A stretch of DNA of 64,000 nucleotides from Micractinium sp. NFX-FRZ (Eukaryota; Chlorophyta; Trebouxiophyceae; Chlorellales; Chlorellaceae). Below, in pieces: positions 1 through 64,000 of the stretch. The stretch covers positions 1 to 64,000 of the forward strand of contig JAPTJF010000098.1 in NCBI GenBank assembly GCA_029339195.1, given 5' to 3'. Positions within the stretch are counted from its first letter, which is position 1. Each line of letters begins with the position of its first letter. The position numbers were made by a program, and so were the translations under genes. The notes beneath the pieces were generated by a model, which was given only the letters and a program-made list of their open reading frames with translations, was not told where the DNA came from and ran no database searches.

Positions 1-80
1 CAGCCAGCGGGATTTTCTTGCCAGCCAGCTGCAGCGCCAGCTCGCGCGAGTCGGTGCTGCAGTGCAGCACCGGCGGCCAC
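1..80 (-). CDS. Possible partial exon of an unidentified minus-strand gene at the left edge
   Basis: Read on the minus strand, the first 80 bases are open and are preceded by a plausible acceptor (reverse complement of 81-83 is CAG after a pyrimidine-containing stretch). One frame reads like ordinary protein, ending ELALQLAGKKIPLA at the window edge. All three frames are open over so short a distance and no family is recognisable, so this is only a hint that another gene lies to the left. It could equally be 5' flanking DNA of the kinase gene. Confidence 0.2.
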   Translation of the reverse strand, partial: MAAGAALQHRLARAGAAAGWQENPAG

Positions 81-83
81 CTG

Positions 84-527
84 CCCCTCTTGAAAGCATC
101 ATTCGTGTCATGCTGTGCCTGCTGTGCATCCAATAATGCCAGACGGGTTATGTATCGTGCGCTCTCGCCTTCCGAGGCAATGCCGATCGCCATACGTGCC
201 TTCAAGAGTTGGGATCGCGCTCCAACCGCCGCCCGCAGTCCGAGACACCGGGTTTGGGCTGTCGGTTTCTGGCCGCTCAGGCCGCGTTGACAGGAGTGCA
301 AGGTGGGCAACGCCGCGCAACGGCCGCGCCGGGCGCGGAGGAGGCCAGGGCCCTGATGCCAGCAGCTGCCCTCCGGCCTCCCCTGCCGCCGAGCGGGCAG
401 CGGCACTTGTGCCTGCCACACGCCGACCCTCCAGCGCTGCACAACGCTTCCTGCTCCCCCACTCCGTGCAGATACCAGGGTAAGCCCCAGCGCAGCCTCG
501 CCATCCGCCAACAGCTAGGCAGCACCC
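84..527. other. Upstream region of the kinase gene
   Basis: GC-rich, non-repetitive DNA before the kinase start codon. It presumably holds promoter and 5' UTR. Overlapping ORFs on both strands are low-complexity Ala/Pro/Arg translations with no recognisable domain. I see no TATA box or RNA gene here. Confidence 0.4.
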
Positions 528-3500
528 ATGCTGAAGAAGCTGCTGCCGCGCAAGTCGACCAGCCGCTGGCTGGGGGCGGGGGAGACGCAGCTGGAGCTTG
601 AGAAGCACTTTAAGGTCAAGCAGCAGCTGGGAAAGGGCTCCTATGCCACAGTGTGAGTAGGCGGGGAGGAGGGAAGCAGCCGTGGGGCGGCCCAGGCAGG
701 GGGCTTGAGTGGGGGGTGGGTGCAGACAGGGCTGACGCGCGGGCGGGGCGGGGCGGCGCGCGCCCAGCCTTTCAACAGAGTGCGCCCGCCCCCGCCAGAA
801 AGAAGCGCACGGCTTCTGTTCATGCAAGGTTGCCCACTCACCGCTCTGCCTTCGCCCTTTGCCTGCCTTTCACTGTTGGTCCCTGCAGCTATAAAGTGCG
901 GCGCCTGGAGGATGGGCAGCTGTATGCTCTGAAGGTGGGTGGGTTGGGAGGTGGGCGGGCACACTAGCAGGCCGGAACGAGTTGGCTCATCACTCATCAG
1001 CCGCCCCCCACTCATGTCGACCTTCATTGCTGGGCCCACCTCGCTGGCCTGCCCACCCGCCTTCCCACCCGCAATCCGCCCACTCCCCCACTCTGCCGCA
1101 ATCTGCCCTCATCCCCATTCTGTCCATGCCCCACTCTGCCCACTCCCCAACTCTTGCCTTTCCACCCTCGCATGCTTGCCCACCTCCAGGTGGCAGACAT
1201 CAAAGCGCTGGGTCCCCTGGAGCAAGCTGACGCTGTGAACGAAATCAGGCAAGCCCGGGGAGAGGGCTGGCTCACGTGCCTGCCATCTGTGCGCCCTCCC
1301 CGGCTGCACAGGAGCAGCAGCAGGTTGCAAGGGGTGGGGAGACCCTCGCCTGCGCAGCCCGCCGACTGGGACGGCTGCCGCCCCGCATCCCTCGGCCCCA
1401 TCCCCTCTGGTCCACCCCCGCCGACCCCCGGCCCGCCCACCGCTCACACTGCCGCCAGGCCGCCTGCAACCCACGCATGCCCCCTTCCCCGCCCCCTGCA
1501 GGCTGCTGGCCAGCCTGGACCACCCCAACCTCACCACCTTTTATGAAGCCTTCTGCGACCACGGCAAGTTGGGAGCTAGGGAGAGCCACAAGACGCGGCG
1601 GGGCAGCCTGCCAATGGTCCAGCTGGACAGCTCGCCAGATGGCGGCAACGTGCCAGCCGCCTTGTGCCGTTTTGGTTACGTTGTGCCCCACTTGCAGCAG
1701 CCCCTCGACGCGTGACCCCCCCAACTTCCGGCAGGCCCTGTCCCCTGAGCAGCCGCTCCCATCCCACCTCATCACACCACACCAATGCAGGCAGGCTGTG
1801 CATAGTGCAGGAGCTGGTGGGAGGAGGAGACCTGGGGACACTGATCAAGTGAGTGAGTGAGTGAGGAAGGGAGGGGGAGGGTGGGCGTTGAGGAGGGTGG
1901 GAGACGGGGAGAGTTGAGGCAAAGAGGCAGGGGAAGTGTGGCTGTGACTTGGCACGCTGGTCGAGTAACAGCACTTGCGCTGCGAGAGGAGGGGGGCGGC
2001 AGGGTGAGGGCAAGGGCAAGGCAGGACGCAAATAGAGGGAGCAGGAGGGCAGGCCGGCATGCGGAGGTGGGGGGCCAGGGCGGCAGGCTTGGCATCGGCC
2101 ACTCATCCCAGGCTTGAGTGCCACTTCGCCCCTCCTGTGGCACCCGCAGGCGCCGAGCTGCCAACACGATGCACTTCAGCGAGCCGCAGGTGACTGCTGG
2201 GCCTTCTTTAGCATCCAATCAATTAACTACATCAAGTCCATGGGGAGTCAGCAGCGGTTTAATGGGACTGAATTTAGCATCTACGCATTACAAGTCCGGT
2301 GATGTGACTCGCCAACCAGAGGGGCGTGCACTTTCAGCAGGCCCCGGCTGCCGCCAGCCAGCCTCCCTTCACAGCAAGCACCAGTGCCTCTCTGCCTCCC
2401 TGCCTGCTGCGCCTGCCTCCATCTTACTCTGGATGCGGCTGCGCGTCGAGCTTGTGCCGGCGGCCCATCCTCAGCTGTATGCTCCCCTCCCGCAAGCACC
2501 CCTCCCCTGCAGGTGTGGGCCACCCTGCTGCAGGCCGCCCTGGGCCTGCAGTACCTGCACCACAACCACATCATGCACAGGTGCGTGCATCACGTGTTCA
2601 GCGGGGAACAGGTGCTGCCGCCTTGTGAGGGGAAGCTTTGGTTGCTGTCGCCTGGGGGGGGCGCTACCCACCCCTGCGCGTGCGGCGTCCTGCTGCTGTG
2701 CCGCTTCCCCCTGCCGCTCATCCCCCCTGGCGTGCCTGCCTGCTGCACTCCTGCCTGTGCGTCGTGCTGGGCATGTTGAGTCGCCTGGCTCCTTCCCCCA
2801 CCCAAAAGGGACGTCTTGCCTGCCAGTCTGCTGGTCCAGAGCTGGGGGCTGCTGGAGCTGGCCAACCTGTGCTTGCTTGACACACACACACACCTGCTGC
2901 ACTCCTGCGTCTTCAGAGACTTACTAAACTTCCATGTTTTTGCTGCTTTGAAGTCGGGGCTGTTGAGGCTTGCCGACCTGCAGTGAACTCAACACACCCG
3001 CCCACTGCACTCCCTCTTGTCGGCAGGGACTTGAAGCCCGCCAACCTGCTGGTGGCCGAGTCAGGCCTGCTGAAGCTGGCCGACCTGGGCATCGCCGAGC
3101 TGCTGGACAGGGTGTTTGCAAAGGACATGGTGGGCTGGGCGCCCTTGTTGACAGGCCTGTGCTTCAGTACATTCTGCAGCCGGTACTGCTGGACAGCGTG
3201 TTTGCAAAGGCCATGGTGGGCTGGGCGGCCCGTTGTATGAGGTCCTTGCTTCAGTACAATCAGCAGCCACAGCTGCTGGACAGGGTGGTTTGTTGGTTGG
3301 TAATGAGCTGCTGCATGTCCCCTTCCGTCAACTGGTTGGGGCTCTTGTGACCTGCTGAGTATCGGCACCCCTCTCTCTTTAGTAAAGCGACCACTGAAGC
3401 GAGAGGGGTGCCGATACTCAGCAGGTCACAAGGGCCCAAACCAGCTGACGGAAGGGCGCATGCAGCAGCTGCTGTGTGCTCAACCATGGCGGGGCCCCTC

Positions 3501-5314
3501 TGTTGCTTCCAGCATGTCGACCGCAGCACTGGGTTGGAGTGCTTGCTCGGTGTCGTCTCCCTACCACTGTGCCTTGGTGGCGGCCACTCACCATGTCTGT
3601 GGGCGTATTGACCGAGCGCCCTGTGGCGAGCAGGTGCCTGCCATGCAGCCCGAGGGCGAGTGTGGCTGCCGGCGGTCTTTTGGCTCCGAGCCCCCACGGC
3701 ATGGCTGCCCGCCCACTGGCACCCACCTGCTCACGCTCCACACTGCCCCGTGCAGATCGGCACCCCGCACTACATGGCGCCCGAAATGTGGCTGCGCCAG
3801 CCCTACTCCTACTCCGCGGGTGAGGGCGGGAGCAGCACTGGGCGGGTTTGAGCGGGCGAGGTTGGTGGGACCGCGGGGCAGGTGGCAGACGGGGGCAGGT
3901 GACGGCAGCCTGGCCTGCAGGTGGGGGTCTATCAACGTTGAAATTGATGTGCCCCGCTTGCAACCAGAGCACCCAGAGCCCTTCATTCCCGCCCCACCAC
4001 GGTCACCATACCTGGCATGCCCTGCCCTCCTTCCTCCCCACCCGCCTCCCTGTCTCCGCCTGTGCCCTCCCACTGCCTTAGGCCCAAATGCATTCATTCG
4101 CACGCTGGCTATGCACACTGGCGCGAGCTATCAAACCATGATGCACCCCCCCAAGCCCCTTGACCCTTTCTCTTGCTCCCCCTGCCATCCGCCTCCCCCA
4201 CCCCTTCAGACATCTGGGCGCTGGGCTGCATACTGCACGAGCTGTGCACCCTCAAACCGCTGTACCTATCCGCCAGCGACGCAGAGGTCAAGAAGAAGGT
4301 GGGCGGGCAGGGTGGGCAGGGGTGCATGCGCACGCAGGCGTGCTCAAGCGTGTGGGCGGGCGGGTAGCATGCGCAGGCGGACTCGGGCAGATGGGTGGGC
4401 AGGCAGCGAGCAGGGCAGCCAGGGGGGCGAACAAACAGCCACTGCCTTACCGTCTTTGGTGCCTCTTACAAGCAGCAGTGTGTCTCACTGCTGTCATTTG
4501 TGCCTCTTCCCCTCCCTCCCCAGGTCCTGTCTGGTGAGGTGCCCCCCATCCCGGCACGCTACTCACAGGAGCTGCGGGCGCTGGTGGGCGCCATGCTGCA
4601 GCAGAGCCCCGCTGCCCGCCCCACAATCGACGACATCCTGCAGTCGCCTGCGGTGCGCCGCTGATGTGGTTGACAGAAAGTTATAAGCTATTTAGCTCAG
4701 GGGATGTGGTGTCCGGGATGGGGTGTCTGGGTTGGGCACCCATTGCCACGCCTGCCTGCCTGCCTGCGTCAGTATGATTGACTGGTGCAGTGAAGATGTA
4801 CAAATATGCAGTTCATCATGGTTACGTGCATGGCCAGCGGTTTTGAATGGTACCTGCCCCCGCCCTCGCCCACCCTTCTGTGCGCTCCCCCGTCCCGCCC
4901 GCAGGCACAGCGCCAGCTGGCGCTGCTGCCCCGGGAGCTGCAGCAGCGCTGCATCAGCCCGGCGCTGAGCGGGGAGCGGGACCTAGCGCAGCTCATGAAG
5001 CCCATTCGGGTGAGGGGATCAAGGAAGGGGGGTCTAGCAGGGGGCCCCAGGAAGGGAAGAGGGGGGCAGGCAGGCACTACCTAGCAGGCAGGCAGCTGGC
5101 GCTGCTTGCAGCTGTGTGCGTCAGCCCATGAGGTCAAAGAAGGGTCGGGGGGGCGCGGGCGGGGGGGCAAGGCAGGCGGGCAGCTGGCCCCGCTTGCGGC
5201 TGGCCGCATCAGCCCAGCGCTGGGCAGGGAATGGGAGCCCGCACGGCGCTGATGCAGCTCCTGCAAGGTGGGGGCGGAAGGGAGGGGGCAGGGTTGGGAG
5301 GGATAGGGGGGGGG

Positions 5315-5355
<41 letters not shown>

Positions 5356-6940
5356 AGGGCAGGGAGAGGCATTTCAGACAGGCCCGGCAGGCAGGGGTTT
5401 ATCCACTGTGGCCAGGGCAGACAAGTTCGGGCGTCAGGGAGCGAGGTCCCACACAGGTCCGAGACCAACCGACACTCACACCCCGGGCGGCGCACGCTCG
5501 CCCCTGGTGTCACGCAGGTGCCTCAGGGCAGCGCCGACTGGGAGCTGCTGAACGAGCTGATGCCCACGCCCCGCTACCCCAGGTAGCTACCTATAGGCGG
5601 GCAGGGCTGGTGCAGGGCAGGGAGGCTGGGTAGGGCCATTCATGGGGCAGGGGCGGCGGCAGGGGCAGGACAGCTGAGCGGGTGGGCGAGGAATGAAAGC
5701 GTGCCAGCAGGTGGGTGTGCAAGCACTGGGCGTGGATGTGGGCCTGCCAACGGTTTGGCAAAAGCAGAGCCCTGGGGGCACGCGTGTGGGCGCCGGCAGC
5801 AGCAAGCGCTAGAGGACGGGCGTTGGAAGCTGAGGCACCGAGCTGCACCCATGTGTTCTCTGTGGGACCGGTGCCACTGCCTGCCTAGCCTCGCTCAAAT
5901 CACGACCCTCTCAAGCACCTCACTGGCTACACAACGTGTCCAACACTCTTCCCTTCTCTCCCCCCCCCCCCCCCCCCCCCCCACCCCCACCCCCGCTCTG
6001 CAGCGGCAGCAGCGTGTCGGGCGCGCTGCGCAAGAGCAAGGGGTGGAAGAGCACGGGAGACCTGCAGACACTAGCTGCCGCTGACGCCGACAGCGACAGC
6101 CCTGGCCCCAGTGCTGGACGGGGGAAGAGGGAGGCGAGCGCGGGCGGACTGAGCATGGTGGCACCTGCGGCGGAGGCAGCCGCTGCCATGCGCAAGGCTA
6201 CCAGCTACAACAGCTTGAGCGCAGCTGTGGAGGCGCACATTGAGCGCAACAGCAGCAGCCTGATGCGGCGCAAGAGCCTGGCAGCCCCCCACCACTCCCC
6301 CAGCAGCAGCGGTGGCAGCCTGCTGGCCTCAGCGGGGGGCCCACCTGCACGCCACGTTCACTTCCTCGCCCCGGTGGCAGAACTAGAGGCGGGGCAGCCG
6401 GCGGCCGCAGGGGCAGAGGCCGGTGGGAGGGCAGCGGCGTCGTCGCTCGAGAGGCCGGCGGCACCTCAGCTGGCAGCGGAGGGCACAGCGGCAGGCCCAG
6501 GCAGGTCTCCAGCCTCCATTCGCAGCAAGAGCTTGTCGGTGGAAGATGCAGTGGAGGTGCTTGCCACCGCCCAGCCGCTGCCAGGGCTGCCTGCCGCCCG
6601 GCGGGCAGAAGTGCAGCATCCGGCCGGGGTGCGGGGCGAGGGGCGGCAGCAGCAGGCACAGCAGGCGGAGGATGCGCGGCAGGCGCAGCGGGCGCAGCAG
6701 GCACGCCCTCAGCAGCAGCAGGCACAGCATCAGGCGCCAATGTCCCAGCCTGCCCCGCAGCCGGGCATGACGCTGCTTGCGCCAGCTGTTACTGCGCAGG
6801 TGCAGGTGCAGGCAGGGCAGCTGGTGGCGGCTGGCAGGGGGGTCAAGCAGCAGGGTGTGCAAGAGGCGGGGGAGGAGGGAGGGAAGCAGGCGGGCAGCTT
6901 CTGGCGGGCCCTGCGTGGGGGCAAGGCTCATGGCAAGTGA
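528..6940 (+). CDS. NEK: NIMA-related (NEK-type) Ser/Thr protein kinase with long C-terminal tail
   Basis: Fourteen exons join in frame to 649 aa: 528-652, 889-934, 1190-1248, 1502-1563, 1791-1848, 2150-2189, 2513-2580, 3027-3129, 3756-3819, 4210-4298, 4524-4652, 4905-5009, 5518-5582, 6004-6940. The kinase domain spans about residues 28-275: Gly loop GKGSYATV (35-42), ATP-site K57, helix-C E75, catalytic loop HRDLKPANLL (D154), metal-binding DLG in place of DFG (D172), then IGTPHYMAPE and DIWALGC. DLG and this APE context are usual for NEKs, which act in cilia and the cell cycle. All catalytic residues are present, so it should be active. The last exon (about 312 aa) encodes a low-complexity Ser/Ala/Gln tail with basic patches that I cannot assign. 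Introns 3 and 4 use GC donors. The family call is strong; the cellular role is inferred. Confidence 0.9.
2809..3026 (+). repeat. Acceptor-side tandem copies of NEK exon 8 (about 109 bp period)
   Basis: Intron 7 carries two decayed copies of the start of exon 8, beginning near 2809 and 2917, ahead of the functional exon at 3027. The spacing is about 109 bp each time. The copies keep the string corresponding to exon residues LLKLADL (CTGCTGGAGCTGGCCAACCTG and CTGTTGAGGCTTGCCGACCTG), and the copy at 2917 also keeps the upstream CACACA/CTGCACTCC context. Neither copy preserves the HRD/KPAN codons cleanly, so they read as pseudo-exon ends. Confidence 0.7.
3101..3295 (+). repeat. Donor-side tandem copies of NEK exon 8 (86-87 bp period)
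   Basis: The last part of exon 8, with its GTGGGC donor, starts at 3101 and is repeated inside intron 8 from 3187 and again from 3274. The second copy is almost identical through GTTTGCAAAGGCCATGGTGG. The third degenerates after the first 20 bases. Exon 8 is therefore flanked by tandem arrays on both sides. Confidence 0.8.
3306..3470. repeat. Near-perfect 75-bp inverted repeat (hairpin) in NEK intron 8
   Basis: Arms at 3306-3380 and 3396-3470 are reverse complements with only a handful of mismatches, separated by a 15-nt spacer. Both arms contain TGACCTGCTGAGTATCGGCA in mirrored orientation. It could be a small foldback or MITE-like element, or a palindromic duplication. I see no target-site duplication or transposase. 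In the pre-mRNA it would form a long stem between the donor at 3130 and the acceptor at 3755. Confidence 0.85.
5085..5270 (+). repeat. Decayed copies of NEK exon 12 in the following intron
   Basis: Intron 12 contains two degenerate copies of exon 12. The CAGCTGG that lies at 4914 in the exon recurs at 5093 and 5181 (88 bp apart), followed by recognisable versions of the CGCTGCATCAGCCC stretch. The 5181 copy also retains GCGCTGATGCAGCTC. These match the exon-anchored duplications seen elsewhere in the window. Confidence 0.65.
5313..5354. repeat. (GGCA)n microsatellite
   Basis: About ten tandem GGCA units in intron 12 of the kinase gene. Simple repeat, no coding role. Confidence 0.9.
5960..5982. 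repeat. C23 homopolymer before NEK exon 14 acceptor
   Basis: An uninterrupted run of 23 C sits about 20 nt upstream of the acceptor of the last exon and forms its polypyrimidine tract. Its length is likely to vary between individuals or sequencing runs. Confidence 0.9.
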
Positions 6941-8314
6941 TTGATATACCCTACATGCATCTTAGACCCTCTTGCCAGCTGGCAGGCATTACTCCCAGTA
7001 ATAACTGCTGAGAAACAGAGGATTGGGGGACATGCGCGCGCGGGACCCCCTGCCTTGGTATGCCTCGCTAAGCTGATTCCTTCGTCGGGACGTGCTACCT
7101 GCCTCCTCGTCTCCTCCTCGACTTCGCTGCTATATTTGCACCTCCGTCTGTCAAGCTGCAATGCAAGAGGGGCCACCATGGTGGTACACGGCAGGTGGTT
7201 GCCCCCGCAACAGCGAGGAGGCAGACTACAGCCCGGGGGCATGGGATTGAGGAAGCCAACAGGAAATCAAGCCAAAGGCACCAGTCAGTAAGTAAGTGTC
7301 AGCCAGCCCTGCAACAGCGAGACCTCCTGTTCATTTCCAAGCCAACGTCAGGTGCGGCACGTGTACCGCAGCTGGAGACGTTTTGAAAGCAACCCAGGCT
7401 ATGCACCAACCAGCCCAGGGGTGTGAGAGCGGCGGCAGTCGTGAGTCTGGCCGCACCTTGAAGGTACGCCGTGAGAGGGGAGGGCCAAGGTACGCCCTGC
7501 CATGCTGTACCTGCCTTGCCCACCCTTCGCAGCTCTCAATCATACCCAGTTGTGTTGAGAAAGGTCAGGGGGGCATCAGAGGTGGTTCAGCGGTGACCAA
7601 GATTGATCAGTGGGGGTTCAGATGACAGTTTGCTCCCCATCTTGTACCGCTACCGTCTTCACCTGTCCAACATGGATCTTGCACCGCAACAGCAGCAGGA
7701 GCAGCAGCAGAATCAGACGCGTTGTGCTCTGCCTCAGCCCAACCACCTCTAACAGGCGATACCGAGCCACTTACAATGTGGAGTGTGGTGTATTGAGAGC
7801 AATAAGCCGCACGGGCACAGGGTGCCCGGGCCTGCGGCTGCGGCGGCGGCAGCTGAGCTCCCTGGCCTGTCGCTGGGTCATACCGTGCGCTACGTGGTGC
7901 TTCTTGCGGTCTTGCATCTCAGACATCAAACCGAATGCGAATTCCTTTTCAGTCCAGCACAAGACATCACGCAGTTGGCGCCCGCATCCCCAACACTGAA
8001 ACAGTGTGCACGAGCTCCATCCGAAGCTTTCCAGTAAACAGCCACCGTCGCGCCCCCGCACAATCTTTTGGGATTCACGACGTCGTGTTGACAGCTATTG
8101 CTGCGGATGTGAGGCTTCTGGGCTCGTTCGCTGCCCAAGAACCCATGGCCGAGCCCATGAACCTGCCGTGCTGCCGTGCGTTCGTGCACACCTGGCCGAC
8201 CGTGCTGATCTGGCAGCCGATCAAACTGTTTTCAGATGCCTCTACCACGCGTTTGGAGGGACAATTCACAGCCTGTATGTCCGCAAAGTTCCTGAGGCCA
8301 GTTTCCAACCAGCT
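6941..8314. other. Intergenic region between kinase gene and first wall-protein gene
   Basis: Presumed kinase 3' UTR followed by the promoter region of the first tandem wall-protein gene. No supported coding exon. It contains one member of an inverted dispersed repeat pair (7224-7290). I did not find a TGTAA signal close to the kinase stop codon. Confidence 0.5.
7224..7290 (+). repeat. Dispersed repeat, left member of an inverted pair
   Basis: About 67 bases here match the reverse complement of 21042-21108 at roughly 90% identity, including the shared string GAGGAAGCCAACAGGAAAT. The two copies are 13.8 kb apart in opposite orientation and bracket two of the three wall-protein genes. It may be a fragment of a transposable element. 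Confidence 0.75.
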
Positions 8315-11300
8315 ATGTCGGCAAGCCGCAGCTCCCCGCGGGGCCTGCTTCCTCTGATTGCGTTGCTAGTCATCACAGGCGAGTTTGCATCGCGAAAGAG
8401 TGCATGAGGGGCCACCCGGGGTGGGCATGCTTGCAGCAGGCAAGGGGCGCAACCCTCCGGGCAGATGATGACCAGTTGTAGGCGATGTGAGCACGGGCCT
8501 CCACTTGCCAGCTGCAGTGGCCTGAGGCTAGCGGTGGGGCTCGCTGCACAGCGCTTGTACATGGCAGAACTGCCAGTCTTGTACATGCAGCGGAACAGAG
8601 TCTTGTACATGCAGCCGAACTGCAGTCTTGTACATGCAAGGCACGACAAACAGATCTGGGGGTAGTACGGCGACCCTTCCAGCAGGCCGTGCCCATCACT
8701 TCACACGCTCTCACGTGTCCAACCGCTCCGCAGGTCTCTGCGTGATCGGAGCCGAGGCACAGCTCAGGTGGGGCAGGGGCGGGGCCGTGAGGCAGGTGCA
8801 TGACCACCGGTGGCGGGCAACCCCTGGCAGGCGCCCCGCCACAGTAGTCCCGCTTGGCGGGCTCGCTATCAGCCGGGCTACTCGCTGCTGCTCGTGCCTG
8901 GTGCCTGGAGGCGTTTGCTGGCGCCCAAGGCTGTCATCAGGCTTAAGCTTGCCTGCAGGCCCCGGTCGCTGTTGTGGCCGGAGAGAAGTTGCAGTGGGAA
9001 GATGGTGTGGCAGAACATGCCCTGGCCTCCCAGCCTCTTAGGCAGCCAAACAGCCTGCAGTGACCAAAGCAAGTATGCCCGGACCGCCTCCCACGCTCGG
9101 ACATCTTCATCCCCAAGCAACCTCCCGCCATCCCCCCTTCATGCCCCAGCAGATCGCCGCCCCCAAGGCCCAGGCCACGTCCACCGCCCCCCAAGCCGCT
9201 GTCACCCCCACCTCCTAAGAAGCCAAGCCCACCGCCCCCCAAGCCGCCTTCGCCCCCACCTCCCAAGAAACCCAGCCCACCGCCCCCAAAGTCGCCACCA
9301 CCCCCCAAACCCAGCCCCCCGCCCCCCAAGTCGCCTTCGCCCCCACCTCCCAAGAAGCCAAGCCCGCCGCCCCCTAAGTCACCGCCTCCCCCAAAACCCA
9401 GCCCACCGCCCCCCAGGCCGCCTTTACCCCCACCTCCTAAGAAACCCAGCCCACCGCCCCCTAAGTCACCGCCTCCCCCAAAGCCCAGCCCACCGCCCCC
9501 CAGGCCGCCTCCTCCACCTCCTCCCAAGAAGCCAAGCCCACCGCCCCCTAAGTCACCGCCTCCCCCAAAACCCAGCCCACCACCCCCCAGGCCGCCTCCT
9601 CCACCGCCGCCTAAGAAGCCCAGCCCACCGCCCCCTAAGTCACCACCACCCTCGCCGCCACCAAAACCCAGCCCTCCTAGCCCGCCAGGTGACAAAGACT
9701 GCTTGGGAACTCGTATCGGTGTAAAACATCAGTGTGTGCATGCTGGCAATGTTATGCATTACATGCAGAGAGTAGTAGTGGGGTAAGCGCCAGTGGAGGC
9801 CTCCTGCATGCCGAGGTCCGTCCAGGCACAAGCGGCCGCCCCAGCCCTGCATGCCCCTCTCGAGTGCTGCCTGTACATGCAGACTGCTGCAGTCGCCAAG
9901 CACAGCCTGACCTACCCGTGCCTTGGAACTTTCCTTAAATCCCCTGCTGCAGCGCGGCCACCTCCCCCTTCTCCCCGTCCACCTCCCCCCTCTCCTCGGC
10001 CGCCTCCCCCCTCTCCCCGGCCACCCCCGCCGTCCTCCCCTCCGCCAAGCCCGCCACCGCCACCCCCTCCGCCTTCGTGAGTCCCCTTCTGTGCTTGCAA
10101 GAATACTTTCAGACACCTACGGCTTGCTTGCTTTTCGGGGGTTGCAGTCTGTTTTCCGCAAGGAAGCTTGCAGCACAGACCCCACCTAAGGCAGTCAACA
10201 CCCCGCCAGACGGTCTCGCAAGCATGCCCTCTCAACCCCATGCCGCTCAGCTCCGAGTCGGTTGCTGCTGCCAATGCACCGTTTGCGGCCCGTTTGCGCC
10301 CAGCAGCAGTGGCTAACCACCGCGTATGCTCCTTGTGCACGTGCACTCAGGCTGGTTGAATCCTGGCCCGTGCTGCCAAGGCTTGCACCCCACCCCGCCC
10401 CGTCCCGCCTGCCCCCTCATGCTGCGCCCTGCCTGGCCGGTTCCGCCAGGCTTTGTCCCAGCCTTCAGCCAGCCGTGCAAACAACCCGGCCCTGCCCCAT
10501 GTGACCCAGCCCTGCTACCACTGTGCCCCGCCCCGCTTCTTACCCACCCATGTCTGCCACGTCCCCCACAGGTGGAGCACAGGTGGTGTGTTCACCACCA
10601 ACGGAGTTGAGTCCGTCACCGTGGGCGTCGCGCCCTCTGGCACTGGCGTGCTGTATGCTGCTGCCGCCGGCGGCAGTGAGAACGGCATCTGGAGCTTCGC
10701 CAATGGCGCCTGGACCAAGGCCCTCTCTCTGCCCCAGGGCACTGCACCCCCAGTGCAGCTGGCTCTGCATGCGGCCCAAAGCACCACGGCCGTGTGTGGC
10801 GCTTACGTGGGCAGCAACAGCGCCTTAGGCGTCACTTGCGCCGGCACCCCCGACACTGTGACCGCCCCTCCCGCCGAGTACGCCGCCCAAGCCAGCGACT
10901 TCCACATCCTGCTCACCAGCGCGGCCCAGCCCATTGTGGCGTTTGTTGACACCTCTGCCTCCAACAAGCTTGTGGTGCTGGGCCATGATGGCACCTCCTG
11001 GGAGCTCAGGGGGCCACGCTACGCCACAGCCGCCGCAGCGGCCTCCCCACGGGTGCGTGCAGCAGCAGCTGGCCCGGTGCCTTGCTCGGGTTGGTTGGTT
11101 GGGGTCCGGATGCGCCTTGGTGCCAGCTGGCTTCTTGCCCTGCTAGTGGGGCGTTTATGCCAGCTAGCTTCACAGCCGCCCCGCCCCCCGCCAGTTAGCA
11201 AGCCGGCCAGCTGCCAGGCTGGCTTTGCTTCCTGCAGCTGGCCGGCTGCACTAGTGCACTTAGTTGCAGATTACACACCTCTTTCTGCTTCCTCGCACGT

Positions 11301-13052
11301 CTCTACTAACTATTCGTTTCTCCTCCCCCTACGCCCGTGCCCCACAGATCGCTGCCGACTCCCAGGGCGCCCTCGTGGCCGCATATGCCGACACCTCAGT
11401 TGACAACAAGCTCACTGTTCAGCGCCTGGAAGCCGGCGCAGCGGAGTGGAGCACCCTGGGCACCGCAGGCCGCTCCTCGGGCGCCGCCAGCCAGATCTCC
11501 CTGGCACTCGACACCAGCACAGGCAACCCAGTGGTCGTATTTTACGATGCCACAGAAGACCCGACACAGCGCTTTGGTCAGCTGGCGTATGCCGGCTCCT
11601 CGTGGAACAGCCTGGGAGAGTGGCCCGTCTCCTTTGCGCCCCTTCAGGTGCGTGATTGGCGGCGCGTGCTTGCGTGGCTCTATCACACTATTTGTGTGTT
11701 TGCATTGGCTCGCCAGCCATCAACTTTGCTGGTTTGTGGGAAAGTGTGTGTGGCTGCCTGTGTGTGGCATTGTGTAGCTGTTCCCGGTCCACAAGTGCCT
11801 ACTATGCGGGGTGACTGTAACACACACTGGCTGTTAGTGAGAGGCTCTTTGCATGCCCCCGTGCCTCTGCGGTTGTGTGTAGTGTCTTTGTGCAATGACT
11901 GCTGGCACTGTGAGCACGCTTGCACGCCTATGAAGCCACGGACGCCTCCACACCGCCCCTCACATGCTGCTCGCCTGCCCAGAAGCCCCACTGACGCACC
12001 GACATGAGCCTCCGATTACCCGCAGCATGAGCTTCCCTCAACCGCCCTCCCAGTGAACATCCTCGATTCATAACCCTGTTGACTATTCTACACTGCAGCT
12101 CGCCATGGCACTGCGGGAGTCGGACGGCGCTCCCCTGGTTGCCTTCACCCACGCCGACGGCGACAACGAGAAGGTGACGGTGCTGCGCCACGAACCGACC
12201 ACACCGGGCGGCAAGCGGCGCCTTGCCATGGCGGCCCCTGGCCATGGCCCGCAGGCTGGCGCAGCAACTGAGACACCACGGGCACACTCCGGCCGCCTCA
12301 GCGGCTGGCTGCATGGCACTGCGGTAGCTGCCATGCAGCTGGTTCAGCGCGGCGGCAGGGGCCGCCGTCTGATGGAGGCCGGTGTTGAGAAGCTGGACAC
12401 AGCTTTCCTCAGCTCCTGGCTGCACCTCAGCCCCCAGGATGCACACAACCATGCAAAGCATGGCAGCAAGGCGGCGCAGCATCGGCGTGAGATGCTGGGC
12501 TCAACCGGGCAGTTTGGCGCGGAGGCAATGCCAGGCGCATACCCCGCCCCCTCGCCTCCCCCGCCTCCCCCTTCGCTGCCGACCGGCACTTGGGTGGTGG
12601 TTGGCACCACTGGCGCACTGCCACAGCGGGGCGGGCCTCTCTCCCTCGCCGTCAACCCGGTTTCAGAGAGGCCTGTGATTGGGTATGCCGAGCCATCTGA
12701 CTACACGGGCACGGCCCTGCAGTGGTGAGTGTGGGGGCAAGATGCACGGTGTGGGCAACCGGGTGCTGTCCTTGCAGGTGCAGCCCGTTTAGTTCCGTTG
12801 TGCAAATGCAGCCAGCACGGGGAGTCACTGGCAAGGCTTTTGGGAGTCCAGGCTCTTGCCTGCCCACCCAGCCCTGCCCTGCGTGTGCACCGCCACATGT
12901 TGACCGCTTCATGCTGAAATGGGCACAAACTGCATGTGGTATGGGGATCGTTTCATGAATTCAGCTTGATAATAAAGTAATCCCCACAATTCCTCCGCCT
13001 CCGCCCACACTTTGGCATGTGCAGGTTTGGTGCATTTGAAGGGCAGGAGTGA
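8315..13052 (+). CDS. Secreted Pro-rich protein with propeller-like head, tandem copy A
   Basis: Eight exons give 731 aa: 8315-8378, 8734-8767, 9150-9688, 9953-10076, 10572-11052, 11348-11647, 12099-12724, 13025-13052. A signal peptide (about residues 1-29, hydrophobic core LLPLIALLVI, likely cleaved after GAEA) leads to a shaft of about 180 residues of Lys/Ser-Pro4 repeats, then a second short Pro block (about 213-254). The head (about 254-731) is built of repeats with LVAAYAD, VVVFYDA and LVAFTHA strands, suggesting a beta-propeller, interrupted near its end by SPPPPPPS. It ends WFGAFEGQE. The shaft should be hydroxylated and O-glycosylated, so a cell-wall or extracellular-matrix role is inferred. 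The head is not a pherophorin domain that I recognise. Intron 1 has a GC donor. Start chosen by position of the signal peptide in all three copies. Confidence 0.85.
8553..8640 (+). repeat. Short tandem repeat CTTGTACATGCAG in intron 1 of copy A
   Basis: Four units built on CTTGTACATG(C/G)CAG, spaced about 23-28 bp, lie in intron 1 of copy A. A related CTTGTACA pair occurs near 23530, upstream of copy C. No function is evident. Confidence 0.6.
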
Positions 13053-14473
13053 GGCAGCCAGCATGCCAGCTGGCGCACAGCCTCCAGATGCCAGCATCAT
13101 GGCGAGTCGGAGACGACAACTATTGACCTAACCATGAACTGTCTGTATGTCAGGCTTATATAGTAGCCCCAAACTATGCTTACCAGCTTATATTTGACGC
13201 AGAGCTTAAATAACTGCCCTTATTGAAAGATGCGCTCCTCCATGTTGCGGTGCGCTGCGGTCGCGGCACGGCAGGCACGGCTAGAGGTCCGTGCCTCGCC
13301 CCACTGCTGCCTTCGTTCAGAACTAATATATCACTCTCGCAAATCGGTATCTTCCTTTACAAGTTGCATTCTATTTCGCCAGAGCGGGCGTTCTATCTAC
13401 TTTTCGTCACGACTGCATGCATTAAAATTGCACCAGAGCATGCAAAATCAAGCCAATGTGCACGTTGTACTGCTTGCCGCCCGTGCGGTTCTTTTCAACT
13501 CTTTCCCTGTGCCTGTTGATGACCTTGCATCACACCAACGCCCTAGCAAGTGAGGTGCAGCACTGTGACGCCACCATGCGCGTGGGCGTATTCCTGCGCT
13601 GCCGGCGCCCCGCCCCGCCGTGCCTGCAAAAGTGATTGGCTGTTGTGTAATATACCCCAATGCGGTTTTTGAGACACATAGGAGCTCAGGGCAGGCACAG
13701 ATGAGGGGCGCATGCCTGCAAGGTGTGGCCCTCAGCGCAGGGCAGGGCTGGACAAGCTGCCGGCAACATGAGCAGGCATGTGCAAAGCAGGGCCGGGGGC
13801 GGCATGATTAGTGCATGTGACATGTTGTATATAGGGTTGGGTAAGTCCGGAGTCCAGAAGTCTTCAACCGGAGCGAGGAGGCATGGCAAGCAAGCATGCT
13901 GGCGGTGACTGGGGGGGCTGGGCAGCACTGGACAAGCCAGGTGCATCCGCCAGCATGCCGCCCAGACCGCCAGCTCCAAATCGCATGGGGCTCTGCCAGG
14001 GGTGGCGCCCGCCTCCGCCAGTGCCGCGCCAGACAGCACCCACCCTCTGCCAGTCCGGAAAACTTGGAAGCCCCCGGCTGCATTTAATCGGGTGTTTTGG
14101 ACCAGAAGGGGTTCCTGGGGGGGGGTCCTGGCAAATTGCCTGGCAGGAAACTCTGACTACCTGGCAGGGAGGAACCACCGTACCTGTCAACGAAAGGTTT
14201 CCAGTAAATCACAGCGATAGCGCTGCTAAGCACAAATTTGGGCTCCTTCACATATTGCCGAACCTCTGGCTAAAGACGGGGCTCTTTGGAGCGTGTTCCG
14301 ATGTCCGTGAGCTCATGTCCGTGCTTCAGTGCGGAGTGCTGAGCTGGCAGTGAAGGCGCTCTCATTTGAACAGCTCCCGCACCCCAGCGTTAATCCAAAC
14401 CACCTTGCAACGCCTGTGATCGCCAGGCTCCTCGCCGCATGTTTGAAATAGGCAACTGAAGTCCATCAAAGCC
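13053..14473. other. Spacer between wall-protein copies A and B
   Basis: Copy A 3' flank plus presumed promoter of copy B. The stretch around 13100-13560 is visibly more AT-rich than its neighbours and carries the shared 3'-flank motif GGCTTATATAGTAGCCC near 13152 and a possible TGTAA poly(A) signal near 13647. No supported gene. The last 60 bases resemble the sequence just upstream of copy C (CTC-TCGCCGCATGT). Confidence 0.5.
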
Positions 14474-17400
14474 ATGCCGGCAACCGGCAGCGCCTCGCGT
14501 GGGGCACTGCTACTGGCAGCGTTCTTGGTCATAACAGGCGAGTTTCAAAAGCGGCATAATGCTTGAATGGCCATGTTAGGCCAGTGTTGCCCTCCAGGAC
14601 TGCAGCCTGCCGTACGTGGTGCAGTGCGCCAGCTCTCCCCACAGCTACAGGTTCCAGTCGGGATGTGCAATTGCCGCCGTTTGCGAGGGGCCTGAAGCGC
14701 CATGGAGGGTTCGTGCAGCGGGAGCTCGTTCGAACCTCGCGCACATTGTGGCCCTTCCCCTCCACTTCACTCTTCGCTCTCGCTCTTCCGGGTGCTCTGC
14801 AGGCCTCTGCGCGATTGGAGCCGACGCGCAGCTCAGGTGGGGCAGGGCTGGAGCTGCGTGGGTGGCCAGTGACCACCGGTACCGGTGACCTCGCGCAGGC
14901 GGTGTGCCGCTTCAGCCCAGATTGGACGGGCTAGCTACCAGCCGCCCTGCTTGCTGCTGCAAAATGCCTGGTGCCTTGAAACGCTTTCTGACGCCCAAAG
15001 GCTGTCATAAACGATCAGCTGCGCTTGCCTGCTGCAGTGCTGGTGTTTTGTTGGTGGAGGCAAAGGGGAGCTTGCAGTGGGAACATGTACTGTTGGAAGT
15101 GGGCTTCCCAGCCGCAAACTGAGTTAACCCGGGTCAGGACAGATAGGTACCAGGGATAGGAGAAATGGCTAACACACGCCTCACTTATGAGCGCCCACAC
15201 CCCACCCCAAAACCCCATGCCACCATGCCCTTCCCTCCACCATGCCGAGCAGACCGCCTCCACCACGTCGCCCCCCGCCTAAGTCGCCTCCCCCTAAGTC
15301 ACCTCCACCACCGCCTCGCTCCCCTCCGCCACGCCCTCCCCCCAAGCCGTCTCCACCACCTCCCAAGTCACCTCCACCACGGCCTCCCCCCAAATCACCC
15401 CCACCTCCACCTCGCTCCCCTCCGCCACGCCCTCCGCCAAAGTCACCTCCGCCACGCCCCCCACCCAAGCCGTCTCCACCCCCACCTCGCTCCCCTCCGC
15501 CACGCCCTCCCCCTAAGTCACCTCCGCCACCGCCTCGCTCCCCTCCGCCACGCCCTCCACCAAAGCCGTCTCCGCCCCCACCTCGTTCCCCTCCACCACG
15601 CCCTCCCCCGAAGTCACCTCCGCCACCGCCTCGCTCCCCTCCGCCGCGCCCTCCCCCCAAGCCGTCTCCACCACCTCCCAAGTCACCTCCATCACGGCCT
15701 CCTCCCAAGTCACCTCCACCTCCACCTCGCTCCCCTCCGCCACGCCCTCCGCCAAAGTCGCCTCCACCACGGCCTCCCCCCAAGTCGCCTCCACCTCCAC
15801 CTCGCTCCCCTCCGCCGCGCCCTCCCCCCAAGCCGTCTCCACCACCTCCCAAGTCGCCTCCACCACGGCCTCCCCCCAAGTCGCCTCCACCTCCACCTCG
15901 CTCCCCTCCGCCACGCCCTCCGCCAAAGTCACCCCCGCCCTCCCCCCCACCCAAGCCGTCTCCACCACCACCCCGCTCCCCTCCACCCCCACCTCGCTCC
16001 CCTCCGCCACGCCCTCCCCCAAAGTCACCTCCGCCACCACCCAACTCACCTCCACCACGCCCCCCCCCGAAGTCACCTCCACCACCACCCAAATCCCCTC
16101 CACCACAACCTCCCCTCAAGTCACCTCCACCACCACCCAAGGCTCCTCCACCACCACCTTTCCCCAAGCCGTCCCCGCCACCTCCCAAGTCCCCGCCTCC
16201 CCCCAAGTCACCCCCACCACCGCCCCCGCAAGGTATGGCGCTCCAGTTGGGATGCACGTGTCCAATCTGTGTGGGTGTGCCATGCAGTGGATTGCCAAGT
16301 GAAGCAGCTTTGGAGGCCTCCTGGAGAGATACTTCCGGCATAGACACATTGGCAACAATAGGCTGTTGCACCTGGAAATCCCCAGATGCCTACCTCACAG
16401 TCTGCAGGGATGGATTACTGCCTCAAGCGGTGCTCGCCCCTCTGGCAGGCTGGTATGGTCACTAGGCCAGGCCTTGACCCCACAAATGCCACGGTGCTGT
16501 CTGCCAACCCCCCTGCTGCAGCGCGGCCGCCTCCCCCTTTTCCCCGTCCACCGCCGCCGCCTCCACCTTCTCCGAGACCTCCGCCACCCTCCCCTGCCAC
16601 TTCGTGAGTCTCATTTCTTTTTGAAAGCCACACTTAATGCAGCCAATGCCTCGCCAGACTAAGCCGGCCGGCCAGGCACGGTTGCTAAAGCCAGTGTCCA
16701 GGTTGGCTAGTCACGTCCAACACAGCCCGGCTGGCCACAGCTTATGCATGTGGCGTGCTCTTGTTCTCTCGACATTTGCTGCCCAGCTCCGTCGTGCCCG
16801 TACCCTAGCCAGCCTCTCCGGGCCCCTCCCTGCATGCTTTACCATGCTGAGCTCTATTCCCGGTCTGCCTGCTCAGCACGACCCCCTGCCGTGCTCTCGC
16901 CCTGCTGTGCTGTCGCCCCGCTCTTCACCCCTGTGTCCAGCCCTGCTCTCACTTCGCCCCACCCGCCTGCTTCCGCTTTGCCACGCCCCCCGCAGGTGGA
17001 GCGCCAGCGGTGTGTTCACCGCCAACGGAGTTGAGTCCGTGTCCGTGGGCGTCGCGCCCTCTGGCACTGGCGTGCTGTACGCCGCTGCCGCCGGCGGCAG
17101 CGAGAACGGCATCTGGAGCTTCGCCAACGGTGCCTGGACCCAGGCCCTCGCACTGCCCCAGGGCACTGCACCCCCAGTGCAGCTGGCTCTGCATGCGGGC
17201 CAAAGCACCACAGCCGTGTGCGGCGCGTACGTGGGCAGCAACAGCGCCCTAGGCGTCACTTGCACCGGCACCGTTGACACCGTGACCGCCCCTCCCGCCG
17301 AATACGCCGATCAAGCCAGCGACTTCCACATCCTGCTCACCAGTGCGGCCCAGCCCATTGTGGCGTTTGTGGATGCCGCTGCCTCCAACAGGCTGGTGGT

Positions 17401-20019
17401 GCTGGGCCACGATGGCACCTCCTGGGAGCTCAGGGGGCCACGCTACGCCACAGCCGCCGGGGTGGCCTCCCCACGGGTGCGTGCCGCAGCTGGCATGGGT
17501 GCCTTGCTCGGGGCTGAAGCGGGGTTGGTTGGGGTCCGGATGCGCCTTGGTGCCAGCTGGCGTCTTGCCCTGCTAGCGGTGCTTTTGTGCCAGCTGGATT
17601 CAACGCCCCTCCGCCCCCCGCCAGTTGCCATGCCGGCCAGAAGCCAGGCTGGCTTTCCTTCCTTCTGCTGGCCTCCTGCACTAGTGCACTTAGTTGCAGA
17701 TTACACACCTCTTTCTGCTTCCTCGCTACTTCTTTACTAACTATTCGATTCTCCTCCCCCTACGTCCGCGCCCTGCAGATCGCTGCCGACTCCCAGGGCG
17801 CCCTCGTGGCCGCATACGCCGACGGCTCCGCCGACAACAAGCTCACCGTTCAACGCCTGGAAGCCGGCGCAGCGGAGTGGAGCACCCTGGGCGCCGCAGG
17901 GCTTTCCGTTGGTGCCGCCAGCCAGATCTCCCTTGCACTCGACCCCAGCACAGGCAACCCGGTGGTCGTGTTTTACGATGCCACAGAAGACCCGGCGCAG
18001 CGCTTTGGTCAGCTGGCGTATGCCGGCTTCTCGTGGAACAGCCTGGGAGAGTGGCCCGTCACCTACGCGCCCCTTCAGGTGCGTGCCTGGCGGTGCACAC
18101 GCGTGTGGCTCTGCCTTTGCTCTGCCTGTCTGGCTGTGCGGCTGCCAACCCGCATGTGCCATGGCCTATGTGCCACACAATGTGATGCGTGTGTGGGCAT
18201 GTGCATATCTGTGTGTGGCTGCGAGCGAGAAAGACTATGCTACCGTCCCTGCATGCCTCTGGGAGGTCGCCTGCGGCATGCACGCCCTTTCAAAGCCGTG
18301 CACGCCTCCCCACACCGCCTCCCGCACCCTGCTCGGCCACCCACTTGAGGGGAGGCACCGCCCCCTCCTGGGAGATCAGGATAGGTGCGGGGCTTGCCCG
18401 AAGGGGTGCGCCCCAGCCATCCCCATCCCTCCCTGCCGCCGCTGCATCCTCTGCATCCCCGCCGCTGCACATCCATGCCCTTGCACCCTATCCTTCTGAT
18501 AGGCGGCCGTGGCGTGGCCTCCGGCACCGCCTCGGGGCCTCAGAACCGCTGGCACGTGGTTCCCAAAGCAAAGCGTCGGCGCTGGCCGACTGGAGACCAG
18601 TTGCGCGGTGGGCCTGGCCTTTTAGCCGCCCTATAGAGAGTTAAAAAAGAACAGGCAGGGTCCAGCGGCTCTTAAATTGCAAACACAGCCCCGTTTGGGG
18701 CCTTTCTTTGTAGCCGAGGTACAAGATGTACATGCAGGCCAACCGCAAGAAAGCGTCAGCATGCTTTCTTGACCGTCACAGCCCGCACTTCGGGCCCGAA
18801 TGGCCCTCGGCTGGCCCGGGAGCAGCCCGGTGCCACACAGTTTTGCAGCCACCTGCCGGTTCTCGAAAACGCGCGCGGCAGCAGCACCACACTTGCTTCG
18901 TTTGTAGCCAGAGCAGGGCAAGTAGCCTAGCGCCGCGGAGCGCCCTGCCGTGCGATCTCTCGCCCTATTTGCAGTGCTGGGTGCTCACCCGATTCTTTCA
19001 ATCCGCTGCTTGCCCAGCCTCGATCCCAGTTAGCAATGCCATCACCCATCCCTGCCCTCCATCCCTGCCATCCCTGGCTGGGGCCCCCATCCCCCATCCC
19101 TGGGTGGGCAAGCTCCGCACCCATCCCTTTCTGATGGTGCCTCCCCTCAACACCCACCCAGTCACATCTCCCCACGTCTCACCTCATCCCTGCAGCTCGC
19201 CATGTCACTGCGTGAGTCGGATGGCGCTCCCCTGGTTGCCTTCACGCACGCCGACGGCGACATCGAGAAGGTGACGGTGCTGCGCTACGCACCGCCCACA
19301 GTTGGCGGCAAGCGGCGCCTTGTCATGGCGGACCAGGCTCGTGCAGCAGAGGGTAATTCAGAGACACACGGCTGGTTGCATGCCACTGCTGGGCGCCGCC
19401 TGAAGGCCGTGTCCCTGGGAGACGATGAGGCACCTGGGTCGGAGCCGGACACTGCGTTCCTTAGCTCCTGGCTGCACATCAGCGCGGAGGAGGTGCGCGG
19501 CCTTTCAACGCACGGCAGCCAGGCGGTGCAGCGTCGACGCGAGATGCTGGCCGTGAGCGGGCAGTTTGGCGCGCAGGCTCTGCCAGGCGCATACCCCTCT
19601 CCCCCACCTCCGCCGCCTCCCCCTGCAAAGCCGGCCGGCACCTGGGTGGTGGTTGGCACCACGGGCGCGCTGCCACAGCGGGGCGGGCGTCTCTCCCTCA
19701 CTGTCAACCCCGTGTCGGAGAGGCCTGTGGTTGGGTACGCCGACCCAAACAACTTCAAGGGCACGGCACTGCAGTGGTGAGTGAGGGGTGGGTGGGCTCA
19801 GCTTGCTGTGCTTGCAGCAGGCCTAGGCAGGGGTACCATGCAATGCAAAGATGAGGGCCCTGCCCTGCCCTGCCCCGCCCGCCCTGCCATGCGGTTTTGT
19901 GAGGAGACGGCACACACGCAAGTTTCAAGTTGCTCCTGTCCAGCTCGTTCATCAAAGCTCATCACAGCTACTGCGCCCCCGCCTCCACGTGTAGGGTCGG
20001 CTCCTTTGGGGAGGAGTGA
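14474..20019 (+). CDS. Secreted Pro-rich protein with propeller-like head, tandem copy B
   Basis: Eight exons with the same phases as copy A give 849 aa: 14474-14537, 14803-14836, 15250-16232, 16522-16603, 16996-17476, 17779-18078, 19196-19776, 19995-20019. The signal peptide starts MPATGSASRGALLL and ends GADA. The Pro shaft is the longest of the three (about 327 residues) and is Arg/Lys/Ser-rich, built on RSPPPRPPPKSPPPP. Exons 5 and 6 are the same length as in copy A (481 and 300 nt). Exon 7 is 45 nt shorter and more diverged, and the C-terminus is WVGSFGEE. A cell-wall role is inferred as for copy A. The opposite strand of the shaft is open as a Gly-rich shadow that I do not regard as a gene. 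Intron 1 has a GC donor. Confidence 0.85.
15250..16232 (+). repeat. Coding (S/R/K)PPP minisatellite of copy B shaft
   Basis: Imperfect in-frame repeats of 9-21 nt encode the extended polyproline shaft. Equivalent coding repeats in copies A (9150-9688) and C (24672-25315) are about 180 and 214 residues. The length differences indicate unequal exchange or slippage within this exon. Confidence 0.9.
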
Positions 20020-20645
20020 GGCAGCCACCCTGAGGGGCAGCTGGCGCCGGCTGGTGGGCAGGCACGACGTGCCGGCATTCACTGACCGAACCAGGAAACT
20101 ATAGCACCTCAGGCTTATGTACTAGCCAACTTAATGCTCGTATGTTCTTATCGGCCAACCTTGGATTATATAATGTCAGGCTTATGAACTGGCCCACAGT
20201 CTACTGATGACCTCGTCACGCAGCTGCCCTGGCTGCCCTGCCCACGCCCCCTGCCTTTGCTGTGAGCCACCGACGGCGCCGGTGCCCCCCTCACCAGTAC
20301 CGCTCCATTCCATTTAGAACAGCCCCACCCAAAGCTCTTCAGCAACTTGCTACTTCTCTTTACAGCCCCATCGCTCTCCCCCAATGCGGGCGCCCCGTTT
20401 CATCCCCTGCCTAACTGCCTGTATGCCACCGGAGCCTGCCAAGCAATGCTGAGCTGCTCCACGTGCCATTAGCGGCACCAGTAGTGTCTTGTGCCTTCCC
20501 TTTCTGAGTTACTCCACTTTTTCCACTGCCCTGGAACCACCTTCCCGGCCCTGCCGGCCAGTACACCCGATGTGGTACCACCCTGCGCCTGGCCCTTATC
20601 CCTGCACTGCCGCGGCATCCTCTGGTGGCGGCCACCCCTTGTGAT

Positions 20646-20845
20646 GCTTACAGGGCAGGCACTTTTCTAGCGGCCCCGGCATTCTGACATGTAGCAAGCT
20701 CATGCCAACTCCGGCACCATGCCTTCAAGGCTCAGAGGGCTGGCAGCATGGTGGTGGGCGTATGTGTGAGGGTGCAGCCGTTTTGTCTACCTGGCGGGGC
20801 AGGGGGACTCCCACTTTGGAGGGCATCCCAGCTGTTTGAGCGCGC
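20646..20845 (+). repeat. Direct repeat flanking the small secreted gene, left copy
   Basis: About 200 bases align with 22925-23105, sharing GGCACCATGC, TGAGGGTGCAGCCG and GGCATCCCAGCT in the same order with moderate divergence. The two copies are about 2.3 kb apart, in the same orientation, and sit either side of the gene at 21302-22608. Confidence 0.7.
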
Positions 20846-21041
20846 TGCCTGCGGGGAGGATTGGGGGCATCCACTTGCCGGCGGCGATAGGCCTAAAGCC
20901 CTGAAAAGCCCGCTGTTGCTGCCTAGATGTTGCCACCAAATTTGGCCAACTCTGGCGCACTGCAGCACAGCCTGGATGCTGATTTTTTATACGTCCAAGG
21001 ATGTTCATACGTCCAAGGTTGTGAACCCAAGCCAGTATTGG

Positions 21042-21108
21042 AGCTGACTGGTGCCTTTGGCTTAATTTCCTGTTGGCTTCCTCAACTCCACGCCCTCGGG
21101 CTGTAATC
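21042..21108 (-). repeat. Dispersed repeat, right member of an inverted pair
   Basis: Reverse complement of 7224-7290 at about 90% identity. See that entry for the shared string and spacing. Confidence 0.75.
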
Positions 21109-21301
21109 TTCTTCTTCTCCTGCACCCCAGCCAGTGACTGCCTGGTCTCACCATTGTGCGTCGGCCAGACCAGGGCCCCGGCAGGGTGCCCTCTCGCCTT
21201 CCCCTTGGCGTCCCTCAGGGAGGCTCCTCCCCTGAAGCCTTCTGCAGCACTCCCTGCTGGCCCGCCACTTCCCAGTGAAGGGCCTCCACACCACGGCAAC
21301 C

Positions 21302-22608
21302 ATGCGGCCACCCTCGCTGCTCCTCCTCGCGATAGCTTGCGCGTGGGCGCTCTACTGCTGCGCACCTCGTCCGCCCAGAGCTGACGAGGATTCTGCTGAG
21401 AGCCAGCAAGGAGTGCGGCTCTGACGTGAGCATAGGGTTTGAGGGCTGCGGTCCAGCGTGGCGGGCGCCGCTGGCGATAGCGGGCGCCGCTGCTCCCCAC
21501 GTCAGCCCGCCCGCCAGCTAGCTCGCCGGCCTCTGTGCACCTCACTTGCGCCAGCCCTGCTACCAGCTCTTTTTCCCAGGACACGCACGGAACCACAGCT
21601 GCTGGCACCAGATGTCCACCCGCCTGCCCGCTCGCTCTATCAGTGTGTTGCATTGTGTTGAGAGCTGTCCAAAGCTGGCTCCCTGGCCCCCTTCCGCCCA
21701 ACTCCCATACGGCACACCACTACCCCTACCCACCTCACCCCGCCCCACACCCCACCTCTCGTTGCCATGGGTGCTGCCAACCCGCCTTCCAATCGCTCAG
21801 CCAGAGGCCCCGCCTGGCCCTGCCCTTCCTCCTGCTTTGTGCACAAACTGCTCGCCTGGTCGCATCAGGGAGTCGGCTGGGCACTGCCTCTGTTGTGCCT
21901 CCTCATCTTCCTGCCCACATACGCCCCTCCCATCTCTCTCCCCCGGGCCTGCCCTCTGCAGGTTGTTGAAGAGCTTAGCACTGCTTCTGCCCAGGTGGAG
22001 GCAATTGACTCAGGCCAGGGATCCAATGCCACCGCCACAGGAGAGGCTGAGGCTCCGTTGTATGTGTGCCCTGAGCAGTGGGCCACATGTCCCGCCGACA
22101 AGACCTGCCCATTCAAGTGCCAGGCGGTTGCTGAGGAGGTGAGATGGTGAGGGGTACCCTTTGAGGCGCAGCTGCTGGCGTGTGTGCGGGAAACGAGGAC
22201 TTGATAGGAGGGGGCAACCAACGGAAGCCTACCGATAGGAGGCCTTTACCACGTCCCAGTTTCGTCAACCCACGCCTAAGGGAGTACATTTCCTTTTTTT
22301 TTCCTTTTGCGGGAAACGAGGCGACGGGGTGCTGTGCAACGCGTCTAGCCAGGGAAGAATGACCGAATGCTGCTATGTGGATTACCCGCCTGCGCAGGCC
22401 TGCCCAGGCATGCCTGCCAGCTCGCCTGCCCAAGCACTTACCTGCCTGTTCACCTCCCTGCCTGCCCCGCACCCGCCTTCCTGCCTATGGCCTGCAGAGG
22501 GGACTCGAGTGCGCCACGCTGATGCTGAGCGCCTTTTCCTACATGTTCAGCCAGTATGTGACCGACTTCCCCTCTCCGGATGCCATTGCCGCAACGTGCG
22601 GCTGGTGA
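21302..22608 (+). CDS. Small secreted Cys-rich protein, unknown function
   Basis: Three exons join to 132 aa: 21302-21412, 21962-22138, 22498-22608. The N-terminus is a clear signal peptide (MRPPSLLLLAIACAWALYCC). Exons 2 and 3 are phase-0, end in a stop after ATCGW, and encode a compact domain with six regularly placed Cys: C-x6-C-x5-C-x3-C, then LEC, then C just before the end. This suggests a disulfide-stabilised extracellular protein. I recognise no family. The weak point is the exon 1 donor, GGA|GTGCGG at 21413; a stronger GTGAGC a few bases downstream would include a stop codon. The gene lies between wall-protein copies B and C and is flanked by direct repeats, so it may have been carried in with a duplicated block. 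An extracellular role is inferred only from the signal peptide. Confidence 0.55.
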
Positions 22609-23886
22609 AAGTAGCCGATGCACTGATCAGGCAGTCATGACCGGTGGCGGACAAATAAAAACCGTAGCACTTTTGATGATGCACCCTCGGGAGGGGAGCG
22701 CTCGTGGTGGCCTGCTGGGCTGGCGCATCATATGCAAAGCCTCAGGACACCGCAGGAAATGGGGAGCCAACCTGTAGCCCTGGAGGGTGGGTGCGGCGGG
22801 ATGGCGGCCGGGGCATGAGCAGGCTTGGCAGCCACCCCTCCTCTGGCTAGAAGCATGTTGTGCAAGTCAGTCAGGATTGATAAAGCTAGCCACCCATGCT
22901 TCAAGAGCTCCAGCCGGCACAACACTTACAGAGCAGGCCCTTTCTTAGCGTCCTTGGCATTCTTATCTGTAGCTCCCTCATGCCGACACCGGCACCATGC
23001 AATCACGGAGCTGGCGGCGTGTCAGTGGGCGGACTTGTGAGGGTGCAGCCGGTTTTTGCTGCCTGGCGGGCAGGGCTAGGGCATCCCAGCTATTTTAGTG
23101 CGCAACGTTTTTGCCTTCTCTTGGATGCCAGAGGGGCGGGGCGGGGAATCCAGGGAGGGCCGGGGGGCCGGGCATCCGGTTGCTGCCACAGCAGGCACAG
23201 CCTAGTGACCGCTGCCACCCGCCGTGCTCTCTGTAGCTACCCAAGTGCATGCTGACCCATCCACGGCATGCACAAGGCCCAAAACCAGCCTAGCAGGCCG
23301 GCTTTTGGCCTGCTAACTGGCCACCACAGCACCCTCCAGGCCAAGACAGGCCAAGTCAAAAAAAAGGAACAGTCAACCCTGCATGTACTGCAGCCGACTT
23401 GATGGTATGCGCGGCTGCCCTCAACGTGCGTGGGAGGGCTGCAATGCCGCTCAATTGACTCCACCGGCACTTCAAGTTGAACGATGATGGCCATGGCGCA
23501 GGCGAGACCGTTGCTCTGCCCGGAGGGCTTGTACAAGGGCCGAGCTTGTACACGTAAGTAGGCACAAGTGTACCTTGCACAAGAAGCACTTTGTTTTCCA
23601 CCCAAAGCGTTCCAGTGAACCGCCGCTGCAGAGCGGTCGTGCTGTTTTATGTGCTTCTGGTCAACACGTAGAGCCGTTTTTGCTACACGGGGGACGATTC
23701 TGGCTCCGAGGACCTCGTCCTGGACGACCTCCCGTGCGTGCTGAGCTGGCAGCGACGCGTCGTTTACAAAAACGCTTCCAGCAGACACACACCCTTCTAC
23801 TCGGAGGCATTTCAAGCAATTCACTCCCTTACCGCGGGCTCTTCGCCGCATGTCTGAGAAGGGCCACTGAGGTCCGTCTCCAGCCC
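22609..23886. other. Spacer between the small secreted gene and copy C
   Basis: Holds an AATAAA near 22655, the right member of the direct repeat pair (22925-23105) and the presumed promoter of copy C. Minus-strand ORFs here show no domain. No gene supported. Confidence 0.5.
22925..23105 (+). repeat. Direct repeat flanking the small secreted gene, right copy
   Basis: Diverged copy of 20646-20845 in the same orientation; shared landmarks are listed with that entry. Confidence 0.7.
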
Positions 23887-26800
23887 ATGTGGGCAACCAG
23901 CAGCCCCTCGCGGGGCACACTGCTGCTGGGAGCGTTCCTGGTCATCACAGGCGAGTGCATGCGGCGACAGAGAGCGTGAAGGGGTGCGGGTTTCATTGTT
24001 GCTAGTGCTGCGCATCCTGCGGCACGGCCTGCCGTACGTTGCCCAGGGGCCAGTTCTCTGCGCAGCTGATGCAATCATGCAGGGTAGGCATGTGCGGCCG
24101 CTTGCGAGTGGCCCGAACCCCGCGGTGGGGTTGGTGCGGCGGGAGCTTGGTTCGTGAAGCACGTATCCATTACTGTGTGGGGTAGGCTGGAGGCGCCACA
24201 TTAAAGAAGACCTTCCCCTCCTGCACTTGCCCTCTCGCGTGCAGGTCTCTGCGCGATCGGAGCCGAGGCACAGCTCAGGTGCGGCACCTGGGTCTGGGGT
24301 CGTGTTCCACTGGTGACACCTGCAGGCGGGCCGACGGCGGGGAGGTGTCGGCGGGCCCCCTGCTGCTTCTGCAGTGGTTGGCGGGCTCGCTGTATGTAGG
24401 GCTGCTTGCTGCTGCCAATGCCTGGTGCTGTGAGGCGCTTGTTGGCTCCCATGGCTGCCGTCCAGGCTATCCTGCAGCACCCTGTCGATGGCATAGCCGG
24501 AGGGGAAGTGCAAGTGACTGCAAGCTGCAGTGGGACGCGGCAGAGATGCCCGGAAAAGCCTGGCCTCCCAACCCCCATGAACCGGCCCAGAGCTGTATTG
24601 ACCAGGGATGGCAAACGGTTCCTAACACCCTCACTGCCGCCCCTCCCCCTCCCCCCACCACCATATGGAAGCAGGCCCCCGCCTCCCAGGGCACGCCCTC
24701 CGCCACCTAGGCCGCGGCCACCCCCCTCTCCAAGACCCCGCCCGCCACCACCCAAACCCAGCCCACCGCCACCCAGGCCGAGGCCACCGCCCCCACGCCC
24801 GCGTCCCTCACCGCCTCCCCCAAGGCCCACCCCACCGCCACCTAGGCCAAGGCCACCACCACCCGCTCCAAGGCCCCGCCCGCCACCACCCAAACCCAGC
24901 CCACCGCCGCCCAGGCCGAGGCCGCCGCCCCCACGCCCGCGTCCTTCACCACCTCCCCCGAAGCCCAGCCCACCACCCCCGAGGCCCAAGCCTCCACCGC
25001 CCTCTCCAAGGCCCAGCCCGCCACCACCCAAACCCAGCCCACCGCCACCCAAGCCGAGGCCACCGCCCCCACGGCCGCGTCCCTCACCACCTCCCCCACC
25101 GCCACCTAGGCCGAAGCCGCCACCGCCCTCTCCAAAGCCCAGCCCGCCACCACCCAAACCCAGCCCACCGCCACCCAAGCCGAGGCCACCTCCACCTTCC
25201 CCAAAACCCAGCCCACCGCCGCGCCCACCGCCGCCGTCCCCAAGACCCAGGCCGCCGCCCCCCAGGCCACCTCCACCGGCCCCGTCGCCACCACCCAGAC
25301 CACCTGCCCCGCCAGGTGATGACTCAGCTCATGATCAGCAGCACTGTGTGGATCAGTGCTTCACACCTGTGTAGGCGTGCTCGGCCGAACGGGCACCGGT
25401 AAAGCAGTACCGAAGGCCTCCTGCAGAGCCTCCTCCAACCTCGCTTCATAGCTGGCTGCCGTGGCTCCTGTGGGCACTAGCGACTGATCTCCATCCCTGC
25501 TCGCTCTTCCGGGTGCAACATTTCCAGGCAGGCAGGCTGCTGCAGCCACCAAGCGCAGGCCTAACCCGCCCGTGCCTTGACACTCTCTGTGAATCCCCTG
25601 CTGCAGCGCGGCCACCTCCCCCCTCTCCCCGTCCACCTCCCCCCTCTCTCCGGCCACCTCCCCCCTCCCCCGGGCCACCGCCCCCGCCTCCCCCTCCACC
25701 CCCACCGTCTTCCCCTCCGCCGCCACCCCCGACCCCTTCGTGAGTCCCTTTCTGTGTCGATGTATGATTTCCTGTATCAAGTTGGGGCGGTCAGTACCGC
25801 GCCAGACGGTCTCACCAGCATGCACGCCCAGCGCATGCTGCCCGGCTCGCATGCTGCCGGTGCCCTGGTGGCTGCTTGCGTTTGACACAGCCCTTCTGCA
25901 CACTGCAAACGTGTGTGGCCTGCTTTGGGGCTTAGGCTGCCAAGAGCCCGGCCCATGCCTGTTCCGGTCCAGCCATGTGCATCACACCGCTTCGCCCTGC
26001 CAGCCTCGCCATGCTGCGCCCCGCCCTGCTCTCACTCTTCCCCACCCCGCCTCCTCCCCCTTTGACACGCCCACCGCAGGTGGAGCACCGGCGGTGTGTT
26101 CACCACCAACGGAGTCGAGTCCGTCACCGTGGGCGTTGCGCCCTCCGGCACCGGTGTGCTGTACGCCGCTGGCGTTGCCGATGGCGGCAGCGAGAACGGC
26201 ATCTGGAGCTTGGCCGACGACGCCTGGACCTTGGCCCTCGCACTGCCCCAGACCATCGCACCCCCAGTGCAGCTGGCTCTGCATGCAGGCGCCAGCACCA
26301 CAGCCGTGTGCGGCGCTTTCAAGGTTGACAATGGCAACGGCTACGAACTGGGCGTCTCTTGCGCTGGCACCGATCCCGTGAAAGACCCTCCTGCCGAGTA
26401 CGCCGCCCAAGCCAGCGACTTCCACATCCTGCTCACCAGTGCGGCCCAGCCCATTGTGGCATTTGTGGATGCCTCTCAACAAGGCGCGGCCAGGCTGGTG
26501 GTGATGGGCCATGATGGCACCTCCTGGGAGCTCAGGGGGCCACGCTACGCCACAGCTGCCGCAGTGGCCTCCCCACGGGTGCGTGCCACACCTGGCCTGG
26601 TGCCTTGCTCGGGGCCGGGTTGGTTGGGGTCCGGATGCGCCTTGGTGCCAGCTGCATTTGAGTCCATCCCCCCTTCACCTGGACTCTCCTTGCGGCGCCT
26701 GGCTCTTCTTTTGCTGGGCATGCCGGCCCGCTTCCAGGCTGGCTTTCCTTCCTGCTGCTGCCCCTGTGCACGTGCTGCTGGCTGCACAAGACACAACTTG

Positions 26801-28459
26801 CCATGCTCCTCGTGCCTCCTAGCCAGCCGTTGGTTTGATCTCTGCTCCACCTGTTCACTCGCGCCCCCACAGATCGCTGCCGACTCCCAGGGCGCCCTTG
26901 TGGCGGCATATGCCGATGCCTCCGCCGACAACAAGCTCACCGTTCAACGCCTGGAAACCGGCGCAGAGGAGTGGAGCACCCTGGGCGCCGCAGGCCTCTC
27001 CTCTGCCACCGCCAGCCAGATCTCCCTGGCACTCGACCCGAGCACAGGCAACCCAGTGGTCGTATTTTACGATGCCACAGAAGACCCGACACAGCGCTTT
27101 GGGCAGCTGGCGTATGACGGCTCCTCGTGGAACAGCCTGGGAGAGTGGCCCGTCAACTTTGCGCCACTTCAGGTGCGTGCTTGTGTGGCTCTATCAAACT
27201 AGCTGTGTGCTTGCCTGGTCTCACGAGCCACCAACTGTGCATCAATGGATTGTGGGCACGTGCCTGTGGTTGCCTATCTGTGGCATTGTGTGGCTGTCGG
27301 TGAGAGAGACAATATGCATACCCCTGCGTCCCTCGGCCCACCTGTCTTGTGTCTGTTGTCTGTGTGCAACGCATGCTGTCTGTGTGGGCACACCCTGCAC
27401 GATTGGAAACGAAGCCAAGAATGCCTCCACACCGCGCCTCACATGCTTTCGCCTGCCCAGAAATCGGATTCATGCACCCACTCGAGCCTCCCTACCTCAA
27501 ATACCCTGCAACATGAGCTTCCCTCAACCGCCCTTCCAGTGAACATCCTCGATTCATCACCCTGTTTACTATCCTACAACTGCAGGTCGCCATGGCACTG
27601 CGCGAGTCGGACGGCGCTCCCCTGGTTGCCTTCACCCACGCCGACGGCGACATCCAAAAGGTGACGGTGCTGCGCCACGAACCGACCACACCGGGCGGCA
27701 ACCGGCGCCTTGCCATGGTGGCACGGCAGGCGGCCCCAGGCAAGGCTGGCGCAGCAGCCGAGGAGTCGCGTGCACACTCCAGCCGCCTCAGCGGCTGGCT
27801 GCATGGCACTGCGGAAGCTGCCATGCAGCTGGTCCACCACGGCGGCAGGCGCCGGTTGATGGCGGCAACTGAGGAGGAGCTGGACACAGCTTTCCTCAGC
27901 TCCTGGCTGCACCTGCCCTCCAAGGACGCACAAAACCTGGTGAAGAAGGGCACCCAGGCAGCGCAGAAGCGGCGTGAGATGCTGGGCTCAACCGGGCAGT
28001 TTGGCGCGCAGGCACTGCCGGGCGCATACCCCGCCCCCTCGCCTCCCCCGCCTCCCCCTTCGCTGCCGACCGGCACCTGGGTGGTGGTTGGCACCACTGG
28101 CGCGGTGCCGCAGCGCTCTGGGGACCTCTCCCTCGCCGTCAACCCCGTGTCAGAGAGGCCCGTGATTGGGTATGCCGACCCATCTGATTCCACGGGCACG
28201 GCAGTGCAGTGGTGAGTGTGTGGGTGGGCGGGCCCAGGCTGATTTGCGCCGGCAGCAGGCAAGGGAACCTTGTGGGCAGAGCGGGCCAGTGCCAGCCACT
28301 GCCCTGCCCCCGCCCTCCCTGCTGTGCTGTCTTGTGCTGAGAAGGCACATACTCAGAGTCGCTTGGGGCTTTCACCTAACTATCTATATAAGTCCTCTGA
28401 CCCCTCCCCCACCCCCAACCCCCATGTGCAGGTCTGGCTCATTTGAGGGGCAGGAGTGA
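23887..28459 (+). CDS. Secreted Pro-rich protein with propeller-like head, tandem copy C
   Basis: Eight exons give 775 aa: 23887-23950, 24245-24278, 24672-25315, 25607-25739, 26080-26578, 26873-27172, 27586-28211, 28432-28459. The signal peptide starts MWATSSPSRGTLLLG and ends GAEA. The shaft (about 214 residues) is Arg-rich, of the type RPRPPPPKPSPPPP. Exon 5 is 18 nt longer than in A and B, with extra residues after YAAGVAD and in the Cys-containing loop. Exons 6 and 7 are exactly the lengths found in copy A (300 and 626 nt), and the end is WSGSFEGQE. Intron 6 and exon 7 are much closer to copy A than to B. Inferred as a cell-wall or matrix component like its siblings. Intron 1 has a GC donor. 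Confidence 0.85.
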
Positions 28460-29527
28460 GCAAGGCAGCCTCAAGGGCACCTGCTGCAGCAGCTGCGGCT
28501 GGCTGATGCACAGGCTCTACATGCCGGCGTCACACAGATCCCGAGATCCAACCTACACGAACCATGTACTTGCAATTGCAGGCTTATAAATTAGCCCTCT
28601 TATGCGCTTTTATCATCCGACATATATGAACAACCGCACCTTATGCTTATAAATTAGCCCCTTTTATTTGTAAACTCATTTATCAGCCAACCTGCTACGA
28701 GGGGCGGCCCTGCCCTGCCCCCAGGACTGCTGAACGCATTGCTACACTATTGGCACGCCATGCAAGTGAATGAGGCGGCTGTCATACAGGCAGGGGCTCT
28801 GTGCAGCGGTCATGCTGTGAAGACGGGGAGGCACAGATGGTTGCTGACATGGCAGTGCCCGACTGTCCCATCTGCAAGAGCCTCGGGATTTCTGCGGCTG
28901 CCTTTTCGTCCAGTGCCACTTAACGTGCGCCAGTCAATTGGTTAGAAGGTATTAGTGGCAACAGCATCAGGTTTGGCGGGGAGGGGAGGCGTTTTGTGAG
29001 GTTGTCAAAATCAGGCGCGGCGGCGACGCTCCCGGGGCATGCGGGATGCACGCACAGCGTTGATCATTTGATACATGTCCATTTGATGAAAGTGGGGCAG
29101 AATGGGCGGCACGATTGGCAGCACAATGGCGGGAGTACACGAGACCGTCAAAGGCCTTGGACAATGAAAGGTTGAGTGAAAGCTCCCAAAATGCAAACGA
29201 ATGGTAAAACTGTGTGAATTCATGGCGTATGTGTGCAGGCGTGCCCGGATGTGCAGCCTGGCGGCAGCATGCACAAGCGCCCAACTCACGCCGGTTGCCG
29301 CGCAGCACCATGCGTGGGCACGGGCCAGTGACAGAGCCAGGGTGGGTCTCTGTGCAGCATTGACACCACGCCAGCTGAAGGGGGCAGCCGCGATCCCCTT
29401 CATCCACAGCTGTGCATGCCTGCTGTGCCGCATGCTGTGCCTGCTGCGCTGCCTGCGCCTGTTATGTGACCCAGTGGTCACCTTCATCCATCGAGGCCTG
29501 CAGCCGCTCTGGCGGAGACATATCCTG
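28460..29527. other. Copy C 3' flank and convergent intergenic region
   Basis: The copy C 3' flank includes two GGCTTATAAATTAGCCC motifs (near 28584 and 28645). Beyond this no exon is supported with confidence. A minus-strand ORF ending at 29011 (…MDMYQMINAVRASRMPRERRRRA) reads rather like a protein C-terminus and could be the last exon of the phosphatase gene, but I see no convincing acceptor in front of it. Confidence 0.4.
28580..28673 (+). terminator. Copy C 3'-end region with TGTAA candidate poly(A) signal
   Basis: TGTAA at 28669-28673, 210 nt after the stop codon, matches the usual chlorophyte poly(A) signal. Two GGCTTATAAATTAGCCC motifs, each weakly self-complementary (GGCT/AGCC), precede it, and variants occur after the stops of copies A and B. 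Assignment as a processing region is inferred. Confidence 0.4.
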
Positions 29528-29642
29528 CAGGCAAGCAGGCAGGCAGGCAGGCAGGCGGGTCAGCGGGCAGGCAGGCAGGCAGGCACGCAGGCGGGCAGGC
29601 GGGCAGGCGGGCAGGCGGGCAGGCGAGCAGGCAGGCAGGCGG
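29528..29642. repeat. (GGCA)n/(GGCG)n microsatellite
   Basis: About 115 bases of tandem GGCA and GGCG tetranucleotides. It produces artefactual Cys/Ala/Leu/Pro translations on the minus strand and Ala/Gly/Arg translations on the plus strand. Confidence 0.9.
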
Positions 29643-29788
29643 TTGAGTCCCAGTGCAAGGCACGAGGGGTCCATTTGCCGGCACACATGTCCTGCCCGCA
29701 TGTGCCCCGCTCCTCCCTGCCTCCCAGCCCCTCCCAGCCACACATGCTTGAGCGTGTGTGTTTGCAACAGCGGCTCCGCCTGCAAGCC

Positions 29789-30280
29789 TCATCCACTGCC
29801 TCTCGCCCCCGCCCCGCCCCGCCACCACCGCATTGCGCCCTCTGCTTTCTCTGTATCGCAAGTTTCGTTGCGGATAAAACATGTAACGCAAACCAATGCA
29901 AAGCTTATCCTGCTGGCCCCTCTGCCCTTCCTCACCAGAGGCGACTCCCAGTGCATGCCACGTGGGGTCCATCCAGTGGCACACATGTCCTCCGTGCACC
30001 CCTGCAGCATGCAGCGTGACGCGTCGCTCAGGCGGTACAGCGCCTGCGGGGTGGGGGAGCAGGGGAGGCAATACGGTGTGCTGGTCGGTCAGACCAGGCA
30101 GTGCAGCATGCAGCGTGACGCGTCGCTCAGGCAGTACATCGCCTGCGGGGGGAGACAGAGGGCAGGGGAGGCAGTGTCGTGTGCAGGTCGGTGGGGGCCC
30201 CAGCGCGACACGTCTCTCAGGCGGCGCCTGCGGGGGGAGAGGGGGAGGGGGAGCAGGGCGGCAGTACAGAGCGCAGGTCA
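29789..30280 (-). other. Possible 3'-terminal exon of the phosphatase gene with tandem decoy copies
   Basis: On the minus strand an acceptor at 30044-30046 opens GCG CTG TAC CGC CTG AGC..., reading ALYRLSDASRCMLQGCTED and continuing to DMCATGWTPRGMHWES. Phase 0 agrees with the preceding exon end at 30597. Two more copies of the acceptor plus exon start lie about 90-95 bp apart, near 30136 and 30220, and degenerate progressively. A diverged copy of the DMCA-xx-WTPR segment occurs near 29650-29700. The same decoy pattern precedes proven exons elsewhere, which supports this exon, but the true stop codon cannot be fixed from sequence. Confidence 0.4.
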
Positions 30281-30596
30281 CAGCGGCTGGAAATGAGCAG
30301 GCCAGCAGCATGCGCATGCTGCACGTGACAAGCTGAGCAACCTGGCATGCATGCCCGGCCGACGCGCTTGGGCCGCTGCCATGCCAGCCAGGCACCCGGC
30401 GCCCCAAACCACCAGCAGGGGAACCGGCATGGTGCCGCCAAAGCCCACAGGCCACATGTGACATGCTGCGCATCCCACCCTGGCGTGCATGCATGCCGGC
30501 CCGAGGCGGCCGGGCCGCCTCCATGCCAGCCAGCGCACCAGACAGCAACAGGGGTGGAAAGAAAGGGCACAAGGTAAGCCGGGCCGCGCGCCCCAC

Positions 30597-33500
30597 CTTT
30601 GTGTGCATGCCCGAGGTGGCTGGGTCGTCCAGGTCAGGTGGGAAGGTGGAGCGGGGGGCCAGCTCCATCACGATTGGCTCAGCGTTGGGTGGGTTCCACA
30701 CCTGGGTGGTGGCACAGGGGGGAACAGTGGACACGAGGGTTGGGTTGGGTTGGGTTGGGGCAAGTGGAGCGTGGGGAAGGAGGAGCGCCTTCCCTGCCCG
30801 CCCCACACACACACCGGGCCTGCTGCACCAACTGAGGGGCAAGGGCAAGAGCACGCCGCCCACCAGATCCACAGCAGCGAAGGCACGTGCGGAGGCAGTA
30901 CAGCAGCAGTGCCCAGGCGGAGGCGGTACACACACGGGCAAGCCATCTGCCCACCCACCCACCTCCAAGAACTGCTGCACCGTCCAGTGGAACCACCTGC
31001 AGCGGGATGGGGGCAGCACTGTGTGGGCCAGGAGCTGAGGGAGCACAAGGCAACCACCAGGGCTGTGGAAGAAGGACTCTGGCAGGGGCAACTGATCCGT
31101 GGAGCAGGCTTGGGGGGCGGCGGGCGCGGCACGGTGCAGCGGTACAGGTGCGGCCCTGCTGACGCGCTGTGCAGCGGTACAGGTGCGGCCCGCCCTGTAG
31201 CCCTTCGCCTGGCGGGAGCAGCAGCGGGGGCGCACCGCTGCAGGAAGATGCGGGAGGCGAGGCCGTGTGTGACAAGCACAACGGTGCTGCCCTGCCCAAA
31301 GCGCCCAGCGTCCATGTCGCGCACGAGGTGGTCCTGCGTGTTGCATTGCATGTTGCATTGCACGTGGGCGGGGGGGTGGTAAGAGATTGGGAGGGGAACA
31401 TGCAATGCTATGGGAGGGGGGCATGCTGTGCACAAGGTGATCGTGCCAGCGCCGCTTGGCGGGGAGGCGGCTGCCCTTCCCTCTGGCCATCACCACTCAG
31501 CCAGCCAGCCACGCGCCCGCCCGCCCCTGCCCACCTGGAACCCCTGCATGCGCGAGTACACGTCGGCCCCGCTCTCGCCGTGAGGGAAGCTGCAGCGGGG
31601 CGGGGCGGGGCGGGGCGGGGCGGGGTTGTGTCGGGGGCAGCAGCAGCATGCAGGCCACGCCACGTCACACACCAGAGCCTCCCGCTGGGGTGACAGACGG
31701 CAGCAGGCGCTTGCACAGCCGCCACGCGCCACGCACCGCAGCCAGCCTCCCAGACGCTACGACAGAAACGCTTGGCTGCCTGCGGTGGTGAAGGTGACCA
31801 GGCACACCATTCGTCCCACCAGTGCAAATGAGGCGCAACCCTCGGCCTCACCGGTAGAAGAAGCGCCCGTAGCGCAGCCGCTCCAGCTTCTCCCGCTTCT
31901 TGCCCTCCGTGTCCTGCACGGCCCAACGCACACACGGCCAATCAGACACGGTCAAGGAAGGAAGCCAAACAACACGGTGAGTGTGGGCAGGAGACGGTTG
32001 TGGCTAGGCGGCACACCCGGCGCCGGCAGCAGCAGCAGCAGGTGGCACAGACAAGACGGCAGCAGCAGCAGCAGCAGCAGGGAGCACGCAAAGCGCAGGG
32101 GGCACGGGCAGCGTGACACAGCCGTGGTGAAAACAACAACTATTTCTATCAACACGGCGCAGAAGGGAACGAGCAGAAGGACAATGTGCAGGAGGATCGG
32201 GCAAGTGGAGCTCCACCGCAAGGCCCGCCTGAAGACTGCCACAGCCCTGCCCCCCAACTCCACCACCTCACCCCCTCTCTCCACTTGTCCACACGCACAC
32301 ATTGCGTGCATACCTCCCAACCCACTTACACACACACGCCTTGCTTGCCCGCCTCACCTGGAAGTTCCCAAAGTCCTGCTCCCGGAGCTGCACCTCCTCC
32401 TGCACCCCCAGCAGCTGCTCAGGGCTAAACGCCTGCATCAGCCCCTCCGTGGTCTGCAGGCAGGGGGAAAGAGGCGCACCAAAGACGGGCAGGGTGGGTG
32501 GGAAGGTCGGCGAGGCTGCTGTGAGCACGGCTGAGCGCCGGCATTAGGCTCCCTGTGGTGTTGTGCAGAGGTGCACACTGAGCCGTCACGACATCAGTTG
32601 TTGATATGAAGAGGAAAAAGTACGGGGTCCTACAATCCGGCAGCTGGTTGGGGCTGCGTGCCTGCGTCAGGCCCGACGTTGCCTGCAGGGGGGGCCCCGG
32701 GGCGGGAGGGGGAGAAGAAGCAGCCCAGGGAAACAAACGCCACAGACTAGCGGGCGAGGTAGCACAGACGGCCTAGACGGGCACAGCGCGACGCAGCACA
32801 GCAATGCCCAGCCCAGCCCACAGCACTTGCTTGCAGCGCAGGTAGGGCACAGCGCGGCACAGGACGGCCGCTGCACAGCTCGCCTGCTTGCAGCGCAGGT
32901 AGGGGGAGGTATAGAAGAATAGGCGGTAGGGGCTTCCGTCTGCATCCAGCATTGCTTTCAGTCGCTCACCAGCTTCCAAAGCCTGCTCCCACCCCTTGCT
33001 GGTCTGCGTGAACACACAGACGACGTGCAGGGTGCGGGGTGGGGGTTGTGGTGGTCACGCAGCTGGCGTGGGGAAGCTTCTCCCAGCAACTGGCGCCTTG
33101 TCCGTTGCGGCACGAATGGCGGCGGCAGAGCATGGGCAAAGGTGGAGCTGGCATGGGTTGTGTGGATCGGAGGCAGAGGCAGAGGGCAGGCGGGCGGGGC
33201 GGGGGGTGCCCAGCCCTGTCTTTCCTTCCACGTTCCGGCCGGTGCCGCCGCGGGCCCGGCACGCTGGTGGATGGCCACCCCTCACCACCGCCAACCCTGT
33301 GCCCCGGCGCCAGCACCACCGCACCACCAATGTGCGCTTTTATTCAGGATTTGGGGATTCGTTTTCCCACGCCCGCCCGCCCACCCACCAGGGGCACGGA
33401 GGGGTCCGGTACGTATGTGTAGTGGAACGGGTCCACATTGCCTGCACCTCGCAAGAGAACACACACACGGGTCAAGTCGCAACATAGCTCAACGGGTCGG

Positions 33501-34648
33501 CGTCTCGGGGAGGAATGGAGGGCCAAGTTCAAACGCAACCCAACCGTCTGGCGGCTCGCAGGAGCAACAACAGGCAGGGAGGACGGACAAGACCCAGAGG
33601 AGTCGACCGGCCCGGCTAAGCCGGCACACCAGAAGCAAACAGCATGGGCCGCAGCTGTGCGCAGCTCCCCGCCACGCTGGCCTCGTGCACCTCCCCTGCA
33701 CCCCGCCTGCCCCTTCGCCACGCCTCCCCTCCGTACCCTTGCTCTGCGCATGCCGCACGAGGACGATGCGGCTGGGCAGGACATGCAAGTCGCGCGGGGT
33801 GGCGGTCCTGAGAAGGGCGCAAGGGAGGCGGGGCGGGCGGGGCACAAGGGGTCAATGGTCCACAAAAGACGCCCTTACACCGGCCACAGCAGGCAGACCG
33901 TGCCAGACGCCACACTGCTCGCTCCACATGCAAACCTGGAATTGTGCATGCAATGAGGGGCAGCCGCCAGCCATGCAAGGCCGCAAGTCGCCAGCTGGCA
34001 ACCCGCTAGGCACACGCTGCCTGCCCCTCACCAGGTGGGCCCCACGGCTGGGTTGTATCGCGAGCTGTAGCTGCCCTGGGCGGGGCGGTACAGCATAGAA
34101 GGTTCCATCACCGATTCTGGGCCCTCCAGTGGCTGCCGCTCCTCCTGCTGCGCCTCTGCCCCAGCAGCGGCAGGCGCAGGCGGCGCACCCGCCCGCAGGC
34201 TGCCGCCTGGCAACAACCGCTCCTCGAGCCGTCGAATCGCTGCCTGCTGCTGCTGTATCAATTGCAATGCTGCCTGCTGCTGCTCAGCCTGCCGGGCTAC
34301 CAATGCTTGCAATGCGCTCAGTTCCAGCTGAAGGGCGGCGGTGCTGGGGGCGGCGGCGCTGGGCGCGGCCGCTGCAGCTGCCTCCTCTACGGCTTCATCG
34401 CACGTCCCGGGCCCCTCATATGCTGCTGCGAGCCCGTCTGCGCGAGCCTGGCTGCCAGCGGCGGGAGGAGCTTGCCGGTCCTCTCGCTGCCGCTCTCCCA
34501 CCGCACCCGCGTCCTGTCGTGACGCCTTCCTACGTCTTCGATAGTGCGTTGAAGTCTGGCTATGAAGCCGCAAACGCGGCAGCTGCTGCAACGAGCGAGC
34601 GAGGCAAGGCGGCCCGGCGTACAAGGCCTGGCAGGGCGCTAATACCAT
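30597..34648 (-). CDS. Histidine-phosphatase (phosphoglycerate-mutase-like, AT74-type) protein, 3' end unresolved
   Basis: Ten minus-strand exons join in frame to 437 aa: 34648-34032, 33807-33737, 33441-33389, 33003-32884, 32453-32358, 31913-31852, 31589-31535, 31333-31236, 30996-30963, 30701-30597. Residues 1-205 form an Ala/Gln-rich N-terminal extension with a probable coiled coil (LQLELSALQALVARQAEQQQA) and perhaps an organelle-targeting start. The phosphatase domain follows: RHAQS (R224, H225, S228) carries the phosphorylated His, GNVDPFHYTYVPD and YTSPYLRCKQTTEG are family signatures, E312 in LREQDFGNFQ is the probable acid, and H381 sits in VTHGLASR. RWFHW and NPPNAEPIVM match plant AT74 and yeast DET1-type proteins. 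The substrate is unknown. Intron 4 has a GC donor (CAG|GCGAGC). The gene diverges from NAD kinase. Confidence 0.85.
32453..32700 (-). repeat. Decayed tandem copies of phosphatase exon 5 acceptor side
   Basis: Upstream (minus-strand sense) of the functional exon start at 32453 (TTEGLMQAFSPEQLL) lie two decoys, near 32559 (translating TTGSLMPALS) and near 32682 (ATSGLTQARSPNQL). Spacing is 106-123 bp. Each retains a CTGCA acceptor-like context. Confidence 0.7.
32826..32900 (-). repeat. Duplicated donor end of phosphatase exon 4
   Basis: The exon end encoding PYLRCKQ is repeated 58 bp downstream (minus-strand sense) as PYLRCKQ followed by GTGCTG. The first copy must splice through a GC donor; the second offers a GT (CAA|GTGCTG) and the frame stays open between them, so alternative donor use is conceivable. 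Confidence 0.7.
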
Positions 34649-34842
34649 GGATTATTGCTCACATTAACTTGTACGCATTGCATATGCGCATGAACTGCCG
34701 AATTCGTGCAGCCGCATCTGGTCGTGAGGCGCGCGCTATGCCAGCAGATCAGGGTTCTCTAAGAGACAAAGGCAAGCACGGTCCTGGTCATGCGCCCACT
34801 TGCTCGCCCAGCAAATTGTACGGCTGAGCTGCCTCAGCCCAC
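34649..34842. promoter_or_regulatory. Divergent intergenic region between phosphatase and NAD kinase
   Basis: Only 194 bp separate the two predicted start codons, which face away from each other, so this stretch should hold both promoters and 5' UTRs. I see no clear TATA box. If the phosphatase start is further downstream than modelled, the region is longer. Confidence 0.45.
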
Positions 34843-37800
34843 ATGGCCGGTCTCCTGACACCGGGGGCCGCGCGGTGGCCCGGCCTGCAACCAGCCCGGG
34901 CTCGGCCCAGTCGCGAGCACAGGCGGCTGTTTGCAAGGTCCGACGCGCGTGCGACCGCACCCTCTAGCAACGGCGCCACCCTGGTGCAAGGCGGTGCCGC
35001 CGCCGCCGCCCCTCCTCCCTGCGCACTGCCTGCCGGCGCGAATGGGACAGCCAAGTGGGCTCAGAAGAGCGCGCTGGACATCCTGCGCTCCGACGGCCAC
35101 TCCTGCAGCCGCGAGACCGTGCAACGTGGGTCCCCTGCTGCTCCTTGTTGTTCGGCAGGGCGGCCGCCTGGGGGCGCTCACCCAATGCTCACACCCAGCT
35201 CACCAAGACTCTCAGCTTGGATGCTGTGCTGTGCTGTGCGTGCCCTGCTACATGCTGTGGTGCTGCGCAGCTGCGCAGTCCTCCCCTCCTCCCGCCTCGC
35301 CCTTTCATGTACCCGCTCCCCCGCCTGCTGTTGCTGCAGCCTGCGGCAGCCTCAAATTCCAGCACCCCAGCTCCCAGCAGCAGCTGCTGGTGTGGAGGAC
35401 GCGCCCTAAATGGTGAGACAACAAGGCGAGGCGCCGCACCGCACGGGGCCCTCAAGCACCGCTGCCGCCGTCGCGCCGCCGCCGCGCCTCGCAGCGCGCC
35501 ACCAGCCCACCACCCGCCCACACCGATGCATGCACACCAGTGCAGTGCCGGCACTGGCCATCTAGCATGCTGCAGGCAGGGCGCCAGCACCTGCGGTGAC
35601 CTTGGAGATGCTCTGCAGGGCTCACCCACTCTCTCCCAGCGTGTGACGCTAATTTACACTCATTTACTCATTTGGACTCATTTACGCCCATTTACGCTCA
35701 TTTACTGCATCCGTCCTGGAGTTGAGCTGTGGAGGTTACGTTTCTCAAGTGGCGTCCCCTACCTCGGAGAGCAGCCCACTGACTGCTCATGCCCCATGTG
35801 CCCCCACCCACCCTCCCTGCCTCCCGTGCAGCGTCATGGTCGTGAAGAAGCTGGGGGATGAGCTGATGGAGGAGTTTGTTGAGGTGGTGCGCTACCTGGG
35901 GGAGGATATGGGCATGCGGGTGGTGGTGGAGCCGCGGGAGCAGGCGGCGCTGCAGCAGGTGCGGCGGGCGGGGCGGGCGGGGCGGGCGAGGCGGGGCTGT
36001 GTGCGGGTGACGGTGACGGGGCGGGCACCTGTGTGTTGCCTTGCGCTGCCCATTGCGGCCGGGAGAGGGGTGGAGGCTGTGCGCACCGCCGCGCTGCCGT
36101 GTACTCCAGCCTCCCAACCCCGGCCACTCCCGCCTCTGCTGCCGCGGCGCCTCGTGCACTTCCCCTCCCCCGCCGCGGCCCCATTCACTCTGCCCACCCC
36201 CACCCTTCTCTCCCCCTCCCTTGCAGCGGGAGGCTGCAGGCAGCCTGCCCTTCCTGGCAACTTTTGATGCCGAGGAGCTGCCTGAGCTGCACTCCTATGT
36301 AGATTTCGTGGTGTGCCTGGGAGGCGACGGCCTGCTGCTGGTGAGCCCATCCGTTTCTCTTGTTCAGCAGATGTGCGCACACAGCTGGCGTTGGGCACAG
36401 CTGCACGGTGTAATGGGGCAAGAAGGGGGCGGCGCAATGCTGGCGGCTAGTGCTTGGGTGTGAGAAATTGAGGATGACATGAGGCATGATTGCACGTGGG
36501 CTGTGCGGTGGGCCGGCGGCGGGGCACGGCCTGCTGCTGCTGGTGAGCACCCCTCGTGAAGTGGGTTGGACTGCACTGAGGTCGGCGCCGTGCGCCGTGC
36601 TGGGCATAGATCCCGCGGTTGCAGCTGCCTGCCGCACTCGCCCACCCGCCTGCTGCACTCACCCGCCCACCCTCTGCCCCCCCCCTCTGCCCGACCCCTG
36701 CAGCACGCGGCCAGCCTGTTTGGCTCCGCCATGCCACCCCTCATCTCCTTCAAGCTCGGCTCATTGGGGTTCCTCACGGCGCATGGGTGAGCGGGGCCGG
36801 GGACGGCAAGGCAGGCAGCGGGGGGAGGTTCTACAGGGTTGGGAGGGGCTGCCCACTCCATCTCATCCCGACCCACCCCGACCCCAAATCAGCCCAAACC
36901 AAACCAACCCTTGCCAAACTAACCCAAATGAAACCAAGCCACTCCGCCTGCCCTCTGCTCCCGGGTCCGTCACCCTTGCCCAACGCCCACCCGCACTGCC
37001 ACCTCCCTCCCTCCCTCGCCGGCCCCTGTGCAGCTACACAGCTATCGTGGTGCAGGGCCGCTCCAAGCTCAACCCCTGCCCCGCTCCCCTCCCCGTCTCT
37101 GGTTCCCCCTCACCTTGCAGCTACACCAACTTCCTGCAAAACCTTGGTGAACCTTTCTGCAGGGCACCAGCTCACCCCCCTGTCTCTCTCCCTTCCCCCT
37201 CCCCCACCCCACCCTCACCCCGCAGCTACAACAACTTCCGGCAAGACTTGCTGGACGTGGTGCAGGGCTGTTCCGAGCTTGACTCGTGCAGCGTGTGGGA
37301 CTCCCTGGACGGGTCCACCCGCCAGGGGGTGCGCATCACCCTGCGCATGCGCCTGCAGTGCGAGCTGTGGAGGTGAGGGGCGAACGTGCTCATTTCTGCC
37401 TTTGATGTGCTTATTTTGCCTTTAAGAAGGCAACATGTGCTTGCCTTCTTGTGTGACTGGCTGGTGGGGAGTAGGGTGGCAAGTGTGCCCCGCCTCCCTG
37501 TGCCCCTGTGCTGCACCCGACCACAGCCCTGCCCCGGCTCACCTCTCCAGGCACGGCGGCGGCCCCCTCCCAGAAGGCATGCCCACCAGGGTTTGAAACG
37601 ACGCGTTGCTCCCCCCGTGCTATTCCCCTGCCCCTACGCCTGATTACCTTGCCCAACACGCATGACTCTCCTGCCTGCTGCAGGGACGGCGCCCCCCTGC
37701 CAGGTGGCGCCCACGAGGTGCTGAACGAGGTCGTCCTCTCCCGTGGCTCCAACCCCTACCTCTCAAACATCGAGGTGGGCGTGTGCAATGTTTTGGGGTG

Positions 37801-40102
37801 GAAAAAGCTGCGTACGTGGGTGCCTTGAGGTTGGTACGAATGGGGTGCTTGCCCACGCCTACGAGGTTCGGGCAGCGGACTCTGTGGGTGGGTGCGGTGG
37901 TTTTGATACGAATGGGGTGTGCGCCCACCCCTACCTCTCAAACATCAAGGTGGGCGGGTGTAGTGCTTTGGGGGCGAGGCATTGTGTGTGGAGGGCTGTC
38001 GGCGGATGGCGTTGGCGGGGCGGGGGTGCGAACCAACATCTCCCACCTCTTGCACAGTGAGGTACGGGAGGCGGTGGGTGCGGGGTCTGGAGGTGTGGGG
38101 GCATGGTAGCTACTGGGTTACAAGCAGCTTAGACCTCGGCTGCCTCCTGCTCGCGGTCTCACCCTGCTGCCCACCCTGCCGCCCCACCCTTCTGCCCCAC
38201 CACCACCGCAGCTGCGCGTCTACAAGAGCAGCCAGCAGTAGCACAAGAGTGCAGAGCTGGCACTCCTCCTCTCCGGTCAACTCTGATTCGATCACTCCCC
38301 ACCTTGCCCCACCAATCCCTCCACCCTTGTATCGTCACCACCCCTTTCACCCTGCCCCCCTTGCCCCGCCCTCCTCCCTGCACGCAGGTCTACGAGAGCG
38401 GGCAGCTGATCACAAAGGTGCAGGCGGATGGGGTGATGCTGGCCACGCCCACCGGTTCGACAGCCTACAACGTGGCGGCAGGTGGGGCGGGCGGTGCAGG
38501 GGGCGCGGTGTGCGCGAGGAGTGGGTGGGTGTGTAGGCAGGTGTGGCAGGCGGCTGCCAAGGGGAGGGGCTGGGGTGGGGGTGCAGAGAGCGCGAACCCA
38601 TATGAAGCCGCCAGGAGGGACGGTCAATGCCAGGCAGCGCGGTCCATTCAGCCTGTGCGGCACATCCCCATGCATCCCCCACCCGCCCGAGCACGCACTG
38701 CTGCAGCTGCAGGAGGCTCCAGAGTGCACCCCTCCATTTTCCCTCCCTCTTTCCTGCATCCACCAAACTTCGCACACACACTCACACATGTTCCGCCTGC
38801 CTCCTGCCTGCCTCCCCACCGCAGGCGGCTCCATGGTGCACCCCTCAGTGCCCTCCCGTTCTTCCCTTCCTCCTCCCCCTGCACCCACCAAGCATCCCAC
38901 ACACACGTGTCTGGCCTGCCTCCCACCTGCCTCCCCACCGCAGGAGGCTCCATGGTGCACCTCCCGTCCTCCCTCCCTCTGTCCTGACCCTCCCCTGCAC
39001 CCACCAAGCATCCCACACACACGTGTCTGGCCTGCCTCCCGCCTGCCTCCCCACCCCAGGAGGCTCCATGGTGCACCCCTCGGTGCCTGCCATCCTCTTC
39101 ACCCCCATCTGCCCACACTCCCTCAACTTCCGGTGAGTCCCCCCGGCGGGGCAAATAGGGTGTAAACCTTAAAACCCTACCAGTGGGCGGAAAAGGCCAC
39201 GCCGGGCAGGGGCCACCCCGGCCGCCTGCCGCGGCAGCTGCTGCCCGGCGCAGACGCGCGCCGCGCGCCTCCCTGTGCCACCCTGCCCCAGTGTGACCTG
39301 TGGAACGATACTCGCCTGACCCACGCATGCAGCCAAATCAGAGCCCTGCTTCTCTCTCACTCAATCAATCCGTGTGTACCCGTGCAAGCGCCCCTGCATC
39401 ATCGACCATAACAATCATTTAATTAATAATCATATGCCCGCCTTTTGCTGCCGTGAGCAGGCCTGTCATCCTGCCAGACTATGCTGAGCTGGAGCTGCGC
39501 ATCGCGCACAGCGCGCGCTGCGGCGCCGTCATCTGCTTTGACGGCCGCGGCGGCCACGAAATGCTGCCCGGCGACTCGGTGCACGTGCGCATGAGCCCCA
39601 ACCCGGTGCCCACCATCAACAGCGCCGACGGGGTGAGGCTGGACAGGGGTGGGGGATGAGAGGGGAAGGGGGCTGGGAGGGGGCTATTGTAGCGGGCAGA
39701 GCTGCGCAGCGGTCGAGGTGGGGAGGGACCAGGGTGGGGGATGAGAGGGGGGGGCTGGCAGCAGAGGGCAGAGCTGTGCAGGGGTTGGGGCGAGGCAGGG
39801 CCAGGGTGGGAAGGTGTGCTGTTCAAAAAGGGCAGAGTTGTGCAGGGGTCGGAAAAGGTGCAGGGGGGGTCAATGAAGACCAGGCAAGTTTGGCGCCACA
39901 CAGTGCCTGAGCACTTCCAACCCTGTGCCGTGGTGCGCCCGTTTACACTCATGCCAAAGGACAGCAGCGTTTGACCTTGCTATTCGAAACTGCGACCCCG
40001 TGCCCGCAGACCACCGACTGGTTTGGCGCCATCCAGCGCTGCTTCCAGTGGAGCGAGCGCATCGAGCAGCGCCCCATGGCGGAGGCACCGCACCGCTTGT
40101 GA
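34843..40102 (+). CDS. NADK: NAD kinase (ATP-NAD kinase family), probably organelle-targeted
   Basis: Eleven exons join to 449 aa: 34843-35125, 35340-35412, 35832-35958, 36227-36340, 36704-36786, 37226-37372, 37684-37774, 38388-38481, 39060-39132, 39461-39632, 40010-40102. The enzyme phosphorylates NAD(H) to NADP(H) with ATP. Residues 1-95 are Ala/Arg/Ser-rich and look like a transit peptide, so a plastid location is likely. The catalytic core has LGGDGLLL (192-199), [12 protein letters not shown], the NAD-binding TPTGSTAYN (about 326-334) and [27 protein letters not shown], then [13 protein letters not shown]. All signature residues are intact. The size fits a compact NADK rather than plant NADK2 with its long regulatory N-terminus. 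Several introns carry tandem copies of neighbouring exon ends. It shares a 194-bp divergent promoter region with the phosphatase gene. Confidence 0.93.
36500..36560 (+). repeat. Donor-side copy of NADK exon 4
   Basis: The end of exon 4 with its donor (GACGGCCTGCTGCTGGTGAGC) recurs in intron 4 as GGGGCACGGCCTGCTGCTGCTGGTGAGC, near 36520-36550. Confidence 0.65.
37031..37260 (+). repeat. Triplicated acceptor of NADK exon 6
   Basis: Three acceptor-plus-exon-start copies, each GCAG|CTACA, occur with exon starts at 37034, 37121 and 37226. Only the last continues as the intact exon (CTACAACAACTTCCGG). The first keeps GTGGTGCAGGGC and the second keeps CAACTTCC, so both are partial copies rather than chance. 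Confidence 0.8.
37750..37975 (+). repeat. Repeated donor end of NADK exon 7
   Basis: CCCTACCTCTCAAACATCGAG|GTGGGCG at the exon 7 donor recurs almost perfectly at about 37928-37955 (ATCAAG|GTGGGCG). A partial copy near 37850 shares TACGAATGGGGTG and GCCCAC with the later one. Unit length is about 85 bp. Confidence 0.8.
38705..39090 (+). repeat. Four tandem copies of NADK exon 9 acceptor region
   Basis: Units with exon-like starts at 38713, 38825, 38944 and 39060 (intervals 112, 119 and 116 bp) each contain CAGG(A/C)GGCTCCA..GTGCACC. The inner copies also share ATCCCACACACACGTGTCTGGCCTGCCTCCC. Only the 39060 copy runs on into [12 protein letters not shown] and a good donor. The two middle copies still encode GGSMVH in the correct phase. 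Confidence 0.9.
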
Positions 40103-41515
40103 GCCACGTGCCCTCCCCCGTCGCTGCGCCAGGCAGCCTGCTGTGCCAGACAGTGAAGCGCCCGCTCGCTGCGCCAGGCAGCGAGGCAGACCACATGCTG
40201 TGCCAGGCGGCTGATCAGGTGCCAGGCCCAGCTGTGGTGCCCACGGCAAAGCCTCGTTGGCATTGAGAGAGGCCTCCCTCCTTGGCACTGAGGCACTCGG
40301 CAGGGCCTCGCGCCTTGCTTCTCAACTTGCTTGTACCACCCCCCCTGCCTCCAAAAAACGCATGCCCGATAATTGCCCCGCCCCGACCCGGGCTTGCTTG
40401 AGATGCACCCATTGCCAATCTGGCGTGTTTGATTTCTTCCCCCTCCTGTCCTCACCTGCCCCACCTTTGCCCTCCCTTTCACCACGCCTCCCCATCCCCT
40501 GTGCTTCCTCACCTCTTGATCGATGGCCGTCCACCGCCGGAGGCCGCCCCTTTCCATCCCCGCCCTGCCACACTGCCGAATCAAATTGTTTCAAGTCTCC
40601 CAGCCGCGAATTCTTTGGCCTTACCCGCTTGCCCCCGCCGGCTGTTGCCCTATCAGCCAGAGCCCCGATCCGCTGCCCCCACCCCAAACTGATACACTGG
40701 TTATACAGCCCAAACCCAACCCTCACATGCTGCCCACTTAGTGGGCCCCTTGCTGTACACTTAGCGCTGCCCTGCCATGTTTATTTACACTTCCCAATGA
40801 TGATTTCAACCTCCCAGACCACTGAGCCCAACTCAGCCCGTAGAGGCAGCAGTGCGGCAGGCAGGGTGCTTGGTGGTGGATATATGAATAAGTCCGACTT
40901 GCAGCGGCACGAGGGACTTTTGGCCTGCGGCGCTGGCGAGGAGCAACGCCTTGGGCCAAGGAATGTCGCCCTTCCTGTGCAAAGCGCCCAGCAAAGCAGT
41001 CATGCACAGCACACTGGCCCCAGCGTGGCCGCCGCTTGATTGCTTCGAACACGAGCAGGAGCTGCTGAGGCGCATCCTCAAACAGTCAGCCCGCTACATT
41101 TGGACAGCAAGAAAGTGGAAGGTGCCAGGGCCAGTAGGCGGGCTGTGCCGACGGAGAAGAAAACATCCTGCGGCCGTGCGCTGTGGCCGCTGAGCAGGCG
41201 GTGGCGGCAGGAGGCGGAGGTAGCTGTGGCACCAGGGAGGCTCGCCAGAGGGGCGGCTAACACCAGCGCATAGTTTGGGCACCATACAACCATAAATAGA
41301 AACCGTAGAGACGGGCGCGCTTTCTCTGTTTCAAGCGATTCCGCCCTGACGCGCTCCTTTTCTCGCCAATCCCATCTGCGATCTTCTGCACTTTGTAACA
41401 TACCGCGCAGACCACCAGACCGAGCGCACCTCTGCTTGCAGCGCCGCCGTCGAGCAGCAGCAGTGGCAGCGGCGCCGGCAGCCGACGCCACGTTCATCAC
41501 CCACACCCACACATC
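40103..41515. other. Intergenic region between NAD kinase and DUF72 gene
   Basis: Begins with imperfect CGCCAGGCAGC-type repeats (about 40120-40210), then unremarkable DNA including a Pro/Ser-translating C-rich block. The AT-richer segment 41270-41340 (CATACAACCATAAATAGAAACC) may be near the DUF72 promoter. No gene supported. Confidence 0.45.
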
Positions 41516-44500
41516 ATGACGCAGCAACAGCAAGCGCAAGAGCACGAGGGAGATGCGCAGCAATACGAGCAGCAGCAGCAGCAGCACCAGCAGCAGCAGC
41601 GAACCACAGACGAGCAGCAGCGGCAGAGCACCGCGCAACCCCCGGCTCCTGACCCTGCTGCTTTGCCGACGCCGCCACCGGGCGCGGTGGTGCACGGCAC
41701 GTGCGGCTGGTCAGACCAGTCGTTGGTGCGCTGTGGTCGCTTCTACCCGCCCAGCGTGCGCAGCGGGGCCAGCAGCGAGGAGAAGCTGAGGCACTACAGC
41801 CGCCACTTTGGGTGCGTGGAGGTCGATTCAAGCTGTTATGCCATCCCACGCCCGGGCGTCACCAATCGGTGAGCTGGCAGGGCTGCCATGGGCATCGGAA
41901 AGAGACAGGGTGGGCACTGTTCGGCAGGGCTGAGCAGCAGAGTATGGCCTGCCTGGTAAGAGCCATGCAGATGCCTGGCGGGCGGCTGTCTGCGCAAGGC
42001 GGCAGGCAGGCAGGCAGCCTGGCCGCGCCTGCCGCCCTGCTGCCTGGCAAGCAGGGAGCCACCACCTGCGCCTCGTCATCACAGGCTGCACGCTCGGTTG
42101 TCCATCCCGTGCCCGGAACGCTGCCGCACCTTAACCCTGCTGCAGGTGGGCGCAGGCTGTGGCCCCTGGCTTCCTGTTCCACTTGAAGGCCTTTGGCCCC
42201 TTCTGCAGCCTGTCCTGTCAGGTTAGTTGACAACCAAAGATGGACTTCAGGCGCAAACAACACCACTGGGGGGCGCCAGGGCGTCTCTACCGCAATCGGT
42301 GCTGGCCGATGCGGCGCCCTGGCCCCGCCAGCCACCTGCCCGTCCCTGCTGGCGGGGCGGGCCTCAACAATTGGCAGCAGCCACCTGTCTTGCCCTTGCC
42401 AGCTCTTCTGCTGACCTGCTCCTCCGGGAGCGCGCTGCTCCACACATGCCCCCCCCTGCTGCTGATTCACCTTCCCTTGCCCACCCGCTCCAACTACCCC
42501 GCCCCAACCCTCTTTCCCAGGCGTCCGCCCTGCCAGCCGAGGCCCGCGCCCTGCTGCCGCCGCAGCACCAGGTGCAGCCGGGCGCGCAGCTGCGGCTGAG
42601 CAGAGTGCCACCAGACGTCGAGGCCGCCTGCTGGCGCCTGTTCCACGCTGCTCTGGAGCCGCTGTACCGGGCCGGCAAGCTGGGGCTTGTGGTGTTCCAG
42701 TTCCACCTCTCCTTTACCCCCAGCCAGCCGCATTTGGAGGTAGGTGGAGTGGTTTGCCCTCTCAACATGCAAAGGAAAGTGGAGGCCCAGGGACCAGGCT
42801 AACATGGTGTGCAAGGGAGGCTGGGTGCGCAAGCCGGGCCTTGGTGGTGTCCCAGTTCCGTGTGTCCCTCACACCCAGCCTGCTCAGCCCCCAACCCTTG
42901 CCTCACTCCCCTCCCTGCCCCGCCCCGCCGTGCAGCACATCCTGCGCTGCCGGGCGCAGCTGGACCCCAGGTTTCGAATGGCGGCGGAGGTGCGGTGCCG
43001 CCGCTGGTTCACAGGTGTGTGGAGGTGGGCAGGCGGGCGGGCGCGGGTTGGGTTTGAGGTTGCTCAACAGGTGGGATTAACACCTCACAGGGCCTGCTGT
43101 GCGTGTGGCATCTGGTGCTTTTGTCGGGGGTGACGGCCTGCCCGTCTGCTGATTTTGTCACCGAGCCCACCCCAAGCAAGCTGGCCAGCTTGCGCCCCGC
43201 GCCGCCCACCACCTGCCCTCCACACACCACCTGCCCCACCCCTCACCACCTGCCCTCCCCACACCACCTGCCCTCCCCACACCACCTGCCCTCCACACAC
43301 CGGCCACCCACAACTGCCCTTCCCCACGCCGCCTGCCCTGCCTCCGGCAGACCCCGCCTGGCGCCGGCAGCTGAGCGAGTCGCTGCAGGGGCAGGGCATC
43401 ACCCTGGTGTCGGCAGATGAGCTGGAGCATGAGACGGCGCAGAGGGACCGAGAGCAGACGGGGCTGCCGCCAGGTGGGCGGGTGGGTTTTTATATTTCCG
43501 AGTACGGTACAGCAGAGGCCGGGCAGGCAGGGCTGGCGGCGAGCGTAGGGGCGGGGTGACAGTCAGGGGTGGGCAGCTTGCTGGGACGTTGCAGGCTGGC
43601 CTGCGGGGGGCGTGGGTGGGGAGTGGCACGGGTGGGTGTGCAACATTGCGGGGGGCAGGCGGTGCCCACTTGGCAAGCTGCCTGCCTGCGTGCCTGCGTG
43701 CATGGCCCTTTGCCCTGAAACTCGACCCCACCTCCCTGCAGGGTCCGTGCGCACGGTGCTGCCCATCTCTCTGGAGGTGACCACCCCTGAGTGCCACTAC
43801 GTGCGTGTGCACCGACGCCACGGCACCACCGACAGGCAAGAGCGGGGTGGGGCGAGTTGGCCACGGGGATCCCTTGCTGTGCAGCACACTGTGGTGCTGT
43901 GTGCGGGTGAGTGCAGGTTGGCGGGCTGAGCGGCTGCAGCAGCGGCAGCTGCCTGAACGCCCCGGTTTCTCCCTGGCAGCGGCGCATGAAGGCCTGACGT
44001 CATGGCGGTCACGTGATGCTGCCCTCCTCGCTTCACACTCTGTCCCTTGCGCCCCTGCCGCCCCATGTGCAGGCTGCTGCTTCCTGGTGAGATTGAGGCC
44101 TGGGCGGGCCGGCTGGCACGGCAGCTGGCGCCTCGCCTGCGGGGGCCCTGCTACTTTTTGTGGGGCACCGACTGGGAAGACACGCCCCTTCTCAATGCCA
44201 GGTAAGCGTGTGTACGCTGACGAGGAGGTGTTGCATACGACATGCAAGGGTGATGTGCTTGATAGCACTGCCCAGGTGGGGAGGTGGGACGCTGCGCGGA
44301 AATATAAGCAAGGATGCAAGGATGAGTTTGCCAGGTTGGAGAGCTTGCAGTTGCAGAGCCCTGATGTAGGGGAGGGCGCCTGCCCATGCCGCCCATGCCG
44401 CCCATGCTGCCCTTCCTTCCTGGCAGGAGCCTTGACCAAGCGCTGCCATGCGCGCTGCGCTTCGACTGGCGGTTGCACTGCCGCGCTGCGGGACCACAGC

Positions 44501-44811
44501 GCGGCAGCATCCACAGCTTGTTTGCCAAGCAGGCACAGCAGGCAGCACAGCAGGCAGCACAGCATGGGCAACAGCCAGCAGCAGCCAGGGCTAGCGTGGG
44601 AAGTGGCGGTACAGGCGAGGGAGAGCGGCAGCAGCAGCAGCAGGACGGCAGCTGCAGTTCAGCGTGTGCTGCAGGGCACGCCAGCCCGGCGGCAGCTGCC
44701 AGCGCGGGCAAGCGGGAGCGGGGTGGCGGCGCGGCAGGACCCACCGGGAAGCGGAGGAGCAGCGGCGGCAGCATTCTCCGCTTCCTGCAGCAGCAGCCTC
44801 CACCTACCTAG
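41516..44811 (+). CDS. DUF72 (YecE-like, TIM-barrel fold) protein
   Basis: Eight exons join to 485 aa: 41516-41868, 42146-42221, 42521-42739, 42936-43014, 43351-43473, 43742-43835, 44073-44201, 44427-44811. Residues 1-45 are Gln-rich (runs of Q and H). The DUF72 core starts at about residue 60 with VHGTCGWSD...FYPPSV, EEKLRHYSRHFGCVEVDSSCYAIP and FLFHLKAFG, and ends around YFLWGTDWEDTPLLNARSL. The biochemical role of DUF72 proteins is not established, so none is assigned. The C-terminal about 100 residues are Gln/Gly/Ser-rich and contain two similar hydrophobic stretches, RGSIHSLFAKQ and GGSILRFLQQQ, the second almost at the end. Intron 6 has a GC donor (GACAG|GCAAGA). A TGTAA at 45016-45020 lies about 200 nt after the stop. 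Confidence 0.88.
43205..43310 (+). repeat. Minisatellite CCACACCACCTGCCCTC in DUF72 intron 4
   Basis: Five to six imperfect units of about 17 bp based on CACACCACCTGCCCTCC precede the exon 5 acceptor. The array supplies most of the intron's pyrimidine tract. Confidence 0.8.
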
Positions 44812-45258
44812 CAGCGTCCCGTGCCGTCAGCTGAGCTGCACGTGCTATGATACATTCTTCATGCAGAGGTGCCATGGTCTAGACTGCCTGCCGCCACGGC
44901 TGGCTCTAGCAGAGCAGGGGTGGTGCTCAGCATGCCCAGCATGGGCACGTTCCCTCCGCTTGCAAGCCTGCCAAACTCTTATTGTTTGCATTGGCTTCCT
45001 TTGCAGAACTTGGGCTGTAAACGCTGATCGATCCAATCGTAGGGCCACGTGTCCCGCCGCATCTGAGCAGCTGAGAGGGACCTGCACGGTTTCAGAGCCT
45101 GCTCGCAAGCTACAAAGTCACTTGATCACTGACGCCTCAATAGAAGCCCTGGAGGCATCGCTCGGCTTTCCGGCACTTGCAATTGAGCTCCCCACGGCCG
45201 CGTGCAGCCACCTACGTTCACTTCGTCCCGATAGCTCTTTAAAGCCGCTTCAGCAGCC
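44812..45258. terminator. DUF72 3' flank and PurU upstream region
   Basis: 447 bp between stop and next start. TGTAA at 45016-45020 is a good candidate poly(A) signal for the DUF72 gene. The remainder is presumably the PurU promoter and 5' UTR. No gene inside. Confidence 0.45.
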
Positions 45259-46965
45259 ATGCAGGCGTTGGCAGCAACATGCAGTCGGACCCATGTGGCC
45301 AGTGCGGCAGCAGCAGCAGACCCGTCACGGCCGGCTCCCGCCGCCTGCTTGCGGCCCCGGCAGCGGCTTGCCGCGCGCCCTGCGCCGCGGCGGGCGCTGC
45401 GAGCGAGCGCGGTCCCCGCCGCCGCCAACGGCGCTGGCGCTGTGGCGCCGCCGCCCGAGCCGCAGCAGCCTGCCGCCGCCGCCGCGAAGCCAGCGGCGGC
45501 AGCAGCTACAGCTGTCTCTGCTTCTGACTCGGACGAGGACCCTGGCACCAGCATGACCGGCGTGCTGCTCATCAAGTGCCCAGACTCGAAGGGCGTGGTG
45601 GCCAGCGTCGCGCAGGTGCGCTGGTCGAGATGGGTGTGTGCTGGGCGGCGGGCGGGCGGGCAGCATGTGGGGTGGGGGCTGCTGGTGCATGACCATGCCA
45701 TTACCGCTCATGCTACTCGCACCGCCCCTGCAGTTGATCTTTGGTCTTGGCTGCATTCACAGGTACCCGTGCCAGTAAACTCAAACGCCTGTTATGTTCA
45801 TCCGCCCCTGCAGCTGCTCTTTGGCTTTGGCTGCAACATCATCCAGAGCGACCAGTTCAGCGACACGCAGGCAGACATGTTCTTTCAGGTGGGCTGTCAG
45901 GCATGCTTGATAGTATGTCAGGCGGGGCATTGGGCGTGCATCGTAGACAGGGCGGCTGCAAGGAGGGGCTGTGTCACCTACTGTGCCGGGCTGGGTGGGC
46001 TGGGTGGGGTCCAGCGGCACGCCGGCAGGGGCTGTTTGGTCCAGGTGGCGAGGTTGTGTGGACGAGGCGTGGTGGCTCGAGCCCCCCAGGGTGAAAGGGC
46101 AGCTGCGGTTTTCCCAGGTGGATAACACAGGACGCTCTGTCTACTTTACTCTCCCTTCTCCCTTCTCCTCTGCAGCATGCAGTCTGTGACTACTCAAGAC
46201 ATGATTGTTTGCCCCGGCGGCTAACATCAACACTCCCTCTTATTCCTTCTTCCTTCTCCCCTGCAGCGCGTGGTGTTTGACTATTCCGACATGATTGTGG
46301 GGCCCGGCAACACAGCGGTGCTGGAGCGCGGAATTGCTGAGGTGGCGCGCAAGTACAGCATGGAGTTCCGCGTCAGCTACTCCACCAAACAGAAGCGGGT
46401 GGCGCTTCTGGTCAGGTGCGCAGCGGCTGCCTCTTTGACGGTGTTTTGTGGCACGGGGCGCGGGTGTGCGTGGCGGGGGTTGTAGCCGAGCAGACGCCCC
46501 TGGGGGCAGCTTGGGCGGCACGCGCCCTTCCCGCACGCTGTGTTGGTTTTCTCCCGCATGACTGTCCCCTCTTCCTTTCCCTGGTTGCGTGGGTGCGTGT
46601 TGCGGGTGCGGGGGGCATGGCTGAGGTGTGGCGCAATCACTCACTGCCCTGCCTCACTGCCCTGGCCCTTGCAGCCCCTAGCGTCTGCTTGCCCACCCTG
46701 CTGCCCTCACACCCCCTCCCCTTCCCATCCCGTACCTCGTGGTTTTTTGGAAACCCTGACACCCTCCCCTTTTGTTTTCATGTCCATCTCCTGCAGCAAG
46801 CTGGACCACTGCCTGTACGACCTTCTCATCCGCATGGAGAGCGGGGAGCTCAACTGCACCATCCCGCTCATCATCTCCAACCACCCGGGTGGGTAGCTTT
46901 GCAAGGGGTGGAGTGGAGTGTGTGGCGCCATGGTGCCTCTGTCTGTGGAGCAGGGCTGTGCTGCC

Positions 46966-47009
<44 letters not shown>

Positions 47010-48928
47010 CAGACTGCTCTGGGAGTGCCAAACCAACACGCGTTCACAGACTGCGGCCCCAAAGCGGCATGGCCAGTCTATCCGGCCGTTGGTGCAATCG
47101 CAGCAAGTTCAAGGCACAGTTTGCATCACCCTGCCCTTGCACGCCCTGCAGACCTCGAGCTGGTGTACTGCCTCTTATGCATACGCCTAACCTTGCACAC
47201 TCTGCAGAGCTGGAGTTCGTGTACAGCCATGATTGCATGAGCCTGACCCCATACACTCTGCAGACCTGGAGCTGGTGGCCAAGCGCTTTGGCGTGCCCTT
47301 CCACCACCTGCCCATCGCGCCCAAGGACGCCGCCAGCAAGGCGGCCCAGGAGGCGGCCATCGAGGCGCTGCTGGAGCAGGAGGACATCGACTTGATTGTG
47401 CTGGCGCGCTACATGCAGGTGCGTGTGCCTCTGTTCTGACTTGTGTTGAGGGGATAGGTGCCTTTGATGTACGGTTGGTGAGGAGTTGGAAGGGTGAGGC
47501 GAGGCGCTGACGGGGCAGGAGGACATTGTTTGTGCCGGTGAGCTGCATGAGGTACGTGGGCTGCTGCTGAGGAGGCGGGCAGTGGTGGGGCTGTTTGGCT
47601 CGTCTGCCTGTTGATCCTCCGCCACGAGAGCCGTGACTGCTGGGGCCTGAACCTGTGTCACACCCAAACGACTGTCAACTGAACTGGCGTCCCGGTGTCG
47701 TTGGCCTGCGGATCCTCAGCCGCTACAACCCCAGCTTGGGACTTACGCATCATGCTTTCCTTGCCCTGTCCCTATATTGCTTGCAGATCTTCAGCCGCGA
47801 CTTCTGTGACCGCCACTGGCGGCACACCATCAAGTGAGGGAGGCCCCACCCAAATGGGCTCTGGGCGGGGAGTACAGCACAGCATACCCCTAGGGGCCCT
47901 CAGCCCTACCCTGCCCTCCAGCGCTGTCCCCAAGCTGGCCCTCAGCAACGTTGCTACCCTTCCAGCTTTGAACAGCACGATGCCCGACTGGCCCATCCAC
48001 ACCACCTCGTATTCGTTCCTGTGGCTCCTGTGCAGCATCCACCACTCCTTCCTGCCCGCGTTTGAGGGGGCGCGGCCGTACCACCGCGCGCACGAGCGCG
48101 GCGTGAAGGTCATCGGCGCTACCGCCCACTACGCCACCTCGGGTGAGTGCACTCGCATCATCCGGTTAGCTGAGCACTGCGTGGCAAGTCAGGGTGGGTG
48201 GCAGCGGGTTGGTGGCGCAGCCGGTGCTCGGGCATGGAGTACGTGTGTTTGTGGCGTGCAATTGGGTGCGTCTCCGGCCAGCTGTGTGCGTGTGTTGCGG
48301 TGGGATGTACCTGTGCACCAAGGCACATGCGGGAATGTTATTGCCAGCACGTCTGTGGGTGCAGTTGTGGGATCTAGCCTGTACGGCAAGCAGCAGGGTG
48401 TTGCTTGCTGCAGCAGGGCGACCGAGGCAGAGTGAGGGCACCATGCCTGGGCGGTGTGTAGCGGCTCCCTGCAACCCGCTTGTTCTTTTGTACTTTGCTG
48501 TGCAGACCTGGACTGCGGCCCCATCGTGGCCCAGGACGTGACGCACGTGACGCACCGCGACGCTGTGCCCGACATGGTCCGCAAGGTGCGCGGCTCTGCA
48601 GGCTCAAGGAGCCCTGCCAATGATTAACTGTATTGTGCTGTGCCGTGCTGCGCCCGGAAAGCGCTGTGCTGTGCTGTACCCGCGCGTGCTGCGCCCGACA
48701 TGGTTCAAGACGTGACGTGAGGACCACGCTGTGGCGTGCTGCGACGTGGCGAGCTGTTCTGTGTTGCGCTGCATCAGTGCGCCCGATTGGCCCAGTCACG
48801 GCAGGTCCACCCGACCCTTGCTGCTGCAGGGCCGTGATCTGGAGCGCACCGTGCTGGCCAAGGCGGTGCGCTGGCACCTGCAGGACCGCATCATCGTGCA
48901 CGACAACCGCACCGTGGTGTTCGAGTGA
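45259..48928 (+). CDS. PURU: Formyltetrahydrofolate deformylase (PurU), organelle-targeted
   Basis: Nine exons join to 386 aa: 45259-45615, 45814-45888, 46267-46415, 46797-46888, 47264-47418, 47787-47833, 48036-48142, 48506-48585, 48830-48928. The enzyme hydrolyses 10-formyl-THF to THF and formate; in plants it is mitochondrial and protects photorespiratory glycine metabolism. Residues 1-95 are Ala/Arg/Pro-rich and look like a targeting peptide. An ACT domain follows ([21 protein letters not shown]...FFQRVVFDY), then the formyltransferase-like hydrolase domain: [33 protein letters not shown] with N292 and H294, and [16 protein letters not shown] with D330. The Asn-His-Asp triad of the family is complete. 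The end [14 protein letters not shown] is typical, so the gene is full-length. Introns 1, 2, 4, 5 and 8 hold partial copies of adjacent exon ends. Confidence 0.94.
45725..46215 (+). repeat. Decoy copies ahead of PurU exons 2 and 3
   Basis: CGCCCCTGCAG|TTGATCTTTGGTCTTGGCTGC, with exon-like start at 45734, precedes the true exon 2 start at 45814 by 80 bp. In the next intron a copy starting at 46176 (GTGACTACTCAAGACATGATTG) precedes exon 3 at 46267 by 91 bp. Each copy spans the acceptor and about 35-45 nt of exon, then diverges. Confidence 0.8.
46968..47008. repeat. G41 homopolymer in PurU intron 4
   Basis: A run of 41 G on the transcribed-sense strand lies between exons 4 and 5. The length is probably unstable and may be misassembled. 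It could form G-quadruplex structures in DNA or pre-mRNA. Confidence 0.9.
47145..47285 (+). repeat. Triplicated acceptor of PurU exon 5 (56-bp period)
   Basis: Exon-like starts at 47152 and 47208 precede the real exon at 47264, exactly 56 bp apart each time. The copies read ACCTCGAGCTGGTG and AGCTGGAGTTCGTG against ACCTGGAGCTGGTG, and share the preceding CACNCTCTGCAG context. In the required phase all three begin D/E-LE(L/F)V. Confidence 0.88.
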
Positions 48929-49842
48929 ACCCGCACGCGCGCTGCTTCCGGTTCAGCGGCGATAGCTCGTGCACAGAACTGGGCAGCTGACTGCCCCCTG
49001 CACTGCTTTGCATTGTTTTTGCCCAACACTTCTGGCCCTGCCCTCCAAGCGCACACACACACACGCACACGTGGCATGCATATACACTCCGCGGTGCATG
49101 CCCGTTCCTTCAATACACCCACATGCGCATGCACGCACATATACACCCCATGGTGCATATCCCAAGCTGAATGGAGACTTGCCAAATCTTGCGAGTACTC
49201 GCGCATTGCTTTCCTACTGTCCCGCTCGTTTTTCCATGCCGCTGATCCACCCGCCGCTGCTGCCCTTGCACCCGGACCACCCCGCACAACATACCGAGCT
49301 TAGCAGTTGCCGATTTTTCTGTACTTGCCTGCCAAGTGCAGGGAAAAGTGAACAGGAATGATTACATGTAGCACTGTCCCCCTGGCTCAGCTCAATGACA
49401 GGCTGGCTTGGCACGGGAGGTGGTTTGATCTCTTGAAAACCATTACGCTCTACGAGGCAGCTAGTGATTGCACTGCGTGTCAAGCGCATAACGTGAGCAA
49501 GAACAGCGCTCGGGTTGCACTGACGCGTCCCGCCAGCCTGGCGTCCCGCCAGCCTGGCGGGCGCCGCTGCAGCATGACGGCGGGCGCCGCTGCCGCCGCC
49601 ACCATGGCCCAGCAAAGCGCTCGGCCTGCACGAGATCTCTGTCCTCTGTAAATTGATCGCGCCTCAACAGGCTCCCAACGTACCTATGAGTGGCCCACGT
49701 CGGGCCAGGCAATTGATCACTAGCGCCTAGCTGCTGTCGTCCTCGTCGGAGCACAGGGTGTTCAGCTCCCTCTGCTAGATGGATGGCGGCAGGAGCGTTA
49801 GCAAACCGTTGCGCACAACTGACATAACACGGCGGTAGTGCG
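48929..49842. other. Intergenic region between PurU and the large lipid-transfer gene
   Basis: PurU 3' flank with CACACA-rich stretches near 49050-49145, then the upstream region of the next gene. TGTAA at 49647-49651 is a possible but distant poly(A) signal. No gene supported. Confidence 0.45.
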
Positions 49843-52800
49843 ATGGTGGGCGTGGTGCTCGCCCTCCTGCTGCTCACCGGCGTGTTGGTGGCAGCGGCGG
49901 CCTTTTGGAAGCGGTGGGTGGGGGAGGGACATTGGTCGGCACGCTGCTGCTACTACTGCCGCCGCTGCCGCCAGCTGCCCGCCCTCTCGGCTGCGAAGGC
50001 TCCAGCCGTGCATAGTTTGCAGCCAGCCTGAAATACCTGAATTGGTAGGCCAGCTGCGGCCTGAGCTGTCTCTATGTATGTGTGCATCTATCGAATCCAC
50101 CCTCCCTGCTGCCTGCTGCAGGCTGTTGGGGCTGGCGGTGAGCCGCTTTGCGCACGGCAAAGCATTCCGCCTCACCATCGGCGAATTCTTCTTTGCCGGG
50201 GTGGCGGACGTGCGCCTGCTGCTGCATGTGGTGAGTGCTACTTGTTGCTTCTGCGCAGTGCACCGAACACGGGTGCTGCACTGCTGCTGTGTTGTGGCGG
50301 TTGCGCACACGCGGGTGCTGGGCGTCGCGCTCGCTGCAGGCGGGTGCTGCGATCCAGCGACTCGGCTGCAAATCGTGGTGTGAAGCACATGGGTGGCACC
50401 AGCAGCAGCGAGTCTGGCTTTGCCAGCGCACAGCATTTGTTGGTTGCCCTGCTATGCTCGCTCGCCTGACCGTCGCTGTGCCTGCCTGCAGGGCCCGGTG
50501 CGTGAGCTGCGCATCTCCCGCTTGTCCCTCCGGCTCGCCAGCGCCAGCGATGCAGTCGGCCATGGCGCCTCGCTGTGGCAGGCAATGCTTGGGGGGCAGC
50601 TGCTGCTGCCCATCAGCCTGCATGGCGTGAGCGTGCGGCTTGCAGCGGCGCCGCCCACCGAGCCAGCCGTCAGCAACGCCAGTGCACTGGACGCCACAGC
50701 GCCGGCCGCTGTGGCAGAGGCGGGAGGAGTGCCGGGACAGCATCTGGGTGCTGGCAGCACAGACGGCCAGTTATCAGGCAGCAGCAGTGCAGAGGGCGGC
50801 GGCTTCAAAGACGGCGCTGGCAGGAAAGCGCGGCCGCTGCGTGCGCCGCTGGCGCTGCTGGCACACCTGCCTGTGCGGGTCGAGGGGCTGACAGTTGTGG
50901 ATGAGGTGAGACCAGAAGCAGGGGTGGAGCGTGCATGTAACGAGTGTGCTCCACGCAGATCGGGCCAATGCCTTCTGCCTGCTTGGTTGAGTGCATATGT
51001 TTGACTGGCGTGTTCACCTGACGCAACCTCCATGACCCCCCGCCGCGGCTTGCCTCGCGATTTGCAGGAGCGCGGCCTGCAGCTGCAGCTGCAGCTCGTG
51101 TCTCTCAGCCTGCTGGGTGCACAGCAGCTGCTGCTGGAGGGTCTAGCTGCTGGTCTCTTGCTCGCCAGCGGCAGCAGCGGCGGCAGCAACGGCAGCGGCA
51201 GCGCCCCTCCCAGCCCCTCCAAGCAAAGGCAGGCGCTGCAGGTGGCGCGTGAGCCACAGATGTTTTTGAGCGTAGAGCGGCTGCTGCTGGGGCACACACA
51301 CGATGGCAGCTTCTGCCTGCAGGACATGCAACTGCGGGCTGCAGCCGAGCTTGGCAGCGGTGCGGCTTCGCGGTTAGCAGCAAGGGCAGAGGGCTGCGAG
51401 CAGGCCGGCTCTGGCAGCGGCCTGCAGCGCCTGTCTCTCGAGCTAGGTGCGGTCAGCCTGACCGTCTCACAGCGGTTGCTGCTCTTTGCGCAGCAGCAGA
51501 AGGCAGCGGCGGGCTGGGCGTCTCGGCAGCGGCGGCAGGCCCTCAAGCAGCAGCCTCGGCGCTCGTCGTCACAGCACGCGGCGGCAAGCAGCGCTACCCA
51601 GCAGGACCGTTTGCTGCGCCTGCTGGCCCTGCTCCCCAGGGAAGTGGAGCTGGCAGCAGAGAGCTGCAGCATTGCTACCGACAGCGACAGCTGCGGCAGC
51701 AGTGGCAGTGCAGACGGGATGGCACTGTGTGCAGCCTTCGGGCTGCACGGCGTCCGCTGCCGCCTGGACAAGGCAGCTGTGCCAGCCAGCGGCAGCAGCG
51801 CCGGCGACGCCGCTCTGGCCAGCATCACGGCAGGCTGGAAGCAGCTGTCAATCAGCCTGGGCACGTCGGCAGGAGCCGCAGCAGGAGCAGGTGGGCAGGC
51901 GCTGCCGCCTGCCATGGCTATGAGCAGTGGCGCCGCTGAGTGGTCACTGGGGCTGTCCCAGGTGGCGCTCCCGGGAGGCACGGCCAGCAGCGGCAGCAAC
52001 GGCAGCGGCGGCGGTGCAGGGCCCTCGTGGCAGCTGGCCTCAGTGGCAGAGGCAGCCATTGGGGCGCTGCACACTGACGTGTGCTACCCAGCAGTCCGCC
52101 CGCTGGTAGCGCAGCTGCAAGAGACTGTGGTGGCAGTCAAAGCGGCGCTCAAGCCGCCTGCAGGAGCAGCAGCAGCAGTCGCTGGGCTTGACAGCAGCAG
52201 CATGCCAGCTGCAGAGGGCAGCACCGGCAGCAGTGGCAGTGGCAGTGGCGACGGTCCCGCAGTACAGGCAGCGCCACTGCCGCCCCAACCGCTGCTGTTG
52301 GCTCAGTGGCAGGCCACGGTGCGGCTGGGGGATGGCAGCAGGCTGCTGTTCACTGACGCAGCTGGGCGCTGCTGCTGGAGCAGCGGGCTGGCGTCCTGCC
52401 GGCTGGCGGTGCGCGGCAGCCCGGGCAGCGGCAGCGGCAGCAGCGGCGACAGTGCAGCGGCAGCTGTCTCTGGGAGCTTTGAAGTGGTGGGGATTGAGAT
52501 GCATGCCGTCGCCACCACCGATGGCAGCCTCATGGGCAAGACCGGTGCGGTGCAGCCACCGGCAGCAGGTGCCTCCGGCCAGCCGCAGCCTCCACCCCAA
52601 ATGCTGGCCGCTGACCTCCTGAGGATCGTGGTTGAGCATGCACCGCAGCGGGTGCGGCAGGGCCAGGGCGCTGGCCAGCAGCAGGCGGCAGAGAAGGGCG
52701 AGCAGCCGCAGGCAGCAGACTTGGGGCAGCAGCCAGAGCAGCCGGCGGCGGCAGCAGCCACCAGTGTTGATGCCACCACCTCTCGGGTGCATTTGTTGCT

Positions 52801-55800
52801 CCAGCAGCAACAGCTGGCCACTGTGGCGACCGTCGTCGTCAGCCTGCTGCCAGCGCCCAAAGAAGCCGAGCAGCCACCCACGCCAGAGGAGACAGCTGCT
52901 GCTGCTGACAGCCTGCTGCAGGCGGCTTCGCTGGCGGCGGTTGCGGCCGCGGCGGCCGCTGTGGCACCGGCTGCCGCACGCGGCGGTAAGCGGCGCAAGC
53001 AGCTTCCGCGGCTGACAGTCACCTGCAGCGACACGCTGCTGCTGCTGGCCACCACGGTGTCCGCTCCAGCCGAGCACTGCGCCAGTGGACAGCTGCTGCT
53101 GGTGCCCGCAGCTCCCGCGCTGCTGCTGAGCAGCGTCGGCGGCAGCTTGGGCGGTGGTGCGCCAGGTGGCAGCCGGGTGCATGCAGAGGGCTGCTACCTG
53201 CTGTACTGCGAGGGCCTAGCCTCCCAGCGCTTCCCCAGCAGCAGCGACGCACTGAAAGGTGAGCCAAGCCACCACGGCTGTGCAGCCTCGCATCTGCCTG
53301 CCTGGTCACGGGCCTGCCGCCTCACCGCTACCATCCCTGGCTGCCAATTCTTGGTGACACGACCCACCTTGGCCTTCTCTCCCACCGGTGCCTCCCTGTC
53401 CATGCAGAGCAAGCCAAAGTCACTGTGCTGAGTGTTGACGACGCCGTTTTCCGGCAGGGCGCAGCGCCGCCAGCAGCCGGCGGCACCGCCAGCACCGGCA
53501 GCATGGAATTAGAGCTCGGGGCAGTGGCGGCCACTGCAGACCCAGACGCGCTTCTGTGCCTGGCAGCAGTGGCGGACAGCGCAGCACAGCAGCTGGCGCT
53601 TGCAGCTGCTCGCGGCGGCGGCGGCGGCAGCGGCCTGTCGCCACGGCCCCGACGGCGAGGCGCCAAGCGGCAGCAGCGCCAGCCGCTGAGCATTTCGCTG
53701 GGCAGCCTGCGGTTTGCTCAGCCGCTGTGTGCTGGGCGCGACATGGCGCTGGAGGTGGCTGCTGTGTGCGCTGTGGTTGGCGCTCAGCAGGGCTGCCGGC
53801 ACAGCGTGTCCACGGCTGGCGCGGTGCTCACAATCGACGACAAACCAGTGCTGCGGTGGCGCCAGCTGGCTGCCTCGCTGTCGCTGCCCGAACCCGACGC
53901 CGGCCACCTGGCAGCACGCCCGCTGCCACCCACCCTGCCCTCCGGCTTACTGGAGGCAGCAGCGGCGGCAACAGATGAGCAGGAGCAGCAGGAGGTGCTC
54001 GAGGGGGAAGAGCAGCTGCCAGAGGGCAGCTGCCCTGGTTTTGAGGGGTACCAGCGTGCCCGCCTGGAGGCTTGGCTTGAGGCAGGTGGTGCCGGCTCGC
54101 CTGAAGGCCGGCAAGCTGCCGCCGACCCGGCTGCCGGCGCGGCAGCAGCAGCGCTAGGCGCCGGGCCAGCTAGCGTCGTGGATGCCACGATCAGGTGCGC
54201 CAGGCTGGTGTGCTTCTGTGATGCTGCAGCCATAGCTCTGTGCTTTTGTGCACTTGCTGCCGCTACGTGCTGCCCTCCACCTCTGGATGCCCCTGCTGTG
54301 GACCCAAGCAAGACCCAAGCAGCATGTTTGCACCCGCCGCCTGCTGCAGCGGCGCCGAGCTGATCGTGCCTCACGACTGCGAGCCAGGCCCGTCCCAGCG
54401 GTACTGCGAGCTGTACCTGAAGGCCCTGGAAACGGTGGGTGCAGGCACCCACAGGCGTGCACAGGTTGCTTGCTTGCTTTGTAGGAGGATGTGCATCCGG
54501 GTGTGCGTCTGTGCTGGGTGATGCACAACCCGCTCCGTCCAGCCCAGCCCAGCAAGTGTCAGTTGGGCCGCTGCACATCTGCATGGCCTTCCTCGACCTC
54601 ACCTGTCTTTTCTCTCATTTCCCCACATGTGGAGAGCGTGCAGGCCATGCAGCAGCACCTGCACAGCCTGAAACGGCTTAAGCAGCGGCGTGCCATCCCC
54701 GACAGCACCACCGGCGGCAGCAGCAGCATACCGGGGGAGCCAGATCTGGCTGGCGAGGCACTGCCAGATGGCGCCGCCGGCGAGCAGGCGGGGCAGCAGG
54801 GCCGGCGCAAGCGCTCCCTCTTCCCCATGCAGATCAATCTGGATGCTGCTGACGTGGCGCTGCGGTTTGAGCACCACCCCCTCGAGGTCAGGCTGACGCG
54901 AGATGCTTGCCTTGAATACAAGCCCTTACAATTGGGTGGCTGCCAACCCGGCTGGTTCTGAGCAACCCCGAGCTCGGGTCTGTGCCCGTGTGCCATGTGC
55001 CTGCATGCTGGTGTTCTGACGTTGTGTGGTGCTTGTGCACGCTACTACCAGCACCACTTGCGAACCACCGTCCCTTCTTCCCTCACTCTCCCGACCGCCC
55101 CTGCTTCTGCAGGCCTGGCTGGCCAGCCGCGGCCCGCTGCTGCAGCAGATGGCTGTGCAGCAGCACCTGTGGGGCGAGGTGGCAGCGGCGGTGCAGGTAA
55201 GCAGCACGCTGCCCAGCACCCCACAGCGCGGTGCTGCGCCTTCCTGCTGCTGCTGCCACGCTCCCTCACTTCATGCTCAATATATACGTGCTGGTGCCTC
55301 CCTCGCCTGTGCCTCCTGCTTTCCAGCACAACGCTTCCCTTGTGAGCATCCCTCGCCCGGCCTGCCCCTGCAGCCCGCCGACTCTGCCAGCCCGCTGCAT
55401 GCTGCCATGGTGGAAAGCGCGTTCAGCACGGTGGCCGAGGCCACGCAGCAGGCGTGGGACGGGCTGATGCAGGAGCTGCTGCAGCTGTACCGGGCAAAGC
55501 TTCAGAAGCTGGAGCAGCAGGAGGGAGGGCAGCGGGCATGGCAGCAAGGCTCCTCCGGGGCGGCAGCTGCACCGGCAGGCGCCGACGGCTGTGCCAGGCG
55601 CCCCAGGGGTGCAGCCGCTGACTTGATGCAGCTGGCCTGCAGCCGGCTGCGCGGCCTGGTCGTGCTGTGCGCGGGCAGCCCAGAGGCGCGGGCAGCGGCG
55701 ACGGCGCAGGTTGTTGCAGTTGATCCCGCCTCTGAGGGCGTGCCGATGGCCAAGGTGGGTCCTAGGGGGAGCGCACGGTTGTAGCTGGAAGGTGCTGACA

Positions 55801-58800
55801 GCTGGTGGCTGCAGCGGGCCGCCAGGGGAATGCTCTTTGTGCTGGGTGCACCGCTGCCACAGTCTTTGGCTGGGCATGTAAGCGTATACTCCTGCCCTGT
55901 CCCTGCTGCGCTGCCCCTACCCCCCTGCTGCCAGCAGTTGCTGAAGCTGCACGCTGACGTGGCGCTGGACGACTTTGCCATGCGCCTTGCTGGCGCCAGC
56001 AAGCCGTTTGTGGGTGCCGCCGCTGTGCAGCTCAGCGGCGCCGTGGCCGTTGCACGGCAGGCCGCCGCGCCGCCCCAGACAACGCAGGTGCGCTGGCACC
56101 CCTTGGCTGGCAAGAGTAGCAGCTGTGCCTTCCGGCTCGCTCCACATGCATGCCTCCCGCCGCCTGTCGTGTTCTGTTGCCTTCTTATCCTATGCAACGT
56201 GCCCCCAAATTGAGCTCTCCTTCTGCTGCTCAATTCTGCAGAGGCGGATGCCGGTGGGCGCCCACTGCATGGTGCCCATCCCTGTCACCGTCAAGGGCTG
56301 CAGGTGTGCTTTTCAGTGTGCCTTCAAGCAGCGCTGGCTTGTAGTGTCTTTTAGGCAAATGGCTGCATACAGCACGCCTGCCCGACTTCACATGACTGTT
56401 GATTGCCCAACCACCGCACCTGCCCTCTCAGACACTCACATAGTCAAACTGGCAACAAAACCCTGCTTCTCACACCCGCATTGCAGGCCCGTCTTCAAGT
56501 TCTTCACGGACCTGCAGCTGGATGCCGGCTCCCTGTCCGTGTGCCACTCCCAGGTAACGGTGACTCCGCTGTGGAGCATTTCGGGCAAGCACAGAGGGCA
56601 GGCATGGCCCAGCAGCAGCAGGGCCACGCCTGCCATGCCCCGAGCTCGCCCGCCGCAGCGCCCAACAGCCATGTTACGGCAGTCTGCTCAGCCGTCATGC
56701 CAAATCAAACCATTCATCCTGGGCTGCCACCCTGGCTGCAGGGGCTGGAGCCAGCGCTGGCGCTGGTGGGCCTGGCGGGCAAGCGGCTGAGCCCGGGTGA
56801 CCCAGACAAGACGGCGGCCCGGCCGCCCCCCATACCCTGGTGGGACGACCTGCGGTGAGCTCCCGGCAGGGCCTGGGGTGTGAGCAGTTAGGGTCCTCTG
56901 TTTGGCTGGTGGACGACCTGCAATGCATGGCTTGCGAGGGTTGGTGCTGAGGGCTGAGTGCCTGCTCGAGATGGCCGCCTGCCCACTCTTTTTAGGACGC
57001 CCTGCGGTGATTTGCCGACAGGGCTTGGGATCTTAGTGCCGTTAGGCTGGCTGTTTGTCCGCGGGGCGACCTGCGGTGATTGGCTTGCGAGGGTGTTGGT
57101 GTTCTGGGCTGAGGGCCGGCTCGAGATGGCCGCCCGCCCCCCGTTGTTGGATGACCGGCGGTGAGAAACGGCGCTGGCTGCTGCTGACTTCTGCTGGTTG
57201 ATGTACGGTGTGGGGGGGGGGGGGGGGCAACGCCGGCCATCCAGCCAGGAACCTCAACAGAGCACCACTCGGTGTTTTTCACAGCAAGTAAGCGTGGCTA
57301 CCATTCGGTGTAAGGACCGTCCTCTTACAGATCTTGAGTCTCATTCTTGTGCACGCAGGTACATGTGGCGTGGCCCGGTGGCGCTGTCTGTGCAGCAGTT
57401 CTGCCTGACCCTGGGGGGCACCGACCACCCCGACATCACCGCCACCAGCGAGCGCATGACGGTGGGGACATGGGCGGTCGAGCTAGGGTGTGGTCCGGGT
57501 GGGGGCAGGGCCTGCAAGACCGGCGCCTATGAACTGGGCTCGGCCAAACCCCAAACCGGAAGCTTCTCAAAGTATTTTCTGTGGGTCGTGTGTGCCCCTG
57601 CCAATGGCCCTCGTTCTGTACGTGCAGGTGGAGGCGTCAGACAGGCAGGGCTTCCTGCTGACCAACGCGTATGAACTGCGCATGGTCGACCCCTGACTGC
57701 AACCTGTGACTGCTTTCGTTGGTATGCTTTGTTTTGTTCTTTGCGTGCAGGTGGAGGCGTCGGACCTGCAGGGCCGCCTGCTGACTGGCGCCTACGAGCT
57801 GGAGCTGGCGGATCTGTGCGCCACGCTGCACCGCTCCGCGGGGGTGCACCAGCTGGGCGGCACGCTGCTGGCGCTGCCCTTTGTGCACGCGCCGAGTGCG
57901 AGCGTCAAGTGAGCATCCCCCGAGGGGGAGGGAAGGGGGCTGGGGTTGTCGGCCACCTCAGCATGGGCTGCTTGGTCTCCTTGGCAGCCTGATGTCCACT
58001 GCCAACTCCCAAATGTGCCGTGTGTGCAGCTTACAGCGTGCACTCACGCCCTTCGCGCTCCCGATCACACCTGGCCTTCCTCAGCTGGGGCACAGAGGGG
58101 CAAGCGTAAGCACGGGGGCCATGGGAAGGCGTGGGGGAGTCGAGCCGGCCCCTCACCCTGTTGCGACCCGCTGTGGCACCCCCCTTTGCTCTGCAGGCTG
58201 CACATCAACTGGAAGCTGCCGGGCGGGCGCAGCCCCAACGACCACCACCTGTTCCCGCGCACCCTGCCACCAGAGGGGGCGCTGCAGGAGCCGATTTACG
58301 TGAGGGCAATGGGGCTGCGCTGCGCCTTCCGAGGCTGCCGTGTGTGCTCTGCTCACCGCTGCCTTCAGCACGCTGTCTACCCGTTGCCCCACTCAAACCT
58401 TTGAGTTTTGTCCGCTCCTGCCACTTTGTTTGTTTGCCCCTATGTCACAGGCGGGGGTGGTGTACAAGGCAGAGAGCATGGACATCACGCTGTCAGCGGA
58501 GCTTGGACAGATGGGCTTCGGGGCGGCGGCGCCAGGGGCAGCGGTGGGGTACATCGGGGGGCACCAGGTGAGGGGCACGTCTGTGTGATTGTGATGTTGA
58601 AGCTTCCTGGATGCACAGCCGTTTTGCACGCCGTGCATGCACTGAGCTGCCCAGGTGGTAGCGGTGAGCGTGTACGCCCGCATGATGGTTGGCCTGCACG
58701 CTGGCTTGCCCTACAGCCTGGCCCTCGTCCGGCCCCAAACCAAGCGTGCCTGCTTACTGGCGGCCGTGCCCGTGTCGCTTGCTCTGTCCACTTCTCTCTT

Positions 58801-61800
58801 GCCACTCTGCTTTCCTGCCCGCAGATACAATGGATGAAGCAGTATGTGGCGCTCGTCAACCGGCTTCCCCCACAGGCAAGCAAGCGGCTGGCACCATGCA
58901 TGCAGCATGGCAGCTTTCTGCTTGCTGGGGCGCTCTGGCTCGCTGGCAGCACGTGCGGGTGCACTCCGTGCGGGTCCACTCCGTGCGCCCCGCTCCTGCT
59001 CCCAGATGCACCACGCTTTGGCCGTCAAAGCATGCTTTCTTTCTTCCCTTGCCCACGTGGCACAGCACATGCTCCGCATTGTGGCCAGGAAACATTCCCA
59101 ACCCAAGGCTCCCTTCCTTTCTTCCCTTCCGTGGCCCGCAGCTGCGCATGGTAAACCGGCGGGGCACCTACTTCTGGCGCAAGCCGCCCTCCGTGGGCCC
59201 CAAAAAGGGGATCGGCAAGCTGGTGCAGCAGGTGGGGCGCATGGGGTGGCACGCACGGGGTGCTTCTGGGTATGAGTGGATGCTAGGGCACCTTGTAGGG
59301 CTGCTTCCGGGTACGGCTTGGGTTGGTGCCAGTTGACAGTTCCCTGGTGGTGCGATGGTGCAGCATGCGAGTGCCAGGGTGCAGCTGGGCCCCCACCCCC
59401 TCTCACCCCCCACCCACACGACACGCCCTTGCCGCTCCTGCAGCTGGCGCTGAACATCGTGGCCGCCCCGCTGGAGATCGTCCACTTCGCTGCCGAGCCG
59501 GACGACTGCTCCCACGGCATCCGACTGCGTGCCCCCGCCTGCACCTACACCGGTGCGTGCGCACGCCGCCCGTGCATGGGGCACACACTGCCGCTGTGTG
59601 TGCAGCAGGATTCGCTGCTGGGCGGCTGGCTGCGGGTGTGGCCGCTATCCGCCTGTGCAGCATGGCTGCGCATGCGCATGCCAGCGGGGCAGCCCATGCC
59701 TTCACTGGTGGCTGTGCCGGCAGGCTGCAGGCTGTCCACAGAACGCTGAAGGCCATGCTGGGCCATCTCCATGCCAAGCCCACCTGCTCCCTCGCCCTGC
59801 CCTGCCCTTGCTTGCACACTCTGGCCTTATGCAGCCATCTATCTGCTCAACCAGCCGGTGCCCTCTTTCCTGAAGCTGCCGCCGCACGCGCGCAAGAGCA
59901 GGCGAGCTGTGTGGGGGTGGAGGATGCGTGCATGGCGCACGTGCACAGCAGGCCGTGCGGCTGGGCAGTGGGGGTGGGAAGTGTGGGTAAGGCATGGCTG
60001 CACGCTGCTGGTAGGCCGGATGGCTTGACGCCCCGTCTTGGCCGGTCAGCACGCCAAGCGCAGCATCCCAAAGGGGCTGCAGCGGGGGCGGTACGTTCCC
60101 TGGTGGCGCATCGTACCGAGCGGCGTGCAGCGGGGCAAGGGCTGTTCCCTGGCAGTGCGGCCTCCAACTCTCATCACCACGCGGGTGCGCCTCTCCTGCC
60201 CTGCAGGCGCCCCGATGCCACGCGCAGCATCACGGTCAACATGGACGTAAAGGCGGCCCTTGTGACAGTGCACAAGGCGGCCGCCCCAGACTTGCTAGGC
60301 GACGGCGGTGGCAGCGGGGCAGCGCTGCCCCTCCCGCGCGGCACTGGCAGCGGCGGGCGGCTGCGCCGCACCGGCGGCAGCGGCACCTCCACCATCCTTG
60401 GCTCTGGTGTGCTGCCGCCTGCCTCCGAGGCCGCCAGCCCGCTGGCGCCGGCGCTGGCCGGCGCTGCCAGCGAAGGAGGCTCTCCACGGTCGGCAGCAGC
60501 GGCAGCAGCGGGGCACGTGAGCTGGGCGGAGGACGTGGTGGATGCACAGATGATGAACCTGCTGGAGCAGCCCTCCCTGCTGGATGTGAGTGCCTGGGAG
60601 CTAAACCCAACCAAATATGCGTGCATGCGGTGCAGTGGTGGTGGTGATGCGCGCATGCAGCCATGCAGCCATGCACGTCTGCCTGTGGTGCGGTGTGATG
60701 CAGCGTGACCTGCTTGCCTGGAACCTCGGTACCTGCCTGTGGTGTGCTGCGCTGCGCTGGCCTTGTCGTGCCTGTGCCCAGCCCGCTTCTGCCTGGTCTG
60801 CCCAGCCCGCATGCTGCCGGACTGCGGGATGCGGCACAGTATGTGGCGACCTCATGCTGCCCTGAGCACTGCCGCCCCTCCGTGCCTTGCTGCCTTGCCT
60901 TGTGTCGCGGCGCTATCCCGCCCACCCGCCTGCCTGCCCATTTTGGCGCAGGATCTGTTTGCCCCCACCCCCGCCTCCCGCGGGCCCCAGCCCATCATTG
61001 CTGCTGGCACAGTGGCGGTCACTCAGGACCCTCTGCACCCGGGCAGCGGCGGCCAGCGGAGCATTGATGAGCTGGCAGACCAGCTGGCAGCGGCGCTGGA
61101 GCCGCAGGGCAGCAGGTGCGATCATTGGGCTGCCAGTGGGTTGCTGCACCCTTGGCTGCGCCCCATGCTATGGTTGCAAAGCGGTGCAGCAGTGCACGGG
61201 GGGGAGAGGGCTGATGCTTTGAGCGCCCCTGCGCCCTGCTTGCATGCTGCCGCTGTTGGCTTCATCTGCCCAGCCTACTTCCTTCCACCCCCTCCACCTC
61301 ACCGCCCCCTCCCTAGTTGCAGGCCTTTGTGCAACCTCGTGCCCCCCTGGGCCCTCTGTTTTTCCTCCTCCGAGGCAAACCCCTGTGCGTCCGTGCCTGC
61401 CCCTGCAGGCCACTGCGTGTGATGATCACCGACTGCAAGGTGATGGTTGACCAGGCCTCCCGAGACTCTGTGTGGGGAGCGGGTGAGCAGGGGTGCATGC
61501 AGTTGTAGCTTGCCAAGGACTGATGTTGGCGCTTCGCCCACAACCTGTACTGGCGCTTCCCGAGTGGGACAGCTTCTCTGCAGTGCCACATGCTACACTC
61601 CTTACTAAAAGACGTCATTGTAAGCAGAGTTGTATTCAGTGCATTACACCATCTCTCTTGCAGCATCCAAAGCACCCCACCTGCAGTGGCTCGTCTGCTT
61701 GCTGCATGCACCAGCACCCCACCATCCCGTTCGCCCACAGCCCCACTTTCGTCTCGGGTGCTACCCTGTTTGCCCCCACGCCTGCAGTGGAGCACCTGAT

Positions 61801-64000
61801 TGCTGCCTTCACCAACAGCGGGGCGCAGCAGCGGCGCAGCCTGAGCGATGCAGTCACCAACCAGGTGCGCCACCCTGCCTGCCTTTGTTCATCTGCCTGT
61901 GTTGTTTTGTGCGCTTGCGTTTTGTGCACCGATATTCACGGGCAGTTGAGGCATGGCTTCGCTTCTCTGCTGCCCTGCTGGACCACGGCGCGAGCAAGCA
62001 AGCTGTGTCTGTCCCTCTGATGTGCTGACTGCTTGCTGTTCTGCCCCCTGGTGGCCTGCCCGTGTGCAGCCTCTGGCCACGGCCATCTCTCTGTCCCCTT
62101 CCCCAACCATGATGCTCACAACAAGCCCCAGCATGCCTTGGAACACCCAGAGCCCGGCAGCACAGGTGCGCTGCTGCCTGGATGCCTTGCCACCTGCCTG
62201 CCCTGCCTGCCCGCCTGACCCACTCGCTACTCCACTCGGACACCCACCCAACCGCCCACTCAACTGCCTGCCTGCCTATCTGAATCGCTTCTGCCTGCTC
62301 ACCTGCTCAAACCAGCGTCTCTGCTCACATGCCTGACCATACAAGTCCCTCCCTAGCTGCCCGCTGATCCAGCGCCACATAGTGAGTCAAACTGCATTCC
62401 CACCGTTTTCCCCACCCACTCATCTCCCCCTCACCTGCCCGCAGCTCCAGCGCCACATCAGCGGCACCCCTGCCCTCACACCGGGCGCGTCCATGTCTCT
62501 AGAGGCTGCCCTGGTTGCCACAGGTGCAGCAAACACGGGGCGCGCCGCTGGCAGCGGCGGAGTCACGCCCGACGCCCGCCCGCCCCACCCACAGCAGCAG
62601 CAGGCCCAGCAGGCAGCTGGGGCGGCAGGCACGGCCAGCCGTGCAGACAGCAGCAACGAGCTGCTGGCGCTGCTGCTGCAGCAGCAGGCGCAGCAGGGGG
62701 CGGTGGGCGGCGGGGCTGGCGGCGATGGCAGTGAGCTGACGTCGCCGACGCTGCAGCACCCAAGCGCCGAGGGCATTGATGATGATGAGGATGAGGCTGA
62801 CGTGAGTTACCTGCACTTTGGCTGCTCTTATGTGGGAGGGGCAGGGGCAGTTGGGTTGCGTGTGCTCCGCTGCGCTGGCGCAGCTGCGCCAGCCACTCAG
62901 CGGTGCCCCTCCCTTGCCTCCCGCCTGCCTTCTCGCTGGCTCCTGCAGGCCCCGCTGTCCAGCCCAGCCGACGACTGCCACGGTCAGCTGCGCTATGTTG
63001 TCGAGGTGGCAGACCTTCAGATCAATGTGGAGGCCGAGGCAGTACAGGTGCGGTACCACACAGTGTGGCATGCGTGAGAGAGCAGCGGATGTGGTGCAGT
63101 GTGGCATAAGAACAGCAGCAGAGCAGCAGAAGGGCGGCAGTGAGTGGCACACATGCCGCCTGAAGTCCAGTCCGCTTTGGCAGCCATGCCCTGGCCACGG
63201 TCTCACGCCAACGCGCCTTCTCTGCCCTCGCTGCCCGTTCCGCAGGGGCGGCTGCTGCTCGCGGCGCGCAGCGGGCGGCTGCGGGGCCTGCACATCCCTG
63301 ATTCAGCGGTCAACGTCACAGCGCTCCTCATGGAGCAGGTCAGCAGGGGGGGCGGGCACGGGTCAGCGGGCAGGGGGCCCAGGCTCAGCGGGGGGGCCTG
63401 GTGATGCACTCACGCTCCCACCACTCCTCCCCGCACCACCCCCATTTCCCCGGGCCAATTTGTTGGCTGACTCAGGGAGGCGTTGGTCCTGAAGCCCCGG
63501 TACTCTTTATGCCGTTGCCCCCTTCCTCTTGCTCCTCCACCTCACGTCTCCTGTTCTTTTTGATATGCTGCACAGGTGTCTGCTTACGTCACCCAGACAG
63601 ACGTGGACCCCGATGCCCCGGTGGTGTGGATGCTGCCCACCCCCACCGGGTACCAGGTGCCGCAGGGCACCGGCATGCTGCCGATCAGGTGGGCCCTCGT
63701 CTTTGTTGAGTTTCTATCGGTGGGCGGGGTGACATGGGCGCTGGCAAAGTGGCGTCTAGTCTAGTCGTTACAGCTTTTCACATCCCCACGGGGGTTCAAC
63801 CTCAAGACGAAGCATATCCTGAGAGGCAAAGTGGGGTGCACAGGCACAGGTGCAGCAGCTGTGGGAGTGGCGCACAGAGAGGGCGGTAGGGCTGCAGGAT
63901 ATGCAGGATATGCAGGGGGGGCGGTTGAGCAGGTGTGCATGCACTGGGCTTTTGTGGCCTGGCGAATGCTCGATGCAAGCCTGCCCACTGCTCACGCGTG
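49843..64000 (+). CDS. FMP27/SABRE/KIP (BLTP2)-family bridge-like lipid-transfer protein, partial at 3' end
   Basis: Thirty-two exons give at least 2,372 aa; the gene leaves the window in intron 32 (after 63688). Exons: 49843-49913, 50122-50230, 50492-50905, 51068-53258, 53408-54194, 54350-54434, 54644-54886, 55113-55196, 55374-55754, 55815-55877, 55938-56087, 56242-56303, 56487-56553, 56742-56854, 57359-57461, 57751-57908, 58197-58299, 58451-58567, 58825-58875, 59142-59231, 59444-59552, 59835-59908, 60050-60090, 60207-60585, 60952-61115, 61409-61482, 61788-61864, 62070-62165, 62445-62801, 62949-63047, 63246-63338, 63576-63688. An N-terminal membrane helix (about 3-21) leads into RLTIGEFFFAGVADVRLLL, as in SABRE/KIP. 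HPLEAWLA, PWWDDLRYMWRG (1601-1612), DDCSHGIRLRAP, LRVMITDCKVM and VEAEAVQGRLLLAARSGR match FMP27 landmarks. Such proteins form long hydrophobic grooves at membrane contacts. Exon 4 (730 aa) is Ala/Gly/Ser-rich and algal-specific. Intron 19 has a GC donor. Exons 22, 23 and 28 are the least certain. Confidence 0.85.
55878..55937 (+). other. 60-nt stop-free intron or optional exon segment
   Basis: Between exons 10 and 11 of the large gene a GTAAGC donor (LAGH|) and CAG acceptor enclose 60 nt that is divisible by three and open in frame, encoding VSVYSCPVPAALPLPPCCQQ. An alternative acceptor gives 57 nt. It can be spliced or retained without breaking the protein. Confidence 0.6.
56895..57175 (+). 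repeat. Repeated donor end of the large gene's exon 14
   Basis: GACGACCTGCGGTGAG at the exon 14 donor (56845-56860) recurs in intron 14 as GACGACCTGCAATG (about 56911), GACGCCCTGCGGTGA (about 56996), GCGACCTGCGGTGA (about 57065) and GATGACCGGCGGTGAG (about 57150). The later units also share GGCTTGCGAGGGT and CTCGAGATGGCCGCC. Unit length is about 65-90 bp. Confidence 0.85.
57212..57227. repeat. G16 homopolymer in intron 14 of the large gene
   Basis: Run of 16 G on the sense strand, the second intronic G run in the window after the G41 tract in PurU. Confidence 0.85.
57500..57800 (+). repeat. Decoy copies of the large gene's exon 16
   Basis: The true exon 16 starts at 57751 (VEASDLQGRLLTGAYELELADL). 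A copy with its own GTGCAG acceptor starts at 57628 and reads VEASDRQGFLLTNAYELRMVDP, then a stop. A more decayed copy near 57506 keeps GGCGCCTATGAACTG. Spacing is about 120-140 bp. The 57628 copy is unusually well preserved and in phase. Confidence 0.88.

Follow-up and report, generated by a model that had tools for sequence, protein, structure and literature searches.

Tandem duplications across exon-intron boundaries in a green alga, probably of an ordinary mutation class sifted by selection

Segments made up of an exon edge and its flanking intron have been copied into the neighbouring intron at 13 clear junctions of the window (the whole 64,000-nucleotide stretch of DNA analysed), and arrays of the same kind occur at 19 loci outside it. 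An earlier note had proposed a recurrent duplication process from the window alone. These arrays are probably ordinary short tandem duplications that recur without strong aim at splice sites, are sifted by selection on splicing and coding, and lengthen the introns that take them up. The host genome is that of a green alga with a GC content of roughly 65%, and the nearest named relative of the PurU protein encoded in the window is from Micractinium. Gene models were predictions from a gene finder trained on the genome sequence itself, RNA-free, with median lengths of 116 bp for exons and 246 bp for introns. Neither ARAGORN nor Rfam at its gathering thresholds found RNA genes in the window.

Repeats were sought with two scans, one ungapped and one gapped. 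The 19 comparison loci form a non-random sample, taken from contigs that were picked by number or had already shown hits to the pattern. At these loci the ungapped scan returned 47 repeat clusters at a score of at least 18, whereas four dinucleotide shuffles gave 1, 0, 1 and 1; the gapped scan returned 41 at a score of at least 46, against four in one shuffle. The copying of exon-plus-intron segments into the adjacent intron is thus confirmed. Arrays were recognisable in 31 of 313 sampled introns, part of them chance matches. Array-bearing introns had a median length of 400 bp compared with 234.5 bp for the others (1.7 times larger), which agrees with the intron growth suggested earlier but could also arise because arrays find more space in a longer intron.

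The more than a dozen junctions of the earlier note were borne out by the 13 clear cases; three weaker junction repeats (37684, 3027, 5009) accompany them. Offsets were 56-175 bp at the 13 junctions and 47-518 bp in the sample, wider than the period of about 55-140 bp given before. Four of the five genes named there carry junction arrays (kinase, NADK, PurU and SABRE-type). The phosphatase gene, which lies on the minus strand at 29462-34648 and belongs to the histidine phosphatase family, apparently does not; its repeats (29645/29943, 30003/30102 and 30345/30487) all lie within one long predicted intron, 29498-30596, and the fifth gene with a junction array is instead that at 41516-44811.

Table 1. 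Junction repeats of the window and one intronic duplication for comparison. The SABRE/Hobbit family assignment is from a match below the Pfam cut-off.
Feature	Positions	Strand	Offset or period (bp)	Working copy and splice site	Spare copies and remarks
NEK-type kinase donor array	3100..3292	+	about 86	first; donor after 3129	decoy 3186-3267; third, partial copy 3244-3292
Comparison tandem duplication	30003..30192	-	about 101		wholly intronic by prediction
NADK acceptor array	36960..37268	+		37171-37268; acceptor 37226; NAD kinase alignment	decoys 36960-37079 (weak) and 37068-37165
NADK weaker acceptor repeat	37551..37763	+	about 128	near exon start 37684	gapped score 50
NADK donor array	37743..37973	+		37743-37798, first; donor after 37774	decoy 37917-37973
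NADK acceptor array	38709..39132	+	about 117	last; exon 39060-39132, acceptor 39060; NAD kinase alignment	four copies by eye
Donor-side repeat, gene 41516-44811	42675..42883	+	154	donor after 42739	
PurU acceptor array	45722..45835	+	80	last; acceptor 45814; PurU alignment	
PurU acceptor array	46154..46308	+	91	last; acceptor 46267; PurU alignment	
PurU acceptor array	47121..47277	+	56	last; acceptor 47264; PurU alignment	three copies
PurU donor array	47361..47570	+	about 135-139	first; donor after 47418; PurU alignment	
SABRE/Hobbit donor array	56843..57164	+	about 153	donor after 56854	head to tail
SABRE/Hobbit acceptor array	57613..57801	+	123	acceptor 57751	
SABRE/Hobbit acceptor repeat	61675..61817	+	101	acceptor 61788	ungapped score 22 only
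SABRE/Hobbit acceptor repeat	62348..62458	+	78	acceptor 62445	decoy AG lost; ungapped score 21 only

The tandem anatomy is directly visible in gapped alignments, in which near-whole units stand head to tail at L020 (2671-2787 and 2795-2912) and L009 (3093-3248 and 3253-3422) as well as in the window (37068-37165 and 37171-37268; 56843-56984 and 56995-57139). Gaps of 4-13 bases separate the copies in these alignments at L020, L009 and L014 and at window positions 3100, 37068 and 56843. In many other arrays alignable similarity is left in the exon part alone; the intron part of the unit scored above all control pairs in 17 of 46 array pairs. These pairs comprised 32 on the acceptor and 14 on the donor side, and the splice dinucleotide was the same in both copies in 30 of the 46, in keeping with the decoy splice sites described in the earlier note. 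Identity between copies was mostly about 70-93% (gapped), which disfavours misassembly since that would not give such divergence. Tandem duplications lying wholly inside introns were also present in both scans and in the exon-masked run described below.

Working copies were called from gap-free alignment to solved structures, using queries without the predicted extra exons. The working copy was outermost at all eight homology-checked junctions (NEK-type kinase, NADK and PurU), so that the proposed rule of working copy last in acceptor arrays and first in donor arrays holds there. The encoded protein appears continuous without spare-copy sequence at these eight, which suggests that no new intron has formed at them. 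Two spare copies misled the gene finder into predicting exons: the kinase decoy (false exon 3180-3215) and the NADK donor-side decoy (false exon 37876-37949); the kinase and NAD kinase alignments, respectively, run on over these junctions without the decoy. The NADK array at 38709-39132 appears to be common to a paralogue (C24), which carries further arrays in other introns; arrays thus come and go over a span comparable to that since the NADK gene was duplicated.

Offsets of junction pairs had no frame preference (13/13/14 modulo 3), and the ungapped exon-exon repeats had offsets that were multiples of three in eight of eight cases, five of them from one locus (L025). Codon constraint on the spare copies is largely absent. 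Exon parts of working and spare copies differed by 0.158/0.148/0.219 at the three codon positions, and third positions differed more (chi-square p = 0.004); this excess matches synonymous change in the working copy and leaves room for a slight constraint on the spare one. A role as alternative splice sites or exon ends, for which selection would have kept the decoys, would accord with the many pairs that keep their AG or GT and with the apparently shared NADK array at 38709-39132, which has intact decoy acceptors and a period that is a multiple of three. It is nevertheless very unlikely, given the lack of frame preference, the differences at every codon position and a dinucleotide retention no higher than expected if one copy drifted by about 15% per site (expected value about 0.72, by our estimate); for coding decoys the frame and codon-position data are likewise unfavourable. 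That the arrays are decayed tandem exon duplications, precursors of mutually exclusive exons, is hardly credible: the repeat at L010 5156-5690 includes a whole 57-nt predicted exon and may be an exception, but the other listed units are mostly one splice site with a partial exon, typical offsets are shorter than a median exon plus intron, and the even spread over frames and the small codon constraint also count against whole-exon copying.

How far the duplications are aimed at junctions depends on how their placement is compared. Under naive geometry, 17 of 26 in the sample lay at junctions versus 9.7 expected (P = 0.002), as did 16 of 23 in the window set, that is, the window plus the adjoining 10 kb (8.7 expected, P = 0.0007). 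At offsets of 65-140 the ungapped list held 15 junction introns and no internal-only intron in the sample, and 10 and one, respectively, in the window set, against about half expected in each. In a neutral forward simulation, with tandem duplications at random positions and the sole filter that the spare copy ends in an intron, 52-63% of the detected 65-140 bp units already crossed a junction. Measured against preservation simulated in this way, the exon-inclusive counts were 20 of 25 in the sample (15.8 expected, P = 0.047), 9 of 14 in the window set (8.2, P = 0.44) and 36 of 47 pooled (28.5, an excess of about 1.26-fold, P about 0.016). A blind test with exons masked, covering like all masked tests a small number of introns, found intron ends reached in 7 of 29 repeat-bearing introns versus 9.5 expected (P = 0.90 for at least seven), and at threshold 48 in 6 of 22 (6.8-7.1 expected under four parameter sets). 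When the first masked run was read by hand with exon evidence, 13 of 25 introns fell in junction arrays versus 7.9 expected (P about 0.02); this excess was confined to arrays of at least three copies, and the two-copy introns, a selection that in itself removes junction arrays, gave 3 of 14 versus 3.4. A strongly splice-targeted process, whose signal was strong in the ungapped scan, weaker under simulation and absent in the blind masked test, is not supported, and the earlier proposal of a process directed at exon-intron boundaries does not survive in its strong form. A mild bias toward junctions may exist, with a small excess over expectation in the exon-inclusive test and the hand reading and none in the blind test. 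Targeting of the boundaries, for example by transcription-time breaks or R-loops, or easier expansion of an array once it covers a junction, could produce the pooled exon-inclusive excess, that of the hand-read list and the skew of the 65-140 bp units. We consider it unlikely, because the blind test shows no excess where a twofold odds bias would yield seven or fewer at P about 0.005 (equal-probability approximation), and donor sides, acceptor sides and intron interiors are all hit. Similarly doubtful is a mild preference of short tandem duplication or array expansion for the junctions of this lineage beyond neutral survival, perhaps via breaks linked to transcription and splicing; introns would then lengthen inward from their ends as copies of their boundaries pile up, and decoy splice sites would compete until decayed.

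Ordinary tandem duplication filtered by selection would account for the arrays as follows. Units of mostly about 50-300 bp would arise repeatedly, head to tail. Within exons it is mainly units of a length divisible by three that would survive; within introns units would be tolerated. A duplication over one intron end would persist since the outermost copy can serve for splicing, which leaves the protein unchanged and the spare copy to the intron. With a median intron of about 246 bp and a typical unit of about 100 bp, a large share of the survivors must then cross an intron end, and since selection would hold the working exon copy while the spare one drifts, junction cases would stay recognisable longest. 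On this account splicing presumably ignores the decoys, the arrays would have lengthened these introns, and the duplications may stem from staggered breaks repaired by end joining.

Short tandem duplication belongs to the known classes of mutation, which, together with the potato case below, answers the earlier note's remark that no named mechanism was known for the arrays. Messer and Arndt in 2007 and Vaughn and Bennetzen in 2014 reportedly described short insertions as tandem duplications. Introners are said to change intron content genome-wide by copying themselves into many genes, whereas each algal array copies its own exon edge locally. When the NADK stretch was searched at the DNA level, simple repeats being skipped, the matches were the stretch itself, one paralogue and one further match of 67 bp; for this stretch, the one so searched, an introner or dispersed element is not supported. 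In the AGGT-segment model of intron gain, splice sites are likewise supplied by tandem duplication, but the duplicated segments are purely exonic and yield a new intron, while the algal unit contains a pre-existing junction. A search of the open-access literature for a named junction-duplication process gave, as the nearest among the matches listed, a boundary-crossing tandem duplication in a potato gene (PMC4974935). There the unit likewise joins the 3' side of an intron to the 5' part of the exon that follows and carries the splice signals along; the potato duplication created an intron that recruited a new donor, whereas the algal spare copies were apparently absorbed by the existing intron, and the algal arrays recur at many loci, donor sides included. 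Small tandem duplications made by end joining of staggered breaks, with CST and Pol alpha-primase, are described for mouse cells in PMC8355091. They too are short and head to tail, their size following the break overhang; the algal copies, known from sequence alone, look too diverged for breakpoints at base level.

Short introns together with conservation of the exon copy can largely mimic anchoring on splice sites, a caution for similar observations, and we offer the exon-masked test as a means to tell apparent anchoring from true targeting. Decoys of this kind mislead gene finders. For this alga, an ordinary mutation class apparently supplies intron sequence at the scale of 31 in 313 sampled introns, some of them by chance.

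Gene models were built with our own hidden-Markov gene finder, trained on 20 ten-kb loci and six pieces of the window from a genome of 66,065,352 bases (838 contigs, GC about 65%), and its converged splice signals were GTGAG for donors and TGCAG for acceptors. Nineteen loci formed the sample (300 predicted introns with a median of 246 bp; exons with a median of 116 bp), while the twentieth, L028, adjoins the window and its 10 kb were joined with it as the window set. The gene content of the window includes a NEK-type kinase, a histidine-phosphatase-family gene, an NAD kinase (NADK), PurU, and a SABRE/Hobbit-type gene, the Hobbit assignment being a match below the Pfam cut-off. The window itself spans C98:1-64000. 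Among named matches, the PurU protein was closest to Chlorella-group green algae (Micractinium tetrahymenae, 72% over the query; Chlorella vulgaris; M. conductrix). Long C-rich repeats near three neighbouring paralogous gene stretches could code for proline-rich protein. ARAGORN detected no tRNA in the window, and no Rfam family reached its gathering threshold there, a repeated 73-bp element near the window's end included.

The earlier note had described segments spanning splice junctions as tandemly copied into adjacent introns of the kinase, phosphatase, NADK, PurU, and SABRE-type genes. Such duplications are real: ungapped self-comparison (offsets 20-500, complexity filters applied) yielded 47 clusters with a score of at least 18 in 190 kb, whereas four shuffles by local dinucleotides produced 1, 0, 1, and 1, and a gapped scan at score 46 gave 41 versus 4 in one shuffle. 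Of the window junctions, 13 showed clear repeats, two of them solely by ungapped scores of 21-22, and three more showed weaker ones. The phosphatase gene differs from the others listed, its repeats lying inside one long predicted intron.

The youngest copies align with gaps, head to tail, as near-complete units (see table). In 46 array pairs from 39 junctions, the first 20 bases of the exon part were about 77% identical and the intron flank 42% identical without gaps, as expected from one drifting and one conserved copy. The intron part scored above every control pair in 17 array pairs, 13 at acceptors (p ~0.03) and four at donors (p = 0.07), and not above all of them in the remaining 29. One NADK acceptor array has four copies with a period of about 117, the last being the exon required by homologous kinases. 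More generally, alignments to the structures of PurU (3w7b), NEK1 (4apc), and NAD kinase (9cr4), with queries built without predicted extra exons, ran through the outermost copies of eight junctions (kinase one, NADK three, PurU four) with neither gaps nor missing residues, which bears out the placing of the working copy outermost in the array. Two of the extra exons left out are decoys called as exons by the ab initio gene finder. Elsewhere in the genome, a repeat family in locus L010 takes in a whole predicted 57-nt exon and is possibly a tandem exon duplication.

Coordinates of duplicated units and other sequence features (window positions unless a locus is named)
Feature	Position	Observation
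Head-to-tail unit pair	L020 2671-2787 / 2795-2912	gapped alignment
Head-to-tail unit pair	L009 3093-3248 / 3253-3422	gapped alignment
Head-to-tail unit pair	37068-37165 / 37171-37268	gapped alignment
Head-to-tail unit pair	56843-56984 / 56995-57139	gapped alignment
Decoys called as exons	3180-3215, 37876-37949	
Window NADK arrays	37226, 37774, 39060	
C24 NADK acceptor arrays	1618, 2134, 2927, 4684, 5288	exon starts, reversed-locus coordinates; periods ~87-137
Repeat family with 57-nt exon	L010:5156-5690	
Paralogous gene stretches	10505-12737, 16931-19920, 26020-28356	73-81% identical
GCAG-type repeat, ~115 bp	29527-29643	dozens of genomic matches among those listed, sometimes overlapping copies
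41-G run	46968-47008	inside predicted PurU intron
73-bp element	63754-63826	39 hits listed for its query, 37 of them at other genomic places, ~79-95% identity

Naive placement suggested that duplication is directed to exon-intron boundaries, with 17 of 26 introns being junction introns in the sample versus 9.7 expected (P = 0.002) and the window set giving 16 of 23 versus 8.7 (P = 0.0007). In the ungapped list at offsets 65-140, junction and internal-only introns stood at 15:0 in the sample and 10:1 in the window set, whereas an initial simulation put about half of them at junctions. After a junction-crossing duplication, however, one exon-part copy stays under selection, whereas both copies of an intron-internal duplication drift. 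A forward simulation on real introns that includes this one-copy exon conservation, indels, and gapped detection reduced the contrast: 20/25 versus 15.8 expected in the sample (P = 0.047), 9/14 versus 8.2 in the window set (P = 0.44), 3/3 versus 1.7 in nine extra 3-kb loci, and 4/5 versus 2.8 in the NADK paralogue locus. Pooled, 36/47 compares with 28.5 (P ~0.016, equal-probability approximation), 15 'mixed' introns being excluded (6, 5, 3, and 1 by set).

With exons masked, both copies drift alike. Intron-intron tandem duplications were then detected in 29 of 427 introns and reached an intron end in seven versus 9.5 expected (sample 4/14 versus 4.6, window set 2/10 versus 3.7, paralogue 1/5 versus 1.2); a twofold odds bias toward intron ends would give seven or fewer with P ~0.005. 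A stricter threshold gave 6/22 versus 6.8-7.1 over four age/indel-rate sets, and the first version of this test 4/13, 2/7, and 1/5. Some arrays failing the blind masked rule are junction arrays by exon comparison, and hand reading of the first version's 25 introns with exon evidence found 13 junction arrays versus 7.9 expected from true origins in simulation (P ~0.02). This excess is confined to arrays of at least three copies, which lie outside the single-event simulation's model; two-copy introns alone gave 3/14 versus 3.4, although leaving out multi-copy arrays also sheds junction arrays preferentially. Of the 11 arrays with at least three copies set aside from this list, 10 were junction arrays, a preponderance that the visibility of exon copies may explain. 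Strong splice-site targeting is thus disfavoured, but junctions may be mildly favoured, or arrays that cover them may expand more easily. The observation made in the earlier note is good and its explanation largely ordinary.

The simplest account would be short tandem duplication, with survival then set by splicing and reading frame. Short tandem duplications in mouse cells have been traced to staggered breaks that CST and Pol alpha-primase fill in before the ends are joined (PMC8355091), and we infer that duplications in this alga may have a similar source. Among the open-access papers listed by the literature searches, none was found to name junction-anchored duplication as a process; the nearest anatomy found is a tandem duplication across an intron-exon boundary in the potato RdRp gene (PMC4974935), which likewise crosses the boundary but created a new intron, whereas the outcome here would be a longer one.

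Ungapped exon-exon repeats had offsets divisible by three in 8/8 cases (five from one locus, L025), while gapped exon-exon offsets, which are means over alignments with gaps, were not all multiples of three. Offsets were spread over the three residues modulo 3 as 13/13/14 for junction pairs and 11/4/10 for intron-only pairs. Spare and working exon parts differed by 0.158/0.148/0.219 at codon positions 1/2/3 (p = 0.004 for difference); being altered at all positions, the spare copy behaves as sequence not read as protein, and the raised third-position value would fit synonymous change in the working copy. In 30/46 array pairs both copies still had the same splice dinucleotide, a share no higher than one-copy drift would leave.

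Arrays at score 46 occurred in 31/313 sample introns (20 junction, five internal, six mixed), part of which are chance (four in a shuffle of a narrower scan; the count itself is from a wider, unshuffled one), and median intron length was 400 bp with and 234.5 bp without an array. Because of these chance arrays, and because longer introns also give more room for arrays, we only infer that arrays make introns grow. A second NADK copy on contig C24 (locus C24:263001-270500), in pieces 73-91% identical to the window copy, carries acceptor arrays of its own. The array at 39060 appears common to both copies because several overlapping matches at different offsets join the two loci there; apart from it and the possibly matching pair 37226/2927, each NADK array was found in one copy only in these scans. 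Homologous NADK introns are also unequal in length (e.g. 439 versus 279 and 268 versus 395), and arrays therefore seem to be gained and lost on the time scale of NADK paralogue divergence.
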